A stretch of 64,000 nt of DNA. It comes from Ceratodon purpureus (lineage: Eukaryota > Streptophyta > Bryopsida > Pseudoditrichales > Ditrichaceae). The position numbers were made by a program, and so were the translations under genes. Each line of letters begins with the position of its first letter. Position 1 is the stretch's first letter. Positions 1-64,000 of the stretch are shown here, in pieces. Below the pieces are notes generated by a model that did no database searches, was not told the DNA's origin, and saw only the letters and a program-made list of their open reading frames with translations. The DNA lies in the NCBI GenBank assembly GCA_014871385.1, contig CM026426.1, positions 51,942,478 through 52,006,477 of the forward strand, written 5' to 3'.

Positions 1-1342
1 ACCAAAATGTCTCATCGAGAATGGTACTCCGTACTTGACATGCTAAGGTGTGAGCTCGATACCCGTTTGACCGATTGAATAAAGTACCCACATATTCGTC
101 CCATTTCGGACTGGCTACCACCTGGATTAGTGCCTCCCTCAGTTCAAGCAATCGAACAATCATCAAGTACGAGCATCCAAATCTTGTCTCCGCTGGTAAC
201 AACAGAGACAACTTCGGGCTGAATTGGCGAAACAAAGCCATGGTGACATGACGGCGACGTATAAAATTTGGTATGCGTTTTGCCAAGGCAATCAGCTCTT
301 TGAAGGTTGCTTCCTTCCCCCAATCTTCTAGTAAGAGGTCCATGATGTGAGCTGCACAACCTTGCTTGTAAATGTGAGGATAAGCTTCAACCACCTGGTC
401 CATGGCTCCCAACATCGCACTAGCATTGTCGGAGCAAATCTGTACCACATTCTGCGGTCCAACATCTTTGATGTACTCTTTCAATTTCCCAGCTATGTAT
501 GCCTTTGATTTCTTGTACCCCGTTGTATCAATGGAACCCAGGAATATATCTCCTGCTGGACACACAAGCATGACATTCATCAACGGCCGATGAACAACGT
601 TGTCCCATCCATCCGAGCAAATAGTTGCCCCGTACAAGCTAATACACTGCTTCGTTTTCTCCTCTATTCTCAACTTGAGAAGCTGCTTTGTTGGCTGGAT
701 GTGCTTGGTTCGCATTGCGTTGTATGCTGGTGGACGGTAGACAAAACCCGCTTTCGATGTTGCCTCCACAGCAGCGATAAAAGATGGATGCCTAACCACA
801 TTGAAAGGCACATTCGCTTCATAAAAATAGGACGCCCATTTCTCATCCAATTCATTGCGCATCCCAATCTGATAGGCCTCGGTAAAACTTTGTTGCCGCA
901 TAGATCTTGGTGTACATGAATCGCCTCTGCTTATAGGCGAAGTTGACTGAGACGGTTGAACTTGGGAAATCCTCTCCTCTTGGACCTCCTCCGTTCTCTG
1001 AGGCACTTCCGTAGATTGCTCAGCAGGCATAGACTGGCTAGAACATGGTGCCAAGTGTGCCAAGTGTGCCTCGCCATCACCACCATCAGTGCCGTATATC
1101 TCCGCATGTGTCATTCTTTTTGGTATTACATTACCACAATTGGCAAAGCGCCTAAATACGGCGGCGGGGGCCTTGGTACAATGACTCTTGCTTGAACCTT
1201 CACCCCATCCATAGTGCTTGAAAGCTCTTTGTCGTTTATAACGAAAGGTGAAATTGCACCACACACATTTCACATGGTCCTTATCAATGAACGTCCACCA
1301 CGGAGCCCACTCAGCCGTCGACTGACGCTGTTGACCTGCCAT
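1..1342 (-). CDS. hAT-type transposase, BED-like zinc finger plus DUF659 (partial, runs off the window)
   Basis: The minus strand reads open from an ATG at 1342 to the left edge, 447 codons without a stop or intron. The N-terminus has a BED-like zinc finger, with a CVWC pair at about residues 26-29 and a later HY...SHC, in a WWTFIDKDHVKCVWC context. From about residue 200 it follows the DUF659 pattern of plant hAT transposases: TICSDGWDNVVHRPLMNVM, then QICSDNASAMLGAM, then GCAAHIMDLLLEDWG, then LLLPAETRFG. hAT transposases are RNase-H-fold cut-and-paste enzymes; the first catalytic aspartate normally lies in the CSDGW segment and the second in SDNA. The catalytic glutamate and the C-terminal dimerisation domain would lie beyond the window. 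A TATA box and a GCTCGCGC array lie upstream. Family call is strong; whether the gene is complete is unknown. Confidence 0.88.
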   Translation of the reverse strand, partial: MAGQQRQSTAEWAPWWTFIDKDHVKCVWCNFTFRYKRQRAFKHYGWGEGSSKSHCTKAPAAVFRRFANCGNVIPKRMTHAEIYGTDGGDGEAHLAHLAPCSSQSMPAEQSTEVPQRTEEVQEERISQVQPSQSTSPISRGDSCTPRSMRQQSFTEAYQIGMRNELDEKWASYFYEANVPFNVVRHPSFIAAVEATSKAGFVYRPPAYNAMRTKHIQPTKQLLKLRIEEKTKQCISLYGATICSDGWDNVVHRPLMNVMLVCPAGDIFLGSIDTTGYKKSKAYIAGKLKEYIKDVGPQNVVQICSDNASAMLGAMDQVVEAYPHIYKQGCAAHIMDLLLEDWGKEATFKELIALAKRIPNFIRRRHVTMALFRQFSPKLSLLLPAETRFGCSYLMIVRLLELREALIQVVASPKWDEYVGTLFNRSNGYRAHTLACQVRSTILDETFW

Positions 1343-1540
1343 TCTCCGTGTCTCTGAAAAAGTACAATGATCTCCTGTCTGCAAGTGTTAGTATGACACA
1401 TGTGAGAAAAAAATGGTATGTGTAGACATCAACCACAGGCCAATGTGATGCACATAGTCTCAAGCAAGGAGCCCACAAGGAGTTCCGGGACTAGAGGCCA
1501 TGATTTCAAATGATATTGGGCTTGGGCTAAGTTGGTGGCA

Positions 1541-1546
1541 TTTATA
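1541..1546 (-). promoter_or_regulatory. TATA box of the hAT transposase gene
   Basis: The minus strand reads GTATAAATG here, about 200 bp before the transposase ATG. It lies directly at the edge of the G/C array (1553-1944), so the order is array, TATA, gene, as for the kinase and RING genes. Confidence 0.55.
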
Positions 1547-1552
1547 CTTGTG

Positions 1553-1944
1553 AGGGGGGGGCGCGAGTTTCTCCAGGCGGGGGGGCGCGAGCGTGTGCAG
1601 GGGGCGCGAGTTTCTCCAGGTGGGGGGGGCGCGAGCTTCTCTTTCCAGGGGGGGGGGGCGCGAGCTTTTCCAGGGGGGGGCGCGAGCTTCTCCAGGGGGG
1701 CGCGAGCTTCTCCAACAGGGGGGGCGCGAGCTTCTCCGAGGGGGGGGGCGCGAGCTTCTCCAAGGGGGGGGGGGGGCGCGAGCTTCTCCAAGGGGGGGCG
1801 CGAGCTTTTTCAAGGGGGGGGGCGCAACCTACTGCAAAGGGGGGCGCGAGCTTCTCAGAGGGGGGGCGCGAGCTTCTGGAAGGGGGGGGGCGCGAGCTTC
1901 CAGAGGGGGGGGGGCGCGAGCGGGTTCAGGGGGGAGGCACCCTT
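1553..1944. repeat. Array 1 of GCTCGCGCCCCC units
   Basis: About 15 imperfect units of a run of G followed by CGCGAGCTTCTCC (plus strand). On the minus strand, which is the transposase coding strand, each reads GGAGAAGCTCGCGCCCCCC. The run of G varies from about 4 to 11, so unit length varies from about 20 to 27 bp. Long apparent reading frames rich in ARASPRGG or EKLAPP are translations of this repeat and not genes. Confidence 0.95.
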
Positions 1945-2153
1945 GTACGAGGGGCAGTCCCGGTGAATGGGCCATACAGTTTTTTCATTTTTTTTTAAAA
2001 ACAATTTTTCATTCCATTACAAAACCAACAATACCATTTCATGTTCCACCAAGGCATGTATACGCCGAAAAAAACGATTTATTAAAATATTCGAAATGTG
2101 CAAACAAGGCCACATAGGCAATCAAAATGTTCCAAACGTAATTCACTATGGAA

Positions 2154-3737
2154 CTACAATGTGTATCTAAAACAACCATTGGGAGCTTGGAAGTTGTAAG
2201 GGGGGCTCATCAAATCATTCACAACTTTTGCAAGTGAAAGCCTCTTTGTAGGATCTTCGTTAAGCAAGCCATCCAACTTTGATGAGAATACAATCTTTGA
2301 GATTGAATCCTTGAAGAGTTCTGGGCAATCTTCTTCTCTCCATATCTTCTTTGCCAAATGGCCTACCGAAAATGCATCAGATAGCGTCGTACATGGATGC
2401 ATCCTCTTCATGCGCTCCAAATTCCGTTCCTCATCATCTTTTTTGCCATATAAAAAGAACAACTCCGGTGCAACTCCTACCCTCCTCTCCTTTACTTGTA
2501 CAAGTTCATCGGGGTCCATCACACCATAAGGGGAGGCCTTGTTCTCAATGACTCTGCTTGCCACACCCCAATCGCACACACCAATATATACTTTATTCTT
2601 GTCATGAGGTGGAAAGTGGAGTAGAATGTTGGATGGCGTTAAGTCGTTGTGGAGGATTTCAGCCTTATGGACTATGTCCATAACGTAGATGAGACTCCAC
2701 GCCAACATTCCCCGATTCTTTCGGTAGGCAACAATTCTTTGGCACTCTTCCATGGGCATATCCCTCGACTTCAAAATTTCTTTGTAATCTATTGCCTCGG
2801 ATGCCTTCTCATTTATCTTGAGGAAGTTGCGGAGGCAATCTCCATTCCACCACAGGGTATAAGCTTCCATGGTCTTAGCGTGAATGGCCCAAAATTTTAT
2901 CACACCCGGATGCTCTACGGGGTTAACCGTGGCCTCAATCGCCCGTTCCTCTCGCTTCTTCACTTCGGTTTTAGCCTTGGAAAGTTTTCCCGCAAATTCT
3001 ATGTGAATTGGAATTTTCTTCATATTGGCTATTCGCACTTTTCGCACTTTGCCATACCCCCCCTCGGCATTGAAGCCAGATAATGGCACAACCTTGGCCG
3101 TAACTGGAATCCATATCAATGCACCATACATGTGTGCTTCCAATGCTGAGTTCAATGCTTGCTCATTCCAAGGCATAATCTTTGTTTTCCCCTTAGAACA
3201 TCTCTGACATGCCTCCTTGAACCGTTGTCAGTTTTTGAATAAACACTTTGTCTTGGTTGCTCCATTCTTCGCCTTGTGGTTTCTTGACATGTGATTCAAA
3301 CACATGAATGACATTTGTCGTAGCACTACTCACTTGTTGTGTCAACCACTTCGGGCTGTGAAAATACTTCGTCATGCAATCCATGTACATCTCTGATCCT
3401 TCCAATGCGCTCCAAAATTCCCTTTCCAAATCACGTTGGAGGTTGTAGATACCATCCTCTCCGTGATCAAGGTACATTGCCTTCAACATTCGTATGGTAC
3501 GGGCCTTGTAGTACTCGACGGCCACCTTCCTGATGAAATGCGTATACTCCAATGGTGGATAACCGTCATCCTTCTCGTGCGCTGGTAATACTCTTCTTCT
3601 TTTTACCCTTCGAGGCTAGATGAAGGAGTAGAACCACTAGAACCATGAGGTGTTACGCAACTCATAGGGTCCACCGCATCTGGAGCATCCAAGTCCACAT
3701 ACATAGGCCGCTTGCCGGAGCCTTGTCTAGAAGACAT
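2154..3737 (-). pseudogene. Protein-kinase-domain gene, frameshifted
   Basis: The reading frame starts at an ATG at 3737 (MSSRQGSGKRPMYVDLDAPD), shifts frame near 3605, continues through EYTHFIRKVAVEYYKARTIRML, shifts again near 3190, and runs to a stop at 2154. The last 340 codons are a protein-kinase fold: glycine loop GFNAEGGYG (34-42 of this part), candidate lysine in FAGK, catalytic loop HNDLTPSN (176-183), metal-binding DWG in place of DFG (202-204), APE (236-238) and DAFSVG in subdomain IX. The key residues are present, so the domain was probably active before the frameshifts. Both shifts sit beside short homopolymers (GGGTAAAAAG and TAAGGGGAAAA), so sequencing or assembly error is possible. 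It is on the same strand as the hAT transposase and shares its promoter arrangement; I infer it is cargo of the same element family. Confidence 0.8.
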
Positions 3738-3895
3738 CGCAAAGTAAATCCCTGAAAAAAAAATTCAACAACTTCCCCCCCCCCGCCCCAATGAAGACTT
3801 CCCACATAAGCAGTTCCAAGCAAGGCGTGTTTTCACACGTCAGGACAAGGAGCCGCAGTGGGAAGAAGTGAGGGGGGCGAGAGCTTCTCCCCACC

Positions 3896-3902
3896 TTATA
3901 TA
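3896..3902 (-). promoter_or_regulatory. TATA box of the kinase gene
   Basis: The minus strand reads GGACTATATAAGG about 160 bp before the ATG at 3737. The 11-mer GACTATATAAG is identical to that in front of the RING gene at 6221-6231. Array 2 begins immediately upstream. Confidence 0.65.
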
Positions 3903-3909
3903 GTCCCCA

Positions 3910-4120
3910 CGGACCCGCTCGCGCCCCCCCCCCCTGAACCCGCTTGCGCCCCCCTGTACCCGCTCGCGCCCCCCCCCTATACCCATTCGCGCCCCCCCCC
4001 GTACCCGCTCGCGCCCCCCCCCACCCGCTCGCGCCCCTGTACCCGCTCGCGCCCGTACCCGTCCGCGCCCCCCCCCCCTCCACCCGTTCGCGCCCCCTCG
4101 GACACGCTCGCGCCCCCCCC
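3910..4120. repeat. Array 2 of GCTCGCGCCCCC units
   Basis: About 10 units of ACCCGCTCGCGCC plus a C run on the plus strand, some with substitutions (CATTCGCG, CGTCCGCG). It lies immediately upstream of the kinase-gene TATA box. A diverged unit with the GGAGAAGCTC spacer of array 1 lies on the other side of that TATA box (about 3866-3892). Confidence 0.95.
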
Positions 4121-4270
4121 TTCCATTTGTTTTGGATCTCATTTTTTATTTTCTATTTTTCTTCTGGAAATAGTGAAATCTCTACACTACTTTCTAAGAG
4201 AAAAAAATAAAATAAAACAAATAAAAAATACAAAGTATTGGGATTTTATACTTGCACAACCTCTCATGCA

Positions 4271-5522
4271 GCTCTAGCCTCTCTTCCACTCCATGCTGTT
4301 GATTTAATTTTAAAACGTTATCTCCCAAACCAATTGCGTCGATCCCTTCTTTATGATTCTTTATAATATGTTAGAGCATTGTAGGATCCGTATGTACAAT
4401 GCATAATATTTTTTATTTTATTAAACTGTAATCCTACGTATTTCCACACCATGCTATTCTTTTTATTTTATTCCCTTTATCTCTTCCACTCCATGCTATT
4501 GATTTAATGTTATTCCGTTTATCTGCCAAACCAATTACATCGAGCCCTTCTTTATGATTTTTTTGTTTTTTTATTATATGTTAGAGCATTGTAGGATCCA
4601 TATGTTCAATGCATTATATTTTTTATTTTTTTAAACTCTAATCGAACTCTCTTCCACACCATGCTATTCTTTTTATTTTATCCCCTTTATCCCTTCCACT
4701 CCATGCTATTGATTTCATTTTATTCCGTTTATCTGCCAAACCAATGGCATCGAGCCCTTCTTTATAATTCTTTATATTTTTAATTATATGTTAGAGCATT
4801 GTAGGATCCATATGTTCAATGCATTATATTTTTTATTTTTTTAAACTCTAATCGAACTCTCTTCCACACCATGCTATTCTTTTTATTTTATCCCCTTTAT
4901 CACTTCCACTCCATGCTATTGATTTAATTTTATTCCGTTTATCTGCCAAACCAATGGCATCGAGCCCTTCTTTATGATTTTTTTGTTTTTTTATTATATG
5001 TTAGAGCATTGTAGGATCCATATGTTCAATGCATTATATTTTTTATTTTTTTAAACTCTAATCGAACTCTCTTCCACACCATGCTATTCTTTTTATTTTA
5101 TCCCCTTTATCCCTTCCACTCCATGCTATTGATTTCATTTTATTCCGTTTATCTGCCAAACCAATGGCATCGAGCCCTTCTTTATAATTCTTTATATTTT
5201 TAATTATATGTTAGAGCATTGTAGGATCCATATGTTCAATGCATTATATTTTTTATTTTTTTAAACTCTAATCGAACTCTCTTCCACACCATGCTATTCT
5301 TTTTATTTTATCCCCTTTATCCCTTCCACTCCATGCTATTGATTTAATTTTATTCCATTTATTTGCCAAACCAATGGCATCGAGCCCTTCTTTATAATTC
5401 TTTATATTTTTAATTATATGTTAGAGCATTGTAGGATCCATATGTTCAATGCATTATATTTTTTATTTTTTTAAACTCTAATCGAACTCTCTTCCACACC
5501 ATGCTATTCTTTTTATTTTATT
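4271..5522. repeat. 210-bp satellite with a 420-bp higher-order unit
   Basis: The marker TTAGAGCATTGTAGGATC recurs at 4371, 4581, 4791, 5001, 5211 and 5421, an exact 210-bp spacing. Two monomer variants differ just before the marker (TTTTTGTTTTTTTATT versus TTTATATTTTTAATT) and alternate for most of the array. As a result 4561-4980 is almost identical to 4981-5400, a 420-bp dimeric unit. The first copy is the most diverged. AT-rich, no coding potential. Confidence 0.95.
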
Positions 5523-5896
5523 CTAATATTAATACACTAATTTTCTTGTAGTCAACATTATATTATTCATGGTGCATTAGATCAGTATTCCGTTATGGGA
5601 TAACTCAGTTTCTAACCACCATGACATTTATTCATCTTGATAACTTCTTTCATCCCATGTTATTCATCCCTTTTTAGCCCGAGTCCCTTATTATAGTCAT
5701 GATTGTTTTTCTATAATTTGATTTCTCATCCCCAAATTATTCAAATCAGTATTCCTTATTTTCATATCCCTTTTTATTTTTTAATTTTTAATTTTATTTT
5801 AGAGAGAAATGGTGAAAAAATCCATTGCATTTGTTTTTATTATTGTCTTCCAACCTTCTTCAATTTTACTCCTAAGGAAATGAGAGTTTGTTTTAA
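5523..5896. other. AT-rich spacer, nothing recognised
   Basis: Sequence between the satellite and array 3. Short reading frames only; no repeat, gene or RNA was recognised. Confidence 0.6.
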
Positions 5897-6172
5897 GGGG
5901 GGGACCCTCTCGCGCCCCCCCTTGATCCCGCTCGCGCCCCCCCATACCCGCTTGCGCACCTCCCCCTGAACCCGCTCGCGCCCCCCCCCCATACCCGCTC
6001 GCGCCCCCCCATACCCGCTCGCGCCCCCTGCCTCGCTCGCGCCCCCCCCCCCCGAGACCCGCTCGCGCCCCCCCCTAAACCCGCGCGCGCCCCCCCTTAA
6101 TCCCGCTCGCGCCCCCCCCTCAGCCGCTCGCGCCCCCCCCGACCCCGCTCGCGCCCCCCGACCCCGCTCGCG

Positions 6173-6220
<48 letters not shown>
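5897..6220. repeat. Array 3 of GCTCGCGCCCCC units ending in a 48-base C run
   Basis: About 13 units of CCCGCTCGCGCC with variable C runs. It ends in 48 consecutive C (6173-6220) that touch the TATA box of the RING gene. The length of the C run should be treated with caution as an assembly or sequencing limit. Confidence 0.95.
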
Positions 6221-6221
<1 letters not shown>

Positions 6222-6223
6222 AC

Positions 6224-6230
6224 TATATAA
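6224..6230 (+). promoter_or_regulatory. TATA box of the RING-finger gene
   Basis: GACTATATAAGTG follows array 3 directly and precedes the ATG at 6566 by about 340 bp. The 11-mer matches the kinase-gene promoter. Confidence 0.65.
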
Positions 6231-6281
6231 GTGAAGGGGGCGCCCTCCCCCCCCCACTTTTTTTAGCTCCACCTTGGCACT

Positions 6282-6447
6282 CAGGCCTTGAACTACCTCG
6301 CGGTGGCTTATTGCTGAGTACTTGGGTGGGGTCTACAGTATTTTGACAACGCCACGTACCAGCTTTCAGCCTTATTTTGTACGCTCATCCGGGAATTCGG
6401 GCCCTAAACTACCTCATGGTGGCTTATTGCTGAATACTTGGGTGGGC
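6282..6447. repeat. Duplicated ~50-bp segment in the RING-gene leader
   Basis: TCAGGCCTTGAACTACCTCG...GGCTTATTGCTGAGTACTTGGGTGG at 6282-6331 recurs with few changes at 6399-6447 (spacing 117 bp). Both copies lie between the TATA box and the start codon. Confidence 0.8.
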
Positions 6448-6565
6448 CACAAAGTATAGTTACAATACCATAATCAACCACGGAGGAATATTTTAAAATC
6501 AATTGGGGGAAGTTTTGAGGAGTTGGTGTGTTTTTTAACACAGAAAACTTTACCGGTACACCACG

Positions 6566-8947
6566 ATGGAGGGATACCCAGATCCGGCGGAGGAAAGGCC
6601 ACTCACCAAGGCCGAAAAGAAAAAAATCAGAGATCGTGAACGGAAGCGTGGTGGCAAGAAGATGAAGAAGCGGCTTCATGTGCTGAACAACCCCACAAAG
6701 TTGGCATTTAGAGGTTGGCAAGATGAGCCGGAACCGTGGAAATATTCCACATGCGAGGAATTCATTGAGTGGTGCCACATCACAAAAATATTTCCACATG
6801 ATCGGCACAGAAAACACAGGATCTCAGACAAGGCTAACCTCTATTATTGCTTGAATGCGGAGTTTGTTGAACGTTCTATACAAGTTTACCAGCATCTATA
6901 CAAGCAACGATGTGTTGAACGCAATGAAGTACCATTGTTCATTTGCAGAATGGTGTATGCTGAGGTGGTGCTTCACAAAGTGGTGGATTGGTCCACCATC
7001 AAATCCACGCCGAGTGTTAGGGCGCCGACAGAGCGTGACATTCCCAAACAAAGGAAATACGCAGATGGTGGCCTGGGGAAAAAAATGAAGGAAAAAACAC
7101 AAGTGCGGGAGCCTGATACAGCAGAGTCTAAACCAGATTCTGATTCCGATGGTCGTCGTGGAGAACGTCCACAACGTAGAATTGCAGCACCAGCAAATAT
7201 GGCTGTAGAGCCTCCAATGAACCATCCAGCGGACGTCATAGAACCTCACGACGATGCGAACAACATCTTCGTGGAAAACAATCCAAATACGGCAGCTAAT
7301 TTGGACGTGGTCGGAACTGAACCTACGATGGTTCTTGGCATGCCGGTTCTAGTTAGAAATGACCAGTCTAACCAGACCGAGGAGGTCGGGGACTTACAAT
7401 TACAGCTAATAGAAAAGGATGGCTTCATTGCAGAGTTACAAGAGACCATCCGAAAACTACGATTGGAATCAGCAGCAAAAGATGCAGTACTATCAGATTT
7501 GCGCAATCAATTGCAAGAACGAGAAAGACCTCAGTCTTCTCAAGCGAATGATATACCTGTAGTTCAAGATCCAATGTTGGTGGATGAATCTTACATCAAC
7601 AACACGGTTGATGTTGCAACGGCCGGTGTGTTGGAGAATATTTTCACTCCAGCAAAACGACGACGAGTTGGAGTGATATTGCCTCCACCAGCCCCATACC
7701 CGCGACCCTATGTGGACATCGATGGACCATTAAGTCAAGATTCCTTGTCATTTCCACCCGATGCTCTAACGGGAGAAGTGGAGACATTGAAGAGAGCCAA
7801 TAATGATTTGCGGCTCCTTGTTTTTAAGTTTGCTAAAGCATACTACGAGTGGAAAGTGGCAACCATTCTCAGCGTTGATCGCGGTTGCCAAATTGCATTA
7901 GAGTTCAAGAAGATCGACGAATCGTACTTGCAACACAACAGACGAAGGAATTTTGGCCTCACTTCATGGACTAACGCAGATGATATGTATCCAGATACCA
8001 TGCCAAAGCAAGAATCGAATCCTGAACTCATAGATTGGGCCAAGTTGAATTTCGATGTAAAGAACGCAACTTCGTGCCATGATCTTCAAATGAAGGAAGG
8101 AGTTAATAGCAGAAAGCTTTGGCCAAATCCTCAACCGTGGGTGATGGATGGTTCAAAAGAATGCCCTGTGTGTATAAATACATTTGGTCCTGAGGGTGGA
8201 TGGGCAGTTGGATCATGTACCCACATGTTCCATCCTATGTGTTTAATTAACATTTTTTTGGTAAGGAGATTTTGCCCGGTGTGCAAATCCCCGTTCCATG
8301 AACGCTTGTACGAGGTTTTTGGACTCACTCCATACATGCCACCAAGCCATGAGAGAAATCCCGAAAACACACCAGGTGAACAGTACCGCAACATGTGGGG
8401 GGAAGATTTGATTTGGAGTTGGCGGGCCCAGACTCACTCGGTCTTCAAGAGCAATGTAAGTGACGAGTTGGGATGGGAGGATGACCCCAATCAAATTGTG
8501 AGGGTGGCAAAGAAGATAATTGGATCAAAGAAGGAGGACCAAGGAAAACGAAATTTCTTCTATCAGACTTTGAATGGATACTGGGATCCGAAGCATAGGA
8601 AGTTCCAACTTGGTAATCACCCAAAAGGCCTCATATGGAACAAGGACGGGGAATTGGTTACAGACCTCGAAGGTCAATTCATGTCTTTGACCGCCCGTGA
8701 TGCAGTCCAAATGTCTCTTTCGGAGTGGAAGTTAATTTTCAAACATGAGGCTGTTGACTTTCTTCTGGAGGAACACTCTCCACAGACATTGCGTACATTG
8801 AGAGAATTGAGGAACTCGCAAATTTTGCGTTCTCTCAGTGAAAGTGATGGCCCATTCCGGCGAACACGGACGAGAGCCAGGCGCAGCTTGACGCTGGACG
8901 ATGGAGCGGGACCAAGTGGCACAGCGGGAGTAGATGCAGATGAATAG
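6566..8947 (+). CDS. RING-H2 finger protein with coiled coil, probably element-encoded
   Basis: An uninterrupted 793-codon frame from the first ATG after the TATA box. The N-terminus is basic (KAEKKKIRDRERKRGGKKMKKR, likely nuclear). A helical segment at about residues 90-150 (SDKANLYYCL..., VYQHLYKQ, HKVVDWSTI) aligns by eye with the 'VYG.ALDNK' domain of the block E genes. A coiled coil spans about 275-325. A RING-H2 domain lies at about 532-575: C-x2-C-x14-C-x-H-x2-H-x2-C-x10-C-x2-C, all eight zinc ligands present. RING-H2 domains usually recruit E2 enzymes in ubiquitin ligases; the substrate is unknown. The C-terminus is arginine-rich and acidic. It is the only long intact gene besides the hAT transposase in block A. 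Confidence 0.85.
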   Translation: MEGYPDPAEERPLTKAEKKKIRDRERKRGGKKMKKRLHVLNNPTKLAFRGWQDEPEPWKYSTCEEFIEWCHITKIFPHDRHRKHRISDKANLYYCLNAEFVERSIQVYQHLYKQRCVERNEVPLFICRMVYAEVVLHKVVDWSTIKSTPSVRAPTERDIPKQRKYADGGLGKKMKEKTQVREPDTAESKPDSDSDGRRGERPQRRIAAPANMAVEPPMNHPADVIEPHDDANNIFVENNPNTAANLDVVGTEPTMVLGMPVLVRNDQSNQTEEVGDLQLQLIEKDGFIAELQETIRKLRLESAAKDAVLSDLRNQLQERERPQSSQANDIPVVQDPMLVDESYINNTVDVATAGVLENIFTPAKRRRVGVILPPPAPYPRPYVDIDGPLSQDSLSFPPDALTGEVETLKRANNDLRLLVFKFAKAYYEWKVATILSVDRGCQIALEFKKIDESYLQHNRRRNFGLTSWTNADDMYPDTMPKQESNPELIDWAKLNFDVKNATSCHDLQMKEGVNSRKLWPNPQPWVMDGSKECPVCINTFGPEGGWAVGSCTHMFHPMCLINIFLVRRFCPVCKSPFHERLYEVFGLTPYMPPSHERNPENTPGEQYRNMWGEDLIWSWRAQTHSVFKSNVSDELGWEDDPNQIVRVAKKIIGSKKEDQGKRNFFYQTLNGYWDPKHRKFQLGNHPKGLIWNKDGELVTDLEGQFMSLTARDAVQMSLSEWKLIFKHEAVDFLLEEHSPQTLRTLRELRNSQILRSLSESDGPFRRTRTRARRSLTLDDGAGPSGTAGVDADE

Positions 8948-9198
8948 GAATAGTTACAACTTAGTACTAAGTGACTAGTTTTCATATACTACAGTTTTTG
9001 TAATGTTTTGGTTTGAATTGGTAATGAAATGCTTTTACTTTCATAAATGTATACAACTTTGCAAAGTCCATGTATTTTGGCTCACGAGTATCTCATTTTT
9101 TCTATGCTAAATTTACACTTTTGTCATTGCGCTTAGCCCGAATATATTATTTTGATGAAAATGTTAGGTTGTTTTGCATTGTCAAAAATTTACTATCT

Positions 9199-9447
9199 AC
9201 CCCGCTCGCGCCCCCCCTGAACCCGCTCGCGCCCATTCCCCCTGAACCCGCTCGCGCCCCCCCTTGAACCCGCTCGCGCCCCCCCTTGAACCCGCTCGCG
9301 CCCCCCCTGAACCCGCTCGCGCCCCCCCCCTGAACCCGCTCGCGCCCCCCCTGAACCCGCTCGCGCCCTCCCCTGAACCCGCTCGCGCCCCCCCCTGAAC
9401 CCGCTCGCGCCCCCCTGAACCCGCTCGCGCCCCCCTTGTACCCGCTC
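9199..9447. repeat. Array 4 of GCTCGCGCCCCC units
   Basis: About 12 very regular units of TGAACCCGCTCGCGCCCCCC downstream of the RING gene. Unlike the other three arrays it has no convincing TATA box and gene next to it. It may be a subterminal repeat of the block A element. Confidence 0.93.
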
Positions 9448-9827
9448 TCGCCCCCTATACATGCTGGCACCCCTTTTGCATATGTGGAATTCCCCGTCAT
9501 CGTTCGTTGTCCATGTCATCAATATGTTTCCCCTATAGGTAAGTTGTAAAAAAAAAAAACTAACTTAGTAATTTTCCTCCTCCCCTCAATGTCCGATTGT
9601 GTCCGGGGACCGACCGGTCCGTTCGTCCGTCCGTCCGTCTATGTCCGGAAATTTTGCCCATGTCCGTCCGAATAGACAACCCTGTTTGGAAAAAGGGAGA
9701 GCGTACAACTTGGCATTTACCGAAAATTTATTCATATTTGGCAGTACAAACATCTAACACAATCCTAGCGCCCGATCACTACACTAAATTATCAATGCAG
9801 GCATTTAAAAGATGGACTAGGCCTGAT
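9448..9827. other. Block A/B junction with a GTCCG-rich run
   Basis: Noncoding. Between about 9590 and 9690 the pentamer GTCCG recurs many times (for example four in a row in CGTCCGTCCGTCCGTC). This may be an element terminus; the matching other end is not in the window. Confidence 0.4.
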
Positions 9828-12800
9828 TTACTGACCTCCACCTTTGTGCTTCTTCAACCTAGGCTCCCGTTTTGATGCCCGCGGAGGTGACAGAACGTCC
9901 TCTGGAGCGTCCACATTCTTGGGACTCATGTGCTGTTCCCCAGATGTGCCCTTCTTGGAGGAAGTCTTCTTCGAAGCAGCCTTCCGTTTGCCCTTCCCAG
10001 ACGACTCCTCCCCTTCCTGAACCCCTGAGGAATCACGCGATAAGTTACCCACAAGAGAGGAATCCTGAGCAGTACCATCGGTCTTACTTCTCTTCAATGC
10101 TCGTGTCTTGCCGAGAGGGTTCTCATCTGGGCCAATCATCCGAGTTGCGCCCTTCACACCGTGAGTGACGAATGCGATTGACTTCCCTGTCAACTTGGAC
10201 TTGGCAGAGGGATTAGATGAGGTTTGCTCGTCTGCCGTCGGCTGCTCGCCGACGGCAGCAGGAGGAAGAGGCCCTTCAATGCTCACTGCAGGCTCCTGGG
10301 TTGGCTTCTGGACACGGACAACCACTTCATCGTCAGGCCTCGATGCTAGAAGAACGTGCATCTTCTTTGGAGGCCCCGCCTCGTCTAGGTCACGTTCTGG
10401 CTCGGCGACAGGAGTCTCCTGCTCATGTATTGTAGGAGAATTAATCCCGAAGCTGAGGGAGTCAGTTCCTTGCTCCCCTGTAACTTGCGATAGCGGTGGG
10501 TTCACGTAACGAGGATTCGATTCTTCCAGTGGTACCACGTCGGGTTCAGGTTCATAGTCTAAGTACTCCGTGTATTTCTCGGCTACCAGTGCATCTCCAG
10601 TTGGAATGCGAGCCTCAGCTTGGTCGTCCCACTTTCTTGGCTGTTCCTCAACATCTCCAGTTGGAAGGTAAGCTTCATCTTCAACGTCTGGGTCGGGTAC
10701 ATCTGGTGGGTCCTCGTCGACATCGTCGTCGGAGTCCTGAAAATTCTGTGAGGGAACCCCCGCATTCTTCCCCGAACCCATACATCCACCCTTCCCGACC
10801 AAATGGGCCTCCTCCGCATTCACACCCAAGTCGGCAGCCGTGAGAGTGCTAGTCCTGGCTCTAGTAGAGGCGGGGACAGACGGCCCGGCCCCAGACTGCG
10901 TGGTCTGAACTGGAGCTTCGACGGGCACGTTATAAATGCCCGGAATGAACGTCATATTCCGAACCCGACAGTGCGCTTCGTATCTCTCTTCCTCGGTACG
11001 CACGATCTCAATTACAGTCAAATGGTTTTTTTGCAGAAAAACAAGACGAAACGGTTAAGGAAATCTTGTACCCAAGAAACACGAAGGATGCAATGAGCGT
11101 CGGCTGCCCGCCGACGATCGGTGAGCAAACAACGAAGGCACTAGAAGAGACAGCAGTGACTTACCAGAGCGAGGGCCGTGACGTTCCCCCCTCTCCAGCA
11201 ATTGATCACCCGAACGTTCTCAAACTGCATCGCTTTCTCTAGAAGAGATTGGAGGAAAGAGTAACTAGCGTGGCAGTCTCCATTAGACCAATCCTCCTCA
11301 AGACCATCTTCTCCTTCGTCCACATAGTGAGGAAGCGGACGTTTCAAACCAGTGAAGTCCGAGAAGGTATTCCATGCATCCCCGGGCGTTGTTTTTGGAT
11401 ACATAACGGACACATGAACCTTGGGTCTAGAGTCAATGAGAGAACTCCTTTGAAACCCGGCGGAACTATCAGGGAAGTATTGTATAGTATGCACCGTCCA
11501 CGAACTACCCGTCAGCCTTGACACGCCTTGAAGAATGTAATTGGAATCATCATCGAGTAGCCACAAGGATGGGGTGACAAGCTTATTCACCTTAATTGTT
11601 TCTCCCTCCCCATCCACCTGAATGACCTCCTCCTCCACCTCACGGTGAATCTTGTCAGCGACAGTTAGAACGTGTTGTTGTCGCAAGTTCGGCATCTCCT
11701 TTCCCGCTGGATCGTAGCCAAAGACTACGAACATCTCATACTGCGCCTTGTTGAAGGAGAATGCTCCGCGAACGTCAAGAGCTGTGCACACTTCACCCAG
11801 GTCCTGTGCAATCCGGGCATCGAACTGTAGAGACGACTGCGAAGACTGGTCCACATCCGACTTCCACTACTTTTGCACAATGTCTTTGAAGAATTCTGGT
11901 GTTGGCCCGTGCAACGGCGTGAGCGGATGAGTCCGTCCTTTAAGCCACTCCTTCCCCTCAGGATTATCTTCCAAGTCAGCCCGAATATTACTAATCATTG
12001 TATCATTGAACCCCTTCTCGACTTGAAGGGAATTCCAGTCATCCATGCTCCACTCAATATGCTTCTCAGTCCCTGGCTTCCTAAGTGCGAAGCCCCTGTA
12101 AATGCACATAAGCTCGTTTCGGACAACATACTCGTACTTCACATGAAAACACCAATTCACCAATGATATTCCGTCCCGTTGAACCACCTCTTTCCCAAGG
12201 ACCTTGACGTACACTTTAAGGTCCAGAATTTCCTTGGCCAGCCTCTTGCATTCGTGGTCCCGAAGACCGATCACGTACTGCATGTCGTTGAGTGTTATGT
12301 CCCGGCGGCCTGGCTTTAGGGGAAATCCTGGTTTTAAACCGTCCTCCCCGATGATCCTCCCCTCCTCCCAGGCGTTGAAGACCAGTTGCCACTCGTTGTA
12401 TGTTTCGTCAGACACGAAGACTAAGGGCAGCTTGAAGGTTTGGGACGTAGGGGACTTTTTGAGAATCGGACTAAGGTACTTCTTGCAGAACTCCTGCAAG
12501 GAAGAAGAAAATGAAATCGATAAATAAATCCCACAATTACAATACGGAAAACCACCTGAGCGTCGGCGGGCCGCCGACGACTTTCAACTACATGGAAACA
12601 ACAGAAAAAGAGGAAGATGTGAATTACCTTCTATGCGCTGAAGTCATCTTTCTTGTCGATCCTCCCCCTCTCGATCCATTTGGCGCGCATCTTCTCCAGC
12701 TGGGACCTAAAACTTACTTCGGCGACTTTATCCTTCACCTCGATGTTTAATGCGTTAGAGACCTTAATGAGGGTATCCTTGTTATCAGCATATACAGGAA

Positions 12801-13767
12801 TGATATCGTGGTTAAGGTAATACTGCCGCATAGGAGAGTCCAGTGGTTCCTTCTCTCCCAGTTCTCGACAAGCCTCAAACATGTGCTGGCCTCCAATTAT
12901 GTACCAGTGGATGCCCTCATCTTCATACCAAGGTACCAGCTTATCTGTGCCGTCATCCTGTCTAAGTGAATACTTGATATTTAGGGCTGGCATAGGTCTA
13001 AGAATTGCTTCCAAGCCTTTAAGCTTAATGATCTCGCCCGTCACTGGATCCTTTACTCTGGGGTCACTACTCATAGGAAGGGAGTACAGCTTGGGCTTCT
13101 TCCGGATTGCTCGAAGTCCTTTGTAGAAAAGACTTATCTGATCCTGCCTCTTCCTGAATATCGCTCTGTACTTAAATGTTTCGGGAGCTATGTGTATCTC
13201 GTCATATGGAATCTGACAAGGAAGGGCACGTTGTCCGTTGGGGAAGCAGTGCCCAAGTCCCTCCTCCAACGTCTGGTACATAGCAAGGACGTCGGTGTCC
13301 TTTATTTTGGAAGTGAGATTGTTTGCAAGCATGAGAGCTTCCGCGATGGTCTGCTTTTCCTCTTCCTTCTTCCCACCTCTCTTCTGTCTCCCACCCTCGC
13401 CCTCAGCAGCAACTGCTTTTCCCTTCTTCTTTCTCGATGACTCCCCTGTCGCCTGTGTCACTCCGGTCTCGGGGGTGAGTGTACCAGTGCCCGCTTCTAT
13501 AGCAGACTTGTGGCCGCCTCTTTTCTTTGGTGAAGGCTTAACCAAGCTCTTCGTCTTCTCTTCCATCACTTTGTCTCCAAGCGTATCAATCACGTCGAGT
13601 ATGTCGTCACTTTTTACAGGAGTGTTCTCGCCCCTGCCCCAAGGAGCCGCTTCCTGTACTTCCTTGGAGCACAAGCTGTCCATGCACTTCTTAGCCGGAA
13701 TTACAACCGCGAAGCAGTCCACTAGACTGCCCTCCGCGATAGGAACATCGCAAAACTCCCTCCCCAT
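9828..13767 (-). pseudogene. ParB-like / DNA-methyltransferase-like element protein (block B)
   Basis: Three exons on the minus strand: 13767-12628, 12493-11165 and about 11030-9828. Exon 1 has a lysine-rich stretch and then a ParB/sulfiredoxin-like domain (IPYDEIHIAPETFKYR, then WYIIGGQHMFEACRELG, then HDIIPVYA). Exon 2 has LVFVSDETYNEW where adenine/N4-cytosine methyltransferases have their DPPY motif, then INCWRGGNVTALAL where they have FxGxGT. The second intron cuts this motif and exon 3 resumes with KNHLTVIEIVRTEEERYEA, matching the 'GIEIDPEY' end. The tail is acidic then basic. ParB-methyltransferase fusions are known in phages. The catalytic motifs look degenerate, so enzyme activity is doubtful. 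Two in-frame TAG codons (12633-12631 and 11869-11867) break it, and the exon 3 acceptor reads CAA instead of CAG. Start chosen where translation of the upstream palindromes ends. The gene in block D is homologous. Confidence 0.65.
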
Positions 13768-14057
13768 CGGCGGACAGCCGACAAGGGGATGGACACTCCC
13801 TTCCATCGGCGGACAGCCGACGAGGGGGATGGACAGCCCCTCCCCATCGGCGGACAGCCAACGAGGGGGATAAACCCAAAATAAAAACCCTGCATCGGCG
13901 GACAGCCGACCGGGGGGAAAACCCATGTGAGAAAATAGAAAATTGAAGGACTCAAGAAGGGGTGGGGTCGGCGGACAGCCGACGGGAAGGACAAACCCAT
14001 GCGAGAAAACCGAAACTATGAAGGACTCAAGAAGGGGAGCGTCGGCGGACAGCCGAC
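13767..14057. repeat. Cluster of six block B palindromes in a local tandem repeat
   Basis: Copies at 13767, 13806, 13847, 13895, 13967 and 14041. The last two sit in a duplicated segment (GGACTCAAGAAGGGG...ACAAACCCATG). They lie immediately upstream of the minus-strand gene, as expected for a leader or promoter. Confidence 0.85.
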
Positions 14058-14130
14058 TGGACAACTTACCTACTCTCGGAGGCTGCCATGGCGTCGGCAG
14101 ATGGCCTTTCACCGTTGGCGGATGATCCAC

Positions 14131-15099
14131 GAACAGCAGCCGACGCGCGCTTGTGAAGGAGCCGACGCCCTCAACCCTAGCAGCCGACGCAGGAAAACTT
14201 AGCAGCCGATGCGACCTCTGCGGAGCGCTGAGAAGAGGACAAAAGAGAGCTGAAAAAGAGAAGGCTAGAAATGAGGAGGAAATTTCGGGGGTAGCGGGTG
14301 TATACCCTGCAGACCCCCACCTCCCGAGAGTGAATCGTCACGCCCGATGGGTCATGACGTATGGCTATGTACATACCATCCATGCATGGATGGTCATCCC
14401 TAACATCCGTCCCATCACGCCACGTAGGATGTTGATGGGACGTGTTTTGACTTTTTTTCAATCCGTCATCAAGTCAAGATGGCGTGGGCATGTGATGTGA
14501 CAGCTGCTCCAATCGCCACGTTCAAATTCGTAATAATGAACTAACATTGATCTGCGACGGCGGGGGTATCTTGCCGCCATGATGGGATCTTGATCTGTTC
14601 AAGGCGCGCAAAATTGAATTTGATTCTGGCGCCAATTTGTACTCCTAGGAATTCATAACTAACCCTCCGTCAGATGCGCATATTGCATTCTATTTCTGTC
14701 ATTGCACTTTCGATTCCCTCTGAGAGTGCTCCTGACGCACACGTTTCCTGAGAGGACCGTTATTATTCTCGCATGTGCTTAACTGTCCAGCACCTTCTGT
14801 TGCCGTTTCTGTTGTCTTCGTTTATCGTTTCTGATTGGACGGTTGAGAGGAGTCTCTGATTGGACAGGTTAGAGGACACCATACTGCTTTTCACCTAAGG
14901 TTCCCTGCAATTTCTGTCGGCGGACGTGTCCGTCATCGTCGGCGGATACTATTTCTGTGCACATTCCGAGTTGTACGATCCGCGTCGGCTGCCCGCCGAG
15001 TCGTCTTCGTTGTCGGCGGATACATTTTTCTCCGTCGGCACGGACATTTCCCGTCTACCCTATCGGCTGTCCGCCGACGAGGTCTTCTTCTTTTATGCA
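14131..15099. promoter_or_regulatory. Divergent intergenic region of block B
   Basis: Separates the minus-strand ParB-like gene from the plus-strand transposase, so it should contain both promoters. It has palindromes at 14984 and 15063 and half-motifs near 14092 and 14928, and a CCATCCATGCATGGATGG self-complementary stretch near 14388. No clear TATA box was found. Confidence 0.5.
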
Positions 15100-18000
15100 A
15101 TGGAAGTAGAGCCGATCCAGATGTTTTTAAGGAATGGCCGATCAGGGCGGTGGAAGGTTAAAAAGGGCGTTGTCGTGGCCCTTACTCATTCTGGGCTCTA
15201 TTATGCAAGCAGGGCAGTGATCCAACGTGTTGTAGAATTTGATCCTATAGTGGTGATGGTAAAAGTGATTGAGGTTTCAGACAGCATGGAAATGAATATA
15301 CCATTTCCGGATGAGGGTGTGAAGTCCTTGAGCAACTGCTTTGGGCGCATGATATTGTGGGAGGCGGCCGTCCTCAGGCCTTTCGGAGAGGTGGAAGACA
15401 ATGACATCAACGCCGTTGGCTCCCGCCGACGGATGTTGAAGAAGATGTCAAGCCCGTTCAAGAATTCCTAGACCTCGCAGAGCAGATAGAAGTTGCGCTC
15501 CTCGAGGAATCCGGAGGCTCAAAGCGTTGTGTAGCCGCTGGAGTCATTATGGAGTGCTCTCCTAAAGGAACGTGGGAGGGGTTCTTGATTCCTCACAGCT
15601 TCTTTCTAATAGTGAGAGTTTCGTCCGTCAATCTAGAATTCTCTGAAACACCTGCTTTCTGCGAGTTATCGGATGTGTTGACGATCGATTGTGCTGTGGG
15701 GCGATTGGTACTTTGGAGTGGATACAAGGTATGTCCACTTGTGAACGGCGCGTTGGCTGGTACATGTCCCGTTGGCTGCTTGCCGACGGAACCTCACTTG
15801 GGGAACGACAATGAAGAAATTGATAAAAGCAACTCCGCTCCGTCTGAGCAGGATATGGGGACTAGGTTTCCAATAAATATCAGCAGTGACGACGATGTGT
15901 CTAAACAGGGGGAATCCGACGTAGACACAGATGATCATTGTTGGGGTTCGGATTCCGGGACCTTGGGTACTCCTTCCACTTCAGATGCTTCTTATCCTGA
16001 CCGCCACCTCTCGAGAAATTGGTATGTCGAACTTCTTAATGATGACCTATCAGTCCGTGGTAGAGCAATGATTCAAGTATGTTTACCGGACGAGGCATGT
16101 GATGATGAAATCCTAGGGGATACAGAGGTTGGGGTTCTCTTCGACTCTAAAGACGATCATCTGCAGATGACAACTCTCAGATGGCGTCTGACTCACACTC
16201 GCTTAGAAGGGGGTCACCTTCTCTCTGATATAATTACTTACTTCTCCGAGAATTTAGCAGACGCCGACGCGGACGATGGTCTGGATGGTGTCCCGAAGAA
16301 TGCCTATCGATCGGTGAGGAAGAAAGTTCGCCAAAAAGATGACGTCTCCTCTACTAAGCTTCGTCGAATGGTTGTCCCTGCTGAATGCCGCTTAGTGAGC
16401 TCAAAGCGGTGTTGCAAGGACCGATGTTGCTAGACTTTTAGATGAGAAGATACTGTGCGTATTCGTCGTAGATTTTACGCAACAACATTCGAGGCGGGGC
16501 GAGAGATGTCCTTTGCTGTGCAAGGGCACTTACGTACTGTACCCGGCAAGCGGAAGCTCTATGTTACTCTTGCGAACGTTGACGTATGTGAAGTGGCGTG
16601 GTATATCATTCACGGAGGATCAAAATCTGCGTACTACAGCTACAAGGCTTCGGCGCGAAGTGGCCGTGTCAATGGGAGTCACGGAAATTCCGGAGTACAT
16701 CGTCCCCAGATTCACACAGTCTAGGCACGCGCGACGTTGACCACTATTGTTAATGAGAATGCCGACTAAATGCCCAATGAGTTTCGGATGATTGGCAAGA
16801 AGAGAGTGGCCGCGCTCAAAGTACTCCCGTCTGCGATGAACTGGAATCACATGCGCAAAATGGCCAACGCCGTAAGTTCCTCCTCATCTTCTTTCACTTT
16901 GGATAGTTTATTGAATTGTAGTGATTACTATCGTCGGCGGCCCTCCGACTGGATGACGAACTTGCCAACTGATCAGCCTCACTCTGTGCTATTCAGGTCA
17001 ATGAGCAGTGCAACGCGAAGCCGATTTCGCAGTCCTCCGTTAGTCGCATGAGGAAGGAGTACGTCCGCAACGTTGAGGTCAAGGCGGTAGGAAGTAATTT
17101 CTCCAAGTGCATTGAGTGTGACTTCCTCGTTGAACTCGTTGCCAAGTATCCTAGAGGGTCGGACGAGTGGCAGAGCTTGACAGAGGATAGGACCAGGCAT
17201 TTGAACTATCAGCGAGCTTGTCGCAACATTTATTACGGATGGACAACCCAATCTATACAGAGTCCTACTGAGTTCCTATGCATCATACACGATAAGATGG
17301 ACACATCGAAAATAGCGATCCCCCGGATGCAACATATCACGAAGGCTACGGCAGGGCTTGGTCAAATTCCGATTTCCTGTACTCGAATGCTGACTCACGA
17401 TCACGGAGATGGCGCCTACGCACACTATGCAACTGCCCTGTGGCCAGAAGACCCAAATTTCACAATCTCCTCGTTGTGCAGGGTATTCCGTGCCTTGGAG
17501 AGACTACCTGTCCGGGAGTCAAAAGCACTCTTCGAGGCTCCGCCACAGAATGAATTCTTTGAAGCGCTAATGCATGGATTGTCACGTTGCATCCCCTCAA
17601 TTCCACCCTCTAGAGATGAGCCACTCACTCCACCTCTGCCTGGTAGGCCTGCTGTTCCTTTGCCGAAGAAGTTGTATCTCCAGCTTGACAATTCAGCGAA
17701 GGACAACAAGAACCGGTTTCTTCTAGCATTCTGCTCCTTGCTGACGGCGAGGCGAATATTCAAGGAAGTTACAGTTGGTTTCCTGATTGTGGGACACACA
17801 CATGAGGACATCACACCCACTTCAGTCACCTGTTGAAACTCATTAAGCGAAAGAACACATACTGCCTTGCCGACCTTATGAAGGCATTCATGGATTCTCA
17901 GAAGACAGTTGCCTTTATTCCAGAGGTTGTTCAGGAAGTGGCAGACTTCAAAAGTTATGTTGCTGATTTTCATCACGACGGAGATAATGCGATCGAAGGT

Positions 18001-19008
18001 CACAGTGAAATGCATCTTTTTAAGTTTTATGTAGTGGAGGATGGGGAGGATGCGGGGTGGCCCGTGATGAGGTACAAGAAGCGTGCAACTGATCCGTCAT
18101 GGCTTCCACCTGGCAAACCCGTGAAAATGTGGAGGGCAGACAAAGAGGGTAAACCACGTTTGCCCGTCGGTGATCCCAAACCGGTTCCTCATAAGCACTT
18201 ATGGGGTAGTGTTGAAGTTGATGAGGGCAAGAGGAACGCGGATAAAGAGGTGGCAAGGGCAGCGGAGTGTTCAAAGAAGAGAAATTTCATTAAAAGTGGA
18301 TTATCTAAGTACATTGAGTATTGGAGAACTGGCATGGCTCGGGATAAGAAATACGCACAAGACATGTTACCATATGTACTGTATTGGGAGCGAATTTTAA
18401 AGGAGGTCAACGAGCCACTGCCCCCCAATTCCGCCACCTTACAGGAAGGATTCTGGCCTATCTCAGACTGGAAGCGGGACTACGTCACCACATTCGATGC
18501 AGAGGACGAATATATACCGGATCCGGATATTCGTCCCGGTGACGAGGATGAGGTGGAGCCCTATCCTTTCTGCGGTCCGAAAAACTCTACGCGGACGTCT
18601 GTGTTTAACCCATATCGTGACGCTTTACGTGGCGATTGGGTATTTTGTCGTCCGTGTAAGGAAGACCACCTACCCATTTGGATGGGTAGGGCAATAGAGC
18701 TTGTTATAACAGAGCCTGGTCTAAATTACGGTAAGTTCAAGGTTGAATGGTGGACTCCGATGAAGGGCTAGAAGGAAAATAAGAAGAAAGTTGCGAGAGA
18801 GTGCTGGACAAGACGGTGGGAAAGGGAGTTGACTCTTGCGGAGTGGGTGGAGTGTAAATCCGTTGTATACACTCATTGGACCAAGAAAACTACGCATGAG
18901 GGCCCCCCAAAGTCCCATCTGTTACCCGAAGATGTTGTGATTGCTGCCATGGCAAACTTCGAATCGCATGGAATCTCGACGAATTGGAATGACGAGGAGG
19001 AAGACTAG
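15100..19008 (+). pseudogene. DDE-type (DUF7869-like) transposase, decayed (block B)
   Basis: Exons at about 15100-15728, 15852-16871 and 16997-19008, with good GT-AG borders. The core in exon 3 has IIHDKMDTSK, then HDHGDGAYAHYA, then LYLQLDNSAKDNKNRFLLAF, then FLIVGHTHEDI followed by HFSHLLKLIKRKN after a frameshift. Spaced D...D...E within 'DKMD', 'LDN' and 'HTHED' is what DUF7869-type proteins show; I infer an RNase-H-fold transposase. FSKCIECDFL upstream may be a zinc knuckle. Breaks: frameshifts near 15420, 16410 and 17810 (the last looks like one lost base in an EDID.HF segment), further loss of frame near 16740, and an in-frame TAG at 18769-18771 after which the frame continues for 79 codons to the stop. 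It is divergent from the ParB-like gene and shares its palindrome, so I treat both as parts of one element. Confidence 0.6.
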
Positions 19009-20650
19009 TCGGCTGCCCGCCGAGGATTGTGATCTTAGCTGTAGAAGACTTAGGTTGTGATGGTTTCCTCTGTAAACGTTATAGTTAATATTGTAAACAT
19101 TGTGATTCCTTCGAATAAGAATTGTATTTTACCATAGACCCAATACTAGTCATGTATTACGCTTTGTCTTCTATTTGTTGTTCTGATGCCTTACTTTTCC
19201 TTCTTCGGTGGTCGTCGGCTGTCCGCCGATGCCTCTAACCATGTTAGATAAGCATCATGAACGGTGACTTTGTGAGGCTGGTCTATATTGTATGGCCTGT
19301 GATTTTTACGGTGGACACTGTTACTCTAGTCGGCTGCCCGCCGACGCTTTCCACAACATTGGTAGAACCACTATGCGCTTTGAGAAACTGGGAAAAAATA
19401 TTTATCCATTTCATTATATTCTTATCGGAGTACAACGGTAGTGTTCCGCCCTTTACATGTTACTTTGTATTGTGTATACATCAGAGATGCCACTACTCCT
19501 AAAGCCTAAGTAACAAATGCTAACCATGAATTCTACAGCTATCTGAGTGTGTGAAGCATCTCTATTGAAAACGAGCTGGACAATGTCAACACTCACTAAT
19601 TCACCCTAAAGCCTTTGTACATGGAGAAAAGCCCCATATGGTCGCCAACGCCATGCAGCGATCAATCCTTCGCAGTAGACTTCGCTCGGACAGCACTACA
19701 CCTAGTATCGACAATTGGATGCACGGATCCAAACGACGAATACGTGGACTGCGGGCTTGCGTTCCCTCCGCACCAGTGATCTTGGCCAGAGCACCGACTT
19801 CCAGCACCCTCTGAGATGTCGTAAGCTTCGCCAACAATGCGGAGCCACCCTGCAGTTGACATGGTTTGCGTTGACACTTCCCATGTTTGGCTGAAGTGAA
19901 CGCTGCCAACACTCTCGGACTACTCAGACTCCTCGGATTCCTCGAATGTCAGTGGGAAGGCAATGCCGGAAGCGTCAAAGATCTCCAACAACTCTATTGT
20001 GTGAGCAATACTCCAATCCCACTCCGCACTTGGCTGAAGAACGCGTGTGATGTATTTGAAAGCAGGAATAGCTCTGTTGCGTGAACGGGCAACCACCGCC
20101 CTAAACCATGGCCGGAGCTCCTCGATGTCAGCCGGTGTCTCCTGTATAAACCAGTCATTGCTACCCCGCCTCCCCATAACGACAAAATATTGGACAATAT
20201 GCGACTAACTTCTACAGTATGCGACCTTCTTCTACAGTATCCGGTTGGAGTTCGTCTAGTAAACTGGTAAACGTTCTAGTAATCCACTTCTCTAGGGTTT
20301 TCTGGACGACTAGTTGCCAACGTAGACCTAGTCTAGTATACCCTACTCTCCTACTCGGCTGGTAGCCGACTAGGACTAGCTTACTCATCATTTGCATCAC
20401 TAGGACTAGGACTTATTTACTCATCATTAGGACTAGTAGCCCCTACTCTCCTACTCGGCTGGTAGCCGACTGGGACTAGCTTACTCATCATTTTTATCAT
20501 TAGGACTAGGACTAGGACATCATTTTTATCACTAGGACTAGGACTTATTTACTCATCATTTTTATATGTATGTCAAATTCCAGAGGTCGGCTCAGTGAGG
20601 AAGAGGTTGGCTCTCCTAGTCGGCGGCCAGCCGACTAGAAAGGACTTCCA
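19009..20650. other. 3' part of block B with palindromes and weak minus-strand coding remnants
   Basis: Palindromes at 19008, 19214, 19329, 20355, 20455 and 20619. Between 20340 and 20580 a short repeat of CTCGGCTGGTAGCCGACTAG and ACTAGGACTAGGACTTA occurs several times. Minus-strand frames at 19662-19877 and 19920-20177 are possible remnants of an unrecognised gene. Confidence 0.5.
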
Positions 20651-22951
20651 TTCGTTGTGACCATGAATACTGTTCATTCTGAACGACGACTCCGGAGTCC
20701 TCACAGACGGACACCCCAATGTGAGATGCCTGGCAGTCGTGTCCACTCAGCGGGTCGCCGACGATCTTCCCTTCACCCGCTTCACTTCACAGATCCACAT
20801 TTTGCAGAGCAAGTATTTCCTTTTATTAGAACAAATAGATTTCTAAGGATAGGGTTTCTAGGGTTTAGGGTTCTCAATCAGCCACTCGCCGAGAGATTCG
20901 GCCATGACAATGGGACTTGGATGTCCTCTATTCAACATTATATTAAAATTCACTCAAATGATTTTATCCCTTGTAAGCGGAATGCATTTTTTCATAAATA
21001 TTTGACATCTTTGTCTTTAAATTTGAGGGATAACACATGAATTGGACGTCTACTGATGATGCAAAGTAGTCCATAATTGAGCGTTTTGTCCATAATTACC
21101 TTAAATACCCCTTAATAAAAAGAAAAGGATAGAGGAGAAAAAGGTTTATATATTTATATTACTACTTTTTGGTCACAAATGAAGAAGTTCCGGTTACTGC
21201 TATAGATATTGCTTTCCCGAAAATATAAATTATGAATGCAATAAATTCTTTCTATACGTGGCACCACCCCTATGGCTGGACTCGCTCCCCGCGGCCGCCA
21301 CTATTTTTTTTCCCACTGCCAAGCCCGACGTGTCGTGAACAGTCCACGACGTTGTTTCAACTTTTTTACACTCTTCGTGTATGTCGCCGACGCCCGAGAC
21401 TGCCTCGCTCCTCCTTTCTGCGTCGGATTACCGAGACAGCTTTGTACTGTCTCTCTCCACGCGAAGCGCAAGATTGTTGTTCTAGCAGCGAAGTTGGAGG
21501 TGTGAAGATGTAGGGTTATCGGCGAACAACATTGTTTTTTTAGGTTGGATTTTAAGCGATCTTGTTCTTTATTTGGGTCGGTTTTCATGGGTTTGTAGAG
21601 GCAAGCATGGACATGTAATTGTCGATAGTTGATCATAGTAGGTTTTAGCTATTCTAGAAACCCTAGGTCAAGATTATCTTTGGCGCTGGAGTAACCTCCG
21701 TTGAGGCTGTGGCTTCTGTTCACGTATCGACTTGTTACGATACTATTTGGAGAGTTTATGTGAGCGGCGCTGCATTTGAAGGTACGTTGTAGGGTGTAAA
21801 TTGTCTTGTTTTCTGCTCCGAAGTACGTCCTCTTGTGCTATTATTGTTACTGCTTTTTAGTACCGAATTTCTAGGTCTTCTTGTTGGTCCTTAGTTTCTT
21901 TTGTTGCTCCGAAGTAACGTTAATAGTCAGTGAAGTTGTTTCTGTAGTTCCAAAGTTCTGTAGAGTATGATACTAAGTTTCTCTATGTGGAAGAAATGAT
22001 TCTTTCTGTTTAACGTTTGCGAGTCGCTATGTGTCCATTTTTGCGTCGTTGTTTGTGTTCTATGACGACCTAAACTGTCCCATTAATATATTTGGTCTCT
22101 TGCGTGTTTTGTGCAGATCTCTTTTCTTTATCGTATAGCCACAAGTTGCGTGAAACTGTACTAGTAAGCGTTTTGACATTCAAGGTAAGAGTGACCTTAC
22201 TTGAATTCTGTCATCATCATTGTGATGCACAGAATCTGCGAGTTCTGTCTAAGTTTTATAGAACTTTACCGAATCTGATTTGTTAATTTGATTCAATATA
22301 GATCTAGTAAACCTGTGAATTAGATGATATTGAAATGGTAATGTATATGTGTCACGGTATTGGTATATGAGTGCCGACGTGTAAACTTTTGGAAAGGAAC
22401 AACATAGCTAATTTCAACTCCGCACCCAAAATTACTGTTTTTGCAGTACTGGTATGCACTTTTTCTTTTGTCTAAACTGTTGTTGTTGTTAAATATTCTC
22501 TCTTCCAAGTGTTCCTCTACGTCTCCCAAGAGAGTGCATGATGTGTTCTATATGTTTCTTGTCTTGACATTGTACTACATACCGGTTTTAGATCAACCCA
22601 GACGTTGTTGTAGATTCACGAGTGTTCGCTTATAGTTTTCAATGAGAGCACATATTTTTTTATCCAAATTTCAAGGGAGTTTCAATTATCAAGATGTTTT
22701 GCATCTAATAATTTCATATGTAGAGCTTGTTATCTGTACAGTTCAATCCATAGTTCCCCAAAGTAGAATGCAACCGAGTTCTAATTCTATGAAACTGTTG
22801 TATCTCTTTTGTCGTTTTCATTTTAAGGTATTTCTATATTTGTGTCTTTGTATCCTCTGATTTCATTTTCTTTTGCATTTGCATTACATAGGAACTCATT
22901 TTGATGTTAACTGGTATAGAGAATGTGGAAAGTTATTTCCACGGTTGGCAC
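20651..22951. other. Spacer between blocks B and C, no gene recognised
   Basis: Short frames only. Near 20846-20873 there is a short run resembling plant telomere repeat (AGGGTTTCTAGGGTTTAGGG). No RNA gene, transposon end or conserved domain was recognised. Confidence 0.5.
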
Positions 22952-23303
22952 ACCGGAATACTAATTCCGGTAGAAAAATGATAAAAATTAAAAAAAAATT
23001 GTGTTAAGAACATAGAAGTACTACTGAGATAAATGAAACAACCGGTTAAGACGGTTGGCTGAATAAATAAGAGAACCGGAAGGTCATCCGGGTGAGATCC
23101 CGTCGTCTGAGTCGAAGGAGAGGAAGCACCGTCCATGTGACGGAACCTTGATACCGCGGACTTAAGGGTAACCGCCGGAGGGTACGATGCACGCGGGAAG
23201 AATGGCTGCAACCATTAAAGCGCCGCCGGTCGCGACCGTCCAATGATGAAAGGCTACGACCGTCCGTCATGATGAGCTACGAACGAGCGGGAGTGAGTGC
23301 AGG

Positions 23304-23310
23304 TATAAAA
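23304..23310 (+). promoter_or_regulatory. TATA box of the block C gene
   Basis: GGTATAAAAGG lies 205 bp before the ATG at 23515, preceded and followed by GC-rich sequence without other long frames. Confidence 0.6.
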
Positions 23311-23514
23311 GGAGGAAGAGCAGCCGTGCTCCTCCTTTCTTTTGTCATTTTGTGGCGCGCTGGATCCTTGTGTTGCGCGGCGAAGTGCGCAGTTAGGGTT
23401 GGGACGGTAGAAGAGAGAGACGGTGAGACAGAAGTGTTTCCGTTAGTTGAGGGATTGTGGTGAGGATCGTGCGTGCAGGTGCTACCGGAGTGACGATGAG
23501 GAGGACTTAGCAGG

Positions 23515-25389
23515 ATGGGTAGAAAGGGGAAAGAACCGGGGGAGGAGGGACAGTTGGTGAAGGTACAACGGGTCATGCCGTTGATGCCGGCAGACGAAGG
23601 AGAGATGGAGCTCCTCCGGGCCGCCTTAGATGTCATGGGCTATGCGTTACTATTGGACAAGGCGTGGGGTTGGAAACATTCCCTTCCGGCCCAGGAGATC
23701 CTCGTCAAGAATCCCGACAATCGAGGAACCATCCGGGGAGAACCGGAGCAGTGGACAGCACAAGACTGGAGGGATACGTACGGCTTCACCAACGTTGGGG
23801 AGGTCTCAGCACCGGAGGCCCGGGAATTTGTGTGGACGTATATCACGGGGTCCGGAGACAGGAGAGAGGGGTGGGACCTGGACGACATCAAGGATGCGAG
23901 GGCCCGGAGGGTAGTAGGGTTTATGAACCCTATTTTCCATCCGGAAAAACCCAAACGGATCACCATCAAGTGGGCGTCTATTTTCCTCGGAGCCATGGAC
24001 GGTGAGTTCTCCGTAGACTGGGGCCTCATGATAAAGACGATAGTCGACCGGCAGGTAGCCAATCTCCGGAAGACCAAGAAACACGCCACCTGCCTTCCGT
24101 CTTTCCTCGTTCACCTTTACCGTCACCGGGGGCTGTTGAACCCTAAGGAGATCCTGGAGTATGATGAACTGAAGAGCTTGCAACTGTACGCTGAACCGGA
24201 AGAAGTGTCTGATCAGGACGATGATGAGGATTGTATGGAGGTCTCTCCCACGCCGGCTAAGAGACCCCGTCCCAGCCCAGAGAAGGGAAAGCCGTCCGGA
24301 TCACCTCGGACTCCCACCCCGACCAAGCGAACCCTGAATACGGTAGTCTTCAAACCCACCGGACCACCGGAGCACACCGGGGACCCGTGCCAAGACTTAG
24401 TCAACCTTTCGGAGCAGGTGTCGGCGTATGCTCAGTTCCTACAGTCAACTAGGCAGCTGGAGGGCCGATTGGCTAAGGAGGTAATTTCCCTTACGGGCTC
24501 GGACCGGTTGGAGGAATGCCTGGTCATCCTTCGCAAGCACCGGGACTTAGCCAGTCTACAGGCCAAGCACATCGACAAGATGGAGCAGTACCGGGAGAGG
24601 ATTAACAAGCTCGAACAGGAGGTACGTGATGCCTAAAGGGATTTCAATGACGCCCGTGACCGGGCAGCCCATGCCATCCAGTCGCTCGTCGAGGTCAAGG
24701 CCACTTTAGCCCTTCCGGTGGATGTGGCCAATCAGTGCGCCGTTTACCAAGCCTTCTTGACCCGTCAACCGGATCCGGTTCGGACGAAGATCGTGAAATT
24801 CATGCACGACCGGACGCAGGTGATGAAGGACACTTGGTTGCAGATGAGGCACTTTGTGGAGATCATCAGTGCCGGAAAGGACGGTCCGTCAAGACCACCA
24901 GAGCCACCGGCAGCTCGGGAGGAGCCCAGACCATCGGCACCAACCGGGGGACCGGCACAGGTGCCACTTCCAGCCTCTCCGGTACGGTCGACCATCCGGC
25001 CAGTGCAACCGGAGTTAGGACAACCGCTGAAGGATCCTATCCCGGATACCTTGAACAGCTTGCACAATCTGCCCACCCTGGCTGGAATTGAGACTGTTAA
25101 CCCCGGGAACATCTCTTTGGAACCGGACCAAGGTCTTCCACCGGAAGACTTTGCTCCGGTACAGGGATCTCCGGAACATCTCCAGGTTGATCTCAGCGCA
25201 ATTCCGGTGGCTGCACGATCTCCCTCCCCGGCGGTTCAAGCAGGACGAGCCCGGAAGGCCATCGACCAGCCGGCAGCTGATGCTTCGGAAGAAGGCCCCT
25301 CGCTAAAGAGGCTGAAGAAGGGATTACAGAAGAAGGAACAGTTGGACGGAACCCGGCACAGTCCCCGGTTCGATAAGAACAAGGAGTAG
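23515..25389 (+). pseudogene. Gag-like / plant transposon protein with coiled coil, one in-frame TAA
   Basis: A 625-codon frame from ATG 23515 to TAG 25389, interrupted only by TAA at 24634-24636, after which the same frame continues as RDFNDARDRAAHAIQS. The N-terminal 230 residues form a mixed domain (AQDWRDTYGF, EAREFVWTYI, IKWASIFLGAMDGEFSVDWGLMIKTIVDR, LPSFLVHLYRHRGLL) that resembles the 'putative plant transposon protein' domain found in Gag-like proteins. Next come an acidic patch, a basic proline-rich linker, a coiled coil of about 330-400 that runs through the stop, a proline-rich region and a basic C-terminus. No protease, reverse transcriptase, integrase or long terminal repeats are visible, so a complete LTR element is not supported. 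The stop looks like a single CAA-to-TAA change. Function unknown. Confidence 0.6.
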
Positions 25390-26540
25390 AAGTTAGGATA
25401 AGGACCGGATAAAATGGCAGCGACTAACGATGGGGCTCAAGTGCACCCGGCTGCCAATCCGGATAGATAGCGGCAGTAACTAGGAATAGAAGGCGGCCAC
25501 CGGTCCGGGATTCCCGGATCCAAGATCCGGAATTTCTGGATCTCGGTGGGCCACTTGGTCGCTTTAGGATCGATAGGTTTTAGTATTTAAGCTGGACGTT
25601 TTTCCAAGGCCGGGGCCTTGTTTTTGTACGCCGTTTTGTTGTTGCAATTGAGAATATACTTTTGGATTTGTTGTGTCGACCGGCTGGCTGACAGGTTTGT
25701 TACCGTAATGGTTTGTTGGTACTATTGTCTTCAGTAGTGTTCCAAAGGAGTGTTGAACAATGGGATAGTTTGGAGAGCGCCCGGAGAGACTGGGAAAGTG
25801 TCAAGCGTTGAGTGTTGACGGTTTCCAGTCCCGGAAGGAGCCCGGAGGGGAGGAGAGACGTACTGCAGCAGGGCTGGTAGTCTTCAGGACACGGAGGGCC
25901 GTGTGTATACCGAGATCCGGAAACGGACCGGTCGCTTCCTGTAGATGGGATAAAAGCCGGATTTCCTACTGCGAACCAATCCGGAAGGGAGATGATATAG
26001 TTAGAATACCGTACAACCGTAAGGTGATGTCATTGTAGTATGATTTCTGTATCCATAACCGGCACTGAGTAGCTATCCGGACCGGTACCTAGTCATACGG
26101 AAGGATTATTACTCCACTTCTCGGGTGGTAGATAGGAACAGTGGGGTGTCCAGCCACTTAAAGTCACGGGACGGTGGAGAATCCAGCCACTTGAAAGGAT
26201 AGACGGATCAGTGGGAACCGGCCACTAGTCTAAAAAGCCGGAAAATAGGAACGAGGCAAAAACTACCGGACCAGGCCAACCGGTCGAAAGACGGAATACG
26301 GTTGGATTCGGGTGGTGATTTCCGTGATGATCTAAAAGGAAGAAAACTATAGGTCTTCGTGGGAACGAACACGGAGTGGTTTACTTTGGAGGGTAATTAG
26401 AGTGAATTAAGTGCCTTTCGGAGGAATACGGATACCACGTCGTGCTACAGAGAAGTCTATAAATATACAGGTTTGTATGTTTCATATTGATATGTAAGAT
26501 ATAAAGTAGATTTAACACACAGTTACAAATTAATATAAAT
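25390..26540. other. 3' region of block C, noncoding
   Basis: CCGG sites continue to about 26290, then stop. No long frame. CAGTGGGGTGTCCAGCCACTT and related phrases recur loosely between 26110 and 26230. Confidence 0.5.
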
Positions 26541-27479
26541 AAAAGTTTAGCTCACTGTGAGGTAAACTCTAACTAATTAGATGCAAAGTAAGCCTATAGT
26601 GCGTTGATAAACAATAAGTACAAGAGATATTTAGCTCACAGTGAGCTAAAGTTGGTCGAATCTTCAATAATGTATCTAAAGGGTAGCAGTATAATCCCGA
26701 GGCCAAGTATTATTTTGCTCATTGTGAGCTAAACCTCTATCTGATATAGCACAATTTAGCTCATAGTGAGCTAAATGAAACTAGCATTTAGAATTGCTTA
26801 GTTCAAAATAAGAGAACTTCTTGACCAATGAACACCACCTTCGCTCATAGTGAGCTAAATTACGCCCAAACAAATATCAATTTAGCTCACATTCAACCTA
26901 TTTGTCTGGAAAACTAGTAACATACTACGCTTACTTCAAGCATTTGGACAAATTAAGATGAGGTTTGAAGAAAGTGGATCATCCTGAAATTAGAATACGG
27001 CTCTAATTTAGCTCATTGTGAGCTAAATACATAGCCTCTCGAGACAGAAGATACCATCATTAAGGTGTTACATTATTGTAGATGCAATACAATTTAGCTC
27101 ACTGTGAGCTAAATTATGTTTTGATTGTAGTCTAAAAAGCAGGGAACGTGCTGAAAGTGTCCCTTTGGATTTGAATCTAATTAACTTTTGTTTTCTGAAT
27201 TCGGGTTCTGATTTTCATCTACAGTCACTCCAAAGTAATCTTTGAGCATCTTGCGGAGGATCCACAACGGTAAAAAGTTTAGCTCACAGTGAACTAAATC
27301 ATTTAGAATATCAATGTATAAATTGTGATATCAATAACATGTTTCTAAAGTCTACTTAGAAGATTGTGATGATAGCTTACTAGAAGTGTAGAACTAGTTT
27401 TATTTAGCTCACTGTGAGCTAAATAATTTAACTGAGTACTTTATGTTCATTGCTAATGATAATCACACCTAAAGTTCTC

Positions 27480-30400
27480 ATGCCGGACGGGTATGATATG
27501 AGTCACCTCTAGCCCTTCATCGAGCCATTCATAAACCCGAATCCTGATGAGCCATTTTTTGAAGCCTCACTTGAACACTCCTACGGATCGCTTTGGAAGT
27601 TCAAAGATCATGTCGAAGGTTGGTCGATCGCTGTCTCAAGGTACGAGAAGTCTGTGTGGATACTACACAAAGAGAAGAATTTGCCACGGTATCTAGATCT
27701 ATGTGTCGTTGAGAGAGGAAAGGTAATTGAGGAGCATCACGGGAGTTATATTGTCGTGGTTGTTATGGCCGTTGATATAAAGTCTGAGTGTGACATTACA
27801 CACGTCCACTCTCTGGTCATCAAAGTCGAGAAGCAGAAAATAAAATTTGACCCGGAGCCATTGATAGAGAGTTTGATAGGAACATCGGGCGAAACCTTGA
27901 TGGACGAAATACAGAAGGTCTCGTGGAAGAGTGCTGACCGTGGCCCACTAAAAGCAGTTGCACTTGGGCAAAGACTGTCACGGGTTTTCCTAACACTTAC
28001 CCACTTCATCACAGACTCAGTCATAGCGAAGGCCCCACCCGTGCCATTACAGGGTGCTGCTGTTGTCTCTACCCGCGACGACTCTGCTAAACCATCTCGG
28101 GGCAGTGTTCAACAACAAACTTCCTCGGCAGTTCCAACTCCAGCAAAGTCCAGGGCTTCGAAGCGCCCGAGATTAGAAGCAGATGAAGACGGTCCTTCCA
28201 AGAGGAAAAAGAAGCAAACAACAAAGGCGGGAAGTTCCGGATCAGTGCTTATGCAAACAGAGGAGACGAAGAAGACTAAGAAGAACGATAAGGAAGTCCC
28301 AGATTATGAGAAGTTCACGGAGATTCAAAAGACCTTTTGGGATGACTGTACTGAGGCCTATGTATTCAATATGAATACGACATTCCCGGTGAATGTGAAG
28401 CAGTGCCACATTGCAAAAGACGAATATCATCAGAAACTTAGAGCGGGATATAGTAAAGTCCGTGAAGGAGGAGCTCGTACACATGGGTGATATTAATCAA
28501 AGACAGAAAGTTTGCCTTATGCCGGTGCAAGACAATATGGAGCTGTTGCCAGAGAAGCCAACGTCGTGGGATCAGATCAAGGATGGGAAGTTTATGATAA
28601 TTAACGGACAACATAGTATTGTTGCGTCGCAGGAGCTCCAAATCCAAGGATGTGGAGAAAAACGAAAGAAAGAACTCGAAACCTGGGATGCATACATAGT
28701 GTGGTCGAAGGATCCTCTTATTCTTGTGAGGATATCCAAATTCTACAACATGTGTAACCATCTCAACCACGCTCAACCTACGTGGGAGACAAATATCTTT
28801 AGCGCCCGTAATGTCTAGATCAGCCAGGGGAGACCAACGAATATAAAGGATAGTACGAGAAACAATGACGCAGTTTACAATGTAAAGAAATTTCAGATAA
28901 ACGTCTCACCCATAGATGGATATAAAAATGTAATTGTCGTGAGTTTAGCTCACAGTGAGCTAAATTCACATCTTCTCTTCTATCACCGTGAACTAATCCC
29001 GACTGAAGTGCATCTATTTCTGCTACCTCAAACTCAAGAACACTAGGAATTAAACGTTACTGTTGTAAATTGTTTTCTGATATGCTTTACCATTTAGTTT
29101 TAATCTACTCTGCTAATGTAGTGTTAGTCCCATTGTTTATACCGTGTTTGCAAAATTTGCTATGCTCTATGTGTGCTAAAATCCATAATTAATAACATAT
29201 TTCAACGACATGTTCTTTTCCAAAAATTTCTCGAGCTTCTGATCAAACTGTTTTAGAATATCGACCCCAATAAAGACGGTAAGAGTGTACAGGGGCCAGC
29301 GGATGTGAAGAACGAGATGGTGATTATCACCGCCGCGGAGGATCATTTCATGTTGTGGAGGGAATTTATAACGAAGCATAGCACTGGTGAACTGATTGAT
29401 CCAGAGACTTGCGAGCGCTTCAATCAGAAGAAGGGGTTTAAGGGTGGTAAAGCATTCCAGCTTCAGCGTAGCTTCTTTCGCGGGATGGGTTTCATGACAG
29501 AAGAAGAAACGGTGGATAATCCTTTCATCAAAGCTTTCCTGAAGAAGCTGATGGCGGTGAAGGGGCCCTCGATCTCGGACCCGGAAGTGTGGGTTTGGAT
29601 TTCTGCTACGCAGAAACAAAATGCCCAAGCGATCGCGTACGCAGAGAAGCACATGAAAGGATACTCAGTAGTTCCTTCCAGGTACATACCTGCTAAGAAT
29701 GAACGCTTCAACGACCACACCACCCGAATCTCTGGGAAGGACGAACTGTACTTGGTGTTCTTGTTGCGTGCTGGTGGTAAACATGACAAGAAGAAGGTGA
29801 AGGCGTCTTATACAGCTCCAAATACGAACTACTATACAGTGTATGGGCTGTACAAGGAAGCTCATCTACGGCTCAATGCTCGGGAATTGCGAATGGAGTT
29901 CTACCTGGAGTTACTGAATACATTTTGTTTGCCGGGTGAGAACTTCTGGGGGGTCTTCAGTGGAACCAAGTGCATGTTGGCAGCTCGGGTAAGCTTCCTT
30001 CTCATTGTTTTTTAGAAATGTATTTGTTCTATTTGTGATTTGTTTGGCTATTCTAATATTGCTCAACGTGAGCTTAATCGAATATGCTTCGCGTAGCTTA
30101 TTCAGTTTTTGTCAAAACTGTTTCTAAACTGTTTAGCTCACAGTGAGCTAACCGTGATAAATAGATTATTGAAATTAATTATTAACATGGAATGGAAGCT
30201 TACTGTTCTACTACACGTTGATACATAATATTAGGTACCATATTTTTGTATGGTGGTGATGTGCTTTTCTATGTAATAAATATATTTTCCCGACAGTGAG
30301 CTAATTCATAAAAGCACTGAGTGTTGTTGGCTTTGTAGTAAACCATTTGATGAACAGAGATCCTGCTTAACTATTTAGCTCGTAGTGAGCTAAATGTTTT

Positions 30401-31711
30401 ATCTTAAAATTTTATGTTATATCTAACTGTTTAGACTACTAGACTAGAACGATTTCCTTCTGTTCAAGTGTTTGCGGATTTACAATATGAGGCAGCGTCA
30501 ATTGTTTTTGGGGGTTAAGTTTATTAGCACTTCCAGTGGATTGTGAAACAAATGTGTAGCTCTTCAGTATGATACGTATTTATTTAGCTCATTGTGAGCT
30601 AAGTCAGGCGGATTTGAAGGTTACTAACAGTGTTAAGACATGTGTATGTGTTCCAGATATATGGTATGTTCTACTATGGAATCATTGACCACAACTTTGA
30701 TGAGTGTTACAAGGATATGTCAAAGCTTGTACCATCCCTTGATATCAATGACTTCATCCACGAGAACTCCGTCTATGATTCAAAAGAAACACAGCCCGCA
30801 CTGGAGAGGCAGCAGTTCCTTGAGAGCGACAAGTTTGATCGTCTTGTTGGTCTAGACTTGTCCACCGACGACGAAGACGAGGAGTCATCTGATGACATGG
30901 ATGACAATGTTGGTGCTGCTGAGGACCTTGGTTAAGACATAGGAGCTGGCTTTGATGAAGAGGATGCACGGCCGCCTAGCCCACGGACAGAGCCTCGGCA
31001 GCTGCTATTAGCTCACAGTGAGCTAAACATGGGTGCACCGCGGGCTCGAAGTCTTGCCCTCTACCTGAATCTCGCTTTAGAAGTCAGAGTTCTAGATTGG
31101 GTCGCCGATTAGTGAAGAAGTTCAATCTTGAGCAAGACCTCCAAGCTGATCTAGTGGGATCATCATCTAGGAGGAGGACCGAAGCGGAGGAGGAAGACTC
31201 CAGGGATAATGAAGAACCGATGGAAGAAACAGTTGTCGTGCAGGTCAAAGCCGGGGTTTTAATGGGGGTTCCCCTAGTACCACTAAGCGACTCCGAAGAC
31301 AATGATGGAGATGGGCCCTCTCCCAGTGCCAATTGCGAGGGCAAATCCTCGAGACCGGTTATTCCTACTGTCGCTGTGCGTCTCGAATCGGTACCAGAGG
31401 ATGAAGATGAGGTATTTAACGCCGCCGGTAAGGCTCCACATCCTGGGGAACCAATCGTCAAGAGAGACATTGATTGGTTTGATTGGAACATGGCGCGGAA
31501 AAAGAAGAAACAGGAAAAGAGTGAGAGGGAAGCGGAGGCCACTCGGATTCTTGTGGAGGAGGCTCGGCTGGCTAAGGAGAGGGCAGAGACTCAACTCAGG
31601 GAACAGCAGGAGAGAGACAAGCAACGCGACAAGGAGATTGCTGACATGAAAGCCATGCTCGCTCTTATGGTAGCTCAGAACTCTGGTTCCATCTCCGCTC
31701 TAGCCTTGTAG
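27480..31711 (+). pseudogene. ParB-like / DNA-methyltransferase-like element protein (block D)
   Basis: Exons 27480-28938, 29257-29988 and 30657 to about 31711. Exon 1 has a basic linker and then the ParB-like piece: VNVKQCHIAKDEYHQ, then KFMIINGQHSIVASQELQ, then WDAYIVWSKD. Exon 2 opens with EMVIITAAEDHFMLW at the place of the methyltransferase DPPY motif and ends with FWGVFSGTKCMLAAR; exon 3 resumes IYGMFYYGIIDHNFDECYKDM. This matches the FxGxGT...GIEIDPEY segment, with an intron at the same place and phase as in block B. The DPPY motif is absent, so methylation activity is unlikely. Breaks: TAG at 27510-27512, a frameshift near 28440, TAG at 28816-28818, TAA at 30933-30935, and a frame change near 31020. 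The C-terminus is acidic then a charged coiled coil ending at TAG 31711. Palindromes fill both introns. Confidence 0.62.
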
Positions 31712-31798
31712 CCTTGTCTGAGTATCGACTTGCCGGTTTTAGCTCACAGTGAGCAAACTAGTCTGGATGTACCTGGGAGTGTAAGCGCCGACACCGCT

Positions 31799-33406
31799 AT
31801 GGCTGAAAATCCTCCCCCTTTAGACTTACTTGCGATTACCCCTGTTTTGGCTAAAACAGCCTCGGAGGAGGATTTGCCACCGCCGGTTTCTAAGACCACC
31901 TGCAAGCCAGACACCCCGGTGCCTCGATCGCCAAATGAGGATGATGACATTGATAGAAATGTTGGTGGTGACCGAACCTCGATGGAGGTTGTTAAAAACA
32001 TTTCTAATGTGTCTGAGCAGGGGCAGGGTACCTTGGTGAACAAGCAGAGCTTGAAGGAAGGGCCCTCAGATTGCCACTTGGATACAAATGCACCTACAGA
32101 TGGCAAAGACGAGGAGTTGTTAGATTATGAGGACTCCCCGGAGGTATCACTGTCACTCCAAGATGCTTTGCCCATTTTCTTGGAGATCCAGAAGGGTGCA
32201 GACGGTCATGAGGTATGCGGTTCTGGGATTTACGTGAATCTTAACCTCTAAGTGTAAGGACTGCATAGTTATCTGCTTAAATAGTTTACCTTTTCTGAAT
32301 GATAAGTGATTGTACAAACAATTTGAAGTGTGACATCATTTATAAAGCTTACAACTTCTCATCCGGGTTTCCATTTCAGCCTAATACAAATATTGTATTC
32401 ACTGTAGTTATTGTTTCACATTAGAAATGTTTTGACTTTTACAAGAACTTGACTTGTTTAAATTGTTGTTCTGAATGGATGGCCAGCTAGAAGCAACTGA
32501 CTATGTTCATCGCCCGGTTGCTGTTAAATCTCTGGTTAGCGAGGTGGAATTGCGTTCAAATTGTTCAAATCAGAAATTCAAGTTGTCCTCGCCTTTTTGT
32601 CCTTCTGCATTTCATCAGGTAACGGTTTTTGTCTTGTTTCATTGCTTTTCCAGGCTGAAGCGTCTACAAAGGTCTCACGAGGTCTTAAGGGTGTAGCTCC
32701 CAAGAAGTGGCTGAACGTTGTATTGGACATTAATGGAATTCTAAGTAAATGCATCGACAGGCGGAGTGGATTGAAGGACTTAGTGACGAACCACGTTAAC
32801 CTAGTCTGTGTATGTTCGGCCGGGATTTTCAGATTTATATCATTAGTGAACACTTTCGCTCATGTCGTCGTATGGAGTTCGATGAAGTGCATGACAGCGA
32901 TGGATGTTGTGAATTACCTGTTCAATGGCTTGCCAATGCCTTTGCTTATACTTAGTCAAGCAGATTGCGACTGTATTGAAACATCTCGTCGTACTATCTT
33001 GAAGAACCCGGACGGAGACAAGCCGATTTTTCTCAAAACTTTGTTAAGGGGCCTTTTCGGGGAGAGTTCCACCTACAGCAGTGCAAACACAATCCTTATT
33101 GATGATAGTCCAGAGAAGAGTATATGTAACAACACTGGAAATGCGGTTTTCTTAGAGTCATGGGTTGAGAAAGATGCGGACGATTGCGTTCTTATGTCCA
33201 TATTGGCCCCATGGTTGTCAACGTTGGACAGGAATGCGAGAAATGGAAAACTAGTTGAGTACGTTGATGTAAACAGAATCGGAGTCCCTCCTCTGTTCCA
33301 AGACGATCCACTATTTCATCACATTTTAGAAGGGATGGTGCTTTCAACACGGAATATGGGTGTCAGATTTAATGTTTGCGGCGTTGGCAAACTTAAGGCT
33401 TTTTAA
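31799..33406 (+). CDS. FCP1/NLI-type HAD phosphatase-like protein (block D)
   Basis: Two exons: 31799-32212 (ATG to donor GAG|GTATGC) and 32654-33406 (acceptor TTTCCAG), both phase 0. Exon 1 encodes a proline/acid-rich region. Exon 2 is an FCP1-homology domain: LNVVLDINGILSK in place of the usual DLDETL, HVVVWSSMKCMTAMDVV for motif II, and ANTILIDDSPEKS for the late aspartate motif. FCP1-like HAD enzymes dephosphorylate proteins such as the RNA polymerase II tail. Here the first aspartate is kept and the second is Asn, a change also seen in some plant FCP1-like proteins, so activity is uncertain. No internal stop within this frame. The same frame is open upstream to a TAG at 31711; I place the start at the first ATG after the palindrome at 31738. 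Confidence 0.68.
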
Positions 33407-33638
33407 ACATTATTTAGGACAAATTGAACTTGCTCACAGTGAGCTAAACTGTTGACTATTTTGTATGTGTTTTTGTAAATGTCTTTCCACACAAAACATG
33501 GGTTTCAAAATTCAATGTTTGTGGCGTCGGCAAACATAGGGCTTTCTGAATTCATTTAGGGCGGACTAAATTGGCTCACAGTGAGCTAAACTGTTGACTA
33601 TTTTGTACATGTTCTTTTAAATGTATTTCTTAAACATG
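33353..33638. repeat. 143-bp tandem duplication over the phosphatase stop codon
   Basis: 33353-33495 and 33496-33638 are diverged copies. Each contains the end of the phosphatase frame (a GVGK-like segment), a block D palindrome, and CTAAACTGTTGACTATTTTGTA. Confidence 0.88.
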
Positions 33639-33761
33639 CTTAAATGTTTTTGTAAATGTATTTTTGAACTTCCTTCCACCTGAGTTGCCATTTATATTGA
33701 TTGTCATTTCCGATCTTTTATCTAATAGATCCAATTGCTTTTTTTTGTATTATTTCTCCAG

Positions 33762-34565
33762 GTTCCACCAATATGCTCCGTTTCTGGTGGCCTTAATTTG
33801 CAGGTACGGTCATTCTTTGGGAGCGCCATCCATACTTTCAAGTGGGAGGTGGTCGGTACATGCTCCATATCCGAAGGTGGAGCATTAAGAGGTCAAGATT
33901 ACTCCAAACCGTTTTTACTGTTCTCAGCAACTGATGCTGCTTCTGCGGCTATAGATTTCTCACGAGGGGACTTGGAGCAAGATGTTGTGAATAGTCCTCC
34001 TAGCAGTGGAGGGGATCAATTTGTAGCTAACTCACCTTCTCCTTTAAAGTTGGTTAGGAGATGCACTCCGAGACGGGAGCGTTCTACCTCTCCAACGCTC
34101 TAGACAGCATTGACCCCTCAAAGGCAATTATACGGGGCCCTTGGGTCAAAACGTGACCCTCCGGTAATCGAGACATTAGCTAATCCTGTTGTTAATACTG
34201 GTAAAGACCATGTTATTGAAACAAAATCCTTAGTTAGAATTATTTCTTTGCCTACGCCAATTAGTGAGCAACGTGATGGAGATCGTGGTGTTTCGAAACA
34301 CGTAATGCCGACAATGTCAAGTGGTGCCCCTAAACCTCCTCGAATATCAAGATTTCAGCCAACCCGTTCCTGTTCCTCTACAGGCCTAGATCTAGCGACC
34401 TTGAAGAGGCAAATGAGAGCCTCTTTAGCGCACCCAATTCTTCGACTTCAGACAAAGACTTCTATTTTTGCTGAATCCCACCCTAGAACAGTTTCGCGGA
34501 GGGGCGCGATCATGAAGGCCATGGAAGAACTCAAGGCAAGAGAGGAGATGAAGTCTCGTGTGTGA
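33762..34565 (+). pseudogene. Unrecognised block D reading frame with one internal TAG
   Basis: After a good acceptor (TATTTCTCCAG) the frame VPPICSVSGGLNLQVRSFFG runs to TAG 34101-34103, continues in the same frame as TALTPQRQLYGALG and ends at TGA 34565. It is serine/proline-rich with a short charged helix at the end (MKAMEELKAREEMKSR). No known domain was recognised. It could be a third gene of the element or a detached last exon of the phosphatase gene. Confidence 0.45.
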
Positions 34566-35239
34566 AATTCTAGTGGCCAATTACTTCACTTAATTTATTT
34601 CAATGTTTCATTTTTCCCACATCATGCAATAAACATGTGATACTATGTCGTACCAGTTTGGTATATTTGCCTTTGAAAAATAATGATAATGCCATGATGT
34701 TGGACGCTACAGCTTTCATTTGCCATATGTTTTAGCACAAAGTGGACTAGATGCATACTTCACTATTGAAGAGTATTGATAATGCGATGATGTTAGAAGA
34801 AACTGCTTTCTATGGTTGAATTTTAGCTCGTTGTGGACTAAATGCATACTTTAATGTGTCGTGTAATTGTTTATCTAACGTAGGTATTATATCCTACATG
34901 CCTCACATAGGTTTCCTGAAATAATATAACCCTATACATACATCACATAAGGGAATTTCCTCAATGGTCCCTATAATTAACAACATTATGAGGAAGCAGA
35001 TATATTAGCTCACAATGAACAGTATTTATTTAGCTTTATAATTGAGGTAATTTAGCTCATTGTTGACTTAAATGTGGATTTAGCTCATGGTTGAGGCTCC
35101 CGGAAAACTAGGGTTTTAAATCCCAAAGTCACCATTTTGTCCCAAATTAATGAATTTGGTGTTAGTAGGACAACCGGAGTCAGAGAGACAAGTCTTCCAA
35201 TACATCTAGCCTTGCGGCATTGGAAGAACCTCCAGGAGA
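34566..35239. other. 3' edge of block D with decayed palindromes
   Basis: Several degenerate palindromes (34733, 34828, 35005, 35052, 35078). CATGATGTTGG...GCTTTC segments recur at 34690-34720 and 34780-34815. No gene. Confidence 0.6.
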
Positions 35240-35638
35240 CTACTCTGAGCTTGAAGACACGTGAACTGGAGACTCCTTGCTGGCCCCATGTGCCTTGTCA
35301 GTTTCCATGGCAACATCCGTGGCAACTGCAACTGGAATATAGTGACTTTGGAGGAGGCCTATAGTGACACGTTTGGCCACGGTAACATCAACCTCCATCG
35401 GCTCCGACTGCCTACCACTTTGCCTCTCTACCTCCTCATCCATTGATTTGCCATGTCCCTCCTCCCCCTTTTCCTTGGCTACGTGTTCATTTGTTGTTGA
35501 AAACAGACCACACATATTCCGGATATTAGCAACAACTTGTGGTAAGTGAGTTTCCAACAACAATAACGGAATCCATTGTAAGAAGCCGTTGCAAACAAGA
35601 GCCTCACAACTTATGATGGAACGTAAGGGGCTGCTCAT
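35240..35638 (-). CDS. Unrecognised 132-codon frame
   Basis: ATG at 35638 to TGA-type stop at 35240. The second half is hydrophilic and acidic (EKGEEGHGKSMDEEVERQSGR), ending SPVHVSSSSE. No domain recognised. On the same strand as the block E genes, so it could be a tail exon of one of them. Confidence 0.3.
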   Translation of the reverse strand: MSSPLRSIISCEALVCNGFLQWIPLLLLETHLPQVVANIRNMCGLFSTTNEHVAKEKGEEGHGKSMDEEVERQSGRQSEPMEVDVTVAKRVTIGLLQSHYIPVAVATDVAMETDKAHGASKESPVHVSSSSE

Positions 35639-35774
35639 GCTGGATCCTTCTTAATCTACACATCCCGCATCACTGTGCTCACGATGAGTTCATAGCAACA
35701 CATCATTCAAGAAACAAGGGAAGAATGGAGACAAGAAGAAGATGGAGAACAAGAATAAAGTTAGGAGAAACCCC

Positions 35775-35776
<2 letters not shown>

Positions 35777-35822
<46 letters not shown>
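35777..35822. repeat. 46-base C run
   Basis: Uninterrupted C from 35777 to 35822, close in length to the C run at 6173-6220 and the T run at 44251-44298. Confidence 0.95.
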
Positions 35823-35823
<1 letters not shown>

Positions 35824-37474
35824 AATTTTATTGAAGTACCTTTCAGTTTATGGGTTGCCATTACTCCATCTTAGCTTGGATTAAGGCGTGCTTTAGCATT
35901 TTGGAAAGCTAAGTTGATTGTGCATCTACCCTCAAAATTTCAAGATCGTAGGATCAAAATTCAAAGACTGATAGCTAAAAATCCGAGACCCTTCCTCTAG
36001 CCGCACTCCTTTGACAACCCCAACTTGAGGAGGCGATATCTCACTCCCTATAACTCAGAATTGGACGTGCTTACTACCATTGGAAAGCCCTACAAGAGAT
36101 CTACAACTCTTTCAAATCTCAATCTACTTGAACAAGAAACAAGGGACTGATAAGGAAAACAATGGGAGACACTCTATGGAGTAAGAAGAAAACACAAAAA
36201 GCTTGAAAACAAGCTCCCAAGTACAAGATAAGAAGCCGCCGAAGTGGCGGCTCACCCTAACCCTACCAAGGCTCAAAGCCCTAATCTAAGACCTTCATGG
36301 ATGAATGTTTCCACCAAAGAATGAACAGTGGAAACATGAGTTAACATGTACATCACCAAAATCCTAGCCGCCACGTCACATCTGACACGTCAGCTATGTG
36401 ATTACGTTTCTTGAAACACAATTTAACGCAATTTATCTCACTTTAAACATGCGTATCACTATTGACACCCCTTAGGATGTTGACCAAGTCAAACCGTAGC
36501 CGCCACGTCAATCACGGCCTCCATGTATATGTGATACGTCAACTATGTCAATATGTTTCTTGAAACGCAGTGTGACGCGTTTTTATGTCGCCGAAAACGC
36601 GGGCGTCACTATTGACACCCCCTAGGATGTAGACCAGGTCATAACCTAGCCGCCACGTCAGCTCTAGCTTACACGCATAGGGAACAAGTCAGCTATGTCG
36701 ATATGTTTCTCAAAACGCAGTGTGACGCGTTTTTATGTCATCCAAAACGCGGGCGTCAGTGTTGACACCCCCTAGGATGTAGCTCACAGACAACCTAGCT
36801 GCCACGTCAGCAGAACCTAAACCCTAGACCTATGTTTTTAATAACGCAGTTGAACGTTTCCCATGCCACCCTAAACGCCCTCTACGTTAAAAGAAACGTG
36901 ATGACGTGGGATGTGACTAAATTCATCCAGTACTAAACTACCTTGAGGTAAAAAACCCCCCAAAAAAGTTACTTTCCACAAAGGAAAGCTCTATTTAAGT
37001 TGACGCGTCCCTGGCTTGCGTTGTTATCTTTAATGCTGAACCGTCACTTCAAAATTCAAGTTGACACTCTTTGACAGAACCCGTTATAGCAACATCAAAA
37101 GTGACGCGTGCACGTTAAAACGTTTAACGTGCAGTATGTGTATTTGGATCACATTTCCACACTAATTTCCATAAGTCGAGGTTTACGTCACCGATGACGC
37201 AGTTTAACGCAGGACAGAATGTTATTCTGCTCTAGTGAAATGGCAAGTCAAGCAAGTGGAGGAGACCACCGAAACTAGTTGCTAGAAACAACTACAATAC
37301 AGTAGGTGGACACTAAAAAGTGTCACAAGGAACGTAATGAGAAGAGCTAAGTACGCCACAACTTTAGCAACCGCTTCTATCTTGTTAGAAGTTCGCTCTC
37401 GGGAAATAAAACAAGGAAAATCCGAAATGTATTTGGTAGGCCAAGACAAAAGAGTGGAGGTTTTATGCTTAGCC
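35823..37474. other. Noncoding region of block E
   Basis: Contains the tandem repeat listed at 36365. Rich in ACGCAG and GACGCGT words from 36400 to 37210. No gene found. Confidence 0.55.
36365..36860. repeat. 132-150-bp tandem repeat, about 3.5 copies
   Basis: The marker GCCGCCACGTCA (last copy GCTGCCACGTCA) starts at 36367, 36499, 36649 and 36798. Each unit also contains TTGACACCCCCTAGGATGTAG and, in the later units, AAACGCAGTGTGACGCG. Confidence 0.88.
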
Positions 37475-39062
37475 TTACCAAGGACATGTGAGGCCATTGA
37501 ATCCAATGTCGCTATCTTTATAAGGCAGTTCACCCTTAAATGCACCAGACCCTGGTCTCTTCCTCAACATGGACATGTCAGCATCTTTGTATGATTCTCT
37601 ATCCAACTTAGCAAGTGGAGTAGACGAAAAGTTGGTAGTGGTGTCTTCGCTGGCTTCTGGCTTTGGTGTTGCCAACACATCAAACCCTCATGCTGCCATC
37701 CACCAAGGGTTGCCTTCATGTTTGCACAGAGGACAAGCATGACCTCCCACAAGAAGCTCTGCCCACAAACACCAAGGGTGAAACAAACAATCACAAGAGA
37801 AAGGAAAGACGGTGTTCGCAACAAACTTAAAGTGGCATCGTCGACAAGGTTTGCACAGTTATAGAACTGGTCCCGACCCGCATCTAATCCATTGTTTCCA
37901 TCAGGCGCCTTTGGCTTGATGGAGGCTTGAGCAAGTTTTTTGGTTTTGAACTTCTCCTGGAAGTCTCCGAGTTCCTCCTCCACCTTCTTGTACTTCATTG
38001 CAGCCACATCTACATTCGCCTTTGCTGTTGTCTTGTGCATGTTAGCCGCATCCTACTCCAGGTTGTTTGCCTGAATCTCCCCCCGATCTAGTGGACCTCC
38101 CTATCATTCAGAATCTTCTCCTGCACATCTCCCGTAGCTCCTAACTCTTGTTCCGCAAGAGCATTGCATGCTGGTGGAGGCGTTCATCCTTGGCCTCAAA
38201 GTCAAAAATCCTCCCATCCAGCTGCAATAGGGATTGTCGCTTCATCTGTAGCTCTTTCTCTACAGCTTGAAGCTCCACCGTCTTTCGCCCCACCTCCTCA
38301 AGAAAGTCTTTGAGCTTAGTGGTAGCACTGCTTTTCGTGTTGCCACCAATACTTCCTTGTTGGTGCAGTTCCTTGACTTTGCCAACGGAAGCGACCCCTC
38401 CACAATCACCCCTTGTGTCGCATCCTACATCTTTCAAGAACATTGCCACCTCCTTCAAAGTGCGTTCAACCTAATACCGGAGAAATGGAGGTCTCAACTT
38501 CAATGGATTTAGTTGAGCGTGCTGGAAACGCTCCTCAAGTATCTGAGCTGCTGCCTTGGCCCAATTGACTGGGTGTCCCTCCTTAAAATTGTAAATGCAA
38601 GACCGCAAGAACAATTGATTGAAGGCCTTGTTGTCTAGAGCTTCCCCATACACCTCCATGTAGCATTGGTTGTACGTCTTCAAGGCTACTTCATCACAAC
38701 ATTGCTTGAAGTAGTGTCGATTTTTGTTGACACCATCGCCACGAGGCCATATCTGATTGTACCAAGAGCAAGGCACCATAGCTTCAGTGACCTTGTTGCG
38801 CATGGGTCCTTCATTGCTAAGCCCAAATGCCTCCACAAAAAACCTAGGCGGATACTTGGCGTTGTCTCTCCGCAGCAGCAACGGTGCCAGCGCCTGGAGG
38901 CGCTCACGCAGCTTCTACTCACTTAGCTTCCCACTCAAAGCTTGTAATCCCTTCCGATCCTCGCTCTGTCTTGACCTTCAGCAAACGTTGCAGCTCGTCC
39001 CTGGCTAGAGCTTTCCCTTTCACAAGGGCTCTAGATCGCCGCTCCCTTTCAATTTTGCACAT
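37475..39062 (-). pseudogene. Helical-domain / coiled-coil / RING protein, decayed copy (E2)
   Basis: Minus-strand frame from ATG 39062 (MCKIERERRSRALVKGKAL). A frameshift near 38930 and a TAG at 38917-38915 precede KLRERLQALAPLLLRRDNAKYPPRFF. Then comes the family core RHYFKQCCDEVALK...YMEVYGEALDNKAFNQLFLRSCIYN with VNWAKAAAQ, then coiled coil (38458-38141), then after another frame change a RING-like end FSCDCLFHPWCLWAELL...HACPLCKHEG. A TGA at 37690-37688 stands where the block E3 gene has Trp (WGFD), and the frame continues to TAA at 37475. RING half-sites C.C..H..C and C..C are present. I infer a former E3-ligase-like element protein; no function is proven. Confidence 0.55.
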
Positions 39063-40043
39063 GTTGGAAATAAGCCAATCAGCAGAAAAATAGAAGGATA
39101 GTTAGAAAAAAGTAGAGAAGCAAAACCAATGGCAAGCAAGAGAAAAGGTAGACGCAGCAATGGAGAGCATACGACAAGGTAAAAAACGACAATCTAAAGG
39201 CAGGGCTAAGGAAACTAGAAAAGCTTCAACCGTTAAGAAGCTCCATGTGGAAACAAACACGAAAAAGTTGACAATATTGGGACAAAAAAAGGAGGGAGGT
39301 GGAAACACTAGAATAGTACTAGGACACCTTGGATTGAATGGAACTGCCTGGTCAACATAATGGTGGTGGCAACAAAGGCTTACTAAATTAATCAAGTAAG
39401 GCTACCACATCAAAACTTAATGATGGAAAATTAAGGATATGTCACTTATTGAGGCTCCCAAGACATCACCTTTGCGTCACAACTGTGTAAAAATTGAAAA
39501 GAAATGGTGTGAACTTGATTGTATCCCCTTGTAATTGATCAAATGATCATCCTAATTGGTTAAGATCATCTAAATTGATTTTAGATGAATGCTAATTGAC
39601 TGCAAGTTAGAAATAATGCAAGTTGGATGAATGAATTAATGCAAGTTGAATGAATGAGTGCAAGTTAGATGAGTGCAAGTTAGAAACGATGTTATGCATT
39701 GCTCACATTGGTGATGAAATTAAGACGTAAAATACGAGGGAATCCTGAATTTAGTGGAATTGTGAGGCTACACAATTTAGTGGAATTGTAAGGCTACTTT
39801 CCGATAGGAACAAGTTATGACAAACAAGAGCAGAGAAACAAAGAAGAACAAGGTAATAGACAAGAATCAAACTACCCAATAACAAACCGAAAGTCTTGAT
39901 TCCAGCAGTGATTAAGAGATTTACTAATAAAAGTGTAATTGGCAATTTGAATTCTTTCCCGGCCTGCCACTCAATAAACTAAAAACACTTGTCAAAGAAA
40001 ATTTATTGTTTGGTGCTTGATTCTTGGAGTCCGTGGCTTCATT
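39063..40043. other. AT-rich spacer with a TGCAAGTT minisatellite
   Basis: Between about 39595 and 39690 the phrase TGCAAGTTAGA/TGCAAGTTGGATGAATGA recurs six or seven times. Otherwise no gene or element recognised. Confidence 0.6.
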
Positions 40044-40469
40044 CTAGTGTCCACCTTTCGATTCAAGTTGGCGTAGCTGCTGTAGAGAACTCCGGTAAGC
40101 AGAATTGTTGCGCTCTAAGATTGATGCCAGCTTTGCTACTTCCTCTTGGGCGGCCTCCAAAGTGTCGTTGTTGGCAGCAATTGCTTTGTTGATTTCCAAT
40201 TGCTCCTTGTCTACATCCGCCTTCTCTTGGAGCTCACCGGCTATAGCAAACTCTATGGTCCTTCTCCAAAAATCTTCTTTCATAGAATTCAACAACTCAT
40301 CCTCTGTTTCCAACGCCAATATCCAGGCTTGTAAACGAGTGTTAGCTAACTTCTTCTCGTCTAGCGCATATGCAAACTGCTGGAGTTTTGAAGTCTTTAG
40401 TTGCAACTCCTTTAGCAATGCGTCCACTTTCCTTGCACCAGTGACAACACTTTTAGCCATTAATTGCAA
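40044..40469 (-). pseudogene. Coiled-coil fragment of the block E RING family
   Basis: 142 codons (GARKVDALLKELQLKTSKLQQFAYALDEKK...) closely match residues near the C-terminal half of the plus-strand copy at 47472-48134, roughly 80 percent identical by eye. It has no helical domain or RING attached, so it is a detached fragment of a further copy. Confidence 0.65.
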
Positions 40470-40654
40470 GAAGCAGCCATTTTTGCAAAGAATACAAATA
40501 CTCTACATGGCATACCAAGGAGTTTGAAACACATGACCAAGAAAGGATTCAACACTGCGTCATTAGCCACAAGTTAAACATTTACTCAATGTGTACATAG
40601 TTTGAAATAATCAATAATTAGGCGAAACATGAGCAAAGTAGTAAGTGTGACTTA

Positions 40655-42839
40655 CACGAACTTGAATCTCCACCAGCTGTTGCCTCCAAATTCTTCTTCA
40701 TGTTGCAGACATCCTCCCCCATCTTTGCTGTAAGAGGAAACCCAAACTGAGCCATCCAAGCTCCAGTGAAGGACGTACCACAGCGTGGACAATTAGGTTC
40801 GCTTTAACTGTAGCAACTCTACAATGCACGTTGGATGAAGTCCACACCCACTAGAACCGACAACAATAGCACACGCTACAAATTTATATTTCCCACGTAC
40901 CTTGCATAGTTTCAATTTTGACTCAATTGGCAACTCAGGCAACGACGTCCATGTTGGATACAAAAATGGAGCTCTTGTTTGCAGCATCAAGGTGAAATTT
41001 TGAAGGTTTAGCAATTTCTCCTTGGCAGCGGTAATGGCACGAGCATATCGCTCAACTGCATTGGCAGCTTGTGGCAAGTTATCCTCTTCAATGACTAGTA
41101 TGGATTCCTCTGTCTTTTGTTGCGAATCCGAATTAGCAATTAGCTTCTCCAACATATCCCGTCCCTCACTCCACTTCTGAGCTGACATCTCGTTGCTACC
41201 TTTGCACTTCAGCTCATTTGCCGCGGCACTAGTTGCAGTATACTCCTCTTGCACGAGGGAGAGCACAATAAAGTGGACCATAAAGTGCAACATGTGATCT
41301 CTAGAAAGTGAATATGAAGTGTGCTGTTTTTTATAGCTCAAAGCTCATTTTGAGCATTTTGGTGTAGTTTTTGAGCATTTTAGTCACTTCCTAGGGTGTC
41401 ATACGGTGTATTTCATGCATCATCACAATAAAGACATCTTCATTTGAAACTTAAATTGACCATTAATTCTTAATCATGAATGTGAACTTTTCCAAAGTCT
41501 TGATTTCTTCATTTGGTGCCCTCTATTGGCTTTAGAGGATGTTTTTTTCAATTTGAAAAACAATGTTTGGTGAAAAAAAATACGCACAAAAAGTACCACG
41601 CAAGTGAGCCTCTTAAAAAACATCCTTGCGGTTTTTTTGGAACCCTAAACCAATTAATGAGTATATGAATTGACTATTTTAGAATACCTCTCAAACATAC
41701 AGAGGGCACCACTTAATTAAAAGTGGTTTTTTGATAGTTTTTGATTCTTTTATAGTCACTTTTTCAAATGACTGCATTCATTTTGCTTGGATTTAAAGCC
41801 TTCATACAATAAGTTTAAAGTATCTACTTTGCACGAAATTTTTCTAAGTTGTAGAAAAACAAGTTGAGAATCCATATTAGCAAAAAAATTGACTTGAATT
41901 ACATCTTTCCATCACTTTTGTGCAATTTTTGCAAAAAGGCTGAAACTAGCAAATAGCAAAGCACTTTTTTGGTCCACTTTATTGTGCTTTTCCCCACGCC
42001 GCACTCATGGTTTCGCCACTACCAGGAAGACCTTTCTTCAACTTAATCACTACCTTCAACAGGTCGTCTTAGACAACTAATGCTTCTTCTTGAAGCTTGT
42101 AACTATCTCTCAAATCTGCCTCTACCTTGTGTATAGCTTCATCTCTTTGGATACAGGGTGTTTTATGGAGCTTTTCTTATCGGCAGTTGTTACTTTGTAG
42201 TTGGCAATGATGGCGCACAAGCAGGCAAGACGCTCCCGCATTGCCACATGACCTAGTTGTGGCGGTTCAGTGACTTAATAGCCATTCGAATTTTGTGCCT
42301 CTTCACTGCCTCTGCCATCTGGTGAGCCTCAAGTTTGTGCACAAACGTCGCAAAGCAAGCGCGTAAGAACCTCATAGAAAAAGAACTGTTGGTTGGGTGG
42401 CCTCCATACACAAGCCTATATAGTGTTTCCAAAATTGTGCCGCTTGGTCCTGGTCAACACAACTGTCTATAGGAAACCCATACTTGTTTGTTTAAGGATA
42501 CCAGTTTGTGAGAATTTTGGCGCCAGAAATAGTTGCTAGCGTTTGGACGTGGTCCACCTCAACACCATGGTCACAAAGTCCACAGACAAGGGTCAAGAAT
42601 TGCTCGTCATAGACACCCTCACGACCTTAAGCATGGGCGCCACAACATACATTTGTTGTTGGAGATCTTGCGGAATTCCATCCAACATAATCGGCTCTTG
42701 GAATTTGTCGCTGCCAATGTCTCCCTTCCATCTCCAACATTGCTAGGACCTGTTTGCATTGCTGCCTCGGTGTGAATAGAATCTGCTCGACGTGCGCGGG
42801 CTTGGACTTTCCTTTACAAAGTCGAACGGGTCTCCTCAT
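40655..42839 (-). pseudogene. Helical-domain / coiled-coil / RING protein, interrupted by an insertion (E1)
   Basis: Starts at ATG 42839. After frame changes it shows GIPQDLQQQMYVVAP...GVYDEQFLTLVCGLCDHGVE, which aligns with GIPTDFREKLVLAE...VHDEEFFHRVVGLCMEG of the E3 copy, then LVYGGHPTNSSFSMRFLRACF, then a coiled coil. The 727-bp inverted-repeat element at 41262-41988 splits the gene. Beyond it come EEYTATSAAANELKCKG..., a helical region and a RING-like end VACAIVVGSSGCGLHPTCIVELLQLK, with PNCPRCGTSF reached only after a one-base frameshift near 40800. Multiple stops make it a clear pseudogene. Confidence 0.5.
41262..41988. mobile_element. 727-bp non-autonomous element with ~19-bp terminal inverted repeats
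   Basis: AGCACAATAAAGTGGACCA at 41262-41280 is repeated as its exact reverse complement at 41970-41988, and both ends continue with a related AAAGTGC. The interior is AT-rich and has no long frame. It sits inside the E1 pseudogene, so it inserted after that gene. No convincing target-site duplication could be identified, so the superfamily is open. Confidence 0.75.
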
Positions 42840-44247
42840 ATCTACAACGAGATTGAAGGCACTGAGTCAACATCTAATACAACTAGAAGCCACAACTAAA
42901 TACAACATCTTATTCAAAGGCCATACATACTCAGATGGCAACGACTTATACATACGACAACACAGTGACAACGATGCTTGTTGGGTGCGGCATTAGCAAC
43001 AGGCAACAATGACAACAAGATTCAAGGCACTTCAAAATCTACAACAAGCTTGATGGTTCTAAAATAGTATACTGAATTTGTAACCCCTAATGCTGCGGGA
43101 TAAACCTCTCCTCTCCACCAAAGTTTGATCCCTCAAGCTCAAACTCCTAAAATTTTGCTCTCTGATTGAGATCCAAATTGTGGAATGGGGTCATTGATGT
43201 AGAGAAAACAAATTTTAAGCTTGGGAGGACGTCTGAGTTAGGATTCCAATGCAATCTCTGGTGCTAAACTATGAATTAGGGGTTGGGAGTATGCCGGGAT
43301 GAATTCATTGCAGAAGTTGCCTTGATGCCAACAGCTTTAGTGACTTTGCTCATTCAAGTCTCATTGTTTTGAGCTGAACTTCTCAAACTGTCTCGCTTCA
43401 CTCACTTAGACAATGACGGCTGTGGGTGGCCAGTTTCTTGGATCTTTTAATTTGTGACAATGATGATTTGTTTCTTTCAATGGAGCCATCAAAATTAATA
43501 TTACTCATCGAAATGTAAATGTTACTCAAGTGTAGGCATTGAACATGGTAAAATGCCCATTGTAATCCTAAAATTTCTTAGGTTTTTTCCATTTTCCACT
43601 TCAATCTATGGACATCAATCTTTACTTTGATCGTCTGGGTTGGGACTTTATAACATAATAGAATTTCTAGAAAAGAATTATGAAATAGCATTCTTTTGTA
43701 ACCAATCTAATAAAAATATTGTTTTAGACATGCTACACTTGTCTTTTGTGTGTTTTTTTATTTTTATTTTTATTTTTTTTTATTTTTTATTTTTTTTTAA
43801 TACAATTAGCTGACATAGTCATCTTTGTCATGCACCAAATCCCCCAAAATCCATAATGCAAAAAACCTAAGGAAAAAATAATTAGAGCATGTCAACCTAG
43901 TCAAAAATTGTGTCAAAAAAGATTGTTTTTAAATTTTAGTCGTTATGATCTTCTAATCTCCACAATTGATTCTGATAAAATTTATTGAGCTATCTACTAC
44001 AATAATTGAATTGAAGACCTTATGGTTAGAATTAGAAAATAATGATTTTTTAGTCATTCATGCTTTTTACTTTGGAAATGGCATTTTTGAAGCGTTTTTT
44101 GGTGAAACATAGTCAAAGAACTTTAGGGTTTAAGAAATGATTATGATTTTTAGAATTCGGCAATGGATATGTTGTTTTGGCAAGATTTTTTTTTAATATA
44201 CAATGGGGATTTCTTCCCTCTTTTCCTTTCCATTTGCATTTTCTTAT

Positions 44248-44298
<51 letters not shown>

Positions 44299-44399
44299 CC
44301 TTTCTTTCTTTCTTTTTATGCTCCTTCTTTCCCTCTTTTTCTTCACATTTGCATTCCCTTATTGGTCTTCATTTTAGTTTTTCTAATATATTTAATTAT
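42840..44399. other. AT-rich region with homopolymers, no gene recognised
   Basis: Low-complexity T/A stretches, including TTTTTATTTTTATTTTT near 43750-43800. No coding domain recognised. Confidence 0.5.
44251..44298. repeat. 48-base T run
   Basis: Uninterrupted T from 44251 to 44298. A second long T run lies at about 46359-46387. Confidence 0.95.
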
Positions 44400-44420
44400 T
44401 TTTTTAAATACATTTAATTG

Positions 44421-45003
44421 GTTTTTGTTACAAATGCAAGATTATATGGACATGGTAATTTCATTGATCAACGTAGAGACTTAGTTAAGAAGGGAGAAAA
44501 AGAGCCAATTTATTGAAGATTATTTACATTTGCATTCTCTTATTGGTTTTTGTTACAAATGCTGACAATTGGCTAACAATTAGCAAAAGTAATTGGTGGT
44601 ATTACACCATGTCGTGTAAGTGCTCATGAAAGAAAGACTCCATTATTGCTACCGATGATACAATCCAAACACAAGCTCTCACCACCGGAGCCATTGTAAA
44701 CTCATATGAATCCTTTCACCTGAAAAACAAGAGACAAGCAAGAAACTCACTTGTAGTTTGCATTGCCCTGCAACCAAGAGGCCCAAGATGCTGAGTCCCA
44801 CACAACCGAGGCCGTTACTTGCATATTGTTGCTCCCAAACCAGAGTCATGTTACAATTAGCTGACAATTAGTTTTTCAAATATATTCAATTGGTTTTTGT
44901 TAAAAATGCAAGATTTATATTGACGTAGTATTCTTATTGATCAACATAGAGAACTTAGTTAAGAAGGGAGTAAAAGAGCCAATTTATTGAAGATTATTTA
45001 GAA
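44421..45003. repeat. Direct repeat of ~110 bp, copies about 470 bp apart
   Basis: GGTTTTTGTTACAAATGCAAG...GATCAACGTAGAGACTTAG...AGCCAATTTATTGAAG at 44421-44530 recurs with small changes at 44892-45003. Confidence 0.85.
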
Positions 45004-45050
45004 ACCTATACAAGGGATGTGAAAGGCGCTCCCTTCTTCTACCTCTAGAA

Positions 45051-45408
45051 TGTTGCAACCGCGTCAGTACGTGCCGACAATAGGCTTCAAGTACTTCTTT
45101 TTGACATTAAACCAGAGGTTGTGGATGCAATAAGCTTCTCTACATGTCGGCATTCTCGAAGGTACATCTACAATCTACTAATCGAAAGAAGCAAGACATT
45201 TGGTGAAGCCAACAATCTTTGATAAGGGATGGTCATATAGATGTAAGAATGCTTGACTAAATCATCTCGTTATCTTGTTAAGACTCTTACTTTTGATTTT
45301 TATCAATTGATTTGCATGTTCCTTTTTATTTTACAGAGTTATAAGCAAGAGGACACACAGGTTCTCAAGCCATGTTGTGTTTATATTGCCGCTACTCCTA
45401 CTCAAAAG
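45051..45408 (+). pseudogene. Exon-like remnants upstream of the E3 gene
   Basis: 45051-45222 reads NVATASVRADNRLQVLLFDI...IYNLLIERSKTFGEANN without a stop. 45337-45408 is a 24-codon exon-like piece with a good acceptor (TTTTACAG) and donor (AAG|GTATGT), reading SYKQEDTQVLKPCCVYIAAT. They may be 5' exons of the plus-strand block E gene; no domain recognised. Confidence 0.35.
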
Positions 45409-46354
45409 GTATGTATTTTTGAATTTCCATGATTTAAATTTTACTTATAAATTTTATATTTTAAAATTTTTATTTAAATTTTATTTATAAATCTTACTTT
45501 TATAGGGCAAAGTCATTTGCACTATCATCGCATTTGATTGTCTTTTTTCACTAACTTCTATTCCATCGCCACTTTATCCTCTCTTTGCTTAACTCTGCTT
45601 CATCATTGTGATGCTCTTTATATCTATCTTCTCTCTACACCCTCTTTTCCTTTTCACCTCGTCCTCATTTTTTAGTTTGGACCTTCTGGTTTTTTTTATA
45701 CTATCAATTACTATCATTTCCTATTCTTCTCTAATTTGCATCTCTAATTATTGTCCTTTTCTTTAGACTATATTTTCTAATGTTCTTCATTTTTTGATTT
45801 TTTTATCATTGTTTGCATGATTGCATCACATGATTTTCTCCATGACTTTGAAATCCCCACTTCTTCTTTTATCTCATTTGAACTCTTGCAATAATTCTCA
45901 TTTCTTTAATTCATATTCCAATTTTTGAAATTTTTTTTATGCCTCTCTCTTTATTCATGCTTTTCTATTTTTGCTTTAACCCCTTCATCTTTCTTTATTC
46001 CCTTTTTTTTAATTCATCTTTTTTATACTATCAGCTATTATCATTTCCTCTCTAATCATCGCCCTTTTCCTTACACTAATCGTCAAATATGTTCTTTATT
46101 TTTTAATTTTCTTTATCATTGTTTGCATTAGTGCATGTTTTTTTAAAATATTTACCTTCTCTCTTGATGACGTAGAATTTGTTAAATCTTAAAAAATTAA
46201 AAAAAGGAGATATAGTTATAGAACATTTTTTTGATTTTATTTTTATTTTTTTAATTCCTTTCTTCGTTTTCCTACCTTTCAATTCCCTCTTCTTTCTTTA
46301 TCTCCTACATCTTTATTCCCATCGTGTTTCTTCTATATCTTTATTCCCATGGTC

Positions 46355-46387
<33 letters not shown>

Positions 46388-47128
46388 CTTTTATTGTTTT
46401 CCCTTTCTTTCTCCAACAAAGCCTTTACATCCTCATTCTCATCCGGGTCCTATTTTTAGTTGGTTGAGTTCTTCTTCTTTCCCCTTCTTTCCTCCAATAT
46501 GATCCTTCACATCCTCGACTCTTCATTCTATTATTGGTCTGAGTTTTCGTCGTTCTCATTTTTGTTTTTTCACATCTTCCCCGTTTCCTTCAGATTTATT
46601 ATTAATATTATTGTTTTTATTCTTATTATTATTATTTTTATTAATTTCAAATTTCTTTGCTAAGTAGTACCTAAGTATCATCAAGGTAGTGCCTAAGTAT
46701 CATCGAAGTAGTGCCTAGTTATTACTCAAGTATCACCAAAGTAAACTACTGTTCTTTACCAGCTGTAAGAGAGGGTGAAAGTCAACAGGCTACTCCCAGT
46801 ACTACCCACTTACTTAGCATTCAATTGCCCTACTAAGTCTATAGGTCATAGGACTTTTCCAAGTCGTGTCAATGTCGTTGGCGATTGTGTTGCGTGCTTC
46901 CATCATCCAAAGGTACCAACGCCAATTTTTTAAGGTTCAAAACATGCCTTCTTAATGGTACAGCAGCCGTTCCCGCTTGGTCAAATGTTGCTTTGCTCGG
47001 AATTGTGTCCACCATTGTTTCCATAGTTGTTTCAATTGCCTGCTTAAAATTAGATCTCTAGCTAGCTCCCGCTGCTTTGTCACTCTGGTTGCTGTAGCTG
47101 TTTTGTAATCGAGGTGAATAGTTGCAAC
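45409..47128. other. T-rich noncoding region
   Basis: Pyrimidine-rich on the plus strand with a T run at about 46359-46387 and ATTATT runs near 46600. Nothing coding recognised. Confidence 0.5.
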
Positions 47129-48550
47129 ATGTCTAGTTTGCGCAAGAGATCCTATTGTTTTAACAAAAGGAAAGTGACTTTGCCAATAGAGGCACGAGGT
47201 CGTAAGGCAATAGTTGCCAAGTCTGAAACTACATCACAGTGTCATACAGAGTCTACGTGTGATGCGCCATTTGACTTAAAGGGAATTCCAACAGATTTCA
47301 GAGAGAAGCTTGTTCTGGCTGAAACATGCTTGCTTGGTCAATCAGCTGCTGTCCACGACGAAGAATTCTTCCATAGAGTGGTAGGACTTTGCATGGAAGG
47401 TTGTACGCCCAAAGATCGTTCCAACACACACATACAAAGAGATTTGGCCACCTGGGGAGGGTGCAAAGAAGATGCGCTACTTGTTGGACCGTTGTAAAGA
47501 CTACAAAGCACGGGATATGTATCTAAGGATGTACCAAAGAGTATATGGCAATGCTCTTGACAACAAATCATTCAGCCAGACTTTTCTACGCACATGTGTG
47601 TATAATTTGAGCCGTGGGCAAGACAGCAATGTCAATTGGGCTCTTGTTGCTGCAAAGGTGAATCAAGAACGCCAAGCATATCTTGGCAACAACCCGCAGA
47701 AGCTGGGTCCTCGAGCGTTCAAGCAACAGATGGCATTCATCATCTCGGCATGCTCAACTTACTTCCTCAACAATGGGGTTGGCACTGGTGTAAGGAAAGT
47801 GGACGCATTGCTAAAGGAGTTGCAACTGAAGACTTTAGAACTCCAGCAGTTTGCATATGCGGTAGACGAGAAGAAATTAGCTCACACTCGTTTAGAAGCC
47901 CGGATATTGGCGTCAAAAACAGAGGATGAGTGGTTGAATTCTATGAAGGAAGATATTTGGAGAAGGAGCATAGAGTTTGCTACAGCTGGTGAGCTCCAAG
48001 AGAAGGCGGATGTAGACAAGGAGCAACGGAAGATTAGCAAAGCAATTGCTGCCAACAACGACGCATTGAAGGCCGCCCAAGAGGAAGCAGCAACGCTGGC
48101 ATCAACTTTAGAGCGCGATAGTTCAGCTTACTAGAGTTTCCAACAGCAGTTACTTTAACTCGAGAAGAAATGTGCATCTGAGAAAATTGCCCAGCACTCT
48201 ATCACCTCGTTGGGAAGAATATGTTTGAAGCAGGCGTCCTTTTGAAAACTAACCTTGACTCAGCGTGTGGATGTTGCAACTACCTCTTTGTTTCAAACTG
48301 TGCAGTGCCATATTCATGTGGTTGTTTGTTTCACTCCTAGTGCTTGTGGCCAGCGCTGATTTCAAGACATGGCAATTGCCCTCTCTGCGGCATACTAGGT
48401 GATGCAAGTTGGTTGGAATCATGGGGGTTTGATGGGCTGGAGCGCTCTAGTCGAGTCTCTCTTGACAATAAAGGCAAATGTCTATTGAGTCCAGAAGAGT
48501 CTGGCTTTATGAAGCAAAAGAGAAAAGATGTTGGTGATGCTCAAGGTTGA
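47129..48550 (+). pseudogene. Helical-domain / coiled-coil / RING protein, best decayed copy (E3)
   Basis: ATG at 47129 (MSSLRKRSYCFNKRK). The N-domain contains LKGIPTDFREKLVLAE and DEEFFHRVVGLCMEG. A one-base frameshift at the G-rich site near 47458 joins LATW to GAKKMRYLLDRCKDYKARDMYL and the family core MYQRVYGNALDNKSFSQTFLRTCVYN...VNWALVAAK. A long coiled coil runs to about 48130, followed by TAG and TAA. The RING-like end is at about 48310-48400: YSCGCLFHS, TAG at 48338-48340, CLWPALISRHGNCPLCG, then WGFDGLE and a basic tail to 48550. The TAG stands where the E2 copy has Trp (HPWCLW). All features match E1 and E2, defining one family. Confidence 0.58.
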
Positions 48551-50215
48551 CCAGCTCCAAAGCTCGCCAAAACAAAGGTCAAGGTAAAGGGTCCATCGCC
48601 TTAACCACCAATTTCTCCATTTATTCCAGCGTTCCCACATCCCAAACCACTTACTAGCCGACCCGCTGGCAGCATAACAGTGAAGTTGTGAATGTGGTCG
48701 TTTTAACCTTGGCACATCACAGTATGTTTTAGTGTTCTTTTGCTCCTTGCATTTTTCACAATTTTAGCTCATGTTCTTTATAGTTTAGTATCAAGCTTGT
48801 TTCAGTTATAATTTTATGTGCCGGAATTGTCCATGTGTTTGTTGAAACCGCGTTGTCTCTCTAAAGAAATGAGAGCTAATGCTAGATGTGTTGTACTCTA
48901 AACAACAAAACAAAACTTAGAAGAGAAGAGGGCGCTCGAGGAAGGGAAACCAATTGTTCGGGACGTTGAACCATGCCCAATAGCTGCAGAGGACGTGCCA
49001 AGCGGTTCTTTCAACAACCCGAGTATTGGCAATTTGGTACGAGTGCCACCTTCCTTCCCAGTGTCACTAGATTTGTTAGTTGAGCAGAGCATATTGATCG
49101 TGGAGGGTTTCGCTTAGAGATGTATTGAATAGATCTATTGTTTAATTCAAAGATGTTAGTGGCCGAGTTTTATTATCATGGCGTTAGCACCAAAGTGCTT
49201 GTAGTGTTTATAATAGCTAAACCTTGACTCCATTCATTCCATGGCCTTGGTGCTGAACATTTTGATGAAAAAAAAATTGGCATTTTTTCACAACTTCATG
49301 ACTTCATGGACGTTTCCACTTCCTCTTTGTTTCCACTCTATGGTCTTTCCACTTCACTCTGTTTCCACTTCACTTGTTTCCACTTTACGCATTGCAATTC
49401 TACACTCTGTTTCCACTTCTCGAGCTTACTGACGAGAACGTTCAAGTCAGCCTTCATACTGTGCACTAGAGTTTCTTTCAATGAAGGATTTGCAATGTTC
49501 GTATTTGCATGGCATGTATGATTGTGTTCTTTTATGTTACCCAATGAGGCATAACCTAGTTTCTCTTGAATGAGTTTGCAGCTCAAGAGCGATACTTTGG
49601 AGTTGTTGCTTCACTGCTTTAATCAGCCTCTTTTCCGAGGATAGATTAACTCTAATTGGACATAATAAGGGACCAAAGGACCAATTCTAATCAAATGACA
49701 TGCATGCATGCGACTCGCATCTAGGTCGTTTAGAAAGTGCTAGTAGTTTATATTCTTTGTGTTGTTTTTGCAGGTTGTCAGATTTCTTGAACATTTGATT
49801 CAAAGCAAGGCACATTACATTGTAATTTATGTCACCAATGAAGAAAATATTGAGGTTTGTTTAACTATGTTGAGGTGATTTGATTTTTTTGAATTCATGT
49901 GAACACTGATTGCAAATTTTTGTGCACACTGAGAATGGTACAAAGATATGCTAATAAGGAATATACAAATTGAAACATTGATGATTGGGTAGAAAAAAAA
50001 CGTGCATTTATGATGCCTCCACCATTTAGCTAGAATTCAACCCTAACTGAGCCATAGTTCCTATTCAGCTTGAGGTGTAAACAAAACTACCTTTCTAGAT
50101 CTACATCCGTTTAACTACCTTGTGTGTCTTTTTCAATCAAAATACTCCTATAGCACTAGTCTCTCTAAGCTCTAAACTAGCTGGTAAGTGCTACTATCTC
50201 AAAAGTCAACATTGA
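48551..50215. other. Mostly noncoding, one exon-like piece
   Basis: 49774-49854 is exon-like (acceptor TTTTTGCAG, donor GAG|GTTTGT) and reads VVRFLEHLIQSKAHYIVIYV. TTTCCACTTCACT words recur between 49315 and 49420. No other gene recognised. Confidence 0.4.
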
Positions 50216-50310
50216 GACGATGGCAACAACGGCAACAGTGGCAACAATGGCAACAGTGGCAACAACGGCAACAGTGGCAACAATGGCAACGATGACAACA
50301 GTGGCAACAC
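50216..50310. repeat. GGCAAC-based microsatellite
   Basis: TGGCAACAATGGCAACAG and variants, about a dozen hexamer-scale units with a 12-bp superperiod. Confidence 0.92.
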
Positions 50311-50551
50311 ACTTGAAGGTTAGAGAAGGTAAGGATATGGTGCGGTGCACAATATCCTAACCAAACACCACTTTGGTTTGCCAACCCGGATCTATTAGAG
50401 ATATGAACACTTCTTTCGTGGGATTCTCCACAATAAACATCGTGAATGTTTGCCTCATAGTGTCTTAGGCTGCAGCAAAAAGGTCTACAAAGACATGTAC
50501 AGGAAAGAAACCATTGGAGGTGCTCCATACGGCTCCCAGTGGTGGACTTTG

Positions 50552-51294
50552 TTACAGACTGAAAGTCTGCATGAAGTTAAGCTTTGAATGCCTCACTAGT
50601 ATGCATAGTTGGGAGTGGCCCATCCGGATTACTAAATGATGGCAACAGCAGTGGCTCGACTGATCCATACAAAAGCCCTGGTATAGGTGGAACGTAGACA
50701 AGATTAGAAAAAAAGATTCTCTTATCAAGCAGCTCCTTATACGACCGCCCATTGCGAGTTGCTTCACCAACATCGTTGTGCTCAACCACGATTATTCCAA
50801 GTATGGAATCATGGTTGACCTAATTTTCAAAATACAATTGGTACAAAACTCTTCCCAATACCCAAAGAAAACCACAAAATTAACAACTCCTCGACGTCAC
50901 GCGACGGCCACATGAGATTTGGAGATGGTTGGCACAGAGTTAGTCATGACTTACAATTGCATGGAACTCGTTCGCGAGTAATTTGTGGCTCTAGTAGCAC
51001 CTGTTGCCTGTAGTAAGCATGCCTCACCAACACGGGCTGTAGTTCCGGCTTGTTGGTGACAACCTTGCGATGATCAACCTTGAATCTAAGATTAACTATT
51101 TGAGCCTTGTAGGTTCCCCTCATGTCATCACCGTTATGGCGTCGAGCATCTCTAGCCGAAGCCCCAATACTCATGAGATTAAGCGACACCTATGACATCC
51201 GCTCATACTTTGTAGGAATCCATTTCCCCTCTTCGTTGTGAGTGTTGTGTGGAATAACTACAGCAATCTGTGACAGTGGATGGCAGTTATCCAT
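50552..51294 (-). pseudogene. Unrecognised minus-strand gene remnant with an in-frame TAG
   Basis: From ATG 51294 or nearby the frame reads MDNCHPLSQIAVVIPHNTH...KYERMS, TAG at 51192-51190, then VSLNLMSIGASARDARRHNG...VLLEPQITRERVPCN with a possible donor (AATT|GTAAGT) at about 50955. A second segment at about 50816-50577 reads VNHDSILGIIVVEHNDVGEATRNG...RIFFSNLVYVPPIPGLL. Further decayed coding sequence may extend to 50320. No domain recognised and the splice phase between the two parts does not fit cleanly. Confidence 0.35.
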
Positions 51295-51838
51295 ACTATC
51301 TACTACCTAAACCTCCACTTCAAAGAATTTTGACTATTCCTCACTAACTTACACTCACACCCATAGTTGCAAGTTGATTCTCCCTAAACTCAAATAATCA
51401 ATCATCCCACATTTCCCACGTGAAATCACTGTTTACCATTTATGGTGACATCAAATTCCATGAAGAATGGCAAATGCCGGCTCCACTATCTGTTGCCAGC
51501 ACGTGTGTGGGTAAGTCATCCAAGGACACCCCATTACCAAGGACATCCAATATTCCAAAACCGAGACACACTCCACTCCCAACTAAGGACACTCGATTAT
51601 CGCATCACTGTACAAGCATTATCCAGGACCACCATTTGCGATTGGCTCCCATCCATTGCAAATCCTCCGTCACCGCCTCATACTCCACCATGGCACAGTG
51701 CATGGTGGAATTTATTGGGAATTTCTATTTTGACAAAATCAGGATATTCCAGTTTCACATTTGGGCATCCTAATACCCGAATTTCTCTTTGCGTCCCTTC
51801 GTAGCTGATGATTTTTGAGGTCAGAGGTGGTTTTCTTC
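51295..51838. other. Spacer, nothing recognised
   Basis: Only short overlapping frames; no repeat or domain seen. Confidence 0.5.
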
Positions 51839-52102
51839 GAGCATCCCCAGTAAGGCCTGAACCTTAAACCTGTAAACGGAAAGATGTAGAAAGACGTGAA
51901 TTGCGGTTTAGGCCAAGCCTGTATTCGAGCTTGTAAGCCTGTAATTTACAGGTCATAACCTGATCTTGGAAGGTTTTTTGGGGCAAACCTGTAAATGTGT
52001 AAACGGTTTTGGAATGTTTTGCTTAGGAAAGGCACTCAGGTTTGGGAGAACGACGTTGTCATAATTAGAGGCTTACAGGTTTACAGCTTACTGGGGATGC
52101 TC
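51839..52102. mobile_element. 264-bp MITE-like element
   Basis: GAGCATCCCCAGTAAG at 51839-51854 is repeated as its exact reverse complement at 52087-52102. The inverted repeat continues imperfectly inward with CTGTAAACCTGTAA. No coding capacity and no clear target-site duplication. Ends beginning GAGCATC are common in plant MITEs, but I do not assign a superfamily. Confidence 0.78.
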
Positions 52103-54887
52103 TTACCTGTACTGTGTGCGCTCGTCGGGGTCGAGTCACTCCGGGTGTGAAGTTCCTCTTTCGGGAGCGGGTGCTTGACGTGTCTTGCTTTCTTCTCCAA
52201 AGCCAAGGACATCGATGCAGTGCGCGATTGGGGATGTGACGCCGAACTGGGGTTTGGCTGAATTCGTATTGGTGGTGTACTTGTGGTCGAGTTGCGTTTG
52301 CGGCCAGTCGATGTTGGTGAGCGGGACATCAGTGTAGGGTTGGAGCTTGCAGATGCTGTCGTTTGAGAAGATAAGGTAAGCTCTGTTGTGGAGTGTTGTT
52401 CTGGAGCGGGGAGGAGGTGCGAGTCCTTCGTCCGGCCGGCTGCTGTTACTCCTCTCGGCACCTCCACGAGCGTGATGCGGTCTCTTACCTGTGGTTATGG
52501 CGACTGCTTCAACGTTGAGACGATGAGGCTGCTTCGACGGTGAGACGTTGAAACAACTTTGACGTTGAGGTGTGGAGACGTTGGGACTGTTGAAACTACT
52601 CCGACATTTAGGTGGTGTTGTGTCTGTGTTGCCCCTGCTGCGGCTTTGCCTCTACAAGGGCGCTTCTAAGAGCACGAGTAGGAGTCTCCCAAGAGGGAAC
52701 TGTCTTTTTTGTGCAATTACACCGCAGCCTAGGCAAGTTGCTACTTTTGCAATTCCAGGCAAGAAATCCTTTATGTAAACAGGTAGAAAGGATTGTATCT
52801 CGTTAGTGAATTTGCTGTAGAGAGGGGTCAAAGTAACTTACCTGTGTCGAGACTAGTGTCGCGGAGAATACCACTAGCTGAGTTGATGTCCAAGCCTCTG
52901 GAGCTTTAGCAACTATTTGCCTGTTCTGTGAATGTTGATGACGAGATGCCGGTGTTGTAGTGGTTGCTACCCGTTTGTGGTTGAGGGGAGCTGAAGTCGC
53001 TGAACGTGTGGTATACGAGGCTTGCTAATTCACCATACTGGCTGCAATTGCTTGGGCTTTTGGGTGCAGGTGCTCCTGTTGTCCTTTTTACTTGGTATCA
53101 GTGCTGCTTCCGGTATCGATGCTAAAGGTGACCGAGTTTGTCTCGCGATGGCAAAGAATTGAGTAAGCTAAGTAGGCTAAAGTCTTTGGAGATGTGGGTC
53201 TGTTCTCGCCGTTAGGTGAGGCTTGCTGTTTTCTTGATGCGTTATAAGTGGCTGAGCTCACACTGGTGAGTACTACCTTGGTCCTCGCTGCTGTTGCCGA
53301 TGCTGGTGTGAGCGTTGTTATTGGTGCGAGTGTTGGCTCATGACTGCTCTTGAAATGGTGTTGCAGGTGTCCAGAAAAAGGGGGAGGTCGGAGTAGTCGG
53401 AAAGACTTTGAGATAAAAAAAAACCGGATCTTGCCCTCTTGTGTGAGTATAATCGATTCGCAATATCTCTCACGTTCGGTGATGGTACCGTGTGGATCGT
53501 GGTAACTTGATTGATGCTATGCAGGGAAAATGATGGCAGCTGCGAAGGAAAGGAAAAGATAGAGAGTATGTAAGAAATACAGAGAAATAAGAGTTCTCTT
53601 TGGAGAGCCGGAGCTGTCCAAGCTCCCTGTGATGTGTCGTAGCAATGTTGGAGGTGAGGTTGTCTGGATCAGGCAAGCTTGAAGAAATAGCTGTGCTTCC
53701 GAGGATTCTGGTGATAAGAGTTTCAGAGGTAGCTTAAACACTCATCAGGAACGCGAGTCCAAAGAGAACACTCACTATGCCAATTCAAGCCCAGTGCTTC
53801 AGATCTTCTCAATAGCGGTAGTTCTATTCAGCACTAGGTTACAAATCTAGTCCCCTTGCTACCAACTCGGCCCTTCCCAACACTCCGCTCACCTTCCTCA
53901 AACAACACAGCGCAACGAGAGAGGTTTGCAAGGGCCGTACATAAGGCCCAGCACACTCGTCTGTTACAGAACTAATCTGCAGCTAAGTCCCAGAGCTCCC
54001 CTCACCAGACAATGCAGAGCGGCTCAGCAGTTCATTCTCGCTCGATTATGATTGTTTGAAGCTTAAACTATTAATCCATGCAAAAATACCATGGCACGTG
54101 ATGAATTTTTTAAATATTTTAACATTCATTTATGATTTTCCATATTCACAATCAAATATATTAGATGAAATGGATCTTGAGATTTCATAATTTTATACTA
54201 ATATAAATCTCTAAAAGCATACAACTACTTTGTCAATACAAAAACATTATAGACTTATAGAAATGAATTTGCATTGTTGTAGGAGCTTGGTCATTGCTTA
54301 ATCCAAATATATCTAATTTATATCTACAATGTTCATATATCATACTAGCAAAAACTTTGTGTTGCAATGCAATATGGAACTAAAAAATACACTAGATGGA
54401 AAAATACAGGCCCTAATGTAAAGAATGTTGATTGAAGGAAATTAATAAATTGTGTATAGATGGAAATAGTTGACAAAACATTCAAACGAATGAAAATGGA
54501 TGAAAATAACATGTAATGAGATATTGGATGATAATTGATGGATGGAAGAAATGGATGAAAATGTGACGGATTTTGTAACACAAAGGTCGTGAGATTAGGT
54601 TGTCATACTCCACATTTTATTTCGTCAGAGAAGAATTCGAAGTGATTTACCCCATAAAAATATGAAGGAAAATCGTTAGCGTTGTGATCGTTGTCCTCTT
54701 CAGCCCTCCATCTCCGCACAAGTTGCTTCTATCAACACAAATGCAACTTGCGATGTGTACGATTCTGTGCAATCCGTGAACATGTAGGAAAACGCAAGAA
54801 GAGGAGCATGTAAGCGGACTCATGTTGCGGAGTGCTTCATGTCGACTCTAGGAACATAGGGTTTGGTTGTGAGATGACGAAGCATTG
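52103..54887. other. Region without a supported gene
   Basis: GACGTTGAG words recur at 52515-52590. A Ser/Thr/Pro-rich minus-strand frame (52467-52081) ends inside the MITE and is not supported as a gene. The 54060-54660 part is AT-rich. Confidence 0.45.
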
Positions 54888-55266
54888 ATGGTAGACATGG
54901 TGTTTGCGGAGCTATATCCGTCGCACAAGGATCTGTTCTATAAGGAAGAGATTTTGCGCAATCTGTACTCGCTCAATCTATGGTGGCATTACATGAAAGC
55001 ACGAAGTGATGCGCCCGTGAAGAAGCGGCATATGTTGTATGAGAGAGCGTTCGGCGCTTTTGCCGGGGAGTTATAAACGCTAGCATGCATATTTGAAGGA
55101 GAAGGCGGACGGGGTGCGGGGCTTGTTGCTGGAGCATCCGAGCTACGAGGTGATGAATAAACGTTTGAGCGGGCGCTTATGACGATGCACAAGATGCCGC
55201 GGTTGCGGATCATATATTTGTAAACCCTTCCGCAGCAAAAGGTTTTGACGAGAACGCGAAGATGGA
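54888..55266 (+). pseudogene. SYF1: SYF1/XAB2-like pre-mRNA splicing factor fragment
   Basis: Starts MVDMVFAELYPSHKDLFYKEEILRN, then LNLWWHYMKARSDAP, KKRHMLYERAFGAFAG. The frame then changes near 55070 to SYKR, TAG, HAYLKEKADGVRGLLLEHPSYEVMNK, and changes again to TFERALMTMHKMPRL..., LPQQKVLTRTRR. This is the N-terminal HAT-repeat region of SYF1 (XAB2 in animals), a scaffold of the spliceosome NineTeen complex, normally over 800 residues. Only about the first 125 residues remain, with two frame changes and several stops; one TAG stands at the usual Trp of the 'LWHAYL' motif. No intron is visible in this stretch, so a processed copy or a captured fragment are both possible. Confidence 0.78.
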
Positions 55267-55794
55267 ACATTCGAGTTTGGAGAATGATTATGGGCAGGTG
55301 GTGGAGGAGGAAGAATTTGAATTTAATCCTCATCAACCAACAACTTTCAAGGAGTGATTTAAGAAGCCGTTCTAGCTGAATGAATAAAATGACGTGGATT
55401 TGCGCCTTACAAGGTAGGTGAATCTTATGGACAAGCGGCCTAAGCTGGTGAGAAGTGCCCGCATGATGTTCATGAATAAGACAAGCGAGTGAAATTGTTC
55501 GTTGATAATTCTTGGAAGCAAGTGTTAAAATACATGGTGTTCACAAATAAATAACAATATAATTGAATATTTTTATATGGTTTAAAGTGTATGAAAGTCT
55601 TTAAGGTAAACACCAATTACAAATTCTATAATTTTCATTTAAAAAGTTTAATTTGTCAATAGTTGTGTGCAACAATACGTAGCCCTAGGATAATAGATAT
55701 CAAAATCTTGAAGCTAAAACTATAGTATCCAAATCGGTTGATTACACATGCATATACATAAGTAGATTTCAACAATCTATCATGACCAAGTGTT

Positions 55795-55843
<49 letters not shown>

Positions 55844-58464
55844 ATTCATTTACATCACAATAGTCATTAATGAGGGAATTTTGGGTGTTCTCCTATGTAA
55901 ATTACCTGAATATAGTGAAATCACATTGAGAGCACACTCGGAACATATTGGGAACTTCATTGGATCTCAATGGAAACACGATGGGATTGTTGTGGTAACA
56001 CAGTGGGAAAGCAAGTAGGACATGTTTGGTTCCATCATGCATAACTTATTTCACTGTGAAATACAATTTGTTGTCATTCATTTAGATCATGAACGCAAAG
56101 TACTCATGCAATGATTTGTCTACTTGAGTTAAAATAAATTGTTTCCGTAATGAAGTAGCATCAGCCTACTTTTAGGAGTCTTTTACAAATAGTCTGGAAT
56201 GCGCTCCCACGCGCAATATGAATTGAATAATGCTCAATTAATAATAGAAGTCATTCAATGTTGACACAAACCCATCATTGAGTAGATTTTCCAAAGCAAA
56301 GAAATATATATTGCTATAAATGTCTTAAGAATAGGTTACATTTCACCAAATCAGTGACATGACTGTACATTCTGACCACAACATTTATCAAATTCGATTA
56401 TCATGCGACCCTTCGCACTGACATACTGGAAGACTCGCTTTGAATAATACATTGTCCAATATCAATCAATTGTGATTCTCTAGAAAGGAAATATCTTGCG
56501 GCTATGTTTCTACTTGTAGCACAAGGTAGTGGTGACTTAACTCAATTCTTGAAGATCTTCTAAATTGTCAAACTCACAAATCCCAAGATATATGACTAAT
56601 TCGAGGTCGGCCTGTCGCATAGATCTTTTGTTGGAAATTCTGGAAATGTCAAAGTAATTAGTGAATACAAGTCTTTCTACCTTGCAAATGGACAAACAAC
56701 AATCCTATTAGCAAAAAGACCATAAGATGCCGACGGTTGTACTTAGAGGCCAATACTTGATTCACAACGCTTAAGGCGACGAAGATACAGATTGTCTTTA
56801 GTCCAAAGTCTACGCCAAGGTACTTCAAATCCATCTCCTTCCGTACTATGCTTCAAAAGAGGTTGAAGGATAAAAAATCCATGTACTCTTTGATTCTCAA
56901 AGAATGTGTGTATCAAAGTTCCATTGAGATGTCACAAATAACATGCTAACGACGATTTGCCTTGTTAGACTTCTACTCTGACGTTCATTGCCCACTTTCC
57001 AGAAACAACCAAGCTCAGAGTTGACGAGAGCAGTCTCTTCCATTGTCAAGTATTCTACTGAACCCCTCCCTTCTCCAAAAAAAACTTAAGTAGGAAACAA
57101 CTCTATCATGTCAATGCACATCTCCGTTCTTCTTGTACATCTACATATTATGTTGTCCTCGATTTTGTACTTTGCCTATGAACCACATGATATTCCTTGT
57201 TGGTGTATCCCATATTGCAACAAAGAAAAGATTAGCGCCTAAAAGGTAAACTTTACATATCAAGAGGGTACGTGATTTAAACTCCTTGCAAAACAAATTG
57301 TCTCTTGCCCTGCACTTGTGCTTAGGTGATGCATACTAAATAAAAATTCAACTACGTACTAATCAACAACTAGAACAATACGTGCTTTGCATACAAAAGT
57401 AGGCTTCAGTTGTTTACAATACTCGCTGCCTTTGAAACGGGCAAGCAACCGTAACAAGTCCCTCAAAGATCACTTAATAAGCACCATGCACTCCGATCTA
57501 AAACTTCTTTAACACCAAGTATACTTCCATCTTTTTTCGAGCAACACAAAGGTGCAATATCAATTTTGGCTCGAGAAGTCCCCTGCCTACATGGCGTTTA
57601 GGGTTTCAGTTCAGCCGTTGGTCTTCCTTCTTGCCCATCACTCTTTCTTTTGGATACATCTGTTTTTGCAAGGTTTTCCACCGTAGAGGAGTTTCACAGT
57701 TTTCGTCGTTTCGTTGTGCATGTTTGTTAGGGGCCTGTGGATATGGTTCAGGATTATGGAAACCGCTAGATGAGTGAAGTAGATTGGGGCGGATTTCTGA
57801 GCAAGATTTAGTCTGAATCTGGAAGCAAATTCTCGTTGTGTGTACTCTGCGGCAGATTCTGTGGAGAATGGGTCCTCCAAAACCCTACGAGTCTGTAGAG
57901 ATGTATCGCTATAGGAATAACCCGGTTTATTTCTTCGTAGGAGTGTTTGAAGTGTGGGATCCTCATTAGAATTTGAGTCAGTACAAAATCCTCCAAGGAA
58001 CTACTTGTTTTAGGTTTTAAGAACGAATTCAAATGGATGTGGCACCTTGGGTGTCGGCAGCCATTACTGGGAGTTGACATTGTAGATGTCGGTAGCCATT
58101 AATCTCTCCTCATTCTTTGTACCAGGGTTATTGAATCATCCTGAATCCTATAGTACTCGTCTCCCTCCCGAGCAAGCTCTTGGATTCTGAGGGCTCCTAT
58201 TATTTTTTAGACTTTTGAGAGTTGCTACATAGAATGAGCTTCTATCCTAGACTTGTTGCGCTGCTTGAGAAGTTTGTTTGGTTATGATGTGAGAGAGTTT
58301 GTGCATTCTTGAAGTGGTCGGGGGTGTTGGAGTTCCTGTGGGCCACGGCTTTAACGTGGGAGTGGGTTCGAGTGTAGAGGTTGTAGTAGCAAGGAGTTGA
58401 TTTGTCTTAGGAGGTTCATTGCAAGAAAACGAGTTCTTGGAACACAACTGGGGAGGGGGGGGGG
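55267..58464. other. Long stretch without a recognised gene
   Basis: AT-rich; contains only short frames. A TA microsatellite lies at 55807-55842. A G run lies at about 58451-58464. Confidence 0.45.
55799..55842. repeat. ACAT/TA microsatellite
   Basis: ACATACATACAT followed by about 18 TA units. Confidence 0.95.
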
Positions 58465-58985
58465 GTACGAGGAGCTCATGTACCTGTTGCCAGCTTCAAC
58501 GAATCAGGTTCTTAATCATGTCCATCTTTTCCTGAATTTCAATTCAATTTTACCGTGAACGCTCTCTTCAAGGTTGTAATCAGTTTGCAGTCTTGGTTGA
58601 ATTGTGCTTTGATTTGTCTTTACATACATTAAATCCGTGAAAACCCGTGTTCTTGCAAGTCGCTAGTAGTATCCTACTTTCCAATGCTTTGAGTTACTTG
58701 ATTACTCGTGTTTATGATTTGTCTTTTAGAACAAAGAATGTCTAATCCTTAGGGGGGTACGAGGAGCTCAGGTACTTGCTGCCACCTTCAACGAATCAGG
58801 TACTAAATTACGTCCATCTTCTCCTGACTTCTGATTCAATCTTACCGTGACTTCCCTCTTGGTTGTAATCTGTTTGCTGACATTGGTCGAATGCTGTCTT
58901 TCCCTACATTGAATCAGACTTTGTCTTACTTGATCACTCGTGTCTATGTTTTTGTCTTTTAAAACAAACAATGTCTATGCCTTAT
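58465..58985. repeat. 292-bp direct duplication
   Basis: GTACGAGGAGCTCA at 58465 and again at 58757 open two diverged copies that also share CTTCAACGAATCAGGT, GTTGTAATC and ACAATGTCTA near their ends. The second copy lacks about 60 bp. Both copies follow a G run. Confidence 0.85.
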
Positions 58986-59122
58986 GACTGTTCCTTCGAA
59001 ATCATGAATGTAGGAACTATCATTCCATTTCTGCCGTGGGTGTTGGCTTTCAATTTTGATTCGAATTTACTGAAGACTGGTCCTTTGATGTATTTGATAA
59101 TAGTCACAGTCCTCATTTACAG

Positions 59123-61553
59123 GAAGCTCGCTCTGAATGCAAGGAGTTCTTCCGACAATACTTACTTGGAGGTACAATGCGGGTTATCCAGCACCACCTT
59201 AGAGAAGGAAGTTTATAACTACAACATTTGATCTCCTATGGGTGAAGTAAGTCCTTTTCCTTTCCAATTTCCTTATTCATCAATGGTATCCTTTGGAGTT
59301 TTAATGAAACTATTGGTTAGGTTCACCATCCTTTCACGTGTCTTGCTTGTCCTGCGGTAGTTCACGTCATAGGACTGTACAGTTGAATTCAGGAGATTAT
59401 GCTCATTTTTCAAGTAATTCATGCTGACAAAATCCCTTTTCTATTGGATAGGGTTCAGGGTGAGAAAGTGAATTTCAAGAATGACAAAGATCAACTCCTA
59501 CTGTCGAAGACTTCAAGGATCATAGACGGTGAATCATGCACCCTGTCCTCTTCCTGTTTTAATTTTACTTACATGTTCCTTAATTCTCAATGGACGTTCT
59601 TGTTTTCCTTGTATTCTTTCGGCTCTTGTTACCTCCTTTCAATACTATACTTGTTTTTGGGTCCTTGTTCCTGACCATATATATTGTTTTCCTTTTCCTA
59701 GCTATACAGCTATATTGTCGTAGGAGATACTTTTATCGGGTCTTGGTTCCTAGACATAGGTATCATACTTTTATACTGTCTCTAGATACTGTTTTCGAGT
59801 CCTGGTTCCTAAATTTAGTTGCTTTCGTACTTGTTCCAAGTCCTTGTTCCTTGTCCTACATACTTTCATGTATGTTTTCCGGTCCTTGTCCTTTGATTCT
59901 TTTTTAATTACTTGTTTGTCTGTTATTGTTTTTGACAACAGGTATGACAATGGACTTGAAGGTTTTCTACTATAGGGAGAAGGGCTGGTTCAAGTATGTG
60001 ACAAGGCTGAATGGTGATGGGCTCACCCCTGGATCTACCCTCACTAAGGAGCATGTTAGCAAGGAGCAATGCAAGGAAATGTTTGTGTATGGAGGACGGC
60101 AATCAAACAATGGTTACAGGACCAACATCTGGACTTCGTTTTTCAACAAGAGAGTTCAATGGCTATGGATTCGAGTTCATCAACAAGAGAAGCCAGCCAA
60201 GAATGACTTCGGACTCAACTTTGTCCAAGGTCTCCTTCACGAATACAAGACCAATGAAGAAGTAGATTGGGTAGGTTTTGCTGCTCGCACTGTGAACCGT
60301 TTCACTCGAACGAAGGGAGTGAATCAGGTTCATCCGTTATAAGCTTGGGCACATCCCAAAGTTTTGATTGACGTTGGCAGTGGTCTCCCTGTTCAAACAA
60401 TGTACAAATTTCCCGTGGCTCCAGGCTCTAGACCTATTCGGTGTACAATGGCTACCACATTACCCATGGTAAGACCTTAAGATATTGTTTCTTTTAAATC
60501 AAAGTATTTTCAAGCATTTGTCAGTTTATTTCCTCCTTGTGTGCTCACATTTGTCTAAGGATTCCAAATTGTTTTTATGCAGCGGTTACCCATATTGGAG
60601 ACTGAACAGTGCACACGCAGAGGCAAGCGTGAGAGATCTTCATCTGCTGAAGATTCTGACTGGGACAAAGAGAATGAGAGAAGAAGGAAAAGATATAAAA
60701 CCAGGTCACAAGTGAAGTACGAGAGCCTTCTACAGAAATTGGAACACGTGGCAGGATCTTCAACTGGGGCAGATGGGTCTTCTTCGATGTCCATGGATGC
60801 AGAACTTTTCCAAAATCTTTCTTTGTCAGAGCCCAAGACACACTCCCCGTTGGAATCTTTGCCGATGACTGAGTCAGCACTGGATTCGCTAGCCAACATC
60901 GACTCAATCCCTCGATCAGTTTGAAGAAGTCTGGTGATGACGTCGGATCAGGCTCCAAGCTGCCAGCCAAAGGAAGAAGATGCTAAAGACCTCGCCGGGT
61001 AAATCGAGAACTTCAACTCATTTTCTGAATCTATTCATGCAGACGTTCAACACTATATGTTGACTTTGTGCTCTAAAGTATATTTTTTGATTGATGTACT
61101 GAATTGCCGCACAGGAGGATCCTTTTCTCTAATCTAAGTGTTTTGTTTTTTTCGAGACCCTCTGATTTTTCAAGAATCCCAAGCAGTGGACCAAATATCG
61201 AAAGAGTCTTGGCGGCACTTCACCGCTTTGGAGCGGTAATACCAAAAGTGGTTGAGAATGTAATTTCTAACCTCGAATTGCAAAAGAAGGAGTTACAGCA
61301 GGCGTATGTCGTTGCACACGAGTTTACTTCTTCTGCAAACAGTGCTAGGACTGAATTCTCGACACAGCTTGAGAAGGCAAGACTAGCAGCACGTGGAAAT
61401 CCAAGTGACGAGGTTCAAGGTGAAGTCCGATATCTTGAGTGTGGATTGAAGTATTCGGAAGGGAGAGTGGAGGCTGTAGTTACTAAAGAAAGAGAGGCCC
61501 TGCTAGCATTTCAAGCTCACTGCACGAAAGTGGAGGACATGCGTAAGGACTAG
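59123..61553 (+). pseudogene. Block F member of the helical-domain/coiled-coil family
   Basis: Exon-like pieces: about 59123-59210 (EARSECKEFFRQYLLGGTMRV), about 59416-59529 (VIHADKIPFLLDRVQGEK), 59942-60468, 60583-60922 and about 61180-61553. The 59942-60468 exon has KVFYYREKGWFKYVT, then NNGYRTNIWTSFFNKRVQWLWIRVH, NDFGLNFVQGLLHEY and EEVDWVGFAARTVNRF, which aligns by eye with the 'YMEVYGEALDNKAFNQLFLRSCIYN...VNWAKAAA' core. A TAA at 60340-60342 breaks it, yet the frame continues to a good donor (ATG|GTAAG) and joins in phase to 60583, which encodes a basic nuclear-type stretch (RRGKRERSS, ERRRKRYKTR). The last piece is coiled coil. No RING was found downstream. Function unknown. Confidence 0.45.
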
Positions 61554-61787
61554 TGAGTACTAGAGGAGTATTTCATTTTCAATTAAACCGAAGCCATTCC
61601 TACGAATTCAGGTATATTGAAGTATTCGGAAGGGAGAGTGGAGGCTGTAGTTACTAAAGAAAGAGAGGCCCTGCTAGCATTTCAAGCTCACTGCACGAAA
61701 GTGGAGGACATGCGTAAGGACTAGTGAGTACTAGAGGAGTATTTCATTTTCAAGTAAACCGAAGCCATTCCTACGAATTCAGGTATA
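61446..61787. repeat. 171-bp tandem duplication over an exon end
   Basis: TTGAAGTATTCGGAAGGG at 61446 recurs at 61617. The two copies are nearly identical over the last coding segment, its stop and the following GTGAGT...GAATTCAGGTATATT. Confidence 0.93.
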
Positions 61788-63147
61788 TTCCTTCCATGGG
61801 CATCATGTTTAGGTCTTGATGCCTCAATTTTCAATTCTTTCTTTCTTTATGATGATATGTGTTCAACATTCTGAAAATTGGTTTGCAGTTAAGTGCTCGT
61901 GTGAAGGCCGAAGACTAAGGCAATCTGCAGAAATTGGGACATGGTGCACAGTTGGTGCATGCATCCTCTTGTTTTGTTAGAGTTCTCTTCTAGATTTGGT
62001 GTATAATGTATAGGCAATGGATGTCATCTTTTTCATTTCTAGTTCCTTGTTATCTATGATTAGTACTGTGTGAGAACTGTGCAAATTAGCTCACATGTAT
62101 TGACCCTGAACTTAGGAATTCACTTACAGTATCCTGTGAATATTATGAATTCACATATACTATCAATATTGTCATTCATTTGTAAAAGTTTATGTTTACC
62201 AAATATTTTAAAGAAGACCATGGTTGATTGTGTCTTATCAAGTCCAGATGTAGGTTCGGTTGTAGAATCCTCAGTGGTTTTTTCATTGTCGAGCTTATTT
62301 AATTTCTCTTGCAAGAGTCTTTGATTTTGAACTTGTTCCAATTAGTACTTGTAGACTAACGATGAACCGAGACTTCTACTTACGGTGCTACAAGCATAAC
62401 TTGTGGCATACTCTTGTAAATCACAACCTATTATGTAAATGAATGGTATTCTTATCTGGTTGCACAATAGTCATTGTATTGATGGAGTCTGCAAGCATTA
62501 TATTGTGAGTAGAAGCGCGGTTGTCTTTCAGCAGCTCTGTGAACAGTATCCCATACACAAATAAGTTTGCAATTGACTTAGGAAGATCAAAATTATTCGA
62601 CACTAAATTTTCCAACTCCCCAGTCTAATGCAGTGGCAAAGTCGTTCCTGTTCAGAATGTACATTATCATTGCAATCCTTTAAGACTTTTGTGAGATGCT
62701 TACGAGATTGGTTGGGAATCGAAACTCTTAAACTGAAACAATAGTATATTAAATATTTGGCGATTGAGAATTCGGCCACGGTCCTATAGAGATATGATTA
62801 GCTTGGAGGCTATGATAAGTAAATGTGAAAAGCTTGCCGTCATACCACATTCCTTTGGGGAAATAAGAAATCTAACGGACTTGACCCTGAAAGCCATTCT
62901 TAGGAAAACAAATGATACAATTCTAGACTCCCATTTGAATGCATGGAATGAGGAAAACATATGATCATATTAATTACATCTATCCTACACCAAAAGCATT
63001 CCAACATCACCAAGTTCAATATAATTATGCTTCAACAAAAAGAAATAATCATCAGGAAGGGACCACAGAAATAATATAACGAACTTGATTGCTGAATGGG
63101 TACAATACACAACAAACTAAATCCAATTCAATTCTTATTTCCAAATC
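61788..63147. other. Spacer, no supported gene
   Basis: Short frames only; no repeat or domain recognised between block F and the RING gene on the opposite strand. Confidence 0.5.
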
Positions 63148-63956
63148 CTACACTCTATCCTTCCCTCCTCTTGTTCTTCTAGAATGTTTTCCACCTAAGG
63201 ATGATGGGGGAGAGATGTCTGCAAGCAATTTCATTACCTCCTTGTGTTGACCACCTTGCCCTTTCATCCTTGTGGATCTTTGAGCTGTGGTACTTGTTAC
63301 AGGGTTATTCCTTTTCCCACGAGAAGGTTGGACTTCTTTTGACCCTTCTTGCTCATCCTGGTCTCCTTCTAATGGGGTCCCTATTGGATCAAGATTGAAT
63401 TCACCTGTTCCACCTCTACCGTTTTCCTTACAGGACACTACAGCTCCCTGGTCATTTTCAGTTGGTCCTAAATTCGGCCCAAGTTCATCGTTATGAACTT
63501 CCTCAGCAGACCCCTTCTCATCTGGACTGGTGTCAGTGGCCTGTTTATCATTTAATTCTTTTTCATGAATGTTGTTAGGAACGGGTTCCTCCTCAGTATC
63601 CTCTGGAGTAGAACTACTCGCCAATAACCGCTTGGTTTATTCAAAACTGTGGTAGAGACTGTCAGGATAAATTCAGCCTCATCTTCTGATGTGTCATCCA
63701 AATCTGATGATAGATCTGGGTCTTGTCCACCAAAAATTTCCATACCATTTCCACTCCCCCTTCGACAAGGATTTGATCGACCAGTCTTCACGTCAACTTC
63801 ACGGTCAATAGTACAGTTGAATGCACTTCCAAGTGGTAATGGAGCTAATTGCGGTACAAGCTTTGAATCTTTGGCTCCGTCAACAATATCTTGACAGGTC
63901 ATGCAAAGGAGAATGCCACCTGCACATCCCTTACAAACGCCACAATGCCCACAAGC
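63148..63956 (-). pseudogene. 3' exon of a RING-finger gene, frameshifted, runs off the window
   Basis: A good acceptor (TTTTGGCAG) at 63957 opens an exon reading ACGHCGVCKGCAGGILLCMTCQ. The C-G-H-x2-V-C-x2-C...C-x2-C pattern is the second half of a RING-type zinc finger; its first half must lie in upstream exons beyond the window. An acidic region follows (DPDLSSDLDDTSEDEAEF). Near 63625 the frame shifts to SSSTPEDTEEEPVPNN, a hydrophilic tail ending at TAG 63148. The shift could be a real break or an assembly error. Confidence 0.6.
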
Positions 63957-64000
63957 CTGCCAAAAGAATTGCACAAGTATCAGTAAATTAAATTGGAGTG

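Follow-up and report, generated by a model that had tools for sequence, protein, structure and literature searches.

Family-specific palindromes accompany a diverging companion gene in DNA transposons of the moss Ceratodon purpureus

The V chromosome (110.5 Mb) of the moss Ceratodon purpureus carries the stretch of 64,000 nucleotides analyzed here (the window), in which two blocks, B and D, are what remains of DNA transposons in which a DUF7869 gene stands head-to-head with a large second gene, the "companion." The blocks belong to a set of several related families of large transposons, each with many copies of its own palindrome. The palindrome differs wherever the companion has diverged, and this correspondence between sequences suggests a system of self-recognition. 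Other parts of the genome contain copies whose frames are open, unlike the damaged copies of the window, and C6 holds 51 of the 64 D and 41 of the 77 B companion matches.

Results

Anatomy of blocks B and D. Features are collected in Table 1. The block B companion has two in-frame stops and is truncated near 9828, and its 3' part, with the FCP1-like domains, is absent from the window copy. Two introns lie at matching places in the B and E families, as read from the sequence, the acceptor of the last B intron being uncertain. Pfam PF25273 (DUF7869) matches block B twice, with E=9.8e-28 (above the cut-off) and 1.1e-4 (below it). Over 31 bp, the terminal inverted repeat on the right of block B matches the C1 copy at its left end; over 47 bp it matches a short derivative. 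The block D companion has a frameshift and has lost part of one exon that is present in other copies; its PF03031 (NIF) match scores 30.7 bits (E=2.9e-7; cut-off, 21.8).

Table 1. Positions of transposon features in the window
Feature	Position	Strand	Details or basis
Companion gene, block B (damaged copy)	9828..14089	-	Frames and splice signals from sequence; genome relatives
Companion exons, block B (approximate)	exon 1, 14089-14070; exon 2, 13726-12628; exon 3, 12493-11165; exon 4, 11030-9828	-	GGQH motif in exon 2
DUF7869 gene, block B	14899..19008	+	Divergent from companion gene
DUF7869 match frames, block B	16973-17833 and 17806-18768	+	
B palindromes (18), GTCGGC-N5-GCCGAC	10237..20635	strand-neutral	≤1 mismatch
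B palindrome starts, first nine	10237, 11099, 12562, 13766, 13805, 13894, 13967, 14041, 14984		
B palindrome starts, remaining nine	15062, 15771, 16933, 19008, 19214, 19329, 20354, 20454, 20619		
Right terminal inverted repeat, block B	21068..21114	-	Comparison with C1 copy and short derivative
Companion gene, block D (frame-shifted, internally deleted copy)	27513..31711	+	Frames read from sequence
Companion frames, block D	27513-28490, 28399-28818 (NGQH), 29257-30015 (methyltransferase-like segment), 30618-30935, 31022-31711	+	
FCP1/SCP-like (NIF) domain, block D	32717..33229, in frame 32540-33406	+	Pfam PF03031
D palindromes (16), TTTAGCTCANNNTGAGCTAAA	26546..33590	strand-neutral	≤2 mismatches
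D palindrome starts, first eight	26546, 26630, 26713, 26755, 26839, 27007, 27093, 27278		
D palindrome starts, remaining eight	27403, 28944, 30132, 30374, 30583, 31007, 31738, 33570		

Palindromes in the window. An earlier note on this DNA had described a different, mostly noncoding palindrome in each block, and that observation is confirmed. Block B (counted over 9828-21114) has 7 perfect and 11 one-mismatch sites where 0.09 site was expected, and none of 100 shuffles reached 18; block D (26520-34600) has 6 perfect sites among its 16, against an expectation of 0.00. Neither palindrome occurs at the same thresholds in the remaining 44.7 kb of the window. Coding spans, set partly by eye, make up 62% of block B but hold only 2 of its 18 sites; for exact palindromes, one lies within coding spans in the window copy and two in the C1 copy.

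Four palindrome families. Two further families with diverged companions, E and F, have their own palindromes in the promoter and introns, as co-variation of protein and palindrome, the refutation test set in the earlier note, predicts. Exact palindromes number 2858 (B), 809 (D), 218 (E), and 2293 (F) in the genome; the same patterns read backward number 3, 0, 0, and 0. At every locus read for B (30), D (30), and E (3), the family's own palindrome occurs and the other three are absent. The F locus also gives matches to the loose D pattern, the D and F consensus sequences being only two letters apart. Palindromes were read directly at 5 of 19 diverged companion loci. Two more of the 19, C4:9934527 and C5:50251, have E sites adjacent by coordinates. 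In L068, the locus closest to F, two F-like sites (≤2 mismatches) adjoin the two conserved exons. The sites do not spread evenly over the genome: of the first 50 B sites listed, 49 fall at three C1 positions where the B companion and DUF7869 are present as well; the 50th belongs to a short derivative whose terminal repeat is of B type. Arrays advance in steps of 41, 47-48, 53, and 104 bp.

Linkage to DUF7869. All 64 D and 77 B companion matches were scored against the best 150 of 1396 DUF7869 candidates. DUF7869 lies within 25 kb of at least 34 of the D and at least 33 of the B companions, head-to-head in at least 32 cases for each family, while random placement gave means of 1.9 (D) and 2.8 (B) and a maximum of 6 for both. 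For the E and F companions the corresponding figure, with the same best 150 of 1396 candidates, is 0 of 19.

Placement and conservation of sites. At three further companion loci (L065, L066, and L067) the sites are concentrated in the introns and promoter of the companion gene; coding spans hold 0 of 10 sites in L066 and 0 of 13 in L065, and site 4950 of L067 is intronic by comparison with P0005. The palindromes mostly stand out as conserved within otherwise diverged introns. Between the D copies L048 and L064, 17 to 21 of 21 palindrome letters are kept while the flanks are 26 to 38% identical; between the E copies L066 and L065, 8 of 10 sites keep 15 to 19 of 19 letters, with flanks at 23 to 47%. 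Against this, 2 of the 10 L066 sites are without a counterpart in L065 and 3 of 10 in L069, and two D sites of the window have none in L048. A perfect palindrome is not preferentially kept in short B derivatives. The B terminal word and a perfect palindrome occur together in only 9 places in the genome (4 among 40 listed copies), which weakens the case for retained function that these derivatives might have made.

The companion protein. The GGQH and NGQH motifs attributed to the B and D proteins are present. The homology claimed for these proteins held in profile comparison with hhalign and failed in pairwise BLASTP: no B-versus-D comparison of window exons was significant (GQH stretch, E=1.9; lowest listed E, 0.16), and profiles were therefore compared. 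The B companion is also homologous to the F and E companions by hhalign. In their shared architecture a GQH core is combined with a methyltransferase-like segment and with one or more C-terminal FCP1/SCP-like domains, the last absent from the earlier account. NIF domains lie downstream of the GQH region in B, D, E, and F; they exceed the Pfam cut-off in D, E, and F, as do three in the C1 copy of B, and the NCBI gene models P0001 and P0003 join NIF domains and GQH region. The catalytic motif of FCP1/SCP phosphatases is DxDx(T/V). Its second Asp is substituted in all six NIF domains read (LDINGI, LDLNGV, LDLNGI, LDIISL, LDIKGL, and LCVNGL).

The ParB or methyltransferase origin proposed in the earlier note found no convincing relative in Pfam, NCBIfam, PHROGs, or PDB sequences or by tblastn against phages and plasmids, and, as judged from sequence, those labels rest on short motifs only. 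ParB_N (PF02195) has no Pfam, NCBIfam, or PHROGs match in the companion; hhalign against two real ParB proteins gave Prob 0.5 with a reversed control at 4.3, a comparison of low power with two ParB sequences only. No profile of N4/N6 DNA methyltransferases matched, and the position of the DPPY-type motif was judged by eye. Plasmid and phage tblastn matches were too weak (E 3 to 9) to be accepted as relatives; four viral-contig loci (L080-L083) were set aside among the weak matches, and the match in L081, in a 96-residue frame with the word HWYIIGGEH, was taken as chance. In the frames scanned, Pfam detected neither a VANC-type protein nor a Mutator-type transposase; its matches there were DUF7869 and NIF. 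Profile searches (Pfam, NCBIfam, and PHROGs among them) recognized no DNA-binding domain in the companion, and a single AlphaFold model, with a pLDDT of 32.1, was too poor to show a fold.

Discussion

Four palindromes track four companion families without cross-occurrence, save for the loose D pattern in F, and for this reason we favor the companion as the reader of the sites. The leading explanation, to which we give about an even chance, is that each family's companion recognizes its own palindrome, repeated in promoter and introns, and keeps copies of its own family expressed. It would bind the palindrome as a dimer, and the bound protein may counter silencing or, by an alternative route, act on RNA polymerase II through its FCP1-like domain. 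A more elaborate form is tentative: these transposons would have an address system in which the companion joins a DNA reader to FCP1-like domains that lack catalytic activity, sees only its own palindrome, and couples it to RNA polymerase II, the families having split by exchange of half-site modules. The F palindrome could thus combine the outer half of D with the inner half of E; the unused reciprocal combination has a count of 0 in the genome.

The DUF7869 protein, a putative transposase, might instead read the palindromes, the companion traveling along and its co-variation following from the common descent of the element's parts. We regard this as a serious but minority possibility. The linkage of B and D companions to DUF7869, far above random placement, speaks for it, as do D palindromes at C2:9721505 that adjoin a DUF7869 frame with no D companion among the matches listed. 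The concentration of sites in companion introns and promoter points the other way, but site placement does not decide between the two proteins, because the DUF7869 gene also has sites around it. It is rather unlikely that the companion is an accessory transposition factor, with the sites as docking points for a transposition complex and any effect on silencing secondary. Short nonautonomous B-type elements do carry one site each beside the B terminal repeat, and short E-type elements carry one in 8 of 8 isolated sites read, although the E-type elements were selected by that perfect site and are only putatively linked to E ends. Yet sites extend over introns and promoters and do not keep to the neighborhood of the ends, and the few genomic places that join the B terminal word to a perfect palindrome also argue against docking.

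Regular arrays, and a GQH motif that looks ParB-like by eye, would fit a maintenance or replication signal for extrachromosomal copies (parS-like or iteron-like clusters). We consider this improbable, since the searches found no ParB relationship and, at the loci read, most sites stand alone in an intron or a promoter. A role of the palindromes as RNA hairpins, in splicing for instance, is very improbable. Many sites are intronic, but there are arrays upstream of the companion gene too, and the two bases beside the arms can form Watson-Crick pairs in 14 of 72 distinct B sites where 35.4 would be expected if they were independent, a figure still compatible with a 6-bp stem and 5-base loop.

The preferred reading, the companion as reader, has partial parallels. 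In maize, En/Spm TnpA is an element-encoded protein that acts on subterminal repeats and builds a transposition complex. The moss elements are similar in that a protein of the element would act through numerous short repeats within that element, but their sites are palindromes distributed over introns and promoters. Palindrome clusters are also a feature of ParB/parS in bacteria and plasmids; the ParB-like look of the GQH stretch completes the likeness, but the companion has no detectable sequence relationship to ParB. BOGO DNA transposons have reportedly been found on the sex chromosomes of Ceratodon, the same species, and the B and D elements are possibly the same elements. A literature search, with all bioRxiv preprints and most subscription papers outside its scope, found nothing on the pairing of companion and palindrome.

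In logic the moss elements resemble the VANDAL/VANC system of Arabidopsis, yet they are not members of it. VANDAL elements have family-specific motifs in noncoding DNA, among it introns and the sequence upstream of the transposase gene; the VANC motif is the 9-base YAGTATTAY, in a single orientation in tandem arrays; and in Arabidopsis it is proven that VANC binds and that methylation is lost (PMC5735166, PMC10398659). Both systems are DNA transposons with an extra protein, noncoding family motifs that change with the protein, and tandem arrays. The moss motif differs in being a palindrome of 17 to 21 bp, the linked gene is DUF7869, and the companion has FCP1-like domains and no other Pfam match, with its binding putative.

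VANDAL/VANC is a documented case of transposon self-recognition by sequence, and the moss elements would be a second, apparently unrelated version. Such a version, built on long palindromes and an FCP1-like part, would, if true, suggest more than one origin of the strategy. It would also supply natural pairs of protein and site from which to read a recognition code and might help to explain the abundance of these elements on a moss sex chromosome.

Palindromes of the B and D families

The earlier note claimed that blocks B and D are each peppered with a different palindrome, and the counts bear this out. Block B holds 18 copies of GTCGGC-N5-GCCGAC at ≤1 mismatch (0.09 expected) and block D 16 copies of TTTAGCTCANNNTGAGCTAAA at ≤2 mismatches (0.00 expected), with neither palindrome found in the remaining 44.7 kb of the window at the same thresholds. 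Exact counts in the 362-Mb Ceratodon purpureus genome containing the window are 2858 for B and 809 for D; backwards-read control patterns gave 3 and 0. Among the first 50 B sites listed, 49 fall in three places on chromosome C1, each also with a match to the B companion (the large GQH-motif protein) and to DUF7869. The sites are mostly noncoding, as also claimed: with coding-span boundaries drawn partly by eye, 2/18 sites in window B, 3/15 in a C1 copy of B, 0/4 in the D copy L048, 0/10 and 0/13 in the E copies L066 and L065, and 1/14 in the F locus L067 lie in coding spans, the last being intronic when compared with protein record P0005. D, F, and E also contain regularly spaced site arrays, the spacings being 41, 47-48, 53, and 104 bp.

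As separate observations, four D palindromes at C2:9721505-9722047 lie near a DUF7869 match (C2:9723964), with no D companion among the matches listed, and a lone D palindrome (L079, C1:18062350-18062650), whose surrounding sequence does not resemble the short elements, is separated by ~19 kb from a D companion.

Co-variation of palindrome and companion

The suggestion that palindrome and protein subfamily go together holds at the loci compared, 30 from B, 30 from D, and 3 from E (the window's own copies, L005 and L035, included): each family has its own palindrome alone. The D palindrome is present in 30/30 D-copy loci, down to 77% identity. Matches to one D exon descend to 31% identity, and 19 companions are diverged (<50% identity to that exon). 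Surrounding DNA was read for five of these. L065, L066, and L069 (38-45%) form family E, with the common palindrome TATCCTCGA-N-TCGAGGATA, and L067 (31%) represents family F, with TTTAGCTCGA-N-TCGAGCTAAA. The fifth, L068 (32%), is closest to F: its two exons are 46% and 31% identical to F, and only 32% and 26% identical to their E counterparts. Adjoining these exons are two F-like sites, one at 1 mismatch and the other at 2. Genome counts are 218 for E and 2293 for F (controls, 0 and 0), and E sites adjoin two further companions of this diverged class, on C4 and C5. The F palindrome joins the D outer half to the E inner half; the reciprocal combination has 0 occurrences in the genome.

Site conservation and short derivatives

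In the following comparisons the aligner anchors on the sites, which makes their presence more certain than their exact positional homology. When L048 is compared with L064, both of them D copies, four sites agree in 17 to 21 of 21 letters amid flanks that are 26-38% identical; with L058, L048 agrees in 19/21 four times. Between the E copies L066 and L065, 8/10 sites retain 15 to 19 of 19 letters (flanks, 23-47%) and 2/10 have no counterpart; against L069, 7/10 retain at least 14. In 72 distinct B sites, the bases continuing the halves are T+G in 55, G+G in 14, T+T in 0, and others in 3. Facing bases are pairable in only 14/72, versus 35.4 expected if independent, a pattern that suits DNA half-sites and would fit an extended RNA stem poorly.

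At C1:2805555, a lone B site lies close to a terminal repeat of B type, and the element there has at least 40 genome matches at 94-100%, itself included (best 40 of 348 candidates). Its terminal word plus a perfect palindrome occurs at only 9 places genome-wide, 4 among those 40, so by this combination special palindrome retention in short B derivatives is not evident. The first 50 E sites listed comprise 31 clustered and 19 isolated sites; 8/8 fetched from the latter, selected for a perfect palindrome and assigned to E by palindrome alone rather than by E ends, align as one ~250-bp short element around it.

Element anatomy and protein identity

The C1 copy of B shares a 31-bp terminal repeat (90%) between its left end and the right end of window B. 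It extends beyond the window copy's stopping point and there encodes three FCP1/SCP-like (NIF) domains; the locus read for each of D, E, and F has one, and NCBI gene models P0001 and P0003 (F type) place it at the companion's end. DxDx(T/V) is the motif of FCP1/SCP phosphatases, and since its second Asp is substituted in 6/6 NIF domains whose first motif was read, we take these domains as pseudo-phosphatases.

Homology of the companions, claimed earlier, is supported by profiles and not by pairwise comparison of B with D: BLASTP between the B and D window exons detected none, but B exons 2 and 3 align in the same order with successive parts of the F/E proteins, exon 2 at the GQH stretch with a Prob of 88.7 (E 2.5e-6) and exon 3 at the part after it with a Prob of 53 (E 1.4e-4), and one annotated F-type protein matches B (E 2e-5). 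P0015, P0016, and P0018, all from short contigs in ENA, are diverged relatives of B type, at 52%, 35%, and 66% identity, respectively. The ParB and methyltransferase labels, which had been based on short motifs, are not upheld: profile and sequence searches for such relatives failed, and hhalign to two ParB proteins scored under the reversed control. The sole structure model has a pLDDT of 32.

Other features of the window
Feature	Coordinates	Strand	Remarks
Four arrays, CCCGCTCGCGCCCCCC-like unit of ~20-24 bp	1554-1921, 3929-4118, 5903-6212, 9201-9455		
357-residue open frame	2154-3227	-	Protein-kinase fragment-like by eye
210-bp unit, 5.9 repeats	4283-5521		
802-residue open frame	6539-8947		RING-like Cys/His run by eye; NCBIfam scores only weak
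Block C	22900-26460		78 CCGG in 3561 bp versus 1 to 10 per 3560 bp in non-overlapping window bins
Block C open frames	23500-24636, 24637-25389		Pfam scan of first frame only: nothing significant

The window occupies C6:51942478-52006477. Companion matches on C6 (110,524,308 bases, 30% of the genome), taken as the V chromosome, number 51/64 for D and 41/77 for B among those listed.

Candidate readers of the palindromes

The favored reading, by analogy with VANC, is that the companion is a putative palindrome reader, which would bind the palindrome of its own family. A live alternative is that the DUF7869 protein, a putative transposase, is the reader instead. In block B its frame (E 9.8e-28) lies head-to-head with the companion gene, and among the best 150 of 1396 DUF7869 candidates, a match lies ≤25 kb from 34/64 D and 33/77 B companions (head-to-head in 32 and 32), versus means of 1.9 and 2.8 (maximum, 6) under random placement. 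The same 150 include none within 25 kb of the 19 diverged E/F-class companions; either their DUF7869 partner scores below these, or the partner is something else.

For the companion as reader, the basis of the analogy is VANC, the anti-silencing protein of Arabidopsis VANDAL elements (PMC5735166, PMC10398659). Binding by the companion would keep its own family expressed. The strategy is already known; the parts are not.
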